NCBI RefSeq assembly: GCF_018320785.1
Contig: NC_054872.1
Span: 24,572,769 to 24,636,768 of the forward strand
Length of the DNA stretch: 64,000 bases
Source of the DNA: Cheilinus undulatus
Lineage: Eukaryota; Chordata; Actinopteri; Labriformes; Labridae
Reading direction: 5' to 3'
The notes under the pieces were generated by a model, which was not told the origin of the DNA, made no database searches, and worked only from the letters and a program-made list of their open reading frames with translations. Position 1 is the stretch's first letter. The number at the start of each line of letters is the position of its first letter. Made by a program: the position numbers and the translations under genes. This document shows, in pieces, positions 1-64,000 of the stretch.

Positions 1-390
1 CTTGGCGGAGGTATAAAGATGCATTAATGTTCCTTCTTTAGTTTTACATCTTGGACAGTTACCATCTTTGTGCAGCCTTAATGGGGTTGCATTGAGAGGG
101 GATATTTATTTCAAGTTTGCTTCTTTAATTTGGTTTCTCGTAAATGGAAAATATGTATTTTCAAAAATGTTATGACTGAAAGAAATGATGAATGACTTCC
201 CACTTTAATTCACTGGCACTGACAACAGAATCTGAATAATACACTAGATGTTACAGCATGAAAATCCTGTGACAAATTCACATAATCAGTATCACTCACA
301 TTTTTCATACAAGTAATTGATATTGTTGTGACTCATGAATAATGTTATAATGATAGCTTATTACACATGTCTCACATGTCAGTGACAGTC

Positions 391-1170
391 TTATACCTCA
401 GTACTAAAAACTGACCTTTCAGGATAAGATTTGCCAGCTTCACCTCTGAAACAGTGACCCACAAACACATAGAACAGTGGGTTGAATAAGATTGAAGGTG
501 TGATAGAGGACCCAGCAGAAGAAAAAGCTGATGATAACTGTAGCCATGATCTTAAAGATGTGACTGGACTGGCTGGCCAGGGTGTGGTTTCTCCTGAGAC
601 AATAAAAGGACACAATGACAGTGAACGGGATTATAAATCCCAGCAGGAAGTGGCTGATGATCATGGCTTTAAAATGAAAGTGCCAAAGCTCATCCACAGA
701 CAGAGATTCAAAGTCATACGAGAGGGTAAAGTTGTGGACACAGTGGATGAAGACTCCATCATTAGAGGTGTCCCCGAAGACAACATCTGGAGAGCTGAGA
801 ATCAGAGACAGCATCCAAACACCCAGACTCACACAGGACGCCTTACTCCTGTGGTTCTGAGCCCACATGAGCCACACCACGGACACACATCTGTCCACAC
901 TGATCACAACCAGAATGTAGACACTGGCGAAGATGTTCAAAATGCCGATGGTGGAGGTTGAGGAAACAAACTGTGTTCACTGTTTTCTTCATCTTGAATA
1001 ACATAATCAGATTAAAGCTCCATTCCTGAGCACACTGAGAACAAAGACCAGAGAGTAAACAGAGACATGATGTTCAGAGACTGTCTCAGATTCACATACT
1101 GATCTACATGTTCAATTTCAGTTATTTCAAACATATCCAGATAATCATAAGAGAAAATGAATGTCTGCAT
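391..1170 (-). pseudogene. Decayed chemerin/formyl-peptide-receptor-like GPCR
   Basis: This is a clear relative of the three intact receptors downstream. It keeps an N-terminus starting at 1168-1170, the KMKKTVNTV loop, TM3 with the DRCVSVV motif, WAQNHR, TM4, TM5, TM6 (FFFCW), an NPLFY version of NPxxY and a C-terminal STEV. It is broken in several places. About 130 bp covering TM2 and the first extracellular loop are missing after FLNL, and the frame shifts there. TM1 has a small frame-shifting loss. Two codons are lost after WAQNHR, and about five codons (AVIIH) before LRRN. The end of TM6, extracellular loop 3 and the start of TM7 are gone, again with a frame change, and the cytoplasmic tail is shortened. 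A splice-acceptor-like sequence (CATTGCAG) lies about 20 bp upstream of the ATG, as in the intact genes, so this is a dead tandem duplicate and not a retrocopy. No function is expected. Confidence 0.9.
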
Positions 1171-2290
1171 TTTTGTTCAGGGAGCTGCAATGACAATGGG
1201 GGAAAAAATCATGATTATAACTGCAATAGATATTCATGTTTTAAAAGTCAAAGCCTGTGTTATTGTAGTGTTCTTGTCAAATAAAAGTAGATGGGACTTT
1301 AAATTCCCTGTAAATAAAGTGCCACCCTAAACTTAGTTCAACATAATTATCACTTTTAGGACCAAATGCCTGATATTTGCACAACAAAACTATTCTACAT
1401 CAAACAACTCAATGAAAAAAATTCAAAAAATATTAATGTGCATATGGATAAAAAACCTTGAAATGTAAAAAAAGTAAAAGAATATATTTTAAAATTAACT
1501 GATATAGGATTGAATTTTTCAGCTTGGTTGGTGCCTCTTTAAAAAGAAGACAGGAAATGCTCTATATTATGTCTGTAGCTGTTTTTTTTTTTTCAGGTAA
1601 ATAGCGATGAGTGGATGCTTTTATTAGGTCAGTACAGCTGTTTCTAAAGATAAAGAATAACAACAGTACCTTTAAAAGTTCAGTTGAAGATGTTTCTGCA
1701 GGACAAGTTATCCCACTCAGACTCTGGCACTTTAATGTAAACTCTGCGTTGACTGAGATCTGAAGATGCCTGAAATGAAAACGTGAAATTACCAAATTGT
1801 GGAACAGATTTATGAAGACGCCAGAGGACAGTCACTGGTGAAACTCTAACTCAGCGGATAACTTCACTCATGGTGCAAATGTGTCTAACAACGAAAACAA
1901 CAACAAGAAATCTGACAAAACAACCCCAGCAGAGATCACTGTACAAGAGGCAAAATCTAAACACAATTACACACAGAACACTAGAACACATCTAACACTC
2001 AATACCCAAGTGCATGATGGGAACTCTGTCCACACATCCCATCAGATTTGAAATTTTAGTGTCAAAAACAATCAATCTTTTGTTTTTCAGTGAAACTCAT
2101 GGATGGTATTGTGTCGCAGGGCTCTTTGGATCACTGAAATCAATCTGAGACACCTGTGACATTAGTTTGCCTGCTGAGCCCAATTAAATTGATTGATTGA
2201 TTGATTGACTGATTCTGCCATTGACTCTTGTTTGTTGGTGGTGAATTAGATGATTGAAGTTTGAAGAAGCAAGACATATTGACAATTTAA
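1171..2290. other. Non-coding flank of the receptor pseudogene
   Basis: No convincing coding region is present. The stretch is AT-rich, with a poly-T run near 1581 and a short (GATT)n tract near 2190-2212. It would correspond to the old intron and promoter of the pseudogene, but I could not find the GTATGCC-type donor seen in two of the intact receptors. Confidence 0.5.
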
Positions 2291-2299
2291 CAATTTATT

Positions 2300-2720
2300 C
2301 ATTTAGCAAACAGGAGCCTCAGTAGCTTGTGGAAAAACCATACACAGCCACAACAGCCTGACACCTCCTCCTCATGCTGGTCACCAGCCTGGTCACACAC
2401 TGCTGTGGGATGGCATCCCATTCTTCAACCAGCATTTGTTGCAAGTCAGTCTACGTGAATGTAGCAGGGCCGACAGCACCTGCTCACAGCACCTGGGGGT
2501 ACCAGAAGCTCAAAACAAGAGTCAGCAGCAACAGCAAAATAAGCTGTTTGGCATTGGCAGAGAAGATTTGGCACATTTTTCATGGGCGCAACCCACATAC
2601 TCAGCTCTGCTGCTCATCCCACAAATGCATGTTCCTTACAAATGTGGCATCATTTAAAAGGGTAATAAACAGGCTTTCCAACAGTATAAAATTTATTGCC
2701 AAGGAGCATTGTTACATCAA
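2300..2720. repeat. Probable dispersed repeat, family not assigned
   Basis: The text around 2363-2455 (cctcctcctcatgctggtc, then a GGATGGCATCCCATTCTTC stretch) looks like interspersed transposon-derived sequence familiar from fish genomes. The open frames here (for example 2374-2835) show no domain. I could not find terminal repeats or assign a family. Confidence 0.35.
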
Positions 2721-2839
2721 AGAAATAATGTACCAAACACAGATTTCCTTACTTTTTGTTCTAAGTTTAGTTATGCTACAATGTGCTGATATCAGTAGAT
2801 TAAAAAACATTATCATCTCTGATATAGCTTTTTGAATGA

Positions 2840-4400
2840 CCCATAATGGCCATCTATGTGCAACTTCTACCTGCAGAAACAAGCAGGGTTGGCCTCTACA
2901 AAGTGTGAGTTTACTGTAGTCGCTGGCAGAGCTTAAGTTCATTGAACTCATCCATCCATCAAAACATGCATGGCATATTCCAGTTTGTTTGCACTTACAA
3001 ATTTGACCACTAGGTGGAGCACTGTGGCTGTTGATTCTATTTGGAAGAGTGAAATTGGAATCAGCTCTAGCCCCCTGCTACTCCAAACAGTTGAGATGAT
3101 TGATAAGTCTATTATAATGTGTTGGTCATGTTGGCCACCATTCAGACTGACTTATGAATATCAAAACCAACTAAAAATGCCTGCTCTCTGCACTCAGAAA
3201 GTCACTGCAGCTTTTATTGTGTGGTTCATTGTTGGGTGATTTATCATATAGGGGGTTTCAGTTTTAATTTAAAGGATATAAATGCTGTTTTCTATCAGAA
3301 AAGACAGCTGGAGTAAAACACATTTTTCATCTTTGCAACACTAACCCTGTTACTGGAGCTGATGGTGCAATTTTCACTTATCTGAAGGTTATCTGCCTTC
3401 CGTCTGGCATCCATTCTCAAACACATTATCAGAGTTCCTGCTGTCTTTGGTTTGTTAGAGATAAGATTCCTCTCGGTACTTTCTGTTTTTCCAGATGCTC
3501 CTATGTCACACTGCTTGATGCTTTTTTTAAAATGTGAAAGTCCTTTTGAATTATAAAGAAATAGAGGTATACTGTGTTTCTATACACTGGCAAATACATT
3601 TGATTTTTCAAAGAATGATAATAAGTAACTACTGTAAATAATGAAACATACAGGGTTATGCTTTGTTATGATTTTTACCTTCATCCAACAGTGACAGAGA
3701 GATAGTGCCATTTAAGTAAAAGGTTAACTCTTTGTTAATTCCTCTCATATTCTGGCTTCTAAGAAGTCTGCAGGATTACATTCGAGCATATTTTGGCAGA
3801 ATTGGCCTTTTGCTTTCCAACCACAAATATTTGCCACGCTTTTAATACAATCTCTTTTTGGCCTGCAGACTGAGTGACTGTTGCTGAACTGTTAGTCGGG
3901 TTTGTGTGTGTCTAAGTGTGTGAGAAAATCCTGAAGCAAATCTTCTCAGAGAGATAGAACAATGAGATAGGCTTGTTTCTTTTCAGTTCAGTTTAAAGCA
4001 GAACTTTGAACATTTTGCAACATACTTTGAAATACGCTTTGTCACTCTTTACATCTAAAGAGGTAAGCAATGGGTTACGTTTGTTCTGTGAGTAAACTGC
4101 AAATCAACTGTAGGAATAGACCTTTTTTTGTTTTTAATTCAGGGGTATTTGAACAGCATTCCCTGTGCTCACTTTTTAGCGCTGCACCCTCTGACCTGTA
4201 TCCAGTAGCACTTACTTAGCTGTGTCTCATTCTATCTGACTAAACTCTAAGGCTACATTGGTTCTGTGTGTACCTTGTCAATGATGAATCCCTCCAACCC
4301 AAGACAGAAAGATAGATAATAACTACAGCAAAGTTGGCGAAAACATTAGACTAAAAAAACAGAAAGCTTAGAAGCTCACGTGGCCTGTGCATACTATTTT
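2840..4400. other. Gene-free interval
   Basis: Only short unrelated open frames occur here. I see no conserved domain, RNA gene or clear transposon end. Confidence 0.5.
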
Positions 4401-4404
4401 TTTA

Positions 4405-5240
4405 TTACAAGCGGGCCCTCCAACAGATTTAGCTGGCCCCCTGACAAACCAAGAGAATGAGCCCTCCCCAGTTGTGATTTATCGATGATATTAATTTGTG
4501 TTGGGGGCATGGGTGCTAGCTGTCCTGGCTAACAGTTACATAATTTTGGAGCTGAAAATGGTTTCATGTTATTATTGGGTCTGATGTTGAAGATACTTAT
4601 TTATGCCCCTTTAAACCTCTTTTAACCACTTTTTCAGCCAACTTTTGTCACTTTTATTAGCCGCTGCTTATCGATTTTGAGCACGTTTTACCCAGTTTGC
4701 CCCATTTTACACATTTTTGGCCACTTTATAACATTTTAATCCACTTTTTTCTGCATATTTTGTCACTTTTTACCAATTTTTGCTTCTGTTAATCTATTTC
4801 TGCCACATTCTACTTATTTTCTGCCACTTTAAACCACTTTCACTCCTTTTTTTGTCATTTTCTTTTTCCAATTTAGACCCATTTTTCCTCTTTTAACCTT
4901 TTTTGTTTGTTTTTTGCCTTTTTTTTTGCCTGTTAACCATTTTTCTACTTTGAACCTGTTGTTGCCCCTTTTAATCCTATTTCACCCATTTGTTGCATTT
5001 AAGCTATTTGCCACATTTTGAACCCTTTCCATGTTACCTCTGTTAACCCATTTTTGCCACTATTTACCCTTTTTTTAAAAAACGAATTTTTAATGCCAGT
5101 TTTAACTGCATTTCACTTTTTCTTGCCTCTTGTAACCCATTTTTAATTTTTTTTTTTTTTTTTTGCCTGTTTTCACAATTTTTTAGCATTTTTTGTGACC
5201 TTCCACCATTTATTTTGCTACTGTTAACCCATTTTCACAT
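4405..5240 (+). repeat. Dispersed repeat with degenerate ~20-bp satellite core, copy A
   Basis: A unique head (about 4410-4600, with GGGCCCTCC, GGCTAACAG and TATTATTGGGTCTGATG) is followed by roughly 600 bp of imperfect ~20-bp units of the type CCATTTTTGCCACTTTTAAC. The same head and the same kind of core occur at 15055-15430 and, inverted, at 29930-31620, so this is one family. I do not know its class. The copy ends where a hAT-type terminus begins. Confidence 0.6.
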
Positions 5241-5249
5241 TTCTTTCCT

Positions 5250-5388
5250 AGGGATGCACTTTATTATTGGTCTGGTATCGGTATTGGCAGATATTAGCTT
5301 AAAAGGCAAATATCGGTATCGGCAGATTTCTGCCAAAAACAAAATTTCTGCCAAAAAGTTACATCCGATATTTTGCCTGTGTATTTCA

Positions 5389-5450
<62 letters not shown>
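5250..5450. repeat. Fragment of hAT element (GGGATGCAC terminus)
   Basis: The sequence TAGGGATGCAC followed by alternating TATCGG/GGCAGAT words matches the terminus of the complete hAT element at 13041-14664. It runs into a TA microsatellite, and I did not identify the other end, so this is a fragment or a strongly decayed copy. Confidence 0.6.
5391..5449. repeat. (TA)n microsatellite
   Basis: About 29 uninterrupted AT dinucleotides, directly visible. Confidence 0.97.
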
Positions 5451-5452
<2 letters not shown>

Positions 5453-5920
5453 CGGGGGAGTTTAAGGCTGGACCAACAAACCTATGTCAGTTGAAATCTT
5501 TTTCATTGTTTACTCACATTCTTAAACCTTAAAATGTTTTTAAGGTCTAAAGTTTGTTTTCTTGGTCGTCCTCAAACCTTAAAGTGTGTCCAAAAGGGCT
5601 TCTGTGATCTGCAGCCAGACCCCTGTCATTTAAGATACCTTTTCAATGTACAAACAAAATATTTACAAGTTGTTGGATGATATTTTACTTTACTTTAATT
5701 AATTTATTTATTTTTACCAGATGTATTTAATTAAGAAAAAGAGTTTGACTGAAACAATTACAGTGTTATTTTGTTATTTCTTACAAATAATGAACATTTA
5801 CTTTACTTACTAATCAGACATTATTATGAAAATAACTTTTGTCTTTTTTGATTTCATGGCTGATTCTGATCATTTTTTCTTTTGTGATTACACATTTTGA
5901 CATCTGAAATTTACTTGCAG

Positions 5921-5985
5921 GCTGCACTGTGTGTGGAGGGGGCTGTGTGTGACCCCCAGGCCACCAGTTGCCCATCCCTGGTTTG
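5921..5985. repeat. hAT-like terminus
   Basis: The words GGCCACCAGTTGCCCATCCC followed by TGG are typical of one end of fish hAT MITEs. No matching opposite end was found nearby. Confidence 0.4.
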
Positions 5986-5989
5986 TTTT

Positions 5990-6870
5990 ATTGCATAATC
6001 ATTTCTTTCATCACACAGGCATCTGGTAGTGTTAAATACCTCTTTGGTGAGGTTAAAAACTAATGTTTCCATATAGTTAGTCAATTTTAAATGGAACATG
6101 CATATTTAGATCAGAGTCTTAAATTAAGCAAAGTACTGATGTTGAGGGATGTTGGAAACAAAATGCGAATAGAAATTTAAGATCACCTTCTAGTGCATTT
6201 ACTGACAAAAGGAGGGTAAGAATACAATGTTGGACTGTCCCTTTTCTCAAACATTACTTTAACTTTTGAAAGTCAACTGGAACACTAATGCAGTCTCTGA
6301 TCTTCACCTTCACTCTGCTGCAGATCAAAAGATCCCTTTTTGATGAGGCGACCTACATTCGTAATCACTCAGTTAGATGAAATTTCACAACCAGTGGTGT
6401 AGTGCAGGGTGAACACAGGTACACCCACTTCTAAAGCGCTTGTAAATGAAGAGTACACCCATTTCTGCACACACCACTATAGTACTGATCACAGCTATAG
6501 AAAAGGATAAGAAAGGGTGAAGAACTGACTTTTAACAAAGAACAGAAAAACTAAAAAAAAAAGTTAAACCAGATGAAAATACAAAGAGTGATCAGAGAAG
6601 CACACTTCTAAGGCCTTTAATAACACAAACAACATCAGTACAGTATTTTCACATCATATTAGAAAAAAATCCTCATATTTGTAAATAAAAAATATACAAT
6701 AAAGATGTAAACGGTAATGCACAGGTACTAATTTTACAAGAAGAAAAATATTTTTCAGCATAATTTACATGATAAAAAAGACCAAAACAGAATTAGAGCA
6801 TGAGAGCTTTATTAAGGAATTGGGCATGTAGAGATAAAGATAACTCCTATGGACACTCATGTGTTTAAAG
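5990..6870. other. Gene-free interval
   Basis: AT-rich, with no domain-bearing frame and no clear repeat boundary. Confidence 0.45.
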
Positions 6871-6879
6871 TTGGTTGTG

Positions 6880-7065
6880 ATGCTGTGCCGCTGCGTTCTG
6901 GATCAGCTGCATGGGTCTAAATGTGCATGCAGGAAGGCCTGCCAGTATACTGAGTTGCAGTAGTCAATACACAATGTCACAAGAGTCTGTAAAAGGAGCT
7001 GTGTAGCATGCTCTGTCAGGTAGGGTCTGATCCTCTTGATGTTGAAGAAAGTAAAACAGAAAGGC
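6880..7065. repeat. Dispersed repeat, probably LINE-related, unassigned
   Basis: The words CGTTCTGGATCAGCTGCA, GAGTTGCAGTAGTC and GCTGTGTAGCATG recall an abundant fish interspersed repeat. Family assignment would need a repeat library. Confidence 0.45.
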
Positions 7066-7484
7066 TTGCCTATTTATAGTCAATACTTAACTTAAAACAT
7101 AGCCATATGAAATTGTAAATATGGTGAGTTCGGTTAAAAGGCAACAGAATCTGAGAGCAACTCAGTAAAGCTCCTGTAACTCGAATTTTGATAGGTTGAA
7201 GTAATTCCATGAGGGAAATTTTACGGCAAAACAAAGAAGTCCTTGTAAAAACAACTGCCTATAAAGAACATTGGTAGATCAAAGTTTAACCTAAGCTTTT
7301 TGCCCTTCATGCCATAATCAGTCTTATATCTAAAGGTCTCACTGATATTCTGGATATCGCACTCTCAGACTATTTTTGCACAGTAACATGATGGATAATT
7401 TCAATAGTACAGTGAGTGCAATATTGCACCCATAAAACTAAATTAATTAACAAAAAACAAAGGCTCCATGGAGAAATGGGGAAA

Positions 7485-7600
7485 GAGCAAGGATTTTCAT
7501 TGTTTATTGTTTATTGTTTATTTCAAGGATAGCCCCTTGAGATGCATCATCTCATTTTCGAGGGCGGTCCTTACAAAACATAAATATAATCATCAGTAAT
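7485..7600 (-). repeat. LINE 3' tail fragment
   Basis: Read on the minus strand, a segment with AAAATGAGATGATGCATCTC and AAGGGGCTATCC ends in tandem AATAAACA units. This is the layout of the 3' end of an L2/CR1-group or Rex1-type LINE, where the 3' terminus is a short tandem repeat. The body of this copy is absent, as expected for a 5'-truncated insertion. Confidence 0.55.
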
Positions 7601-9369
7601 ACAAAATCATAATTAGAGATAAACCCAGAACATAATAAATGCTTAAGAGATCCTGCAGAAAGGCTGAAAGAAAATGGTGAAAGAGCCAACTGTATGTACA
7701 TTTTGAAATCTACAAACATATACTAATCACCTACAATAAAGAAGTTAAAATGTCAAGACAACAGCACATCTCAAAAATGATCATTGAAAACAAAAATAAT
7801 ACCTGCTACCTGTTCTCTACAGTTGATAAGCTAATTAACCCTACCAGATCAACCTCTGCTGACGTTCTCTCCTCAAACCAGTGTAATGAATTTGCAACAT
7901 ACTTCAAGGAAAAAATTACCACCATCAGATCTGAGACTCTTCAATTACAAAACACTAATTCTGACCTTCTATGCTCCTCAATTTACAAAAATACCAAGAC
8001 CAACATGTGCAATTTTAAACGTGTGACCATTAGTGACCTTGTGGAAGTTATCAAACACCTCAAATCCTCTACCTGTTCTCTCGACCCCATTTCTACAAAT
8101 TATTTGAGGCTGTCTAATGTTACAAGATCTGCTCTATATCATCAATGCATCTCTTCATTCTAGTGATTTCCCCATTTCTCTAAAGCACGCCATTATCACT
8201 CCATTACTCAAAAATAACAAGCTTGATCCATCAATAATGAGCAATTACAGGCCCATCTCCAACCTTCCCATTGTTAGTAAAATCATAGAAAACGTTGTCT
8301 ACAATCAACTACATAATTACCTAACCCATTACAATCTGTATGATGTCTACCAATCAGGATTCAGAACCAATCACAGCACTGAAACAGCACTGGTCAAGGT
8401 TATCAACAATTTAAAACTCAACAATGATTCAACAAACTCTCCATCTTAGTGTTATTAGATTTGAGTGCCGCCTTTGCTACAGTTGATTATAACATCCTAC
8501 TCCATAGACTTGAAAATTCCATAGGCCTCTCAGGATCCACTGTTGTTTAGCCTTTACATGCTCCCACTTGGTTCAATCATTCAGAAACATAATGTCTCCT
8601 ACCATTCATATGCCAATGATACACAGCTTCATGTCTCACTGTCCCCTTGCAATCTCAGTCCCATAAATCACTTGGTCAGATGCATCGATGAAAAAAAAAA
8701 CACTGGATGTCACAGAATTTTCTTCAGCTTAACACAGATAAAACAGAAATCCTGCTAGTTGGTCCACAAAAACAGAGACAAGAATTCATTTTGCTTTCAT
8801 CTTCATTTCCTTTTCAGTACAGCAAGCATGTCAGAAGTCTTGGAGTAATAATTGATACAAACTTAAACTTTCAACAACATATAACTGCCATCACTTAAAC
8901 AGCCTCCTACCATTTAAAAACATTTCCAAACTTAGATCATTCATGTCTCAGTCTGATTCAGAAAAACTGGTCCATGCATTCATATCCAACAGATTAGATT
9001 ACTGTAACGCTATGCTGGACTTCCAAAAAAGAGAATAAATTGCCTCCAACTCATCCAAAACACTGCAGCCCACATTCTAACAGGAACAAAGAAAACATCA
9101 CACCCATTCTGAAAAATCTTCACTGGCTTCCTGTCCCATATAGAATTGATTTTAAAGTGCTACTTCTTGTTTATACATCACTGAATGATATGGCATCCCA
9201 GTACATTTCTGACATGCTCACTCACTATCACCCAACCAGGTTGCTCAGATCTTCAGGTGTGGGCCCTCTAAATGTGCCTAAAGTAAAATGCAAATCAGGT
9301 GATCATTTAGCCACAATGGTGCTGTTCTATGGAATAAGCTGCTAGTTGTCCTGAGGTCGGTAGACATTT

Positions 9370-10633
9370 TAAGGCCCTGTTCAAACGACGTTGAAACGAC
9401 TGAAAACGCTGTAGTGCATATGCCAAGCCTGTACGTGGTGCTGTAACGCTGCCACGGAAATGCACCAAATGAGAAAAGAACATCTTAGAAAACTAACACT
9501 AAGGCTGTTTTCGAATTGGCCTACTGCATACTCCTGCCAAACGCAGTATGCAGTATGTATTGCGCACTGCGTACTGCGTTCAACAGTAGTATGCAGTATG
9601 AATGCCAGTCGGACGTTATTGTGTAGTATGCTTGGCCCGGTTTACCTGGTTTCCGGTATCCAGAAGTACGTCATACCCTGGTCAATATTAAACGATGCAC
9701 ACATTGTTTTCCATCAATTTGCGTACAGAAAAAAAAAAAAAAAACAGGAAGCATTTTTATTTGATTTTTTGGAATTTTTATAGCTGTTGTTTTTAGCTTA
9801 GCATGTATAGTGCAGTGAAAGGACACTTGACAGCACCTTTCCAGCCGTTACGAGCCTTAACAGCAAAACAAAAACAACAGTGACCTTATTACAACTTATT
9901 TGGCTATAGTACACGTTAATAAGGTAAAGGTAAAAGGTAATGGCACTTTTTGTAACCATCAGTCGCTCTGATGAATGTTCTGCCGCTCTCCGCTATTATG
10001 AACTCTGACCCGGTGCTTTGCATTGTGGGTAACAGTAGGCAAAGCAGACTGGTCCGATGCATACTGTGAAATTAAAATCCAAATCAGTACGTCATCCAGG
10101 TATTTTTGGCATACTGCAACTTTCGCATTTGTTCGCATAATGCATATTGCATACTACATTTTGGGCAAACCAGTACGCACTGCTAGTATAGTAGGCGACT
10201 TCGAAAACAGCCTAACTTTCTTCTAGTTGCCCTTCTGGTTGTTCTCGACATTGGATTTAAGAACATATGGTGTGTGTGTTTCGTGGTGGTGGAAAAGGAG
10301 CATCAGATTTTGCTGTAAAAGCCATAATAAGCTCAGTAGCTTCTGCAGCACCAACACAACCCTGTAATCTACCAGATTTGTTTTGGCCAGACCCGCGCCA
10401 GTGTCTTAAGAGAGCTACGCTATGTGTGATGTATCGTTTCAAGAAAGATGCAGTTGGCCATCCACATGGAGACGAAACTGTAGTTGTTTATGGATTTGTG
10501 CACTTTGGGACCAGTTTTCAAAAAGTATCATTAACAGACACCCAAAACGCTGTTTCCATGTGGATGAAATGCCAATGTGACAAAAAACTTTTGCATATAC
10601 TCCTGAATTCGTCTCCGTGTGGATGGGGCCTAA
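9370..10633. mobile_element. Non-autonomous PIF/Harbinger-like element (outer), inserted in the LINE
   Basis: The ends are GGCCCTGTTCAAACG (from 9373) and, inverted, GGCCCCATCCACACG (ending 10630). They are flanked by TAA at 9370-9372 and 10631-10633, the 3-bp target duplication typical of PIF/Harbinger. Removing it rejoins the LINE reading near ...GGTCGGTAGACATTT / TAAGTTCTTG. It carries no recognisable transposase. Its terminal repeats are imperfect, so the family call is moderate. Confidence 0.65.
9500..10215. mobile_element. Non-autonomous PIF/Harbinger element (inner), nested in the outer one
   Basis: The terminal inverted repeats are GGCTGTTTTCGAATTGGCC (from 9503) and, inverted, GGCTGTTTTCGAAGTCGCC (ending 10212). 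TAA duplications lie at 9500-9502 and 10213-10215. The element is about 710 bp, with repeated GCAGTATGCAGTATG-like words and no transposase. It lies wholly inside the 9373-10630 element, so it inserted later. Confidence 0.85.
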
Positions 10634-10734
10634 GTTCTTGTAAGAGTGGTCTAAAAACACTGCTTTTGTCTTATACCTTTGACTGTTGCATGTGTACCCT
10701 AAGGAGTACACATGACTTGCACGGTACATATTTG

Positions 10735-10770
10735 TGTGTGTGGGTATGTGTGTGTGTGTGTGGGGGGGGG
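10735..10770. repeat. (GT)n-rich microsatellite
   Basis: Imperfect GT repeats followed by a G run, inside the LINE 3' region. Confidence 0.8.
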
Positions 10771-10890
10771 TTGCTTGAATTGCTGATTGCTTTTTCTGTT
10801 TGTTTTTAATCTTCTGTAAAGCACATTGAGTTTACGCCTGTATGAAATGTGCTATACAAATAAGGTTGAATTGAACTGAATTGAATTGAG

Positions 10891-11985
10891 TTATACTTTG
10901 GTACTAAGTAATGACCTCTCATTGATCTGATTAGCATCTTCTGTGTTGGAGTTGAAGCGAGAGCGAGAAAGCTCCTCCTGGAAGGCAGCCTCCAATGCAC
11001 TCAAGACTGATTTGTGAATTCTATCCCTGAAATCTTGGCCCACAAACACATACAGTAGTGGGTTCAGACAGCTGTTGAGGAAGGCCAGGCTGGTTACTAT
11101 AGGGGTGCCAATGTAGACGACACTCCCTAATGTCTCATCCGCGTAATTATTCATAGCACTAACCAAGTCAAGTAGAACAAAGATGTAAAAGGGTGCCCAG
11201 CAGAAGAAAAAGGTGAGGATAACTGCTGCGATGATCTTAAAGGTGCGATTGAACATGCGGGTCATCTTGCAGTTTCTCCTCAGACGATGGATTATCACAG
11301 CATAACAGGATACGATGACAGTGAAGGGGACTACAAATCCCAGGAGGAAGCGGGTGATGGTCATGACCTGAAAACGAAACACTACTAACTCATTTAAAAC
11401 TGGAGGATTAGATTCATCAGGGAAGGCAAAGTTGCTGAAACAGCTGATGTGGTTGTCAGAAGATAGTTGAGTGTTCCTGAAGACAAAGTCTGGAGTACTG
11501 AGAACCAGAGCCAGCACCCAAACACCCAGACTCACACAGGACGCCTTACGAACATTACGATGGTTCTGGGCCCACACAGGCCGCACCACAGACACACATC
11601 TGTCCACACTGATCACAACCAGAATGTAGACACTGACGAAGATGTTCAGGGAGTTCAGTGTGCTGTTGAGTTTGCACATGAACTTCCCAAAAGGCCAGTG
11701 GAAATCCAAAGCCAGGTAGGTCACACTCAGAGGCAGAGATACAATGAAGAGGAAGTCAGCCACAGCCAGATTGAGGAACCAAACGGTGTTCACTGTTTTC
11801 TTCATCTTGAACCCGGTCACCCAGATAACAGCTCCGTTCCCGAGCACGCCGAGAACAAAGGCCAGGCAGTAAACAATGAGAGACATGCATTTGAGAGACT
11901 GGCTCAGCTCATCTAATGCAGCATCTGTTGTGTAAGGTGGATCAGCTGTTGTGTTTTCATAGTCGGGTAACGTTGTCATCTCCAT
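10891..11985 (-). CDS. Chemerin/formyl-peptide-receptor-like GPCR (array copy 2)
   Basis: A class A chemoattractant-type receptor of 364 aa with seven membrane segments. The longer open frame to 12018 begins inside intron sequence: a pyrimidine-rich acceptor (TTTTGCTATGCAG) ends just before AGAAATAATGG. The start was therefore set at MEMTTLPDYENTT, matching its neighbour's MEMTTVSLYNNTT. Visible features are an N-terminal NTT glycosylation site, FKMKKTVNTVWFLNLAVADF (loop 1-TM2), the TM3-loop 2 DRCVSVV in place of DRY, WAQNHRNVR, an ECL2 cysteine (HISCF), FFFCWAPF in TM6, NSCLNPLLYVF with NPxxY, and GQDFRD in helix 8. Loop 1 and TM2 resemble CMKLR1 most, while the NPLLYVFVGQDFR end also fits FPRs. 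The tail ends in STKV, a possible class I PDZ ligand. The stop codon adjoins a LINE end, so the native 3'UTR seems displaced. Coupling is probably Gi, by family. The ligand is unknown. Confidence 0.93.
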   Translation of the reverse strand: MEMTTLPDYENTTADPPYTTDAALDELSQSLKCMSLIVYCLAFVLGVLGNGAVIWVTGFKMKKTVNTVWFLNLAVADFLFIVSLPLSVTYLALDFHWPFGKFMCKLNSTLNSLNIFVSVYILVVISVDRCVSVVRPVWAQNHRNVRKASCVSLGVWVLALVLSTPDFVFRNTQLSSDNHISCFSNFAFPDESNPPVLNELVVFRFQVMTITRFLLGFVVPFTVIVSCYAVIIHRLRRNCKMTRMFNRTFKIIAAVILTFFFCWAPFYIFVLLDLVSAMNNYADETLGSVVYIGTPIVTSLAFLNSCLNPLLYVFVGQDFRDRIHKSVLSALEAAFQEELSRSRFNSNTEDANQINERSLLSTKV

Positions 11986-11991
11986 TATTTC

Positions 11992-12464
11992 TCTGCATAG
12001 CAAAACAAAGAAAAACATTTAATTTAGCTCATTTTGAGTTAAATGGATATCAATAAAATTGGGAGAAATACTAAACTATTATTTTATGCTGCTGAGAATG
12101 TAAATAAACTTAACTGAAGCTGTAAAACTCCTCTAACACTCCATGTGTTTTTTCTACCTTTTTTACTTCTACCAAGCTCTAAATTCAGCTGTTCTGTAGT
12201 ATTACCATAAAATTTGAGGCAGCTTAAAGATGGACAGAGCTTTATGACCTAAAGTTTTAACAAGTTTACTGTCCACCTTCTGTTGTTTGAAATAAGCTAA
12301 CAACTGAAGCACAAAACACACAAACCTTTCAACACAAATGGTTATTTTAAGTATAAAGTTTTAAGAATTATTTGTTTAAATTCAAGGTAAGGGTTGAACG
12401 ATTTATTTACATAAAGCTCATTAAAAGACTGCACTGAAGTTTGAAATTCTTTAAATGGCATACC
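11992..12464 (-). other. 5' intron and non-coding exon 1 end of receptor copy 2
   Basis: On the minus strand a donor-like GAGAAAG|GTATGCC has its last exon base at 12464. The acceptor TGCAG starts exon 2 at 11992, giving an intron of about 470 bp. Copy 3 has the same GAAAG|GTATGCC context. Exon 1 lies upstream of 12464 (towards higher coordinates). I found no convincing TATA box there. Confidence 0.6.
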
Positions 12465-12539
12465 TTTCTCAAAGCACTCCTGTACACCGTGGATGAATCT
12501 TTTGCAGGAATCACGAAACTCACAGATTTTTGTAGGCTA

Positions 12540-13032
12540 ATCTGTTGATATTCATGTGGTGTCTGTTCCTTTGTAAAGGTGGAGCCACATGATGCTTGCA
12601 CATGAGACACTGCTCTAACATACAGTATGGTTTTGGAAAGAGTGCAGTTATGTAAGGCGTTTCTTCCTGTCACCCATCCTGTTCTGTGCTTAGTCAAAGT
12701 TCCTCCGAAATGTCACCCCAGAAGATAAGTTCCTGATAATAGAACATGTTTCAGACAAAATACACTGCTTGACAGTAAAGTAGAAGCAGCAACTGGAAGC
12801 TACTGGTGGATATATCATCTCACCCTGAACTCAGAATTCTGGCTTGGAAACTTAGAGAAACTTCAGTACCCCGTGTTACCATCTTGTAGAAACTGAAATG
12901 TGGTCAGTTCGAGTGTGATATCTTCTGAACCTTGTCATCCAACTTCCAGGTGGAATGCAGCATTAGTGACATGTCAGTCAGGATCAAGTTTGCAACATTC
13001 ATAAATGGTGGTAATCATGATAACCATCATAA
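12540..13032. other. Upstream region of receptor copy 2
   Basis: A non-coding stretch that should hold the promoter of copy 2. No clear core promoter motif or repeat boundary was recognised. Confidence 0.4.
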
Positions 13033-14672
13033 TTTGAAACTAGGGATGCACAATATTATTGGTAGTATATCGGTATCGGCTGATAATAGCTTAAAAAGTT
13101 AATTATCGTATCAGCCAAATAAAATAAAAATTTAAGCCGATGTGCACGGCTGATGATGTGACGTCACAATTAAGTGCACGCGATAACGCCGGACGTGCGG
13201 CAACAACAATAAACAACATGTCAGCTGTGGTCTGAGGAGTGGGAACAAGACAGCAAAGTAGCTGTTTGCATCGCTTGTAAAGTACATCAGATGCATGTAG
13301 GAGCTTGGCAACATGCCTTTAACACCACCTGTTTAATTTCGCATCTAAAAAACCGCCAACCTGATGACTACAAGGACTATAAAGAATGACAAAACTTCGT
13401 GCCAGGGAAAATTCGGCAGCAGCCTCTAGTTCAGTCAAAATAATAATATAATAATAATCAGCCTTTCAGCGTGATGGAATATACCGGCTTATGGTGCATT
13501 TATAGCCCTGCTACGTTATACCTAGCAGGCGCTTATAGCCTTACCTGAACTGCAAAAGTAAGTTTCCAGTCACGTAGAGAAGCTCCTCGTTAAAGCTAAA
13601 CATATTAGCTTCACCATGGATATATGGACATCAAGTGTCCATCCTGATAGCACATTTAGCCTCGCTGCCTCCGTGGATAGATGAGGATTCACTCTTAAAA
13701 AGGCTGTCACTCAAACACTCACAGGAGTGCTCACTCAGCAGCCGCAGTTGCAGCCGCTTTTGATAACATGTTTGGGACATTGAAAATAGAGATAAAAAGA
13801 ATGTGCACGTTGTCCTGCGTGACAGGCGCAAAACATGGCAAAAGCAATGACGGACTTCTGTGTGGCGCCTCCCGTGCACACTTGAAGGTGGACGAAGGTG
13901 TGTCCAGCATTGGAGATGTTTGTGTCAGTGTGTTGTTACAGAGCTGTTTACAGTGAAATATCATTAAACTTGGTTGCTTAATTAATTTGTCCTGTTTTGG
14001 CACAATCAGGAGAACTACTTTAGTTGAAGTTTTATTTCTGTTCATCTTGAGTCTCAGAAATTTAGAATCATAATTAAGCTCTGAACTATAGCTAGGTTTT
14101 TTTGCATTTAAGAATCTTTTGTTGTTGTTGTTAAATAAAGCCCTTTGTCAGGAGTATCTCGGGGAGCCATCACGCAAACTGGCTGACTTTTAAGAAGAAT
14201 CAGTCTAAATTTATAAGCTATTTCTTTTTTGCACTGTGGAGCTCAGTGTCAGCCGGTTATTTTGCTGCTGTTTATTGCCCTCAAAAATGCGGATGACTTA
14301 GGCTGTACTGTTAAAAATACATGTAAGCATGTAGTACACATGTAACCCAAAGACATTACTGTCAGTTTGTCATTAGTGTATGGCTGTATTTGGGAAAAAA
14401 AAATAAATAAATAAATAAAATAAAATAAAATATATATATATATATATATATATCCTTCAGTTCTTATAAAAATCAAATGTTTTGTCAGTTTGTACAAAAA
14501 TAGACTACCAATATTTAAAAAAAAAAAATTGTAGTCCATGATAGAATTGGTGTTTTTAACAGTGGAAAAAATGTAATTAAATATCGGTATTGGTATCGGC
14601 CAAAATTTGTTTCAAAATATCGGCATATTGGATATCGGCAAAAATCCAATATCGTGCATCCCTATTTAAAAC
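13033..14672. mobile_element. hAT element with BED zinc-finger remnant
   Basis: The inverted ends are TAGGGATGCACAATATT (from 13041) and AATATCGTGCATCCCTA (ending 14664). The 8-bp flanks TTTGAAAC (13033-13040) and TTTAAAAC (14665-14672) match at 7 of 8 positions, which fits hAT. Around 13235-13385 the plus strand reads a degraded BED finger: WEQDSKVAVCIAC, then FNTTCLISHLKN and DDYKDYK. Most of the catalytic domain is missing, so the element is non-autonomous. It contains an (A)AT/TA-rich tract at about 14399-14452. Confidence 0.88.
14399..14452. repeat. AAAT/TA microsatellite
   Basis: AAATA units followed by a TA run, directly visible inside the hAT element. Confidence 0.9.
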
Positions 14673-15049
14673 ACAAACACCTGACTGTTATTTGGTTCCT
14701 CCGGTGAAACTGCAGAAACATAGTCATGCAAGACATGCAGTCTGTGTGTCACAAATCACAAACTTCTGTTAGTATACTGTGTTAGAGTACACCCAAATGC
14801 AGCACAGAACACTTAATCACAATGGCCCTGAATTGCATACTATAGTTTTGCACTTACAGGAAGTGAGAACTGTTTAATCAAATCTGTTTTCTTCTCCTAC
14901 CTTTTTGGACAACAAGTTAAAAACAGACACTAATCATTGATAATCAAAATTTGACCATTAGCTTGCTAACAGTGCCATATTTGCTATGTCACCAATATGG
15001 TTGAGAGTTCAAAGTGTCTATTGTTCCTTACTCAATGGTTTTGAGTGTA

Positions 15050-15430
15050 CCAGGAGCAGGCCTGCCAAGAGAGTTGGCTGGGCCCATGGCAAATGCAGTG
15101 AATGGGCCCTGCCATGTCATGATTTATTGAGGGTAGCAATGTATGTGTGTTGGATCAGTAGCTAGCATACGTCACTTTAGAGCTCAAAATTGTGTCAGGC
15201 TATTATTGGTCTCTGATGAGGAAATTATTTATTTGTGCCTAATCTAACCAATTTGTCCCTCCCACTTTTGCCACTTTATAAATATTTTTGCTCCTTTCAA
15301 CCCATTTTTGCTACGGTTGAAATCCAAGTTACTACATTTTCCAGCCATTTCACCAATTTAACCCATTTTCCCACTTTTTAAACCCTTTTCATCACTTTTT
15401 CTACCATTTGTGCCACTGTCCACCTATTGC
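15050..15430 (+). repeat. Dispersed repeat with ~20-bp satellite core, copy B
   Basis: The head (GGGCCCATGGCAAATGC, TATTATTGGTCTCTGATG) and the core units (CCATTTTTGCTAC, CCACTTTTTAAACCC) match copies at 4405-5240 and 29930-31620. This copy has a short core of about 180 bp. Confidence 0.6.
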
Positions 15431-16540
15431 TGTCCTATTGCTTTAGCTAACACAGCTTGAGATAACATAGCTAAAGTAGTTAAAGCTCATAAAGCAGCTA
15501 TGCAAGCTATCAACATTATCCACTTAGCTAAGTTAGCTTGAACTATGTTTGCCAAAGCTCACATAGCTAAAGCTGTCTCGCTACATTTGCTTATACAGTA
15601 ATGTAAATTTTGAGCCAACATAATGTTAGCTTTTGCTAAAACTAATGAAGTTAAAGCACGCCACTGCCAGGTCACTTTTTCTAAAACAGGTCTATATATA
15701 ATTAAATCCTGGATTAGATCTCTAATCTTTTTTCTGTTTCATTTATGAAATGTTGCTTAGTCCATAATGTTTGCAATGTGGTAATTTCATGAATTCAGCT
15801 ATATAAGCTTCAGCTAAACCTAAGAAAGATAAAGCAAGCCACTGCTCAAGTATTTCTAAAGCTGGTCTATACATAATTTAGTCCTGGATACACCTCTGAC
15901 CTTTTTTCTGTTTTTATTTTTAAATGTTACTTACTCTGTATTGTTTGTAATGTGGTCATTAATGTAACTGTCAGACCGTGTTTACGAGTAAGGTTGAATT
16001 TGAAAATTAAACCTAACACTGGAAATACATTGAACTGACAGATTATGACACTTCCTTCCTGAGATATGGTGTCTCAAAGATGAACGGTCTGTGAAAGTGG
16101 CCTTGAGAGACGTACAGTCTGCAGCCAGACCCTTCTCAAATCCACTTCAGACATCCAAAGGAGAAATCTTAGGCCCTGTTCGCTTTTGTCAGCTAACATG
16201 TTTATTGCTTCCCAATACCTGAAGCAGTGTCTGACTGGTGAATAGGATATAAAGTGATCCCTTGTGAGGCCCAAAGTGTCAGAAAGTTCACAGGGACTGC
16301 TTGTCTTTTGCAGCTTGTGTGCTACAGGCTCCATCCTGTTGTGCACAGGGGAGTTACTGTGTTGATTGTGAGATGTTATGTGATAAGTAGAGTTCGGAGA
16401 TGATGAGTAAAAAACTGGGTCAGTTGGAAATATAATTTAAGAGAAATAATACTGGTATTTCAACAAAGCCATAAAGTAGTTGTCAAGGAGTGGAAGATTT
16501 CAACCAGCATAAGAACCATCAAATTATTATGAAGAATGAA
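15430..16540. other. Gene-free interval
   Basis: Includes an AGCTAA-rich stretch at 15440-15680 and a partly duplicated segment: the words around 15670-15790 (GGTCTATATATAATTAAATCC, GTTTCATTTATGAAATGTT) recur at 15850-15960 (GGTCTATACATAATTTAGTCC). No gene is visible. Confidence 0.5.
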
Positions 16541-16546
16541 ACATAT

Positions 16547-16552
16547 TTTATT
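16547..16552 (-). terminator. Candidate poly(A) signal for receptor copy 3
   Basis: AATAAA on the minus strand, about 350 nt past the stop at 16903. Another AATAAA lies only a few bases past the stop (16895-16900), which would leave almost no 3'UTR. Confidence 0.45.
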
Positions 16553-16902
16553 GTATTACATCAAATCCCAAAGCAATATAAAAAAACAGAACATGCCATC
16601 CCATTATTATGTTTGATAATAAGATGAAAAGAAATGTAACAGTCAGCATTTTGAAGTGACTGAGAAACTTAAAGTGGTTTTCAGGTAAAATATAAAAATG
16701 ATGGAAATGATCAAAGAGGGTACCATCCAAATAATACACATTAAACTACACTAGTTTAACTTTAATACATCATTGATAATATCTGAAAGTTAACTTAATG
16801 TATATCAAATCGAAAATGTAACTATTACAAAAGCTGAATAAAGTTTTTATATTTTTCATTTTGTCCAGATGATATACTGTGTACAGTTTGTTTCTTTATT
16901 TT

Positions 16903-18009
16903 CTACACCTCTGTGTCATGTGCTGACTTCCCTTTGCTCTGACTGGTGCTCACTGTGTGTGTGTCAGTCTGAGAGCCAGAGTCCTCCTGGAAGGCAGTCT
17001 CCAGTACATTCAGGATGGACTTGCGGACTTTATCCCTGAAATCTTGACCCACAAACACATAGAGCAGTGGGTTCAGGCAGCTGTTGAGGAAGGCCAGGCT
17101 GGTGGTTAAAGGGACCCCGATGGTGATGACATAGTCTAATTTTTGACTCTCATACTCAGTCAGATAATGAACCAAATCAATCAGAGCAATGGCGTGAAAG
17201 GGGGCCCAGCAGAAGAAGAATGTGGTAATGACAGCGGCGATGATCTTAAAGGTGCGTTTTGACTGCCTGGCCAGGGTGCGGTTTCTCCTTACATGATGGA
17301 TTATCACAGCATAACAGGACACGATGACAGTGAAAGGGACTACAAATCCCAGCAGGAAGCGAGTGATGGTCATGGCTTTAAAACGATAGAGCGTCAGCTC
17401 ATACACAGACAAAGATTCATAGTCATCAGAAAGCGCAAAGTTGTTAAAACAGTTGATGATGTCTTTATTCATAAAGGATGGTCCGGTGTCCCTGAACACA
17501 AAGTATGGGGAACTGAGAATCAGACCCAGCACCCAAACACCCAGACTCACATAGGACGCCTTACGAACATTACGATGGTTCTGAGCCCACACGGGCCACA
17601 CCACAGACACACATCTGTCCACACTGATCACAACCAGAATGTAGACACTGACGAAGATGTTCAGGGAGTTCAGTGTGCTGTTGAGCTTACACATGAACTT
17701 CCCAAAAGGCCAGTGGAATCTCAGAGCCAGGTAGGTCACACTCAGAGGCAGAGATACAGTGAACAGGAAGTCAGCCACAGCCAGATTGAGGAACCAAACG
17801 GTGTTCACTGTTTTCTTCATCTTGAATCCGGTCACCCAGATAACAGCTCCGTTCCCGAGCACGCCGAGAACAAAGGCCAGGGAGTAAACAATGAGAGACA
17901 TGATGTGCAGAGACTGTCTCAGCTTCACATACTGATCAATGTACACAGTTTCATTTGTTTCAGATATAGCTGTTGTGTTATTGTATAAAGAGACAGTGGT
18001 CATCTCCAT
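16903..18009 (-). CDS. Chemerin/formyl-peptide-receptor-like GPCR (array copy 3)
   Basis: A 368-aa class A receptor of the same subfamily as its neighbours. The N-terminus has NTT and NET glycosylation sites. TM1-TM4 are almost identical to copy 2 (10891-11985), with the same KMKKTVNTVWFLNLAVADF, LNSTLNSLNIF, DRCVSVVWPVWAQNHRNVR run. ECL2 (CFNNFALSDDYESL) and ECL3 (HYLTEYESQKLDY) differ clearly, so ligand preference may differ. TM5 keeps the ITRF arginine, TM6 has FFFCWAPF, TM7 has NSCLNPLLYVF, and helix 8 has GQDFRDKVRK. The end is DTEV, a class I PDZ-type motif. The start is fixed by an acceptor (CATTGCAG) 14 nt upstream of the ATG and by homology. A Gi-coupled leukocyte role is inferred from the family only. 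Confidence 0.94.
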   Translation of the reverse strand: MEMTTVSLYNNTTAISETNETVYIDQYVKLRQSLHIMSLIVYSLAFVLGVLGNGAVIWVTGFKMKKTVNTVWFLNLAVADFLFTVSLPLSVTYLALRFHWPFGKFMCKLNSTLNSLNIFVSVYILVVISVDRCVSVVWPVWAQNHRNVRKASYVSLGVWVLGLILSSPYFVFRDTGPSFMNKDIINCFNNFALSDDYESLSVYELTLYRFKAMTITRFLLGFVVPFTVIVSCYAVIIHHVRRNRTLARQSKRTFKIIAAVITTFFFCWAPFHAIALIDLVHYLTEYESQKLDYVITIGVPLTTSLAFLNSCLNPLLYVFVGQDFRDKVRKSILNVLETAFQEDSGSQTDTHTVSTSQSKGKSAHDTEV

Positions 18010-18022
18010 TGTTGTTCACAGA

Positions 18023-19326
18023 CCTGCAATGACAATGGAAGGATGTATGATTTTTTGAAACAAAGCATATTAAATAAGAGATTGGTCATGTATGAGTGTC
18101 TACTGTGTATGTATGTTGTCTATAAAAGCATCTGGAAAACATGTCTCATTAACTTATTTTTACTAAGAGTTAGTTGATATTTCAGCAGAGGAAACTATTT
18201 TCAACAGCCCTATGCATTTCTACCAGCAATTAACTGTGTGCTTTTAAACAGATAACTATACTTTCATCAGCTTATGGATCTCAAGTGATGACAAAATGCT
18301 CTATTGAGGGTTATACATCCTCTCTTAAGAGTTTGGCAACAGCCGACTTGCCACAAAGAGTTGTGCAGGCATGAGGTTAGAGCACAGCCAGCTGGTTACA
18401 GACATTATTTGTCTTAATTAAGAGAACTTACAGGCAGGTTTTAAAGATTTTTTGGCAGGAAAACTGGTAACAAGAAAAGACAAGTATGTTGGCAGGCACG
18501 GGTAAAAAAAAAAAAAAAAAAAAAATCATAAAAAAACAACAACACAGCTTTACAACCACATAGCAGAATAAACAGATGGATCAACTAATAGAAGAAGAAA
18601 GAGGAACTGGCAACAAACAGCAGGTAATGATTATGCCACATAAGACTTGCAGCAACATGAATCAGTTCTTCATAATTTTCCACGACAACCACATTTGTCA
18701 TAAACATCTCATGTAAAAGTCATCTGCAAAATCTCAGTAGATCCAGATATATTTTTTGAAAAGCAAAACAGAAAAATACATTTTTAATAGACAAATGTTT
18801 TCAAATAACAAGATGCGCACACGCATCTTCTTCATCAGAGTCATCAGAGTTAAAGTTTGACTCTGATGAAGTCCTCTGCACCTCATTAAATTGCAATAAG
18901 TGATTAGTGTACTCCAGTTTCTGGATATGCCTGGTCCTTTCTGTGAACACTGACCTCCACCTGTGAAGGGGCTGAAGCACAAGAGACTCCCTCTTCATTA
19001 TTTAGGAAAAAAAAATTTGACTCCTGGGCATTGCCTTGGACTGAAATAGTGTCAAGTATGATAAAAAAAAAAAAAGTGAACACAAACTGTGGATTTTATC
19101 AAAATAAGCACTTGGAAGTTGAACAGTCACCACATCTTTTCACTTCTCTAATTCTGAAACTAAGTCTATAAAATGGAGCCTTTTTAAAAACTGTAACACA
19201 GATTCAGTTAATTGTTTAATTATTTTGTTTTATGGTTAGAAGTCAGAACACCTTATTTATCACAACCTTAGGATTTATTTAGAGTAAAATTCATTTTTAA
19301 ATTGTGAAAATAAAAAGTGGCATACC
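18023..19326 (-). other. 5' intron of receptor copy 3
   Basis: The donor CGGAAAG|GTATGCC has its last exon base at 19326, and the acceptor TTGCAG makes exon 2 begin at 18023. This gives an intron of about 1.3 kb. It contains an A-run (18506-18526) and, at 18800-18985, a segment with repeated GACTCTGATGA words that may be an old repeat. No other gene is visible. Confidence 0.65.
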
Positions 19327-19390
19327 TTTCCGAGAGATTTGTAGTCTTCTAATCATGAACCAGTATCCGCAATGATCAAGATGACTGATA

Positions 19391-19424
19391 AATATATAGG
19401 TGGGTAGTGATGTGACATCACGTG
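19391..19424 (-). promoter_or_regulatory. Core promoter of receptor copy 3: TATA box, CRE-like palindrome, E-box
   Basis: On the minus strand, CACGTG (19419-19424) and a palindrome GTGATGT-G-ACATCAC with TGATGTCA (19413-19420) lie just upstream of TATATATT (19391-19398). Exon 1 would start about 30 bp further on and end at the donor at 19326. The same order, CRE-type site then TATA then donor, is seen at copy 4. Confidence 0.65.
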
Positions 19425-19429
19425 GAGGC

Positions 19430-20438
19430 GGAGCACAAAAGAGACAAGCTTGACCTTTGAGTAATGAATATCTTACATGGATATGAACAAGTCCAAGTGC
19501 TGTACTTGGCTCTGTATTACTCTATTTGGAGCTGCACTTAAAAAACCTTTTCAGAGTTTCTTTTATTTACTGATGTCTCATTATTCTTATTGTTTACTCT
19601 CATCACCCAGCATCATTTTTAAGGAAGCAGCATTAATCAAAGTCTGAGTGTTGGTGAATATTTAATCCAAAACATTAAACTCCCTCATCTACAGATAATA
19701 TCTAAACTGGACACACAACAACTGTTACTTCAGTCTATCCATCCCTACAAGCAGAAGAAAGGTACACTGATAATTACAGCGCCTCCAAAGGGACACAACT
19801 ACTGCCTGGTTAAAGCAGCATTATTTTGCTCCTGCCCCTTTAGGATCTCCAAAGATAATACATCCTTTTTCTTACATTTTTATTCAACTGAGAATGTCAT
19901 TTCAAATGTAAAAGCCTTGTTTTTCTGCCTCATGTTTCTTATTGTCGATATCCTGTTGTGGCTCTTGAAGATGTGGTCAGAGAGTTTTGCCACTTATTAT
20001 GCCACTATAGTTGACACACGCATACAACCAACTCCTCTAAACTTCTGAATTAAGAAATATGTTTGCACAAGCGCATCATTTTCCCACAAACAGCTGGAAA
20101 CACCCAGCAGTTCACATCAACCAGCACCAGGCTCTCTACCGTTTCATGTCCTTTTAACAAGTAAAGTTGAAAAGTTTGATTTATTTTCAAGTTCATAGAG
20201 GATGATAATGAATTTCTGTTTTATAATGTTGTTTTTAATATACCGCTGTTGGTATCGAGTATCTGAATACACTTTTAACAACTAAAGTAAGTTAACATGT
20301 GATTTGTAAAGATACAAATGGATCTGTGGGTTGACAAGTATTGTCAAATAGAAAGTAAATGTGGTTGCACATGTTTTTTAATGCAACCACATTGACATCG
20401 TTGGTCACAATTTCACTACAACAACTCTGAAATCTATC
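19430..20438. other. Intergenic interval
   Basis: No gene or clear transposon end was recognised between the copy 3 promoter and the SINE target duplication. Confidence 0.5.
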
Positions 20439-20525
20439 AATAATGTAAAATGGGGAGCAGGTTTAGCTCAGTTGGTAGAGTGGGCATCCACTTACCGAGC
20501 CAATATAGTCCTCAATGCACTAGTC

Positions 20526-20931
20526 ATGTGATTGTCTCTTTGATGGAGATAGTCTCTCCATCAAAGAGACAAAGGACTGAAGCAAACTGTGCAGAAGAGA
20601 GACCTGTCCTCAGATTTGCAAAGCTGTCTGAGCATGCAACGACACCAATGAAGGGCTCAGCTAAAGCAGCAGGATATGACCTCTACAGTGCATATGACTA
20701 CTCCATTGGCCCTCTTGACAAGGCCATTGTGAAGACAGACATTCAGATTGCTGTTCCACATGGCTGCTATGGCAGAGTGGCACCAAGATCTGGACTGGCA
20801 GCTAAAAACTTCATCGATGTTGGTGCTGGAGTTGTAGATGAAGACTACAGAAGAAATGTGAGAGTTGTGCTCTTCAACTTTGGCAAGGAAACATTTGAAG
20901 TGAAAAAAGGTGACAGGGTATGATGTGATTG
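20526..20931 (+). pseudogene. dUTPase (dut) cDNA fragment inserted in the SINE
   Basis: The frame from the ATG at 20544 ([14 protein letters not shown]) to about 20922 reads a cellular nuclear-type dUTPase. It has [48 protein letters not shown] (motif 2 and its neighbourhood), GAGVVDEDY and FEVKKGDRV. It stops after KKGDRV, so the last third, including the glycine-rich C-terminal motif that closes the active site, is missing. Two motif 3 glycines are arginines (DYRRNVRVV for the usual DYRGNVGVV), so it should be inactive. Several normal dut exons are joined without introns, which points to an RNA origin. ATGTGATTG flanks it at 20526-20534 and 20923-20931 as a 9-bp target duplication, and no poly(A) is seen. 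The SPSKR N-terminus argues for a host gene source, not a viral one. Confidence 0.88.
20534..20570. repeat. Perfect 16-bp inverted repeat (hairpin)
   Basis: GTCTCTTTGATGGAGA at 20534-20549 is exactly complementary to TCTCCATCAAAGAGAC at 20555-20570, with a 5-nt loop. The right arm lies in the dut coding start (SPSKRQ). The left arm spans the fragment's 5' edge, as if the cDNA end had folded back and primed on itself. Confidence 0.9.
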
Positions 20932-21599
20932 ATTCCCAGTCTCGACAGATGTTTGGTACATGTCTTTCCCCACTTTTTCCAAGAGTACCTGGAGGCAGCC
21001 GAGGACCTCAACCCCATACCGGAAGTCAGGAAATCGGCACCATATCTCGTATTCTAATACCTGAAGTCACTTGAACTGAAAGTCTTTGTTGTTTCCTCCA
21101 TGTCGCCACTATATTAATATAGGCAAGTCTGCCAAATAAGGAAATACAAGTCGACAAAACATATGTGAGTTTTCAAACTAACAAGGACAGTGATTACATA
21201 AAATTAGTTTTGATAAATTGATTTATGATCCAAATTTAAGTATCACTGAGCACAGACATAATGTGACAGGAGATTGGCTGCCTGGCCAGATGCTGACGTC
21301 CCCACCATGTTGCCAGAAGCAAGTCTCTAAGTCATTCAATACAGTAGACAAGGGTTGTGCAAGTTTTCAAAATAAATAGCTCAGACAACGGAATTACATG
21401 GATTTGAATTCATCCTTTATAATAGATGATCTATATTAAAATGATAGTGAAACATAAAAGCACAATCCACTTTCTTGGATTTTCTCAGCAAAATAAGAAC
21501 ATGTACTCCATGATTTAAAATAAAATAATTGTATATGTAATCATTTTTTATGTTTTTTACAATGGTTAATATACCAATATGTAGACGCTCTTTAACTGA

Positions 21600-23084
21600 A
21601 ATTATATTTTTAATGCTTAAATATAATTATTATTGTTATCCATGGATTTTCAAATTTACTGATTTACAAAAAAATGTAAAAATAGTAAAGCACATTATGA
21701 TTTCTTGATTAATATGTCAAATTATAGTTATTTACTTGTATTCCTGAACAGAAAAATGAGTTTTAGTGGTTGAATGTTATGCTTGATTCATTTCTGACAT
21801 CTCAGAGAAGCCCAGTGAGCCAGTTCAAATTTGGGTATAAAAAGGTGAATTCAGTTTGAAATTCCTCATTCCTGTTCAAAATGGTAACACATGGAGAGCT
21901 CACTAAAAATGAAAGAGTCCACATTAAAGCACTTCATGATGCTGGATGGTCTCTGAGAGAAATAGGGAAAGACAAAAAAAGTTCTCACAGTGTGGTCAAG
22001 TATGCTTTGGAGTCAATTGCAGAGACTAGTACTTACAAAATGCACCAAGGAAGAGGCAGGAAACCAAAGTTAACTGAAGCAGATGTCAGACACCTCAAGA
22101 TATGAAGTACTAGAGACAGAAGAAAGACCACTGCTGATCTTCAGGCAGAGATGGATGCTTCTAGATCAGAGTCTGAGAAAGTCTCCAGAATGACCATAAG
22201 CAGATGACTGACGGAACAAGGTTTAAAGGGAAGAATAGCTGCTAAGAAGCTACTATTGAGGCCTGCAAACATCCAGAAATGCCTCAGATTTCCAGGGAGC
22301 ACAAACACTGGACTGTTGATGACTGGAAGCAGGTACTCTGGACGGATGAGTCCAAGTTTAAACTCTTCAGTCAGCATTGTCGTGGGTTATGTCCGCAGAA
22401 AAGCTGGAGAACGTTTTGATGCCAGATGCATTACACCCACAGTGAAACACGGTGGAGATTCCATTATGGTATGGGGTTCCATTTGTGGATACGGCTGGGC
22501 AAATGAGTGAAAATGGACGGTATCATGAACAAGAACATCTACCACAACATCTTAGTGCATCATGGAATCCCTTCTGGACTGAATCTGATTGGTTGTGGGT
22601 TCATAAACCAACAAGACAATGACCCCAAACATACTTCAAAGCTGAGCAGAGACTATTTGACCAAGAAAAAGAAATCTGGAATACTGGAACTGATGGACTG
22701 GCCAAGTCAAAGTCCGGATTTGAATCCTATTGAACAAATTTGGGATTTAGTAGATTCAAAGATTGATGGCACAAAAGTTTCATCTACAGCAAGTCTGTGG
22801 GAACAGCTAGAAAATATTTGGAACTCAATAACAAAAGAGACTGTGGAAAAGTATAAAAACAATGCCAGCAAGAATGCAAGCTGTTATCAAGGCCAAAGGA
22901 GGTCATACAAAATATTAAGTTTTTTGGTTATTATGTGTGAAAAAGGACTATTTAGTTGTTTCAGTTTATTTGCCAAATAAATAATAACATTTTTAGTTTC
23001 AAACAAGTTTTTGAAAGATTTCTAAAATATTTATGTTTTCTTGTTTTTGTGGCAGATGGTCTAATAAATTTGTTCAGCACTGTA
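21600..23084 (+). mobile_element. Tc1-like transposon with broken transposase
   Basis: Transposase begins at 21881 (MVTHGELTKNERVHIK) with a helix-turn-helix (ALHDAGWSLREIG) and the RGRKPKLTEADVR linker, then stops at 22105. Later frames give TVKHGGDSIMVWG (about 22440) and QQDNDPKHTSK, WPSQSPDLNPIEQIWD (22507-22980), the second D and the E of the DDE triad. In-frame stops occur near 22104, 22206 and 22507, so it is inactive. The right end reads CAGCACTG|TA at 23082-23084. The left end was not located, so the start given is approximate. It lies inside the long-TIR element. Confidence 0.82.
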
Positions 23085-23087
23085 TAA

Positions 23088-23090
<3 letters not shown>

Positions 23091-23132
<42 letters not shown>
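23091..23132. repeat. (GA)n microsatellite
   Basis: About 21 GA units, directly beside the Tc1-like right end. Confidence 0.97.
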
Positions 23133-23135
<3 letters not shown>

Positions 23136-24279
23136 CTGTCAGTCATTTTTACGGACTGGAATAATGAGGATGAACCTGCGTTTCAGGACACACACACAGG
23201 CAGATGCATAGACCTTTTCCATTTTGCACACATGGACTATCAAGGAGGTTATTTATCTTTTTAAAAAATCTTGCAGCCAGTGGTCTCTATCACTGACTTC
23301 GAAACCATAGATTAGTGAAAGCACGTCGGTCTCTGTGCTGACAGCACTGAAAGGCTGCTGCAGGTGTCTTTGTAAGTCACAGAGGGATAAAGGTCGGCAT
23401 GCAGATTGTTGTTAAGTGATGCGTATGCTGCACAAACTGAAGACATGTCTTATAAACAGTGGCTCTTATTTTAGATAGAAGAAATGCTTTCTTATGATTT
23501 ATTTCTTTATATACCATTCGTCTTATCACAGAAAGAATGACAGCCTCCTGCAGAGTAAAAATGATAGTGAGAGCAGCTGGTGAGCACCGTAGTTTTTATG
23601 AGATCGTACAGTAAACTTTAGATGAAGTCTGGCTTAATTCCTAATGCTTAACCTAAATAAAGTTCATTCTATTTGTTTTTTAGAACTATTATTAACATAG
23701 GAGTTAAATGATGATAAATCTCAACAAAGTCTGTTATATTACCATTATTATATGAGTTAAATCACTCCTATAGGCGGTGCCTGTGCAACTGGTGGAGGAG
23801 TATGTGATTGTCACAAGTTGTCCTTTCTTGTTTCATTAGTATAATTCAGTGTGCAGTAATATTAAGAAATCCTGTGGAACAGACAAAGTGCGCACGGGCA
23901 TGTCTGTACTCAGTGATACTTGAATTTGGATCATAAGTCAATTTATCAAAATTAATGTTGTGTAATCGCTGTGCTTGTTAGTCTGAAAACTCACGTATTT
24001 TTTGTCTACTTGTATATCCTTATGTGGCGGACTTGCCTATATAGAGGAAACAACGAAGAGGACTTTCAGTTCAAGCGACTTCTGGTATTAGAAGACGAGA
24101 AACGGCGCCGATTTCCTGACTTCTGTTATGGGGTTGAGGTCCTCGGCTGCCTCCAGGTCCCTCTCACTTTTTCTCCCAAAATGTCCTGTATCTCTTCAGC
24201 TGTTCAGTCAAATAGAGGCAAAAAGCCCCCAAACATTTTTGATCTATTTAATCTGTAAAAGAAATAATGTAAAATGGTT

Positions 24280-24815
24280 CATTCTCTTTGCTGATGACAT
24301 TGATATTTTTCATTTCATTGATAAAACCAATGCTGAACACTGAATAAAGCTGATCAGTGGTTATAAACACTATGTCATCTCTCAGTGTGGAGAAAGTACT
24401 TAAATGCTCTTAGTACCAAAGCACAGACATAGAATGACTCCTGGCAGGGCCCACACTTAGGAGGACTTGGAGACATGTTTTTCTGGATATGTTTAGATAT
24501 AAAATGACAATAGATCTAGCCAATCATTTGGGCAAAAATAATGCAGTTCCACTTAAAAACCCTCCTTAAATTCAATATTATTAAATCATTGTTCTCAGAG
24601 TGTCCTCATTATTGAGAAACCAGCATGTTGAAGATCAGCAGCTTTCACTTCTGCTTCCTTAAAAAGGGCAGAAAGTGTTAGCTATCTTGAAGTTACATGA
24701 CAAATGGAGGGGTTGAGATTAAGTATAAATGTTTACAATAGTATTCATTTTTCAAAGAACATCAAAGGAAAATGTGTGGTTTCAGATATGATTTATTTAC
24801 AAAAATAAAGAAATG
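24280..24815. other. Gene-free interval
   Basis: Nothing recognised beyond short random frames. Confidence 0.5.
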
Positions 24816-24990
24816 TATGGGTGTGTATGAATGGGATGAGCTAATACTAATGGCCAATTCTCCATAGCAACTTCTGCCATCAGTGAATCAATGTGTGTGA
24901 ATGATTAAGTGTGAACTGTGGTGTAAAAGCACTTTGAGCAGTCAGGAGACTAGAAAAGTGCTATACAAGCTCAAGTCAATTTACCGATTT
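24815..24990 (+). repeat. LINE/SINE 3' tail fragment
   Basis: GTGTGAATGATTAAGTGTGAA, AAAAGCACTTTGAGCAGTCA, GACTAGAAAAGTGCTATAC and AAGTCAATTTACC are the familiar words of an abundant fish L2-like 3' end. The body is missing (5'-truncated). Confidence 0.65.
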
Positions 24991-24999
24991 TTTTTTTAC

Positions 25000-27768
25000 A
25001 TGGCAGTGTAAAAGAATAATCTGATTTTGTCAGTTTGGTTACAAGAATGAAAATTCCATGTTGTTTATTTTCCTCTGCTTTGACCAAAAAAATCTCCAGA
25101 ATTGGGTCACAATTCTCCTTGAGGAGTTGATGGTGGGTCCTGTGAACCAACCAATCAGAACCACCAATCGACAACAAGAGGTCACCTATTTTTATGTTTA
25201 TAGTAATTCCAGTAAAAGAACTATTCCTTTTATATGTATATTTTTAAGGAGGTCCTCATGGAAGCTGTCTCAACTTCCAGATCTCACCTATGCATATCTT
25301 TTACATGCTGGTCTGTGAATTTGAATTACATGTGCAAATAAGAACAATTTCTAGAAATAAATACTGCAATCCATTTCAGCATCAGGGTTAAATGCCTACT
25401 CTAAATATCTGATCATGATAACAACTGACTAATAATCTTCTTGACTGCAGCATCCAGCTGGTACACTTATGAGAGAAAAATAGACTAGAACACAGTGATT
25501 CATATAAAGCCATAAATAGTGCAAACAGATATGAAGCACTGTTTGCACAACTAAAAGCTACAAGTCAATCAGCTGTTTTATTTCCAATGAAACAGTACAG
25601 TGAAACCTTTTCCAAAAAGCACATGAGAAACAGCGCCTCCTGCTGGGCAAGTCTATGATAACAGGCTGAATAGTAGCAACAATAAAAAGTGAATCCTCCC
25701 AACTTGTCATTGATGACACATTGTCTATGTAATTAGATCAGGAATTGTGTATTTGATCAAGAAATACTCAAAGACTCTTTTTGTGTACAGTTTTGTGGAA
25801 AAATCTGGTGATTATTATAGGTTTAGAAAGCAGCCTTAATCACATTTAAATAACAGAAATGATGCTGACCACAAAAACACTAAAACAACAGTTATCATTT
25901 TCATCATTTATTGAGTCAACCATAAACTTAAAAAAATCACAACAGTAAAAACAGACAACAACACTTAATCATTGTTTGTACATAGCTTACATTAAAACAA
26001 GGCTTACAGAGATTTGACATGTTTCATGAGAATAAGCCACATACACTAAAGTCATACTGTACACGTCTTACACTATTAAGCGTTTGATTTATACATGAAG
26101 TGTTGTAAATGCACTGGTAGCACCTTCCAGAATGAGCTAATTGCTTTAACCTTGTTTTGTTTTCAGTAAACTGGACATCTTTGTGTTTTTCTGCTGTTTG
26201 AATACTTACAAGATGCTTGAAGATGCCATCAAGGACACAGAAAACAGGGATGATGATTTTCTTTTTTATCTTTATTTCACCATGTGATTGATGCAAATCT
26301 GATAAAAATAATAGTTTGATTAAAAAAATCATAAAAGTGGATACATTACACTGTCAGATTATACACAAGAAATGCATTCACTGCAGGATGGTGTACCTTT
26401 AACCTAAATGCATCCAGCAGTGATCAAAAAGTCACACTTAAAAATGGTAGACAATGCAAAGCAAAGACATTTCATAACCACTCTTATATATACAGTTGTA
26501 TCAATAACCTTACACCAGCTTGTCAGTAAATAGGTCCTGTGTTTAAGCCACACAGAGAGCTGCACAAAAAAGATATTCAAAGCTCCTGTGAGGATTTATC
26601 TTTTCGTTCTTTGCTGACTTTGTCCTGTATGTTTAACAAAATCTCATTCTGAGGAGAATCTGTGTAGTGGAAAATGCAATAAAAGAGGCTGTTTCTTCAG
26701 CATGCCATTTCTCCCCTTGCCTAACGTCCACCCACAGCTGCCGTTTCAGTTTTTAATCACAACAGGGAAGAAATAATCAGTTTTGTTTTTGATGGTATAG
26801 TTTGCTTTAGTAGGACATACAGAAGCATCGGTATTACTGTTAGCCTTTTTCATAACTAAATAAAAACTCCTCACAGGAGCTTTAATCAAGATTAACATAT
26901 GTACAACCCAAATGAGCTCCACTGAGTGTAGTTTAAACTCTTTAACTTTGTTTGTACATTGAAAAAAACACTGTGGTCACTGTTTGGTTGCTGGGTGGAG
27001 TTAAGTGTGAGGGCAAAAGGACACTTATTCATTAAAAGCTTACCTGTGCAAAAAAGCAAGACACATTATTGTAAGTCAAGAGAAGGTGCTATGCATTTAA
27101 AACTTTATCTTTAACAGTACATGAAGAAAAAACATTACTTTGCTATCATAAATGTATACTTTTGTTACTTGTGTTGAAAAGAATCCAATCATAGATTGTT
27201 GTAATACAGGATACTGGTTTGGCTTAACACATTACCTTGGCATTAGGTGAAGTGTGGCCTCAACAGAGATACTTCTGTGGGACAGTGCAGCCCACAGCAA
27301 GTTGATACTTCATAGACAAATCCTGCCTTCTGATTTTCTTTTATTCTGATTCTACTTAGAAAACATGTCTGCACATGTGGATTAATGTACTTTATATCTG
27401 CCTTCATTTTACTAATAATTTTGGCAAAAGCTGCACAAAATTATTGACTTTCAATGAACACATTCAACCTTTCCATAACTTTTAATCCCATTACACACAT
27501 CACTGATGGATCCAAAACTAATTGATCAATATTACCATCGATCTCCTCCATCACAATGGAGGTACTGTAGGAGGCTGAACTCTACTAGTCCTGAGTGGTT
27601 GGCCAATTACGAAACTTATTTCAGTTAAACTAAACAAAACTGTTCAGTCTCAGGTAATAAATATCTACTGCTCTGGTTCCTCAATAAAAAGCAACAAAAG
27701 CTTTAAAAGATGTTGCTTTTCTTTCTGGGAAAGTTGGAGTGCTTGTGTTTTCATGTCATGGACAAACC
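25000..27768. other. Gene-free interval downstream of receptor copy 4
   Basis: This interval probably includes the 3'UTR of the receptor at 27769-28911. AATAAA on the minus strand occurs near 26270 and 25896, but I cannot choose between them. A segment near 25100-25150 (GTTGATGGTGGGTCCTG) resembles part of the hAT MITE at 35764. No other gene was seen. Confidence 0.45.
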
Positions 27769-28911
27769 TTATACTTCAGCATCAGAAAAAGACTTTTCCT
27801 TGCTCCGACTGGTGATCATTGAGTTTGTGCAGGTGTAAGAGCGAGAAACCTCCTCCTGGAAAGCTGTTTCCAAAACATTAAGGATGGACTTGCGGACTTT
27901 ATCCTTGAAATCTTGACCCATGAACACATAGAGCAGCGGGTTAAGGCAGCTGTTGAGGAAGGCCAGGCTGGTGGCTATGGGGACTCCGATAGTGGTGACA
28001 TGATCCAGTGTTTCACTTGCGTGATTAGCCATGTGATTGACCAGCTCAATTAAAGCCATAATGTGATAAGGAGCCCAGCACAGGAAGAAAGTAGTGATAA
28101 CTGCAGCGATGATTTTAAAAGGCCGGCTTGACTTGCTGGCCAGGGTGCGGTTCCTCCTGAGACGATGGATTATCACAGCATAACAGGACACAATGACAGT
28201 GAAAGGGACTACAAATCCCAGCAGGAAGCGGGTGATGGTCATGGCTTGATGACGAAACTGTCGCAGCTGATTCACAGAAGGGGTTTCGTAGTCGTCAGAA
28301 AAGGCAAAGTTGTTAAAGCAGTTGATGATGTCATCATTATTATATGAGGGTCCAATGTCTCTGAAGATGAAGTACGGAGCACTGAGGGTCAGAGCCAGAA
28401 CCCAAACACCCAGACTCACACAGGATGCCTTACGAACACTCCTGTGGTTCTGAGCCCACACAGGCCACACCACAGACACACATCTGTCTGCACTGATCAC
28501 AACCAGAATGTAGACACTGGCAAACATATTCAAGAAACTTATAGTGCTGTTCAACTTGCACATGAACTTCCCAAAAGGCCAGTGGAAATCCATCGCTGTG
28601 TAGGTCACACTCAGAGGCAGGAATGCAGTGAAGAGAAAGTCAGCCACAGCAAGGTTGAGGAACCAAACTGTGTTGACTGTTTTCTTCATCTTGAACCCGG
28701 TTACCCAGATTACCACTCCGTTACCGAGGACGCCAAGAACAAAGGCCAAGCAGTAAACAATGAGAGACATGATGTTCAGAGACTGTCTCAGCTCAGCATG
28801 CTCGTCCTTATAGTCATACTCTTCATCGTCATCATACATGGAGCCATTTCTTCCACTGGCGTCTGTTGTATTGATGTGGTAGAAAGGGGTAGTTGTCATT
28901 AGATCCATCAT
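27769..28911 (-). CDS. Chemerin/formyl-peptide-receptor-like GPCR (array copy 4, nearest has1)
   Basis: A 380-aa class A receptor with the longest N-terminus of the array. It carries NTT and NGS glycosylation sites and a Tyr/acid-rich stretch (MYDDDEEYDYKDEH) suited to tyrosine sulfation, as in chemoattractant receptors. It has FKMKKTVNTVWFLNLAVADF, HWPFGKFMCK, ISADRCVSVVWPVWAQNHRS, ECL2 CFNNFAFSDDYE, ITRFLLGF in TM5, FFLCWAPYH in TM6, NSCLNPLLYVF with NPxxY, and GQDFKDKVRK in helix 8. The CFNNF and FRDIGPS region resembles CMKLR1 (SCFNNFSLS, VFRDT). The tail ends DAEV, so unlike its neighbours it lacks S/T at -2. The acceptor (CTTACTGCAG) lies 11 nt upstream of the ATG, and MMDLM is the first start after it. 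Peptide or chemerin-like ligand recognition is inferred. Confidence 0.95.
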   Translation of the reverse strand: MMDLMTTTPFYHINTTDASGRNGSMYDDDEEYDYKDEHAELRQSLNIMSLIVYCLAFVLGVLGNGVVIWVTGFKMKKTVNTVWFLNLAVADFLFTAFLPLSVTYTAMDFHWPFGKFMCKLNSTISFLNMFASVYILVVISADRCVSVVWPVWAQNHRSVRKASCVSLGVWVLALTLSAPYFIFRDIGPSYNNDDIINCFNNFAFSDDYETPSVNQLRQFRHQAMTITRFLLGFVVPFTVIVSCYAVIIHRLRRNRTLASKSSRPFKIIAAVITTFFLCWAPYHIMALIELVNHMANHASETLDHVTTIGVPIATSLAFLNSCLNPLLYVFMGQDFKDKVRKSILNVLETAFQEEVSRSYTCTNSMITSRSKEKSFSDAEV

Positions 28912-28921
28912 TGTCTTCAGA

Positions 28922-29502
28922 ACTGCAGTAAGAACAAAAACAAGAGTCAGCCCTTTCAGATTTCACCAATGCATTATCATTCTTGAGGAGTTTTAGGAGG
29001 AAGTTCGAGCTTGTTATCAATTTAAAAATAAAATTAAGTTGTGTTTGTATTCCAAAATGCTCCCACAAATGCACGACTATTGCACAATCAAGTAGAAACT
29101 CATCACGTGCTATTTTGGAGGCAGATTAATAGATTTAATGCGTGTACAGGTATGCTAACGAGGATCAAAGGCTGACATATTTGAATTAGCCTGCACAACA
29201 TGCACGTGCAAACCACGCACTAGCTTCCAGGTGAACGTGAAGAAATGAATGAGATGCGTTCTAAAATCAAACTAACAGGTTTAACTAACTAAAGTAACTA
29301 AAGATCACTAAACAGCACTAAAAAAACCTCTTCCCACACACAGACTTGATTAACATTGGCTCTGAAATATCAAAAGAACCTGAAAAAACGGCAAGCCCCG
29401 TGAAACAAACCGGCTTTAAAGTTTCCCACAACATGTTAAGCCCACACACGATGTTTTAAATAGGTTTCTCTAAGTTTTGTGAGATAGTAAAAGTACAGTA
29501 CC
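28922..29502 (-). other. 5' intron of receptor copy 4
   Basis: Donor GAGTGAG|GTACTG (last exon base about 29502) and acceptor TACTGCAG (exon 2 starts 28922) give an intron near 580 bp. Nothing else was recognised inside. Confidence 0.65.
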
Positions 29503-29606
29503 TCACTCAAAGCTCCAGTCTGATGAGGATGAGTCCGCAGCGAAGCGAGCTCTGGTAGGATTTTGTCCCAGTCTGCGGGATTATTGGATTTCTGAGTACT
29601 GACTCC

Positions 29607-29623
29607 TTAAATATGTGACGTCA
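29607..29623 (-). promoter_or_regulatory. Core promoter of receptor copy 4: CRE palindrome plus TATA box
   Basis: On the minus strand a full CRE, TGACGTCA (29616-29623), is followed within a few bases by TATTTAA (29607-29613). A transcription start about 30 bp on would give a non-coding exon 1 of roughly 75 nt ending at the donor at 29502. A full CRE this close to the TATA box suggests CREB/ATF or bZIP control. This is inference. Confidence 0.7.
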
Positions 29624-29929
29624 TTGCCCACATCGAGGCGGGACCTGAGGCGCTCTCCTCTCCTCATTAGGAGACCATAAAACCGTAGGCACTTCTGACT
29701 GGATGTGTTTAGCTGCTCATGTATCAGACTACATTTTGAAATGTGAAAGAAAACTTTCCCCTCACTGATAGATGAGGGGACGCGTGTAGAATAATGAATG
29801 CACATAACAAAGTCAGCCATTAAATGGACCAATCAGACTCAGATTCTCTGTTGTCCTCAAAGCTGCCCATAGGGAGGGATTGAGGGGGAGAGCTTTCTAA
29901 TGCTGTAGTATAAAGCCTTCTTAAAAATG

Positions 29930-31620
29930 TAAACCACTTTCTTTAACAGAATCAAAATGAGTTAAGAGTGGCAAAAAAGAGCATAAAACAGGGAAATGTG
30001 GTTGAAAAGCACAAAATGAGCATAAAATGTGTCAAATAGGGATTAATAGTGGCAAAAATGGGTCAACAATAGGAAAGTTGTAAAGATATGTAAAGGTGTC
30101 AGAAATGGGCTTCGAGACCTTAAAGCAACAGAAATTAGTTAAAAATAGCAAAAACGGAGGAAAAGGTGGAAAATTCAGATAAAGAAAATTACAAAAATGG
30201 GTGAAAAGTAGAAAAATGTGTTTAAAATGCCAATAAAGGGGTTAACAGAGGCAAAATATAGGCATAAAGTGGTCAAAATGGGGACAAAAAACCCTTGTGA
30301 AATATGGTTAAAATAGGCAAAAGTGGGTTGTTTAGCAAAAAATGGAGAATAAGGTGATGAAACTGAATAACAGTAGAAGAAATGGGTTGAAAGATGCAAA
30401 AAATGGCTGAAAAGGTGGTGAAATTGAATTTTAAAACAGGCAAAATAGGTTAAAATGGCAAAAAAATGGGTGGACATAGGTAGTGTAATTGTAGAAGCAG
30501 AAGTGGTGAAAAATGGCAAAAATGTGTTAAAAGTGGGCAAAACAAAAGATTTCTAAGGCACGCACATCCCATAGGGTTTAGTACTGGGTGCTGAACCAAG
30601 AAGAATAACAGGCAAAACAGAAAAATATGTTTGCTCACCAGAAGCTGCTTCAAATCTTATTTTATGAAGATTATCCCCACATGTGGCGTTTTGGGCCTTA
30701 CAGTCCTTCATCAGAAAGTGATGATGTCTGATGAAAAGTAGACTAAACAGAGGCAAAAACTGATAAAACTGGCGCTTAAGCATCCACACTAATGTCTTCC
30801 GCTATAATTGCACCGGCCTCTTGTTGCTGCTTGCTTACGTCATGACTCAGCCGCACCTGAAAGTACTACTTCTTGACAATGATTGGTCCTGTCACTCTCT
30901 AACCAGGCCTAAACTGTTCAGACGGGAGCTTTGCAAGATGGATTCGCCAGTGAGAAACAAGGAAACGGGCATATCCATCTGCTTTGCAAGGTTAGTGAAA
31001 TATGGTTAGAATCGGCAAATATGGGCATGGAAATATGGGATTAAAAAGTGGCAAATATGGGCAAAAATGGCTTAACAGTGGCGAAAACAGGAGGAAAAGG
31101 AGCTGAAATTGATTAAAAAGTGACTAATATTGGTTAATAGTGGCAAAATTAGTTTAAAGTGACAGAAATTGGAGGAAAAGGTGCTAAAATGGGACTAAAA
31201 AGTGGCAAAAATTTGTTTAAACTGGCAAAAATGGGAAGAAAATGTGGTGAAATGGAAGTTTTAAAGTAGCAATAATGGGTTTAAAGAGGCAATAATGGGT
31301 TAAAGTGACCTGTATGGGAAGAAAAAGGTGACGACAAGGGGTTAAAATATAGCAAACATCAATTTAGCGGCAAGAATGGGTAAAAAAGGCAAAATTGTTG
31401 AAAATGGATGAAAAGTTGCAAAAAATAGTGGGAAAAATGAATGCAAAAAGTGGTTAAATGGGGTAAAAAAAAAAAGTGGCTGTTATGTGATCTTAACATC
31501 AGAACCCAATAATAGTTTGACACACTTTTCTGCTTCCAAATGAATGAACTGTTAGCCAGGATGTTATCACCAATGCTACTTATGCATTCACTGTCAGGGG
31601 CCCAGGCAAGTCTGCGGGCA
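29930..31620 (-). repeat. Dispersed repeat with ~20-bp satellite core, copy C (inverted), interrupted
   Basis: Degenerate units of the type GTTAAAAGTGGCAAAAATGG fill 29930-30540 and 31010-31480. The family head lies at the right end, inverted (CCCAATAATAGTTTGACAC, CTGTTAGCCAGGATG, GGGGCCCAGGCAAG). Open frames such as 30175-30540 are by-products of the repeat. It is interrupted at about 30550-31010. Confidence 0.65.
30550..31010. repeat. Unassigned insertion inside repeat copy C
   Basis: Two unrelated-looking parts. Part one (30555-30730), read on the minus strand, has CTGATGAAGGACTGTAAGGC then CCAAAACGCC, a motif common in animal LINE/SINE tails. Part two (30790-31000) is a GC-richer segment with GATTGGTCCTGTCAC and CAAGATGGATTCG. 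I could not find ends or a family. Confidence 0.4.
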
Positions 31621-31624
31621 GACC

Positions 31625-32220
31625 TCATTGTCTTTACCTTAAGTTTTGTGCAAAATCCTGCCCTGACATGCCCTCTTCAAACGAGGCATGATTTAGCTGG
31701 GAAACTCCAAAAGTGAAAACACCAAGTAACCAAACAACTAAATGCATAAAGTATGGGTTTGTTGAGATGACTACCTGAGGAGTGGAGCTGTGACTCCTTG
31801 TGTGTACCAGTGATCCTGCTGCGTAATGTGTTTGTCTCCATGTGGGTTGAGGTCATGTTTTCTTGAGGTTGTCGGTGTAATGGCTCTGCGCTGGTTGTGT
31901 GAATGGATATCTGGTGGTTACATATGTGTAGCATATTTCGGATGCACCCTCTCTTCAGACAGCACTAAGTCACAGCAGCATCTGCTGATAATTTAAGGTT
32001 GCCTAGTACTTTTGTGAAATAGTAGGCTACTCCCTTTGAGCCACTGTCCATTTGAAGCTGGACACACAACAGTGAAGCCGATCAAGCTCTGGAGGAAAAA
32101 TATGTTGTTTTTTTTTGTTTGTTTTAACTGTCATACTAAACTCCTGAAAACTTATTGAACTTTTTGAGATGAGCTGCATGTGTTAAAATAAAACCCAATG
32201 AATCTTTCAACCTTGAATTT
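31625..32220. other. Gene-free interval
   Basis: No recognised gene or repeat. A T-rich run lies near 32106. Confidence 0.5.
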
Positions 32221-32224
32221 ATTC

Positions 32225-33005
32225 TTACAGACATTAAAAAAACTTCCTGCAATCAAAAAAAAGGAGCTTTGATCACATTGCTATTGGCCTCAATTCTAAA
32301 CATTATGTCTAGAGAAAATCAGACACTTTTCATCACCTACTCAATATCATCCCAACAGTGAGGCATGGTGGTGGCAGCATCATGCTGTGGGGGTGATTTT
32401 CAACAGCAGGAACTGGGAAACTGGCCAGTGTGGAGGGAAAGTACGTAGAATGCAAACCTGTTCAACATCACTCAGGACCTCAGACTGGCTGGAAGGTTCT
32501 CCTTCCAACATGACAATGACCCTAAGCACACAGCCAAGACAACACAGGAGTGGCTTAGGGACAAGTCTGTTAATGTCCCAGAGTGGCCCATCCAGATCCC
32601 TGACTTGAATACTACTGTTGTCTCTGGAGAGACCTGAAAATGGCATACGGTCCCAATCCACCCTGACTGAGGTTGAGAGGATTTGCAAAGAAGAATGGCA
32701 CAAAATTCCCCAATGCCAGTGTGTAAAGTTTGTTGCATCATATTCAAAAAGGCTTGTTGCTTTAATTTCTGTCAAAGGTACTTCAACAAAGTACTAATCA
32801 AATAGTCTGGATACTTAAATAAATGTGTAATTTCAATTTTTTCTTTTAAATAAATTTGCAAAAAATATAAAAATTCCGTTTTCAGTTTTTCATACAGGGT
32901 ACTGAATGTAGATCAATAAGAGAAAAAATGAATTTAAACAACTGTAGCATCAGGCTGCAACATCACAAAATAAACTAAAGTAAAGGGGATCTGCATATCT
33001 CAGAA
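32225..33005 (+). mobile_element. Tc1-like transposon, 3' remnant
   Basis: Translation on the plus strand recalls TVRHGGGSIMLWG (near 32355), DNDPKHTAKTTQEWL (near 32510) and VPEWPIQIPDLN (near 32575), the C-terminal part of a Tc1-type DDE transposase. The subterminal stretch (GGGTACTGAATGTAG, ATGAATTTAAACAACTG, GCTGCAACATCAC) is also typical. The N-terminal half and the left end are missing and stops are present. Dead copy. Confidence 0.8.
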
Positions 33006-33009
33006 TGCA

Positions 33010-35755
33010 CATTATATATGATATATGCATTAGAATGTGGAACTTTTTTACAAGCAAAGACTGTCAAATTGTCTAATTTTGCTGCGTAATTTTTTGTTTA
33101 TTGTGTTGAGACTCCAAAGTCAAAGGGGAACATCTTGGCACAGGATGGGATGTTTTTGGTCACTGGAGAGTGCATGTGACTTGTTAAACTGCACCCTGCA
33201 TTCCTGAAGCATGTGACATATCAAAAATACACGCCAAAAGGTGCACAACTTTTACTACAGAGTGAAGCTTGCAAGTAACCACAGACCTGATTGCTAGCCT
33301 AAAACAAAAGAGAATTCATGCACACACCCTGGAGCAAATTTAAGCTGTAATTGTGAGCAATTTCATCTTTTAAACCTGCCTGGTACATTCCTGCTGCTGA
33401 TGAACTTAAAAAATGTCCCTGTTAAGATCTTTGGAACTGAAATGCATCCAAGACCTTACAGTTTCATAGATGTGAAGATTAGCTACAAGATTAAACAGGT
33501 TAAAAACTACACAGGAATGATTTGGATAAATTTCCTGGTGTAAGGAGAATGCTCCTCCAATCTTGCACAGGAAGTGTGTGTGCAAAACACCCAATCAATC
33601 ATGCAGACACAACAGGAAGAAACAAAATCGTAGGACGTGTATTAATAAGAACAAGATGCAGACGTGAACATGTGGGAGTTTTAGTTGCAGAGACTGAAAG
33701 TTCAGCTCATGTCTCCTGAGTGCAGCCCTACCTTTCTTTAGGGGAAAAATGTTTCATCCGAGTTTGACTTCATGGTCATGTTTCCTCCCACATGGTTCCT
33801 CTTTTCTCTGCTGCCCCATCACACTACCCACACATTTGTTCATCCATATGATGTCGCTGGGAGTTAATCCATTTTTTCCCATACTAGAACAAGTGGAAAA
33901 AATGTGTTCTCCAAAACGCAGAGCTTGTGTCTTCAAGTTCCACATTTAAAGGCACTAAAGAATAAGTAAATATACCTGTGTGCAACACAAATGTTTAATT
34001 TAAAGTCTTCATAAAGTGGCTCTGGCCAATTTTGGGATTACTGAGCAGCAACCTTATTGGAAAACTTTGCCAAAGTCATCCAAACAGATGCTGCAAACCA
34101 CAAAGACTGAAATCAGCTTTGGGTTTTGATCTAAGCTTGAAGTTCCTGTGATGACTTTTTAACTGCTTATTAAAAGAGCAAAATTGATGCCTCTTAAAAA
34201 GCTTCAAAAGCAGCTGAGATCATCAGCCGGAGTGTGACCATTTTAGTTGCATTTTTTTCTTTGATATGAATATTTGCACTTCTTGAAAAAAGAAAACTAT
34301 TACTTTAAGTCTCAGTCTGAGGTAATTCATGTTTGATCTTAACAATTCAATACAACAGCCTTCCAGCCTTGTTTAGTTTGAATATAACTCCTGATTTGGG
34401 GGGGAATTTACACACTTTTGACACTGAAGGTGTTTCACAAGCAGAGATAGCTCTAGCGTAAGCACAAGTTACAATTTTAATCTTACTCTTAGTAGGGTTT
34501 TTATTCATGCTTTAGTTTTTCTATGAGCAAAGGTTTTCATCTGATGAAAATAGAGTACTGGGAAATTACCTTGTGTTTCAGTTGAAGATTTTGCCACCCA
34601 GCATCACAGTTGTTATTTTACACTGGCAGTAAATAAAGGGTGTAGACTTCACTTATGCTTTAGTATGCAATAATTTACTTAAAATTTTAAGCTCTGTTTG
34701 TGGATTGCCAGGAGTCAAATGAAGTTATTTTTACCATTAGCCTCTTTCGCAATGGTTAGGCACAAGAGGCAGCCCTGTCATATACACATAACCTTACAAA
34801 GTTGATAGACTGGCCAGATTCATTGTCTGTCATCAGGCAGATCCATCTTTCAAAGCTCCAGTCTGACATGCTTGTGCCTCATCTGAGAATGGATGGAACA
34901 ATTAGCAACATTTGAGATGAGCTAGCCGCTGGACACAAGTGAGGCTTAGCTGTTCTGCAAGCCAGTAAACAATGGTTTGATAGCCTAAGATGCAGTTGTA
35001 TTGGCAGTTTTCAGAACTGGACAACATCAAAAGAGAGCAAAGAACCACACTGAGAGCCTCCTTAGCAGAAAATATGTTTTTGCTGTTTTTCTGATTAGTT
35101 TTGGCAAGAGTTTGATTAAAAAATTGGCTCCACTGATGGTGAACAACAATAATGGTAGCCTGTCAAGCTCACGTTATGTAGTTTACTCAGTTGCACATGC
35201 CCACTATGCCTTATGTATTGAATTTAAAAAATGCATAACTGTTACTCCGTCCCTTCTGTGGTACTGTAAAAACATGCAAGATGCAAAGGTCCTAGATGGA
35301 AGTGAAGGGACCCTCCTCATGTATGCTTGTTCTAAAGGCCTTTTCATGATGTATCTGTTATTTTCAGATGAATCTTTGGGTCTGTGATTTGATTTAAAAA
35401 CAAAAACAGTCATGCGCTCAAACCTTGCACACTGAGTCTAATGCATTTTCTTTGTATTGACTCTGAAATGTGTAGAACGTGGCAAATGGTTTTGATCTGC
35501 AAAGAGAAAAAGCACAGAATTGAACAGAACTTTTGGATTCTGTGTGTCTCTCTTACACACTGGGGCCATCCATCCATATCGGGTTGTGAGAGCAAATTTT
35601 GACATTATTTATTGTGTTCTATTGTTGCCATCCAGGTTACACAGGGTCAAACCACTGTGTTTAAAGTGATGTTTCAGTGTGAGAAAGAGAGGGAGGTGGG
35701 CAAGTGAATGAGCGAGAGGGAAGCTGCAGCTAAAGTTTGGAATCAGCAATCATCC
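33010..35755. other. Gene-free interval
   Basis: The longest frame, 35001-35387 (128 codons), has no recognisable domain and no splice context. I see no supported gene. Confidence 0.5.
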
Positions 35756-36006
35756 TTTTAAATCAGTGGTTTTCAACTGGTGAGCTGAGACCCAAAAGTG
35801 GGTAGTGGAGCTGTTTTTTGTGGGTTGCAAAGGTGTGCCTGGAAAAGGCTTTTTGTAGTCTTGTTTTGTTCCATATATGGTACAAATTTCATTTGTTAAA
35901 TAAATTTAAGTTGATGAATTTTTTCAGAAATTCAGGTTTTGATTGCTCTTACAGGAGTTAGTGGTGGGTCCTGAGGCTAGACTAGTTCAGAACCACTGAT
36001 TTAAAT
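35756..36006. mobile_element. Short hAT MITE
   Basis: The ends are CAGTGGTTTTCAACTGG (from 35764) and, inverted, CAGTGGTTCTGAACTAG (ending 35998). The flanks TTTTAAAT (35756-35763) and ATTTAAAT (35999-36006) match at 7 of 8 positions. About 235 bp, with no coding capacity. Confidence 0.85.
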
Positions 36007-36372
36007 TACTTGGATGAATGTGAAAAACAAAAACAACAACAAACAAACCCTGTTCTGAAAGAATAATAATGGATGGAAGTTTTGGCATCAGTATACAAAC
36101 ATGTGAAGCACAATATAAGATTGTGGTTTTCTAATGTGGAAGTTGTACTCAGTGTGCAAAGGCCTAAAGTTTGATAAAATGTACAAAATTCTAAGTTGAT
36201 ATGGTTGAACACCTACTTAAACATAGGCCTACCTATAAATATTATGTTCCATTTTTACCAAGTTTGTTCTGCTAAATAATACTAGGCTGAATACTATGCA
36301 CTGTACCTTTAAGTAAAAAACGCTTTTTACTGATTGGTAAGGCAAAGTTAAATTGTTTTTCTACAAACACAT

Positions 36373-36606
36373 CACTGGCGTCAAGCCGAAACCTCGTGTC
36401 TCCAATATCACCACTTTTCAGGAAATGGGGGGAAAAATTGTATTTTTCGATTAATTTAACCCTGACTGGTTATATTAAGCATCTTTTAGGCACTTTTTAT
36501 TGCTTTGAAATTGGTTAAAACCCACTGACAGATGTAAAGGTTGACCAGTAGCACTGAGTTTAAATCGTGAAAAATGGAGATACAATGTTTTGGCCTGATG
36601 CCAGAG
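36373..36606. mobile_element. Short TIR element (MITE), family uncertain
   Basis: CTGGCGTCAAGCCGAAAC near 36375 matches, inverted, CTGGCATCAGGCCAAAAC ending near 36604, and the likeness runs on into GTGTCTCCA / TGTATCTCCA. The target duplication is not clear. Confidence 0.6.
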
Positions 36607-36689
36607 ACATTATGGTTAATTTGGACATTTCGCCATACTAGCGAAAATGATTTATGTGTCCGTACTGCAACCAAACAAAGACGTAACAT

Positions 36690-39080
36690 ATTTAATTAAA
36701 GCAGAATTTGCAGTATAGATAGTGCAACAGGCCACTGAACCCCATCAGTTTTAACAGTGAAACACAATGAGCCTGAAAGTCTTCCTCTGACCTGATTTGC
36801 GTGGTGTGATCTCCTAAAGGCTGCCCAACCCTAAAATACTGAACCCCCTCAGCTAATGTACACACACCCCACACAGGAACTATGTCCTGCCAATACTCCA
36901 GATGTGAGGGGGAGGAAGAAAGAAAAAAGGAAGAGAGAGTGAAGGACTGTACATGTGTGAGAGTGTAGTCCCTGCATGTGTTCACAGCAACACCCTCATT
37001 TCAGCATGTAGGAGGACACACGTCTGTTATCATTGCTTTTCTTTTGGATACATAAATATTCAGCATCTCAAAGTTTCTCCCCACTGAGTGACATTCTACA
37101 CCGGCACCAAAAACAATTCACTCTAACTACAGGAAACACTTCAAAAAAGCTGACCTAGTTCAGCTTCTCATTACTTTAAAACTGCATTTCAGCTCCATTT
37201 GTTGCACTGAATGCCTTACAGTTTTAGCTGAAGTCTAGACAGTAAGACCACTTTGTTCAATATGGTCACGACCCTATTGAGAAACACATCCTCTGCTTTT
37301 CCTTTCTGTGCTGAAATGTGTTTTTTGGATTGTTTGCTGCACAGTTTTGTAACAGAACAGTGGAGGCAGAGCTGCTGTCTGTAGGGGATATTAATAGCCA
37401 TCCCAAGGCTATAGTTTGAGGGAAGCCTTCAGAGGCCAGGGCTTGCCAGAGTTCTTGATTTACCAACCAAACCTACAATTATGTGAGTGCCGCACAAATA
37501 CCAATTTGGGTGTGTAAAACAACTAGTGGAGGTTTAAAGGAGTTTAGTTTTAGTAAAGAGTGGCACACAGTTAGAGTTAAGGGGTTTATTATTCCCTTAC
37601 ACACCTGGTAGAGTAGGGGGAGCGGCAAGAAATGCATGATAAAACTGAAAGTGCATGTGTGTTTGTGTGTGGACCAGTGCAGCACTAATAACACACTCCA
37701 GCTGCCTGCATCACTGTAATGTCATACACCCGGTATTTTTCATTTCTGCTGTGTGCAAAACACACTGAGCTCACAATATTTCTAAATCCACAAGTTCTTT
37801 TTATGAAATGTGTGGGACTGTTGTGTTGAAACTTCCAGGCTCAAGCCATGCAGTCCCAAAGACACAAATAGTGGGAATCTGCAGTGTCCTGAAACCACAA
37901 AGGTTTGTTGATCTTGTTGCGGTGCTGACTGGAAATCAAACCCTTGTCTCACGGCTGTGGAGAGGTCAGGAATTTTGTTTTTCAAGGCAAAACCTGGTGC
38001 CAAGTGTTCCTGCCCCGGTGGCTCTCTGACAGTTTTTTCCATGAAAGAAAACACACATACTGGGGAAAAAAGCTGAACCTCAATAACCAAAACCACTTCC
38101 TTACATTCGTTCCTACTTTGGACCGCAGTGCCTGGTCCCCCCTCCACAGGCCTGTGGGATATGAATAATATGCCTGGGCTCTGTCTGACAGCAAACAAGC
38201 CTGGCAGGACATGCGGACTGGTGACACAGTGCACTCTCTGTGAGTCTGAGGGTATTTTGAGCATACAGTGAAACAGGGTTAGGGGAACATGTTAAACAGG
38301 GAGCAACAGATGGCAAACTCAGTGGAAGAGTTAGGGTTAAAAAGACTGGGGTGCTTTTCATTAATGAATGTCAAAAGCAGAAGTATTTATGTTGTTTCTA
38401 AATCCAGCTGATCACATCCTGAATGCTGTTTTGCAGATGTGCAACCAAACAGACATCTGCGTGTCACATGTGTGTTTATCAAAGACATTTCTGCCCAATC
38501 ATCTCTGTGACTCCTTGCATTTGTGGCACACTTTTACCAGTTTGGCAAGTGAGTTTTCTCTAATAAATGCTTTGCAGCCTTGTTTTTCCAGTGAAACATA
38601 ATGAAAATGCATCCTCACCATAAACTGCATATTAAGATGGATGGGGCGACAGCTGCCTAGGAATGAAGTCAAAATAGTTAGAACTCCATCTGCTCTCTGG
38701 CTGCAATTAAGATTCTAAGCCTCTTCTCGACTGTGATAACAGACAGGAAATGAAAAAGTATATATGATAATTAGACCTGATGTCCAGCAACTTTTTGTCA
38801 AACCTAGATTCTGGTGTGATAATTATCACAAAGGATGTACCAAGCTGACTAATCTCCCAAGTAGTTAAACAGACATGTAACTCAGGCTAAGCAACTACTT
38901 TGAATTTTTTCTACACTTACATACCACCTAACAGTTCTGATTGAACACAATGCTATCCATTCCAAGACAGTATGGCTACAGGCCACAGCTCTCAGACCTC
39001 CTTCTTGTAGACCACTACTGTTGGATGCCGCATCTGTCAGTATGGAAATACACACTAAAACTTTGAAAATAAAATTTGAT
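36690..39080. other. Gene-free interval
   Basis: Short frames only. The overlapping frames at 37782-38361 on both strands show no domain. Confidence 0.45.
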
Positions 39081-39084
39081 TACA

Positions 39085-39420
39085 TTTCCTTTAAAGGGAT
39101 ACTTCAACATTTTGGCAAATTCGTCCATTGCCATAATTCCTATAGTCTTAGTAATAGGTTTGTTACCTTCAGTTGTCGGTGCAAGCTGTTTTTTAGATCG
39201 CTGTTGCCGAGTTCGGACCTGCTGTGCCACCTCAATATAAGCAGACGGTATTCTGGCTTTCCCTCATCAAACTCATCAAATACACAATCCAACAACTCCA
39301 AAACACTTTCGTGGACAAGTTGTGACCTTTACATTCACCAGATTTTAGCGTCGCAGTTCATCGTAAAAACTTGGGCTCGATTTTGAGTGCAGGGAACTAC
39401 AAACGGTCTTGTAGTGTAAC
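39085..39420. repeat. Probable dispersed DNA-transposon fragment
   Basis: AAAGGGATACTTCAACATTT followed by GGCAAATTCGTCC, TTACCTTCAGTTGTCGG and GCGTCGCAGTTCATCG reads like a repeated fish element. No ends or family were determined. Confidence 0.35.
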
Positions 39421-39881
39421 ATAATTAATGACGTGTCCAAGACGCCCCACGACCACAATTCAACAAGACTAGCATGTCAGAATTTCTCTTGCATCGTCAT
39501 CTAGTTTGGCACCCTGACCTGACAGGGTGCCAAGATAAACAACCCCAAAAAATTGTGTAGTCTGAGCAAGCCTTAAAGCTGTGCGATTACTGTCCGATCC
39601 AGCCACAAATTTTGAGTCCAACGACTCACTTTGAAGTCAGGCCAACTTTCAGTCGGATTAGGCGTTGTTTCTCATGCTGTGTATAGGGAAGTAAAACGGC
39701 TGACTACAGCCCGAAGAGCTGCTCCCAACTGGTCAGTAGGGTTTTTGAATTGTTTGATATTTTGGTCGTACGACTCCAGACACTCCCACGGTCAGAGCAG
39801 AAGCGTGAGCAGAATAAACAACTTTGGGGGATTTTTCCCTTTGTAAACTGTCAGACAAAGTTCAAAATTACCATTACAACA

Positions 39882-40804
39882 GCTGGAATTAGAGATGGGT
39901 GATACCAATGTTTTTTAATTTCATACGATACCGATACTTTTTGATATAATTTTATCAATACTGATACCGATACTTTCGAAGAAAACAAAATATTGGACTT
40001 GCAAACTTTCAAAAGTTACACATTTCAGGCAGTTAAAAAGGCATATGCAGGTCATTCAGAAATTAATTTAGGAAGAAACTTCAATTCAATCAAAATGTTT
40101 AAGCAGGTAAAAAAATAAAAAAAAGTATAATCATAGCACAAACTTGCATATAGAATTAAAATATCCACAACATAACCAGTTTCTTTTCTTTTTTAAAATT
40201 CAGATAGAAGGGCTATATTACCCATCTATACCCACTAATTTGAAACAAAAATGTAAGAAATACAAGTCATCAAAGATTTTCATAGAAATATTCATGTTTC
40301 TACAATTTGGTCTTTATACATTTTATGGCATTGGCATGTGGTCTTAGTATTTTTTTATGTTTTCTTACAATTTTGAAATTTACTTAGGGATCACATTGAG
40401 TGAGAAAGACAGCCAGGATCACATCACAGACTATAAAATGAATTCATATGCGAGCTAGTGGAGTTGCTGAAATCTGTGTTACTCATTAATGATGACATAA
40501 TAATGTCCTCAAAGTCACATGGTATGTCAGGATCGACATGTCTGATTGGTCCGTAAAGCCATGTGACATGGACAAGCAGGTAAGGCATGTTTGACTGGTC
40601 TCCAAATTCACGTGACACGGACTGGCAGTAAAGCCAAAACAGTCTGGAAGAGGGAGGCACTCGGCAGAGAAGCAGTGGTGAGACATATTGTATAGTACTC
40701 ATTTGGTATCGATACTTTGCTAAAGGGATTGATACCAAAAGAGTACTTGGTAAATATTGATATATCGATACTTTAGTATCGATACTCCCACCACTAGCTG
40801 GAAT
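39882..40804. mobile_element. Non-autonomous hAT element
   Basis: It begins TAGAGATGGGTGATACC (39890) and ends GATACTCCCACCACTA (40796) with inverted similarity. An exact 8-bp duplication GCTGGAAT lies at 39882-39889 and 40797-40804. The interior is rich in GATACC/TATCGATA words. No transposase. Confidence 0.88.
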
Positions 40805-40918
40805 GACTCTCTGATGACCCCACAGCCATGCTATGATAAAGGAAACAAACAAGCAGGAAATATTCTTAACTGTGGACCTGAAGCTGACACGGATGGTGAT
40901 GCTGTTCATAGGTATGGG

Positions 40919-40938
40919 TTAGAGAGAGAGAGAGAGCA
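40919..40938. repeat. Short (GA)n tract
   Basis: Roughly ten GA units, directly visible. Confidence 0.85.
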
Positions 40939-41627
40939 TATGACTGGAAACACTTCATCCTCAGTGTGTGAGACTTTTTAAAAAGGAAACTCTGGATTTT
41001 TGTCACAATCCATTCCGACTTCACTCATACACCGTGAACACTCAGGTCGGGCACGACCATTGGACTGTATAGTGTGAGCACATAAACCATGCGTGATGGC
41101 CATGTGCCATAAGCGATTCAGACGCATAGTATAAGCTGACATTCTGCCACAACTGGCGTATGGTTGGCTTGCAATCGCACAGTGTATTTCCAGCTGTAGT
41201 TACATTAGCATGCTATGTTTGCTAAATCATACACAGTTTACTACATGGCTAGTGTAGATACATTGGCTTTAGCTAAAGCTAACAAAGTTAGGGAAATGGT
41301 TTTTACTGGAAAATTACATCACTTCCATCCTGGTAGATGTGACACCTCATAGTAGTGGTCTGCAAGAGGTGCTCTAAACCATTTACTGTACTTGTTTACA
41401 TCTGGGTAGAGCAGGAAAAGCAGGCACATTAATCAGAGCTTTATAATGATTGTTATTATTCATCTTTTTATAGGCACCTTTCATAGTAATTAATGGCCAC
41501 AGCTCCAGCTGGTGGTGGGTAATGGTGGATTTAAGCTAGGCAATTGCCTGGAGTTTGTGTTCCTGTAACTTCACCCTAATACACAGGAAAGAACATAAGT
41601 CCCCTTAGAAAATAAGCACAGGAAGAC

Positions 41628-41710
41628 AGCACAGTGGTGCTGTGGTTAAGACTGCTGTTAAAAGTATGAAGGTTCAGGGTTCAAGCCCAGCTGACTACCT
41701 GTGTGGGTCT
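41628..41710 (+). repeat. tRNA-like SINE head
   Basis: GTGGTGCTGTGGTTAAGAC resembles a pol III A-box region, and GGTTCAAGCCC (41678-41688) matches the B-box consensus. It lacks a full cloverleaf, so it is a SINE head and not a tRNA gene. Confidence 0.55.
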
Positions 41711-41809
41711 GGAATGATCTGGCTTTCTCCAGTTGGATCAAAAGAAGTATTTTCAACCACTATAAGAAAATGGAAAGGACACAAACCCCTAAAAACCAAG
41801 CACCACTAA

Positions 41810-41872
41810 ACAGCACTGTGGTGCTCTGGATAAGACTGCTGATTTATGGTGTGAAGGTTCAGTGTCTGAATG
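41810..41872 (+). repeat. Second, more decayed SINE-head copy
   Basis: ACTGTGGTGCTCTGGATAAG then ACTGCTGATTTATGGTGTGA and AGGTTCAGTGTC parallel the head at 41628. The B box is lost. Confidence 0.5.
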
Positions 41873-41879
41873 AGAGAAG

Positions 41880-44025
41880 GCAAGGGGAGAGTAAGCTGGG
41901 AGAGACTGCAGCAGAGTAGACAGATAGGGACAGCAACAGGAGAGGAAAAGAAGCAGAGTGGGGAGAGTGGGTGGGAAAAAGGATAGAGAAGGTCCCCCAT
42001 TACTCAGAACTTTAGCTTTATTTTAGATGAAGTACCTTCACATTTTATTAGTTAGTTAACCATGTGCTTCTTTTTGTAAGAGGGGCATAGCTCACACCCA
42101 AGGTTATACCAAGCCATACCAATCTGCATGTGGCTTTATTCCAAAATATGCAATGCATTATGCCTGCCTGCCACAGGGTAATTTGGCTTTATTTTTGTAC
42201 AACTGAAGGAGACAGAGTCCATATTAAAGTCAATGATCCTGATGTCAAGTCAAATATAAAAACACAGGTGCTCAAACAGTGAGTACTACCTGTTCTAAGG
42301 TATTTTCATTTCATTTGGATTGAAGTGTCTCAGAAGAATGAGCCAAGTTTAATCAAAGAACACACAGTGATGATGTGCAGGCTGCACTAGGACTGAGGCA
42401 GACGCTGTGTATGCCACACGTAATGAGGGGGGGAGAACCTGTCTATGCTGGATGGGAATGTGCTCAATCTTAACCTTAAGTGTATAATCACAGGGTTTGC
42501 TTGAATGTAACCTCACATTTAGATGTTTTCCTGTCTGCTGCTGATAAACACCGTTTGCTCACACATGAGTAACGATGCCTTGCACCTCTCCGTACGCCTC
42601 TCTGCTGAAACATTGACTAAGGAGTGACAGGCCCTTCTGCAATAACCATTTCCTTTATATATTTATCACACCAGGGAGGAAGGAAAGACAGTATGGTTTC
42701 CTAAGGTGTTACCAGATTGAAAAGAGGATTGTAAAATTAAACTGTCAAAGAAGCCCTGAGAGATCATGCATCCACACCTTTATTTTGTTCTGTTTTCAAA
42801 TAATACAAAGAAAATTTTAGTTCCTTGCTCAAAATTCAAATCATTTTACTTGATCTCAGGTCAACAAGGCTGTTTTTTATTTCCTTGCTAGGTTGATGGC
42901 ATTTTATTTCCTTTTGTTTAACCTTTATTCAATCAAATACACTCATTAACTGTAGAGAAATGCATGTCAGGTACAATTAAATTTAATATGGCTGCAATCC
43001 ACTCCAAAAAAAAAAAAAAAATCAGAGTGCAACAAAGGCGTTTGGACAGAAAGAAGGAGGCTGGGGCGGAGGAGGAAAAGTTTTGCTAGCAGCAGAAAGA
43101 AGTTGTAGTTAGATGGATCAGCTTGTTCAATATAATAACTGGGACAGTTAGCATTAAACATTAGGGCCTATTTCTGCAGTGCTGGCAGCTCTGGCTCACA
43201 ACCTCAGTTTAAAAAAAAAACCTCCCAGCTTTAATAGTTGCTAAATTATGAAAGTTGCTTTTCTTGGTAGCACCCCCTCCAATCAGGAGTGACTTAATAC
43301 AAGTTAAAAATAATTTATTTTCATGTTTGTAAATGTGAAATGTCTTCATCAAATAGACTCCAATGTGATGTCTAAATGAACTTTAAGGGGTGAAGGATGA
43401 AGGAGTAGGATAAGATGAGCAGAAGATTTCTGCGGAGCTTGACCCAGACACTGATGAAAGGACTTGGGGGCGGCGATGAAGGGATGTAGGATGACACAGA
43501 GAAGCTGGACATGCACACTGTGAGATGTAATGGAGGTGGCTGGGGTGGAGAGGGGTTGCTGTGGTTCCATTCAAACAACAGACTGACTGTGGAGGAGAGG
43601 AGAACAGATTTTAAAATACAACTGCAGCAGGATGATTGGATCTAGAGGTACCGTGGCAGAAAGGTATTGGATCAGAACTTTAGTGAGTAGAAGCCCATAA
43701 CAGCTGACTGTAGACCAGGAAAACAAAGAGAGAAAGGGAGACTCGTGAATGAATGATTAATGGATGAATAGAAATGAAGCAGTCATCCTGCTTGAACTTA
43801 CACTAAGCTTCATCATAATCTGATCCTTACAAGAAGGACTGATACCAAGAACATTGTGACAATTAGTAAAAATGTGTAACCATCACAGTAATCGCTATTA
43901 TTCCATCATAATTATTGTCCCCATTACATTAGAGAACAAGTAACAACTGTGTATTTACTTACATTTATTTAAAAACCAAATGAAACAGAAACTATTTTAA
44001 ACGCAAATAGTAGAATTTCATAATG
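41880..44025. other. Gene-free interval
   Basis: Nothing with a domain. A-runs occur near 43005-43021 and 43210. Confidence 0.45.
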
Positions 44026-44710
44026 CTGTAGACCAGGGGTGTCAAACTCAATCACAACAGGGGCCGGACTCTGGATTCAGGACAAACCTGAGGGCCTAAA
44101 AGGGTCACCTTTTTAACCATAAACTGTCAACCTCATTTCACCAGTAATGAAATTCATATATACATATAGATAAATAATCTAAGCACTGATGATAAATGAT
44201 CTTGACATTTAAAAAGTTAAAAAGATAAGTTTAAAGGCTCACAATCTGAGAAAAGTAAATTTATTAGTTCAAAAAGGTCAAAACATGAAATTGAAAAATA
44301 AGGTTTTTTAATGGCAAATAAATCATGAGTTTAAGAGGTCAAAAAATGATTCAAACTTTTAAATTGAGAGTCTAAAAGGTCAAACTATGGGATTATGAAG
44401 TCAAAGTTTGGAGTCGAAAATATGAGGTAAAATACAAAATAATTGGTTAAAAGGTCAAAATATCACTTAAAAATTAGAATTATGAATCTTAAAGCTCAAA
44501 ATATTATATGAGAAGTCAAAATTATGAGTTGAAATGCTCAAAGTATGAAATTAAAAATCAGAATCCTAAGTTTGAGTCCTAATTGTGAGATGCTAAATTA
44601 CTGATGAACCAGTTATAACAGAAATATTAGATCATCTTGGGGGCCGGATTTAACTATTCCACGGGCCGGATTTGGCCCCGGGCCTTGAGTTTGACACCTG
44701 TGCTGTAGAC
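44026..44710. mobile_element. Non-autonomous hAT element
   Basis: The terminal inverted repeats are CAGGGGTGTCAAACTC (from 44034) and GAGTTTGACACCTGTG (ending 44702). An exact 8-bp duplication CTGTAGAC lies at 44026-44033 and 44703-44710. About 669 bp. The middle is made of degenerate AAAAGGTCAAAATATGA-like units, and the subterminal parts are GGGCCGGA-rich. No transposase. Confidence 0.93.
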
Positions 44711-45376
44711 AGTGTCTTCCATTCACATGGCAATCTTATTATAAAAGAAAGATGGTATACACACCTTCCCGTCATCTATTACAAAACTGAATTCACTTGG
44801 AAGCAGCTCTGTCATATAACAGAACTTTTAAAATAAAAATGTTGTTAAATAGCTGTTTGCAATCATCCTGCTGGCTTCTTTGACCACATGTGTTAGCAGT
44901 ATACAGAAGCTTACTTAATGTCCACAGAGGACGGCATCACTTTGCTGGTCAACAGAGCTCATATCATATCCAGCTTGGGATTTCACAGTAAACCTGTTGT
45001 TTAAATCTTTGTCATGATGATGCAGATTGGTAAGTTGACATTGAAGTACATTTGTCTTCACACAAACTGAAAAAAAAAACTACAAAAGGAGGGGACAAAA
45101 CAGAAAATGTGCTGACTGTATGCAGACTAACAAAGGGGAATTCCATATTCCAATTTTGACAATTCAATATGTTCCCCCTTCTAAATTCTTTTCCTGGTTG
45201 TTTTCCCAGCACTGAGTTGGATGTTTTTTTCACTGTACATTAAACTGAGTTCTGGGGAAATGTAACACATGTTTGCTGTAATGTGTACCTTTGACGATAG
45301 AAGACCTTGAGAGAAAGGAGATAAGAGGACTGAAATACCTGGATGTAAGAGCGTGAGGGCACATTAATCTGCAGGC
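44711..45376. other. Upstream region of the trypsinogen gene
   Basis: Non-coding. It must contain the trypsin promoter, but I could not identify a convincing TATA box or pancreas-type element. The stretch GAGATAAGAGG near 45317 is a weak TATA-like candidate. Confidence 0.4.
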
Positions 45377-46572
<1,196 letters not shown>

Positions 46573-46622
46573 GATGGAAGAGATCAAACAGCTCATATTC
46601 AATCTGGTAGCAAGAGAGAGAG

Positions 46623-46628
46623 AATAAA
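46623..46628 (+). terminator. Poly(A) signal of the trypsinogen gene
   Basis: AATAAA 51 nt after the stop codon, in keeping with the short 3'UTRs of trypsin mRNAs. Confidence 0.75.
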
Positions 46629-46679
46629 CATGATAGTGATCTGTGTGTACAGTGTGGTTTGTATATGTGTGAGATTCCA

Positions 46680-47167
46680 GGGAAGATGTTTCTAATTTTT
46701 GGATAACAATTTGAGAAATTTGGACAAAAGTTTAAAGAAAAATCAGGGAAAAGTTTCCAAAAAATTGGATGAAACTCCCAAAAATTTCCAGTGGAAGTTT
46801 CAACATTTTAGAGGAAAGTTTCATAAATTTTGACAAAAAAATTCAAACTTCTCCAGAAATTTTTTAAAATTAAAATCTCAAAATTTTCCACCAGCAGCTA
46901 AAACAAAAATAATTGAATTTTTAAAAATCATTTATGAACGCTTCAAAGATTTTTCCACTGATGTTTCAGATGTTTTTAAGTGTCAAAAATTTCCAGAAAA
47001 GTGTTTGTGAATTGTTGCCTGAAACCTTAAAGATTTTTGATAGAAAATATCTATATTTTTAATTAATTCCTGACAAAAGTTTTTTAAATTTTAATGAAAG
47101 ATAAAGAAAATTTTTAACCAAGTTTCAAAATTTTTAATTTGGGAAAAAATTTCAAAGAGAAACAGAT

Positions 47168-47198
<31 letters not shown>

Positions 47199-47545
47199 CT
47201 AATTTTAGCTAAAAGTATCAAAAAAATTGTGTTTAAGTTTCCAAAAAATTGGGGTCAACACTTCAAAGATTTAAAATATTTTTTGATGAAAATTTTAAAT
47301 ATCCTACACAATGTTTTCAAGAATTTTTGTTTAAAATATTTTTTAAAAGTGATTGACAATTAAAGCAATAGAAAATGTTGAAAAAGTTATTGGATTCAAA
47401 GTCCCAAAAAATTAAAAGAAAGAGTGCTAGAAACAACAAAAAAGGTTGATCATATTAAAAAAAATGTTTTCTCCAAGTTCTTAAAAATGTATTCAAAAAA
47501 TAGCAACCAAAGTTTAAAATTTCTCCTGAACCCTTAAGGGACATA
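46680..47545. repeat. AT-rich degenerate tandem-like repeat
   Basis: About 850 bp of loosely repeated AAAGTTTCCAAAAATTTT-like words, with a poly-T run at 47169-47197. It resembles the satellite-like cores of the elements at 4405 and 29930 in style but uses different words. No ends were found. Confidence 0.5.
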
Positions 47546-47549
47546 GGCT

Positions 47550-49895
47550 GACAAAAATAAAAAATAAAGGTTTCTGCTGCGCATGTAAAACTTTGTTGTG
47601 TTCACTGGAATCTATTTTATGAGCATGAGAAGATTTTGCACAAGCAACAGAAATTATTATTTTTTTCCCTGCTTATGTTCCCTTAGGGGCTCCTTAAAAG
47701 TCCTAAGGAGAGTTTCAAATTTTTAAACAAAAGCTTTAAAAGATAGAACAAAATATTTGAAAATCTTTGATGAAATATAAGTACAAGCTATTCAGTTTGA
47801 GAGCCAGTAAACCAGGAAAAAATTCTGCTTTTCTTTAAAAAAAGATAATACTGACAGTGCTTTCTCTGCATTGAGGGCATATTGATGTACAAAGAATACA
47901 ACTTAAGAAGGTGTTTTAACACAACTCATGCTAATGTTGATATCACTTGGCTCAGATTTTGGGCGGACCTCATGTTAAAAACAAAGGCAGGGCACTCTTT
48001 TTCAGGCATGCTGAGAACAGGAGAGAGCTAGATCAACATCACTGCTAATGGCATGGATTTTAGGCAAAAAGAAAAGGACATTTAAAGTGCAAAGACTGTC
48101 AAGGATTGTATGCTGGGGTCTATCAAGGAGGTAAGGATAAGAAAATCCAGAACAGTTTGTTGGATAAACTGAAGCTTTAAAAATCATTACATGTTTGTCG
48201 TAAAATATCTCTCAGGCCCCTATGGGTTTGTTTCTCAGGCCCACACACCAAACTAACTCAACAGCTCCGCCCTAAGCTGTTGGAAGTAGAAAAAATGTCT
48301 AATTTTTAAAGTTTGGCTACAAAAATGAAATTTCCTTATTTTCTTGTTTTGACCTATTTCTTTTTGCATCTTTCATAACACTTGGCAGCAACAGACTTTT
48401 ACCAGTCTGAAAGATTTGGGGCTTTTGGGAAAACATTTGGGACTTTCGCCCTGTAAGCCACTCCCTGGCTTCACGTATAGAGTTTTTAAAAATACTATTA
48501 TCATTATATTCTCTTTTTTTTGGATGACTACTCACAAAATAGAAAACGCTGTGTCAAGAGAAACACAGCACACACATCCCACACAGACAGTAGAAGCTTG
48601 AAGATGCTATAGCTCAACACACAGCTTTTAAATCACTGCAAACTGCAGACGGGTGTTTTGTTTCGTGTCTTATTAATGTGCATTCTCAGTGACATAATTT
48701 GTAGCTTTGTTTAGTCTGCTTATAAATCAAAGTGTCAAGGATCTAACTCAATAATGTGTTGTAAATCTAATTGCTGCCTTGTATCTTAGTAAAAGATCTG
48801 ACTCAGGATGACTTTGCCATGAATGTGCAGATGAGTTTTATGCTCAAATATGCCTGTGTAGATGGCAGAGCAGCAGAGGAACAAACCTGACATTTACAGT
48901 CAGCAAACAGTGAATAAGGTGGACAGAAACACTGCAACACTGCTCTCTGTGGGCTGACAGTGTAAATGTTGCACACTTTGGCTCCAATCCAGGATTACTG
49001 ATTGTAGAGCACAACTGCACAATGACAGCATGTTATCATATAACTCTTTAAGACGACAGTCATTGAAACTATCCCAGACAGCAGGTCCATGGTGGTGATT
49101 GTAAGTTTGCTCTGTTAACCAGTGAAAAGCACATTGGGAATACAGTCAGGAAAGGCATTAGGTGCACATGTGAATTAAACAATCCCAAATAGATCTGAGT
49201 AGATTTTAGCCGACTGGGTGGGGCACAGAGCAGAGGAGTGAGTCACCCAGTTTTTTCTTGACCACCGAATAAAGACTCAACGTGGTTTCTGGGGACTCAT
49301 ACAATAAATAGCTTTCATTGCTACTAAGCTTTGCATGCTGCGTGTTCTCTCCTTCTCTTTTTTTTTCAATGCTCTCCAACCTTGGAGAGGATGTTGATCC
49401 TGGCAGCACAGCTGTCCGTGTTTTGAATCTAACAGAAAAATCCGCAAACCATGTTTACGAGGAGAAGTTATGGCAGCTTGGTAGGAGGTTCCTCCTCCTT
49501 CTGGAGCATCTTTTACAAAGCAAGGTCTTGATGTGGCCACAGTCGTTCCCATCTGTGATTCCAATGATAAGCCTGAGACATGTCAGGAGGCAGAATTGAT
49601 TCATTTCCTCATCTGATGAGTGCATATAAAGCTTTTTTTTAGAGCCCAAGCTGAGATACCACATAGGGAAAATTGCATGCCTTCATTGCCGTGATATCAT
49701 GTGGGTGGGTGGGGCAGGCATCTAACAGGTGGTTGACCCTGCAAATCATGTATGATTTTTTTTTTTTTTACAGATTTGTTTCTGGTCTTTTTGTACCATT
49801 ATCATGTGTGAGGATAATGGATAAAGTGCAAAACAAGGTTTAGAGATTGGAGAATGACATGCAGGAAATAAGCCAAAGGTCAGAAAGGACCTGAA
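47550..49895. other. Gene-free interval
   Basis: No supported gene. Overlapping short frames at 49206-49664 on both strands have no domain. Confidence 0.45.
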
Positions 49896-49899
49896 TCTC

Positions 49900-49985
49900 T
49901 GGCATGACCACAGGCTGGGCCACTTGGGGGGTTGGTTCTGGGCCGCATGTGGTCCCTGGGCTACTAATTGAATAGACCTGCGCTA
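49900..49985. repeat. hAT-like terminus
   Basis: GGGCCGCATGTGGTCCCTGG followed by GCTACTAATTGAATAGACC resembles one end of a hAT MITE. No partner end was located. Confidence 0.35.
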
Positions 49986-49989
49986 GACC

Positions 49990-52270
49990 ATCTGCATCCT
50001 GAAATGCATGTATGCCTGCTGATTTTCATCTTACAGTCCCTGTAAAGTGTCAGAACTTCTACTGTTGCTTAAAATTTAGATCTAAACTTAAAAGTGACGT
50101 CCTGGCTTGTGCAACAAAACCTCTTTTTTTCATATATATATATATGTTTTTAATTTTGAAATAAGGTTGTATTTATGCTGTCTCATCCAACCACACAGGG
50201 TTTGAGTTGATGGAATAATATGATTTCAGACGATTGGAATAAAGCTATAAAGGGCTTGTAAAGATACGAAATGTAGACGTATTGCATTGAAATATCTATT
50301 TCAGTTTACAAAGTGACCATTCCTTTGTTATATATTTTTAATTGAGGTCTCATAGTATATCAAGTATTTTCTAAAGTTTTCAAAGGCAGAGAAATACTTA
50401 ATTTTTGTACTTGTGACGGGACATGTCATGTCAAGGTTGCTGCTATCAAACTTAACCTCTGTAACATCGGACTCCTCACTGTCTGCATTTTCTGAGTTAA
50501 GACTGGTACTGCTCAGCACTTCTCAGCCCACATCCACTGCCTCTTCTCATTACTTCTCTTTGTTTTAAATTTAGGACTCAACAAAAAAGGTACTTTATAA
50601 GGTGTATTTACTAAACAGAAAACCAATGCTCTGTTTTCATTCATAAATTTCTCATAATAATGGTGAAATGCACTCAAAAGTGAACTTCCATATTTGCACT
50701 GCAAGCAGCAAAATGGAGACGGTATAATGGTTGGTCATCACTTGGGGACACCTGCAGACATGTTTAAGTAGCAACCATAGCACCAAACGTTAATGTACTG
50801 AAGTAAGAGAATGTAATAGAAGATGAAACCTCATCAGCTGTAAATGCACCCTCAGACGGGTAGCTCAGTTATGGTGGAAAAGCAAATCCCCTGCAGCGCT
50901 GGGCTGCCGTGTCAAACCAAGTAAAGCCAAACGGCTCAATGTAATGGAAAAGCCCTGGTCTGTAGTTGTCGTATTGTTATTGTTTTGGTCAAGAGGCACT
51001 TGGAGGTGGAACTTTACATACTGTGTGTTTAATATAAATAAAATTAACAGTCCTTGGATAGAAAATCAGGCTATTTCATAACCTGCTAAAATGGTCACAG
51101 GAGCTTTAAACTGATGGCAGGTTAATAATCTGGTATCTATAGAGTTATACATGATGAGCTACTCAAACAGAAATGAGCCTTTACAGGATTTAAGTGTATC
51201 AACAGTGCAGCATTTTGTGGCACATTAATGTAACAAACAGATCCCACATAGAAGGCCAACATATAATGATATATCCTTTAAGTCAAGCCAGCTCCCTGTC
51301 TCTAAACACATGGACTGGCACAGCCTCCGTACATGACATCAGCTGCCGGTGGCTTCTATTCCGGTTCAACATGAAGCATGTTGACGGCTCGGCCAGCTCT
51401 TGTGGCTAAGGGTGGGGACCCTCATGAGCGGTCAACAAATTTCCCTGTAAAGAAAGTCTCCAGGGATGTAATCATGGTTAGGATGGGACAGTGGCAGCAG
51501 CAATGCCGTGAATTGCGAGAGGCAGCTTTAATCCTCTGAAGTCAGGAATAAATAGGCTTACACAAAGGAAAGATTTCCTTTTATTGTCTAACACCAGCTT
51601 TGAATCTTCTTCTTAAAAACAGACCTCCATTTCCCTCCTTGTTCTCAGTACTTGTTGAGCACATTGTTTTCTCCTTTTACATGTAGTCCCACACGGCAGC
51701 CAGCAGAGGGCGGCGTCGAGCTTGTGCTGGATTTGATGTTTTTGATCAGCCCCTCTTTGTCTCCGCGGTTAAGTGATTGATGAGCTTTACATCATGCTTG
51801 ACATACGCATAGTTTCTGGCTTTATATGCTCAATACCACTTAAGTTTTAAAAAGTTTTGCACTATGTTGAGAAATTAAGAAGCTACCGATATCTCTGCAA
51901 AAGGGTAAGGTGAAAAACAGCCTACACTGTTTTATGAGTCGAGGTTGATGCCAATTCTGAACGAAAAAGGCTGAAAGTGGCAAGTTTTACGCTCAAAGGT
52001 AATTTATAGCATAAATAGCATTTTAAGATATGGTTGGCTACATCACTGATGACCTAAACAATGGAACTGTAGAGAAATAGATACGCGAAGGGGGGTCACC
52101 AAATGAACAGGTCCCCACCATGACTATACAAGGGTCATGTAAAGTTTGTGTGTGTCGGGGGGCTCCATGAGCTCTGGTCGGAGGTCACTTTATCTCCAAG
52201 GTAAGAAAAAAACAACAGTGCTCATCGCTAACAGGATCTCTTCCTCCGACTGGGACCACCGCCTCCTGAC
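49990..52270. other. Intergenic interval upstream of has1
   Basis: No gene. It becomes more GC-rich towards the has1 promoter (from about 52140). Confidence 0.5.
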
Positions 52271-52278
52271 GCACGAGC

Positions 52279-52317
52279 TGAGTCAGCGCGCGCGCGCGCA
52301 ATTCTCAACGTATAAAA
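52279..52317 (+). promoter_or_regulatory. has1 core promoter: AP-1 site, CG run, TATA box
   Basis: TGAGTCA (52279-52285), the AP-1/bZIP consensus, is followed by an alternating GC run (to about 52299) and TATAAAA (52311-52317). A start about 30 bp downstream fits the exon 1 that ends at 52448. Confidence 0.75.
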
Positions 52318-52340
52318 ACGCGCACGTGGCTTCAGCCTGT

Positions 52341-52448
52341 CTTCAACCTGGAGTTTATAAAGCCAACTAACTTCACTCCAAGTCACCAGAAAGGGGAGAC
52401 ACAGAGTGGATGTAGCGCAAAATTAAAGGAAAGGGAACATAAAAACAG
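52341..52448 (+). other. has1: has1 non-coding exon 1 (predicted)
   Basis: The exon is bounded by the TATA-predicted start and by the donor AAAACAG|GTAGGA after 52448. The matching acceptor TTTGTATTTCTCAG opens exon 2 at 53352, 15 nt before the ATG. Intron 1 is about 0.9 kb. Confidence 0.65.
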
Positions 52449-53366
52449 GTAGGACAAAAAAGAAACATTTTATCTCTTGTATTTTTGTTTTCTATTGATA
52501 AGTTGTTGATAAATTATTTGTTAAGTCGCGAAAACGTGTTATGACGCAGCACTGGGCAATATATTTAATGTTTGAGATTTATTATTGTATTTTCAAATAG
52601 GATAAGACAATATTGCCTGTATTAATAAAGGTTATCTTGATATTTATCTTTAAAAAAAAAAGCTATGCCTAATGGTCAGTAAAACTGTTGGACAGTAATA
52701 TCATTGTTGAACTCTAGACTATCCATTTGAAATATTTGATCTTATTTAAATATTTTTATTTCATTTATCTTACTTTATTGAATAAAAATTTAAATGTAAT
52801 TTTTTTTAGTTTTCCCTTACTTGTTGACATTGTGCGGCTATGTAAAATTTGGCCCATTTGGATTAGATTTAGGACTAACTTTGTTTGTGTTATTTCTCAA
52901 GAAATGTTATGATTTTTCTCTACATTTTCCTAGCTTTATTATAACGTTTATGCTTTATTTGCTTTGTGACAACAGGGTGTCTTCTTTGTTTTATCTCCAC
53001 CTATAAAGTATAATTTTATAAATTGTAATGTTGCATTTTAAGATTTTTGAAAGCATTGGTTATGTTAAGTAAACAATAATAATTAGATGAACTAAGTGTG
53101 AGTAGTGTTGTTTTAGCATTTTAACTGTGTCATGTGTGATTGGACATTCCTGTCTTGTTACATAACATTTCATACACTTAAAAGCTTTTTCACGGCTTGT
53201 TTCTGTACTTTAAAGTTAACGTGAAAAAATCAATTCAATTAGTAATTTCCCAATCATGCTGAGTTTCTTTGCACATTTTAGTATGATATGACCAATAAGA
53301 ATCCATCGTACTCACTACATTACTAACATGTGTTGTCTTTGTATTTCTCAGAAATCCAAAAACAAA

Positions 53367-56300
53367 ATGGAGCTGAAACCTTTATTAAAAAAGCTGCTCA
53401 CTATACTCCGTGCTGTCTTCACCTTCCTCTTCGCTCTGGTGGTCCTGGCGGTAATGATTTGGGCCTATGTGGCAGGTTACCAGCTGGTCACCTCCCCTTA
53501 TGGAATCATCTCCTTTGGCTTTTATGGACTGCTGCTCGCACTTCACGTACTCGTCCAGAGCTTCTTTGCCTTCATCGAGCACCGGCGGATGAAAGCTCGC
53601 ACAGACGAGGTCTCCTTCACCAAAACTATTGGCTTTACTATCTCGGCGTTCCAGGAGGATCCCATCTATCTGAGAGAGTGTCTAAACTCCATCAGGGCCC
53701 TCAAGTATCCTCCCGAGCTGCTGCGCATCATCATGGTGATCGATGGAAATTCGGATGACGACAGGTACATGATGGACATGTTCAGAGAGGTGTTTGCTGA
53801 CCAGGACCCAGGCTTTTTTGTGTGGGAGAACAACTACCACACATGGGACCCTGCTCAAGCCCAGCAGGGAGTACAAACTGGTTCAGTAGTTGGTCCTGGG
53901 GGGGAACCTGATTATATAATCATAGATGACCCTCAGAGAAAAGAAGTAGAGCATCTGATCAAGACGAAAAGGTGTGTGTGCATCATGCAGAAATGGGGCG
54001 GCAAGCGTGAAGTGATGTACACAGCTTTTAAAGCACTCGGGGACTCAGTGGACTACATACAGGTATCTAGGTTTCTTTTACACTTCATATTTTGGGTGCA
54101 TGTTACCATTCAATCTAATTTTACACAAGAAAATGAATTATTTTATGACATATCTCCTTCTAATTTCACAGGTGTGTGACTCAGACACTAAGCTGGACTC
54201 TATGGCCACAATGGAGCTGGTCAAAGTGTTGGAGAGCAACCAGAAGTATGGTGCTGTGGGGGGAGATGTGATGATCCTAAACCAGAAGGACTCTTACATC
54301 AGCTTCATGAGCAGCCTCAGGTACTGGATGGCTTTCAACATTGAGAGAGCCTGCCAGTCCTTCTTCAATTGTGTGTCCTGCATCAGCGGCCCTCTGGGTG
54401 AGAAAAACAAACCCTTGTGTTTAGTTTGGTGATGATTTTCTAGCAGTGATAGTCATTGTTTGATAAACTTATGTTGGCTTTGTGTTTATGGTTTGTTTCA
54501 GGCCTCTACAGGAATGACCTCCTCCAGCAGTTTCTGGAGTCTTGGTACAATCAGAAGTTTTTGGGGACTCACTGCACGTTTGGGGATGACAGACATCTTA
54601 CCAACCGCATGCTTAGCATGGGCTATGCCACAAAGTAAGACGCTATTAATAGTCTTCCCAATTTCAGCATTTCAGACTTTAATAAAAGCAAAAATCAGAT
54701 GATATTGATACCCACAGCAATGGATGTCCCAGACACTCAATACTGGATGAAATCTTGTTTTTTATATCAAAAGGTGTAGACACAGTCCTGCACACTGTAA
54801 AACTTTACCTATAGACCCTGGCTTTTATTTACTTCGGTCTGTAAGTGGGGTTCAATCCACCAGTGATATATGCATATTTTCAATTTGTGCATCCCCTGCT
54901 GGAAATGCCACAAATAAGAAAATAGATACAACTAGAGCTGTCAAATTTTTTCATTAACTTTGATTAATCACCTGGGTGGAAAAAATACAATTTAAAATGT
55001 ATGCTGCAAATCTTTGTCATCACACAACCTGCTAAAATAGCTTTGTAACTTTGATTGGAACACGGAAAAATTTCTCTACCCTTTATTTTTTTAATTTTAT
55101 GGATAAAATCCATATTCTACGGATAAATCCCATCCTGGATTGACTCGTAAGTGGACAATCTGTCCTCTGTCCTTCTCCTGTTTCAAAAGTGAATAGAAAG
55201 TTAAGACATGACCTTTCTAATACTGTTATTACTACTATTATTATTAAATCTACCAGTATTGCAATCTTTCTCAGATTATCACCATATGTGATTAATTGCA
55301 ATTAATTAAAAAAAAAGCCTATAATTAATAAGATTCATCTTTTTAATCCACTTACAGCTCTAAATAAAACACAAATTATAGCAACAAAGTTATAATGTTT
55401 GGAGGTGGAATAGTTGGCGCATTCATTAAAGGAAAGTGCAACTTTTTGCAGTGGAAACACATTTAGCAAATAAAAAGTGACATCTAATAAGCTCATGTTA
55501 GCCACCAAGGCTGAGACCGGGACTCTTCCAAGAGCAAAAGTTGTTCAAAACTCTCAATTTCCAATGATAAAATCCTTCTTTTTGTTTTGATCTCTCTCTG
55601 ATTCTTCCAGATTATAGGCTATTGATGATAATGCAGCGTAGCGATAAGCCCTCACCGCCTATTGACTTCTAATACAAACATGCACTCACATTTTCTTATG
55701 CAGAAGTTTTAAAGATTTTTTAAACTTATTTCAACACATTTGAATGGAAACCCCACTAATGAATTTACCCTGACTTTATTTGGGACATGAGTAAATGCAA
55801 GCCAGACCTTTAATGATTTTCAGACTAAACTTGTGCACAATGAAAACAAGAAAGACTTAAATTGTAAAATTGCATGGATATGGATGACAATTTATATTAC
55901 ATTGCCAATTTGCTTTTTATGACCGTTAACCAGCCTGCAGCATGGCTGTCACTGTATTCTGTCTTTCTTGGATGGATGTTGAAGTTTAAGTTTAATTTTT
56001 ATGTCTTGCTGCTTTCATCCCTGTTTGTGATCTATAAACAATTTTATGCAGGCAGAATTTATACCTGCCCCTGTTTCTGAAAAAACATGCAACACCAGGC
56101 TCGTATGAGGGACCTTAAACATAAATGGGATTTCATTTGAAAGTTCAAGACAGTTGTACAAATGCAAAAATATTTGTAAAATTTAAACAGTGTAGAGATG
56201 AATGCTTGCTATTTTTGATGGATTTATTCCCTTTAGCAACATTCTTATTTTAAATATCTTTAGATACATACTTTTTAGATTTAGCACTCTTTGATACTAT

Positions 56301-58380
56301 CAATAATTAAAGCAACAAAGGCTGTATCACTTCAAAACAAATTATATCCAAAAGCATGAAAGTACCAGTGATTTTTGACAGGTTTCATTTTTGAATTTTG
56401 GATTTTGGAATTTCCCCTTATGGGACTTATAAAGGAATATCTTATCTTAATTATTAACAGAAATGTTCATGTTGTGCTATTAATTCTAATACTTAGACAT
56501 ATAAATTTGACTTTTGTAGACACATTACTACCCACACTGACTACAGTAGATCGAGGAAATATTTTAGTTGACGTTAGGGTACTCTGAATTTTAGTCCTTA
56601 ATTGGGCTATGTTCAGGATGTATTTTGGAGCCATAAAAGTAACAGAGAGAACATAATAAGAACAGGCTACTATACACTAAAATCAGTGACTCTGTCAAAT
56701 GAGATGGGTGACCTTGAGAGTGCTCATAAAACAAAAAAACTTGCTAAGACTGTTCTAGAAGGGGCATTTCTCCGTATACAGCCCCCTGTGAACGGGGTCT
56801 CGTTTTAAACCATAACACTGTTCTTTTCCAGCGCAAGTGTAAGCCCATTCAGTGCTTCTGTTTCAAAGAGCCGTTGCAATGGAAAATGCTTCATCCTGTA
56901 AAAGTATTAACAGGTGTCTAAGATTGCTTTCACATTTGCATTGTTTAGTATGGACTATCTGACTTTTCTGTTTGATCCGAACCTAAATGAAAGGTAGAAA
57001 TCTCACCGAACCATGGTCTGGACCAAACAGCCGGACCTTGTTCCGATCAAATGAGGTAAACATGGTCCAGACCAAACCAATGGAAGGTCTGGTTCATACT
57101 CAGTGTGAAAGTGTTTTTTGAAAGGTTCATACCTTAGTGTCAGTGATGAAAAACTAAGGCATGGGAACCAGGAAAAGGGAATCCAACACCAAATCAAAAT
57201 GAGCAGAGAAGCACATGGACAGAAAAGGACACCAAATGTCTTATTGACCTTTGTTCTGATGAGGTTATTAGGGGCCAACTCGAAAATACACAGAAAATAA
57301 TGGAAACGTTTTAACTGTTTTCAGTTGTAACTGAAAAAAACTAATACTGGCATTTTAAGTTTTATGAACTTTCTTTGTTTCTTTGAATTTTATATGTTCA
57401 AAGAGGATTGTTTGCATTTTTATTTGGAAAATTCATGTAAAAAAATACTGTGTAACGTGTATTTGTGGAGAGCCTTCACTAGTGCAACAACATCTTAATT
57501 TTTGGGGGCAATAGGTAATGGTGACAGAATGGTTCATTTACTGGCTTCCTTTTACATTTATCTAGGGCCGATAGTGGTATGACTCTACTTATCATCATTG
57601 TGCAACAAAGTGATATCAAACAGCTATCTTGTGGGTGTGTCTGTGCTGACTTGCTGAAAATTTCAAGGCTCTTCTTTCTTTCTTGTCTTTTTTTTATTTA
57701 ATAGATACACGGCCCGCTCTAAGTGCTACACAGAGACGCCTGCTCAGTTTCTGCGCTGGCTCAACCAGCAGACCCGTTGGACTAAGTCTTACTTCCGCGA
57801 GTGGCTCTACAACGCCATGTGGTGGCACAAGCATCACCTCTGGATGACCTACGAGTCCATCGTCTCAGGTATTTTTCCCTTCTTTGTTACCGCCACCATC
57901 ATCCAGCTGTTCTGGACTGGCACGCTGTGGGACATCCTGTGGATTCTGTGCTGCATCCAGCTGATCGGGCTGGTGAAAGCGGCCTACGCCTGCATTCTGC
58001 GACGGGACTTTGTGATGGTGTTCATGTCCCTGTATTCAGCTTTGTACATGACCAGTCTGCTGCCAGCTAAGTATTTCGCTATTCTCACCATGAACAAAAG
58101 CAGCTGGGGGACATCGGGCAGACGTAAGATTGTGGGGAATTACATGCCTCTCCTTCCTCTGTCAGTGTGGGCGGCCATTTTGTTAAGTGGGATGGGTTAC
58201 ACAATCTATGAAGAGAGTCAGATGAACTGGTCAACTGAGGCAAAGAGAGAAGAGATAAAGTTTCTTGTCTTTGGCTGTGTGGCATATGCTTTCTACTGGC
58301 TGTTTATGATGTGCCTGTACTGGGTGTGGTTTCGAGGGGCAATAAGAGTACGTACTAAAAGTTACACTCTGAATGTGTAG
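53367..58380 (+). CDS. has1: Hyaluronan synthase 1
   Basis: Coding exons 53367-54062, 54172-54397, 54502-54634 and 57705-58380 join in frame to 576 aa, close to human HAS1 (578). The product is a plasma-membrane GT2 enzyme that polymerises UDP-GlcNAc and UDP-GlcA and extrudes hyaluronan. N-terminal membrane segments lie near residues 12-33 and 46-70. The catalytic part has VIDGN (124-128), [13 protein letters not shown] with DxD (235-237), GGDV (262-265), [17 protein letters not shown] and QQTRW (373-377). About five hydrophobic segments follow, from near 390 to 560. HAS1 is chosen over HAS2/HAS3 because of [34 protein letters not shown] and [19 protein letters not shown], all closest to HAS1. 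The ATG follows the exon 2 acceptor at 53351. The frames at 53328 and 53330 start inside the intron. Intact. Confidence 0.96.
54925..55370. mobile_element. hAT-like MITE in has1 intron
   Basis: TAGAGCTGTCAAATTTTTTC (from 54933) and an inverted TAGAGCTGTAAG (ending 55362). The flanks GATACAAC and AATAAAAC share 6 of 8 positions. The interior includes GATTAATCAC / GTGATTAATTGC near opposite ends. Confidence 0.65.
56928..57115. repeat. Possible MITE in has1 intron
   Basis: GCTTTCACATTTGCATTG near 56928 and GAGTATGAACC-type words at the other end (GTTCATACTCAGTGTGAAAG) show weak inverted similarity. GTCTGGACCAAAC / GGTCCAGACC words recur between them. Low certainty. Confidence 0.35.
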
Positions 58381-59325
58381 GTCCAAATGTTCCACTAATG
58401 AAGGAAGATAATTTTTTTAAATCCTCCATATATGTTATTTTATTTATTTTGTCTCATTTTATACTTACTATAGGAGGGGATTTTCATATAGCTGCTATAA
58501 ACATATAAGAAAAAAATGAAAAGGAACAGAGCACTTTTAAAAAACATGACAGAAATTCAGTGGAATATGCAAGGACAAGTGTTGGGAAATTGCATCATAT
58601 GGAGATGTTGTTGCACATTGGAATGAAAAAGTACTGAAGAGGTCCGGCACCTCTCAGGTATCTCTTTGTCAGATTTTTATGGCACAGATGACCTTCCATC
58701 AGATATTTATTTATGATATCTAAAGACCTGAAAGTGCTGTTCAGATTTATTATATATGTATTTAAGGGTGACGGTGATGGATCTTGTGTTAGGTGTATGT
58801 AATTATTAACTGTTTTGTGCTTTACTGTGTCAGTTTAGTGACCATTACTTCACCACTGTTCTTTTTGCACTGGATCCTGGATGGCACTTTCTGCAGCTCT
58901 GCAGACCTACTTGAATATTCAGAAATGGCAGTTTTATTGCTGCACATTGGAAAAATTGTACAAATGAAACAAAGAAACCATACCTCTATGAGAAAAATGA
59001 ACAATCATGATGATGCCGTGGCTAAAGACCAAAATATGATGTCACTTACTGCAGCCTGAAACACTGGTGACGGAGGCTTCTTTACATTTTGTATTTTATC
59101 TATTTGCTGTATACCTGTACTCTGTTGAATGGGTGTACTGTGCAGGATGCACTTTGTTAAACTTGATGTGACAGAGGAGAATGGACAGAAATATGTTAGT
59201 TTTTATATATATATGTTATCAGCAATACTGATGTTGTGGAAACTGGAAGTTGTGTAAATGTGAAAAAATATGGTTTTGGGAACTTGTATACTAGAGAAAA
59301 AATAAAGTATTTTTCTTATGCACAA
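58381..59325 (+). other. has1: has1 3'UTR (predicted)
   Basis: From the TAG at 58378-58380 to just past AATAAA at 59301-59306, about 0.95 kb and AT-rich. The open frame at 58793-59059 lies inside it and has no domain. Confidence 0.65.
59301..59306 (+). terminator. has1: has1 poly(A) signal
   Basis: AATAAA in a strong context, followed by a T-rich stretch. Confidence 0.7.
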
Positions 59326-59730
59326 TGTCCTGTTTTCCATGGATAAAATTTGTATCATTACCAGCTAATGAAACTCAGTATGGTTGCCTGATTCGTGCTT
59401 CTCTTCAACCCCCCTTGATATGATTAATTACTAATATCAGTCCTCTACGTTTCATTATCTTAGCTGCTAACACTAACAATGAAACATTCAGTCCTCTATC
59501 CAACAAAGCTAGCACTGCTTATTCTTCACACATTGTTCCCTTCATTACTGACAGTAAAGCCATTTCCAAGAATAATTTAAAAAATTCAGGATACATTGTT
59601 CATATTCATTGTTGTTGCTCTCAAAGTTAGAACAAGATGGGAGCTTTGGGAGCTGGGCTCCCCTGAAAAAAGGCATGAACCCCCCCTTAAAGCCTCAAAT
59701 GAGATATTTGCTCGTATAAGTTTCCTGACA

Positions 59731-61241
<1,511 letters not shown>

Positions 61242-61249
61242 TAAAACCA

Positions 61250-63640
61250 AAAGTATACATATCTCAATGTTGTTTGTTTACTTGTTTACCACATAATAAA
61301 TGAACATTTTTGACCATCTGTCTCTGCAAATCAACAAAATTCTGCATCTGTTCCTGCTGTGGACATTCATGCGTGGAAGTGCTGCACTGAAATAAGGCCC
61401 AGAGTTACATTGGTACCTGAACTTATCAGTGAATTGGTGTTTTTCCTCTAGGATTTTGTACATATAGCAACATGTGTCCTGTGATTTTTTTTGTTTTTTT
61501 CTGCTTAGATTTGCAGGTTACTGATGGTAGTGACTTCCTGCTGCTGAATGATTATTAACTCTAATGAGGATCACGCTAGGCTTGTAAATGTACGTGTGGT
61601 AAATGTGAGTTAGAGGTCTGTGGTGAATAGCAGAAAATTGGACTTCCAAAGCCAAAGAATAATTCAAACACTGCATAGAACATTATCCCGTTCTCTGGGT
61701 AGCATAACAGGTTTCTCAAAACTGAGATACTAGAATATTCTGGTTTTTGATAACATTTACATGCACAAACACCAACTGGGATACTCAAGTCCATGTAAAC
61801 ACAGTCATTATTTGCATTTCCAAGAAACGTTTAAAATGTTTATGATGGATTTGTGACATGAACAGTTATGAATTTATCATATTCATTTTCCTTCCACTGT
61901 GTGTTTCCCCGCTTTCAGTATCTCCCTCTTCTCTCTTTCTATATCTCCTCTCTTTCTGAATCTCAGTCTTTTCAATTACTGCATCTCTCTTTTTTATTTC
62001 TGCATCTATCTTTTCAATTTTTTCCAATTCAATTTTCAATTTCTAATTAAGAAAATAGCAGAAAAAAGTAAACACTTATGAATTATTTCAGTTATGTTCA
62101 TTTATCACTTAAAAAAAACAAACCAAATATTTACAGGGAGTATGGGTCAAACATAAAAATGGTGATAGTTAGGTTGATGCCTCCCATTTGCTTCAGAAGC
62201 AGAGCTTTGAAGCACAGCTAAAGAGGCTGAGGCCTTTAGCCTCTGAGCAAACAGCTACAACATGCCAGCCAGCCAGTCCTGTCATTGACACCCCTAAATA
62301 ACTCTTACGTTGTGCTCATACCAGACATCAATGATCGCCTATCTGTTTATCTGAACACGCATATATGAGGAGTTTATTAGCTTAACCTTTTTCTAACTTG
62401 TGTGGACAACTTGCTCACTCGTGTGTCAAAAAGCGTGTATGGGAACACCCAAAAGACACGAGAGGGGAAGGGCTTCCTTCTTCAACATTTTGCATTTTTT
62501 TTTTTTTTTTTTTTTATTTCTGTGCTGAAAGAACTGGCATGTTGTGTTGTATAGCTCGGGGTAGCCACGGACAGACTCCACAAGCTTCTCCTCCATCTTT
62601 TGATTGAATGACCCCCCGGCCCCTGCTGGTCCTTGGGAGATCCTCCGGTGATGTATGTAAAATATGTCACTGCAGAATCTCCATGCTGATGGCCAATGTG
62701 GCACAAGTGGTTCGCTTGAGCTCAGAATTTTCAACTCTCGCATAAGTGAATGAAGTGAATTGGAATAAACACAAATTACTTGCTCCATTCCCAAGTTCAC
62801 AGCTATTAGTGCCACATCTACTTGCGTCTACTTGCAGCTTTATATGGACTTTACATGTAATTAACTTGTGCTAATGATTTTACTCACATCTGGTGTGAAC
62901 ACAACATTAGCTTTATTTCTATCAAAACAGATTAGTTTTTTTTAAATAGTGTTTAGTGTTGAGGAACTAGCTAAACAGCTCTAAATCATGATTTTAAACC
63001 TGGCTATGAACATATTTATATTTGCTGTAAAATAGGTGTTTTAACATGGGTGTTAACAGGGATGTCTTTAAGAGTCAACCTTGGACACTTGAGGAATTGC
63101 ACTCTTTTACACTTCCACACTGGCTTCATTTTGTTAACACTGACGACTGACTCTGGGGGATTGACAAAATTCTGCAGTTTAAAGGTCTTTGCTACAGAAT
63201 AGGATTAGGGCTAGAGGTGAAGGAAAAAATAATGCTGTGCACTTCAAGATTAAAATCGAAATGAAAAGAAGACAGTAGAAATGTCAAGAATAAAGTTAAA
63301 ATATAATTTTGAGGAAAAAAAATTGAAAATTTAAGAATAAAGTCAAAGTTATTTTCTATAACAAATAGCAGATCTTAGACACGGTGTTTATGAGCTAAAA
63401 GAGAAAGAAAATTGCTGTTAAATCCAATGTATAGTTTTACACATACATTGATACAAGTCATTTTGTAGAGACAGTCGAGATTTGCTGTTTCTTAGTGTCT
63501 TAAATTCTATTTGCATAGGGTTAGTTTTACCTGTTGACCTCTGATAATTCATGAATTAGCCCATGACTTGAGTGTTTGGTAAGATGTATTCACACGTGTT
63601 AATAATCTTTAATGATAATCTTCTACTGACAAATTTTGGT
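61250..63640. other. Gene-free interval
   Basis: Contains a TC/CT-rich stretch (61880-62040), a T-run (62496-62515) and AT-rich DNA. The overlapping minus frames at 62426-62815 show no domain. Confidence 0.45.
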
Positions 63641-63654
63641 AAGCCCAAGTGAAT

Positions 63655-64000
63655 TGTAGCCTCAGTTTTCTGTTCTTAGCTGACAGGAGTGACGCCTGGT
63701 GTGGTCTTCTGCTGCTGTCGCCCATCTGCTTTAAGGTTTGACGGTTTGTGCATTCAGAGATGGTATTCTGCATACCTTATTTGTGACGAGTGGTTATTTT
63801 GAGTTACTGTTGCTTTTCTATCATCTTGGACCAGTCTTCCAATCTCCTTTGACCCCAACAAGGCATTTCGTCTGCACAACTGCTGCTCACGCGATATTTG
63901 CTCTTTTTCAAATCATTCTCTGTAAACTCTAGAGATGGTTGTGTGTGAAAATCACAGTAGATCAGCGGTTTCTGAAATACTGAGACCAGCCCATCTGCCA
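63655..64000. repeat. Dispersed vertebrate repeat, runs off the window
   Basis: GTGGTCTTCTGCTGCTGTCG, CTTTAAGGTTTGACGGTTTG, CCAACAAGGCATTTCG, CTCTAGAGATGGTTGTGTG and GATCAGCGGTTTCTGAAATAC are words of a repeat that is very common in fish and other vertebrate genomes. I cannot name the family with certainty. The end lies beyond the window. Confidence 0.6.

Follow-up and report, generated by a model that had tools for sequence, protein, structure and literature searches.

The 64,000-nucleotide stretch of Cheilinus undulatus DNA analysed here (the window) carries three intact receptor genes and one decayed receptor copy, all lying to the same side of a gene for hyaluronan synthase, likely has1 (Table 1). 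The intact receptors, P0001, P0002 and P0003, have one coding exon each and belong to the class A rhodopsin-like family: all three exceed the Pfam 7tm_1 cut-off of 30.5 bits, and the class A signature can be read directly, with DRC after TM3, CWAP in TM6 and NPLLY in TM7. The N-terminus of P0003 is acidic and rich in tyrosine. An acceptor-like site precedes the start ATG in all three intact copies, and likewise in the broken one; in P0001, as judged by eye, it is a CAG immediately 5' of the likely start MEMTTLPDY. The initial annotation counted four receptor loci, and four copies are indeed present, of which only three are intact. Namely, the fourth matches P0002 in BLAST pieces at 482-955, 939-1082 and 1060-1128 that lie in three different frames, approximately 100 bases net are gone between TM2 and early TM3 when it is aligned to P0002, the part 3' of TM6 is mostly absent, and Pfam 7tm_1 (65 bits) is covered only in part. 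With its frames split and segments gone, this copy is a pseudogene, leaving three genes.

Table 1. Coding exons, receptor copies and duplicated segment in the window.
Feature	Position	Strand	Basis or remark
Decayed receptor copy (pseudogene), nearest P0002	~440-1199	minus	BLAST pieces, alignment, partial 7tm_1
Receptor P0001, intact	10891-12018	minus	375 aa open frame, Pfam 7tm_1 183 bits
Receptor P0002, intact	16903-18015	minus	370 aa open frame, Pfam 7tm_1 184 bits
Segmental duplicate stretch	26500-29155		In pieces at C1:6714409-6718831, 91-93% identical; 26500 not necessarily the true left end
Receptor P0003, intact	27769-28962	minus	397 aa open frame, Pfam 7tm_1 190 bits
has1 (likely) coding exon 1	53367-54062	plus	Gene model, PDB match
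has1 (likely) coding exon 2	54172-54397	plus	Acceptor CAG at 54171, donor GTGAG at 54398
has1 (likely) coding exon 3	54502-54633	plus	Acceptor CAG at 54501, donor GTAAG at 54634
has1 (likely) coding exon 4	57705-58380	plus	Acceptor TAG at 57704, stop codon ends at 58380

The protein encoded at 53367-58380 has Xenopus HAS1 as its top PDB match (813 bits); the five entries of that list include no other vertebrate HAS. BLAST identity gives the gene no name, since the part of the protein compared with human HAS1, HAS2 and HAS3 is near-equally identical to all three (62-63%). In a five-row tree, HAS2 and HAS3 group separately from the window gene at 100/100; forcing the window gene together with them in this tree is not rejected (p-AU 0.151). 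Moreover, its 3' coding exons are split, while two further HAS loci were located in which the same stretch matches in one piece. Together, the five-row tree and the split exons suggest that the gene is likely has1. To the right of it lies an exon whose likeness by eye to izumo was not borne out (nothing in Pfam, one weak unrelated match in PDB). An SK-channel exon on the same side scores 33.9 bits in Pfam against a cut-off of 31.8, and its top PDB entry is KCNN4, but the E of 0.29 is equalled by an unrelated protein.

The linkage between the receptors and this gene, proposed in the initial annotation, is real, although not at the proposed distance of 25 kb for all four copies. Namely, they lie approximately 24, 35, 41 and 52 kb from the has1 start codon, and only the nearest falls within that limit. 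The array thus shares with the mammalian FPRs a position linked to HAS1, insofar as the likely has1 label is correct. In addition, zinc-finger open reading frames are found to the left of the array, on the side away from has1, and this order agrees with the arrangement reported for zebrafish, where fpr1 has as its neighbours has1 and a zinc-finger cluster, and likewise for mouse (Saraiva et al. 2015, PMC4480006). For other species, the has1 linkage comes from this one paper and covers zebrafish and mouse. In this sense, the has1-fpr neighbourhood is already known, the zebrafish gene adjoining has1 having been named fpr1 there.

In order to relate the array to zebrafish fpr1, two sites could be compared, namely those of the published primers, which encode SVAELT (forward) and VRKSIL (reverse) (PMC4480006). 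The VRKSIL peptide is found in two window receptors. The reverse primer matches P0002 at 17010, the expected place, in 18 of 20 bases and 6 of 6 residues, as compared to 16 of 20 bases in a related copy on C1, while five further loci of the family reach 11-13; the array is thereby the best fit among the loci compared. At the homologous codons of P0002, the forward primer matches in 13 of 20 bases and 5 of 6 residues (SVYELT vs SVAELT), its best match in the window (16 of 20, at 788) being at a non-homologous place. Together with the shared has1 and zinc-finger neighbours, the fit of the primer-encoded peptides to P0002 makes it very likely, as far as sequence can tell, that the array and the published zebrafish fpr1 are co-orthologous. 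The two differ in number, with one gene reported in zebrafish (PMC4480006) against three intact and one broken here.

The copy on C1 belongs to the duplicated segment in Table 1 and is 92.8% identical to P0003 in amino acids. A search for HAS gave no match on C1. A near-identical part of the array thus occurs there without a HAS match, and position alone is therefore no safe naming rule, which weakens the locus-based naming of fish receptors that had been suggested for this region.

The formyl pocket of FPRs consists of D106, R201 and R205 (PMC9445081). At FPR2 positions 106, 201 and 205, four intact copies carry S, S, F and F at the first, M at the second and R at the third. In other words, two of the three residues (D106 and R201) are absent and R205 is kept; the latter is also present in CMKLR1, C5AR1, C3aR and GPR33. 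Human FPR3 has D/F/H at these positions, so that the motif marks formyl sensing and not a clade. Given the two absent residues, the natural ligand would more likely be chemerin-like or another peptide than a formyl peptide. That said, R205 is retained and residues elsewhere could bind the formyl group, which counts against this view of the ligand.

By sequence, human CMKLR1 is the nearest solved receptor, in keeping with the earlier remark that much of the array looks like CMKLR1. In particular, the best PDB matches of P0002 are CMKLR1 (300 bits), a C3aR chimera (267, in two stretches) and FPR2 (266), and the array is 46-50% identical to human CMKLR1 as against 38-43% to FPR1-2. Within the set compared, the best match of human CMKLR1 is P0003, and that of P0003 outside the array is CMKLR1. 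In the trees, the array forms a clade of its own, and the deep branching order is not resolved. A receptor tree had been proposed in the initial annotation, in which a place firmly inside a CMKLR1 or GPR1 clade would speak against its reading; the array takes no such place. The CMKLR1 and C3aR rows in these trees are partial. Six more distant rows (from L008, L041, L042, L044, L045 and L046) were dropped after the 20-row tree, and the trees omit the C16 relatives, C22, and L001-L007, L031, L032, L035-L040, L043, L047 and L048. C22 is one of at least eight separate places in the 1.17 Gb genome with family relatives at E <1e-50 (with 111 of 526 candidates scored). A published fish set around si:dkey-117a8.4, described as of 'ambiguous positioning' in a large gar/fish group near GPR33 and CMKLR1 (PMC6504862), may be the group of the array.

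Considering all of this, we find it probable that the has1-linked array is a lineage-expanded set of chemoattractant receptors, very likely co-orthologous with zebrafish fpr1 and probably with a non-formyl peptide ligand, which by linkage most likely sits at the ancestral FPR position and a part of which was copied to C1. Judging from the family, these would be Gi-coupled leukocyte receptors through which an attractant, be it peptide or protein, directs cell migration. Ligand specificity would sit in the variable N-terminus and in the second and third outer loops, with the membrane core under purifying selection. Namely, dN/dS among the three window copies is 0.25-0.58, and dN between P0002 and P0003 is 0.04-0.12 in the membrane-region segments, whose boundaries are our own, as compared to 0.24-0.33 in the N-terminus, ECL2, ECL3 and the C-terminus; the seven-residue ECL1 has a low dN of 0.06.

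A possibility to be taken seriously, if a doubtful one, is that the array genes are true co-orthologs of mammalian FPR1-3 and GPR32, with the rapid divergence of the mammalian FPRs and their later gain of the formyl pocket hiding the relation in trees. The has1 and zinc-finger linkage common to both argues for it, as do the long FPR stem (0.83-1.53) and the likely cmklr1 and gpr1 relative at other loci; the FPRs are of the same receptor group, and R205 of FPR1 and FPR2 is kept. However, no best tree unites the array with FPR1-3, and the identity to CMKLR1 is the higher one. Constraining the array with the FPRs costs 1.6 to 11.4 log-likelihood units and is firmly rejected in none of seven tests, with p-AU between 0.051 and 0.456: 0.206 (17 rows), 0.264 and 0.456 in a further set, 0.051 and 0.108 (22 rows), and 0.392 and 0.077. 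The values of 0.456 and 0.108 are for the array with FPR plus GPR32, which is thus not rejected, whereas the value of 0.077 comes from a 16-row tree that sets the FPRs outside a group of CMKLR1, GPR1, L029, the C5-C17 pair and the array (89/92). Descent from the same ancestral block as the FPRs, as originally suggested, is accordingly backed by the linkage, while the trees do not bear it out and D106 and R201 are absent. The status of the array as true formyl peptide receptors is partly supported: sequence alone is insufficient for it and does not demonstrate orthology to mammalian FPRs. More speculative, and on balance unlikely, is the idea that these are unrecognised FPR co-orthologs with a chemerin-receptor-like pocket, formyl sensing through D106 and R201 having arisen within an older peptide receptor once the tetrapod lineage had separated from fishes.

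We regard it as improbable that the array arose from a cmklr1-like gene placed beside has1 independently of mammalian FPRs. Its sequence matches to CMKLR1 point this way, and two early trees unite the array with CMKLR1 (80/86 with 20 rows, 63/81 with 17 rows); in later sets this clade is absent from the best trees, and the constraint is not rejected (p-AU 0.416, 0.225 with 22 rows, 0.44 and 0.253). Nevertheless, better cmklr1 candidates by position exist. Namely, human chromosome 12 lists WSCD2, CMKLR1, FICD and SART3 consecutively (PMC13409549), and the single Fic-domain match in this genome (C5:5129194-5129484) lies 70 kb from receptor L050, the likely cmklr1, and not beside the array, which is thus not favoured as the cmklr1 locus. 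This C5 receptor and its C17 partner are also joined by human CMKLR1 in the 22-row tree, albeit weakly (64/56). A SART3 profile (PF05391) gave no match; its 19-position model was without signal in any control and is hence uninformative. What is more, mouse and zebrafish would have to share the has1 linkage by coincidence. The array is likewise not GPR1, because that place goes to L051 on C15, which pairs with human GPR1 at 100/98 (before L051 was added, the array with GPR1 was not rejected, p-AU 0.357, 17-row set), nor C5AR1, because a C2 gene occupies that place (96/91). Finally, a chance origin of the has1 linkage, which the C1 copies might suggest in that such genes move, can be dismissed as extremely improbable, the arithmetic from at least eight places in 1.17 Gb giving approximately 0.03% for one relative to fall 25 kb or less from a given gene, and three species sharing the neighbour (zebrafish and mouse as published, PMC4480006).

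These distinctions matter, as 'fpr1' and 'cmklr1-like' are loosely used names in fish leukocyte work. Should the has1-linked genes have no formyl pocket, another receptor may mediate the effects of formyl peptides in fish experiments. This would fit the report that fMLP-linked compounds led to more phagocytosis by zebrafish neutrophils with human FPR1 than by those with the native receptor only (PMC6465576).

The receptor array next to has1, for which the initial annotation had claimed four receptor loci, comprises three intact genes, whereas the fourth copy is broken, with a net loss of about 100 bases and with most of the region beyond TM6 gone. The intact genes score 183-190 bits against Pfam 7tm_1 and are 69% (P0001 and P0002), 73-74% (P0002 and P0003) and 64-65% (P0001 and P0003) identical; in all three, as well as in the broken copy, an acceptor-like site lies directly before the start codon. 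No further receptor copies were found by tblastn (E 0.001) in the 100 kb flanks on both sides. Between P0001 and P0002, identity is 92-98% across P0002 residues 35-154 and 52-92% elsewhere, with a dS in TM1-TM4 of 0.07-0.11, a patchwork possibly due to gene conversion between the adjacent genes.

Features of the has1-linked receptor locus (window positions)
Feature	Position	Strand	Description
Fourth receptor copy, broken	about 440-1199	minus	P0002 matches in separate pieces and frames
P0001, intact receptor gene	10891-12018	minus	single open frame, Pfam 7tm_1
P0002, intact receptor gene	16903-18015	minus	single open frame, Pfam 7tm_1
dUTPase-like stretch, perhaps a retrocopy	20444-20923		single frame, Pfam dUTPase 113 bits (positions 2-96 of 129)
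DDE transposase remnant	22507-22980		Pfam DDE_3, 31 bits
P0003, intact receptor gene	27769-28962	minus	single open frame, Pfam 7tm_1
Trypsin-like exon	45848-46225		75 bits, between array and has1
Hyaluronan synthase	53367-58380		576 residues from four coding exons

The linkage of these receptors to has1, as initially annotated, is real and the locus tidy; in principle, it has been described before. Namely, a passage of Saraiva et al. 2015 (PMC4480006) places zebrafish fpr1 between has1 and a zinc-finger cluster, as in mouse, and our literature searches on HAS1, FPR and fish returned no further paper linking all three. Here, five large C2H2 zinc-finger open frames lie left of the array, four of them above the Pfam cut-off, with two of the five scanned only in part. 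Such large single-frame C2H2 zinc-finger genes (loci L009-L017) occur 17-100 kb left of the window. To the right of has1, a BTG-family exon (L028:436-825) follows at about 96 kb and a weak, KCNN4-like SK-channel exon (L028:7052-7513) at about 103 kb. The synthase itself is taken as has1 with reservation: in a 5-row tree that includes human HAS rows, HAS2 and HAS3 split from it and two HAS1 proteins with support of 100/100, yet placing it with HAS2/3 is unrejected (topology test, p-AU 0.151). Two more HAS loci turned up in the genome search, one at C9:36.68 Mb and one at C8:15.12 Mb; in both, protein positions 265-564 match in one piece, whereas in the window they are split across three exons.

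The published fpr1 primers (PMC4480006) provide a check on the array sequences. Translated, the reverse primer reads VRKSIL, a peptide that, of the 22 rows compared, only P0002 and P0003 carry unchanged. At the DNA level it agrees with P0002 at 18 of 20 bases, with the copy on C1 at 16 and with five other family loci at 11-13. On this comparison, zebrafish fpr1 is very likely a member of the array's group. The forward primer speaks against an easy fit: it encodes SVAELT, where P0002 has SVYELT (13/20 bases), and its best window match (16/20, at 788) is in a different place from the P0002 site.

Do these genes, as initially proposed, descend from the same block as the FPRs? The array forms a separate clade in all six trees (98-100% bootstrap). 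Enforcing its union with FPRs is unrejected (p-AU 0.051-0.456), namely 0.206 with 17 rows, 0.264 without and 0.456 with GPR32 (19 rows), 0.051 without and 0.108 with GPR32 (22 rows), and 0.392 and 0.077 in reduced sets of 18 and 16 rows. The 16-row tree unites CMKLR1, GPR1, L029, the C5/C17 pair and the array to the exclusion of the FPRs (89/92). Joining the array to CMKLR1 alone is likewise unrejected (p-AU 0.225-0.44). Taken together, these tests leave FPR orthology somewhat disfavoured, yet open. A passage in PMC6504862 likewise describes the tree around FPR and GPR32 as 'especially blurred' in its branching, and speaks of a large gar/fish set 'of ambiguous positioning'.

The array sequences are indeed CMKLR1-like: the best PDB match of P0002 is human CMKLR1 (300 bits), followed by a C3a receptor chimera (267, two stretches), FPR2 (266), GPR1 (252) and FPR1 (250). 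Genome-wide (1.17 Gb, 46 contigs), P0002 relatives with E <1e-50 occupy at least eight places (the array, C1, C5, C15, C17, C22, C2 and elsewhere on C8), and weaker ones among the matches listed include a C16 cluster. Five of these places, along with the intact C1 copy, supplied sequences for comparison. Human GPR1 falls with the C15 gene (100/98) and human C5AR1 with the C2 gene (96/91), and the two genes on C5 and C17 form a pair of their own (99/99). A single Fic-domain match was found genome-wide; taken as FICD, it lies 70 kb from the C5 receptor gene, and since WSCD2, CMKLR1, FICD and SART3 are neighbours on human chromosome 12, the C5 gene is the best cmklr1 candidate by position. A GWAS table in PMC13409549 gives these four chromosome 12 genes in that sequence. 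Human CMKLR1 joins the C5/C17 pair at only 64/56 (22 rows). L029 (C8:24845066-24845974), which lies some 208 kb beyond the right end of the window (C8:24572769-24636768), is another open-frame relative, with 39-44% identity, and takes no firm position in the trees.

Part of the array has been copied to C1, away from has1. In particular, C1:6717479-6718570 is 92.8% identical to P0003 in protein and 94% in DNA, and the duplicate extends into non-coding DNA, C1:6714409-6718831 matching window 26500-29155 in order, in pieces, at 91-93%. Two further stretches, C1:6711650-6712160 and C1:6726704-6727159, hold P0002-like pieces, two of the three interrupted by a stop. As a whole, C1:6711650-6727159 is a partial array duplicate of one intact gene and broken pieces. 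No HAS was found on C1, all eight matches of the genome search (E 1e-5 or better) being confined to C8 and C9. Consequently, the suggested locus-based naming is weakened, as near-identical genes would receive different names by position alone; the main interest of the locus is this caution, together with a testable case for the timing of formyl sensing.

In human FPR1, the formyl group is held by D106, R201 and R205, according to a passage of PMC9445081. Unlike FPR1, the array lacks D106 and R201 and shares R205: the four intact copies of the genome carry S, S, F and F at 106, M at 201 and R at 205 throughout, R205, the sole pocket residue kept, being also present in CMKLR1, C5AR1 and C3aR. 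Because human FPR3 has D, F and H at these positions, the missing motif speaks against strong formyl sensing rather than clade membership.

The motifs, the gene form and purifying selection (dN/dS among array copies 0.25-0.58) point to working Gi-coupled chemoattractant receptors; Gi coupling and leukocyte expression would follow from the family. Between P0002 and P0003, dN is 0.04-0.12 in membrane segments, with boundaries set by eye, versus 0.24-0.33 in the N-terminus, ECL2, ECL3 and tail, the short ECL1 (0.06) being the exception among outer parts, as expected if ligand choice were the diverging property. The acidic, tyrosine-rich N-terminus of P0003 resembles that of human GPR1 and may suit a basic peptide or protein ligand.
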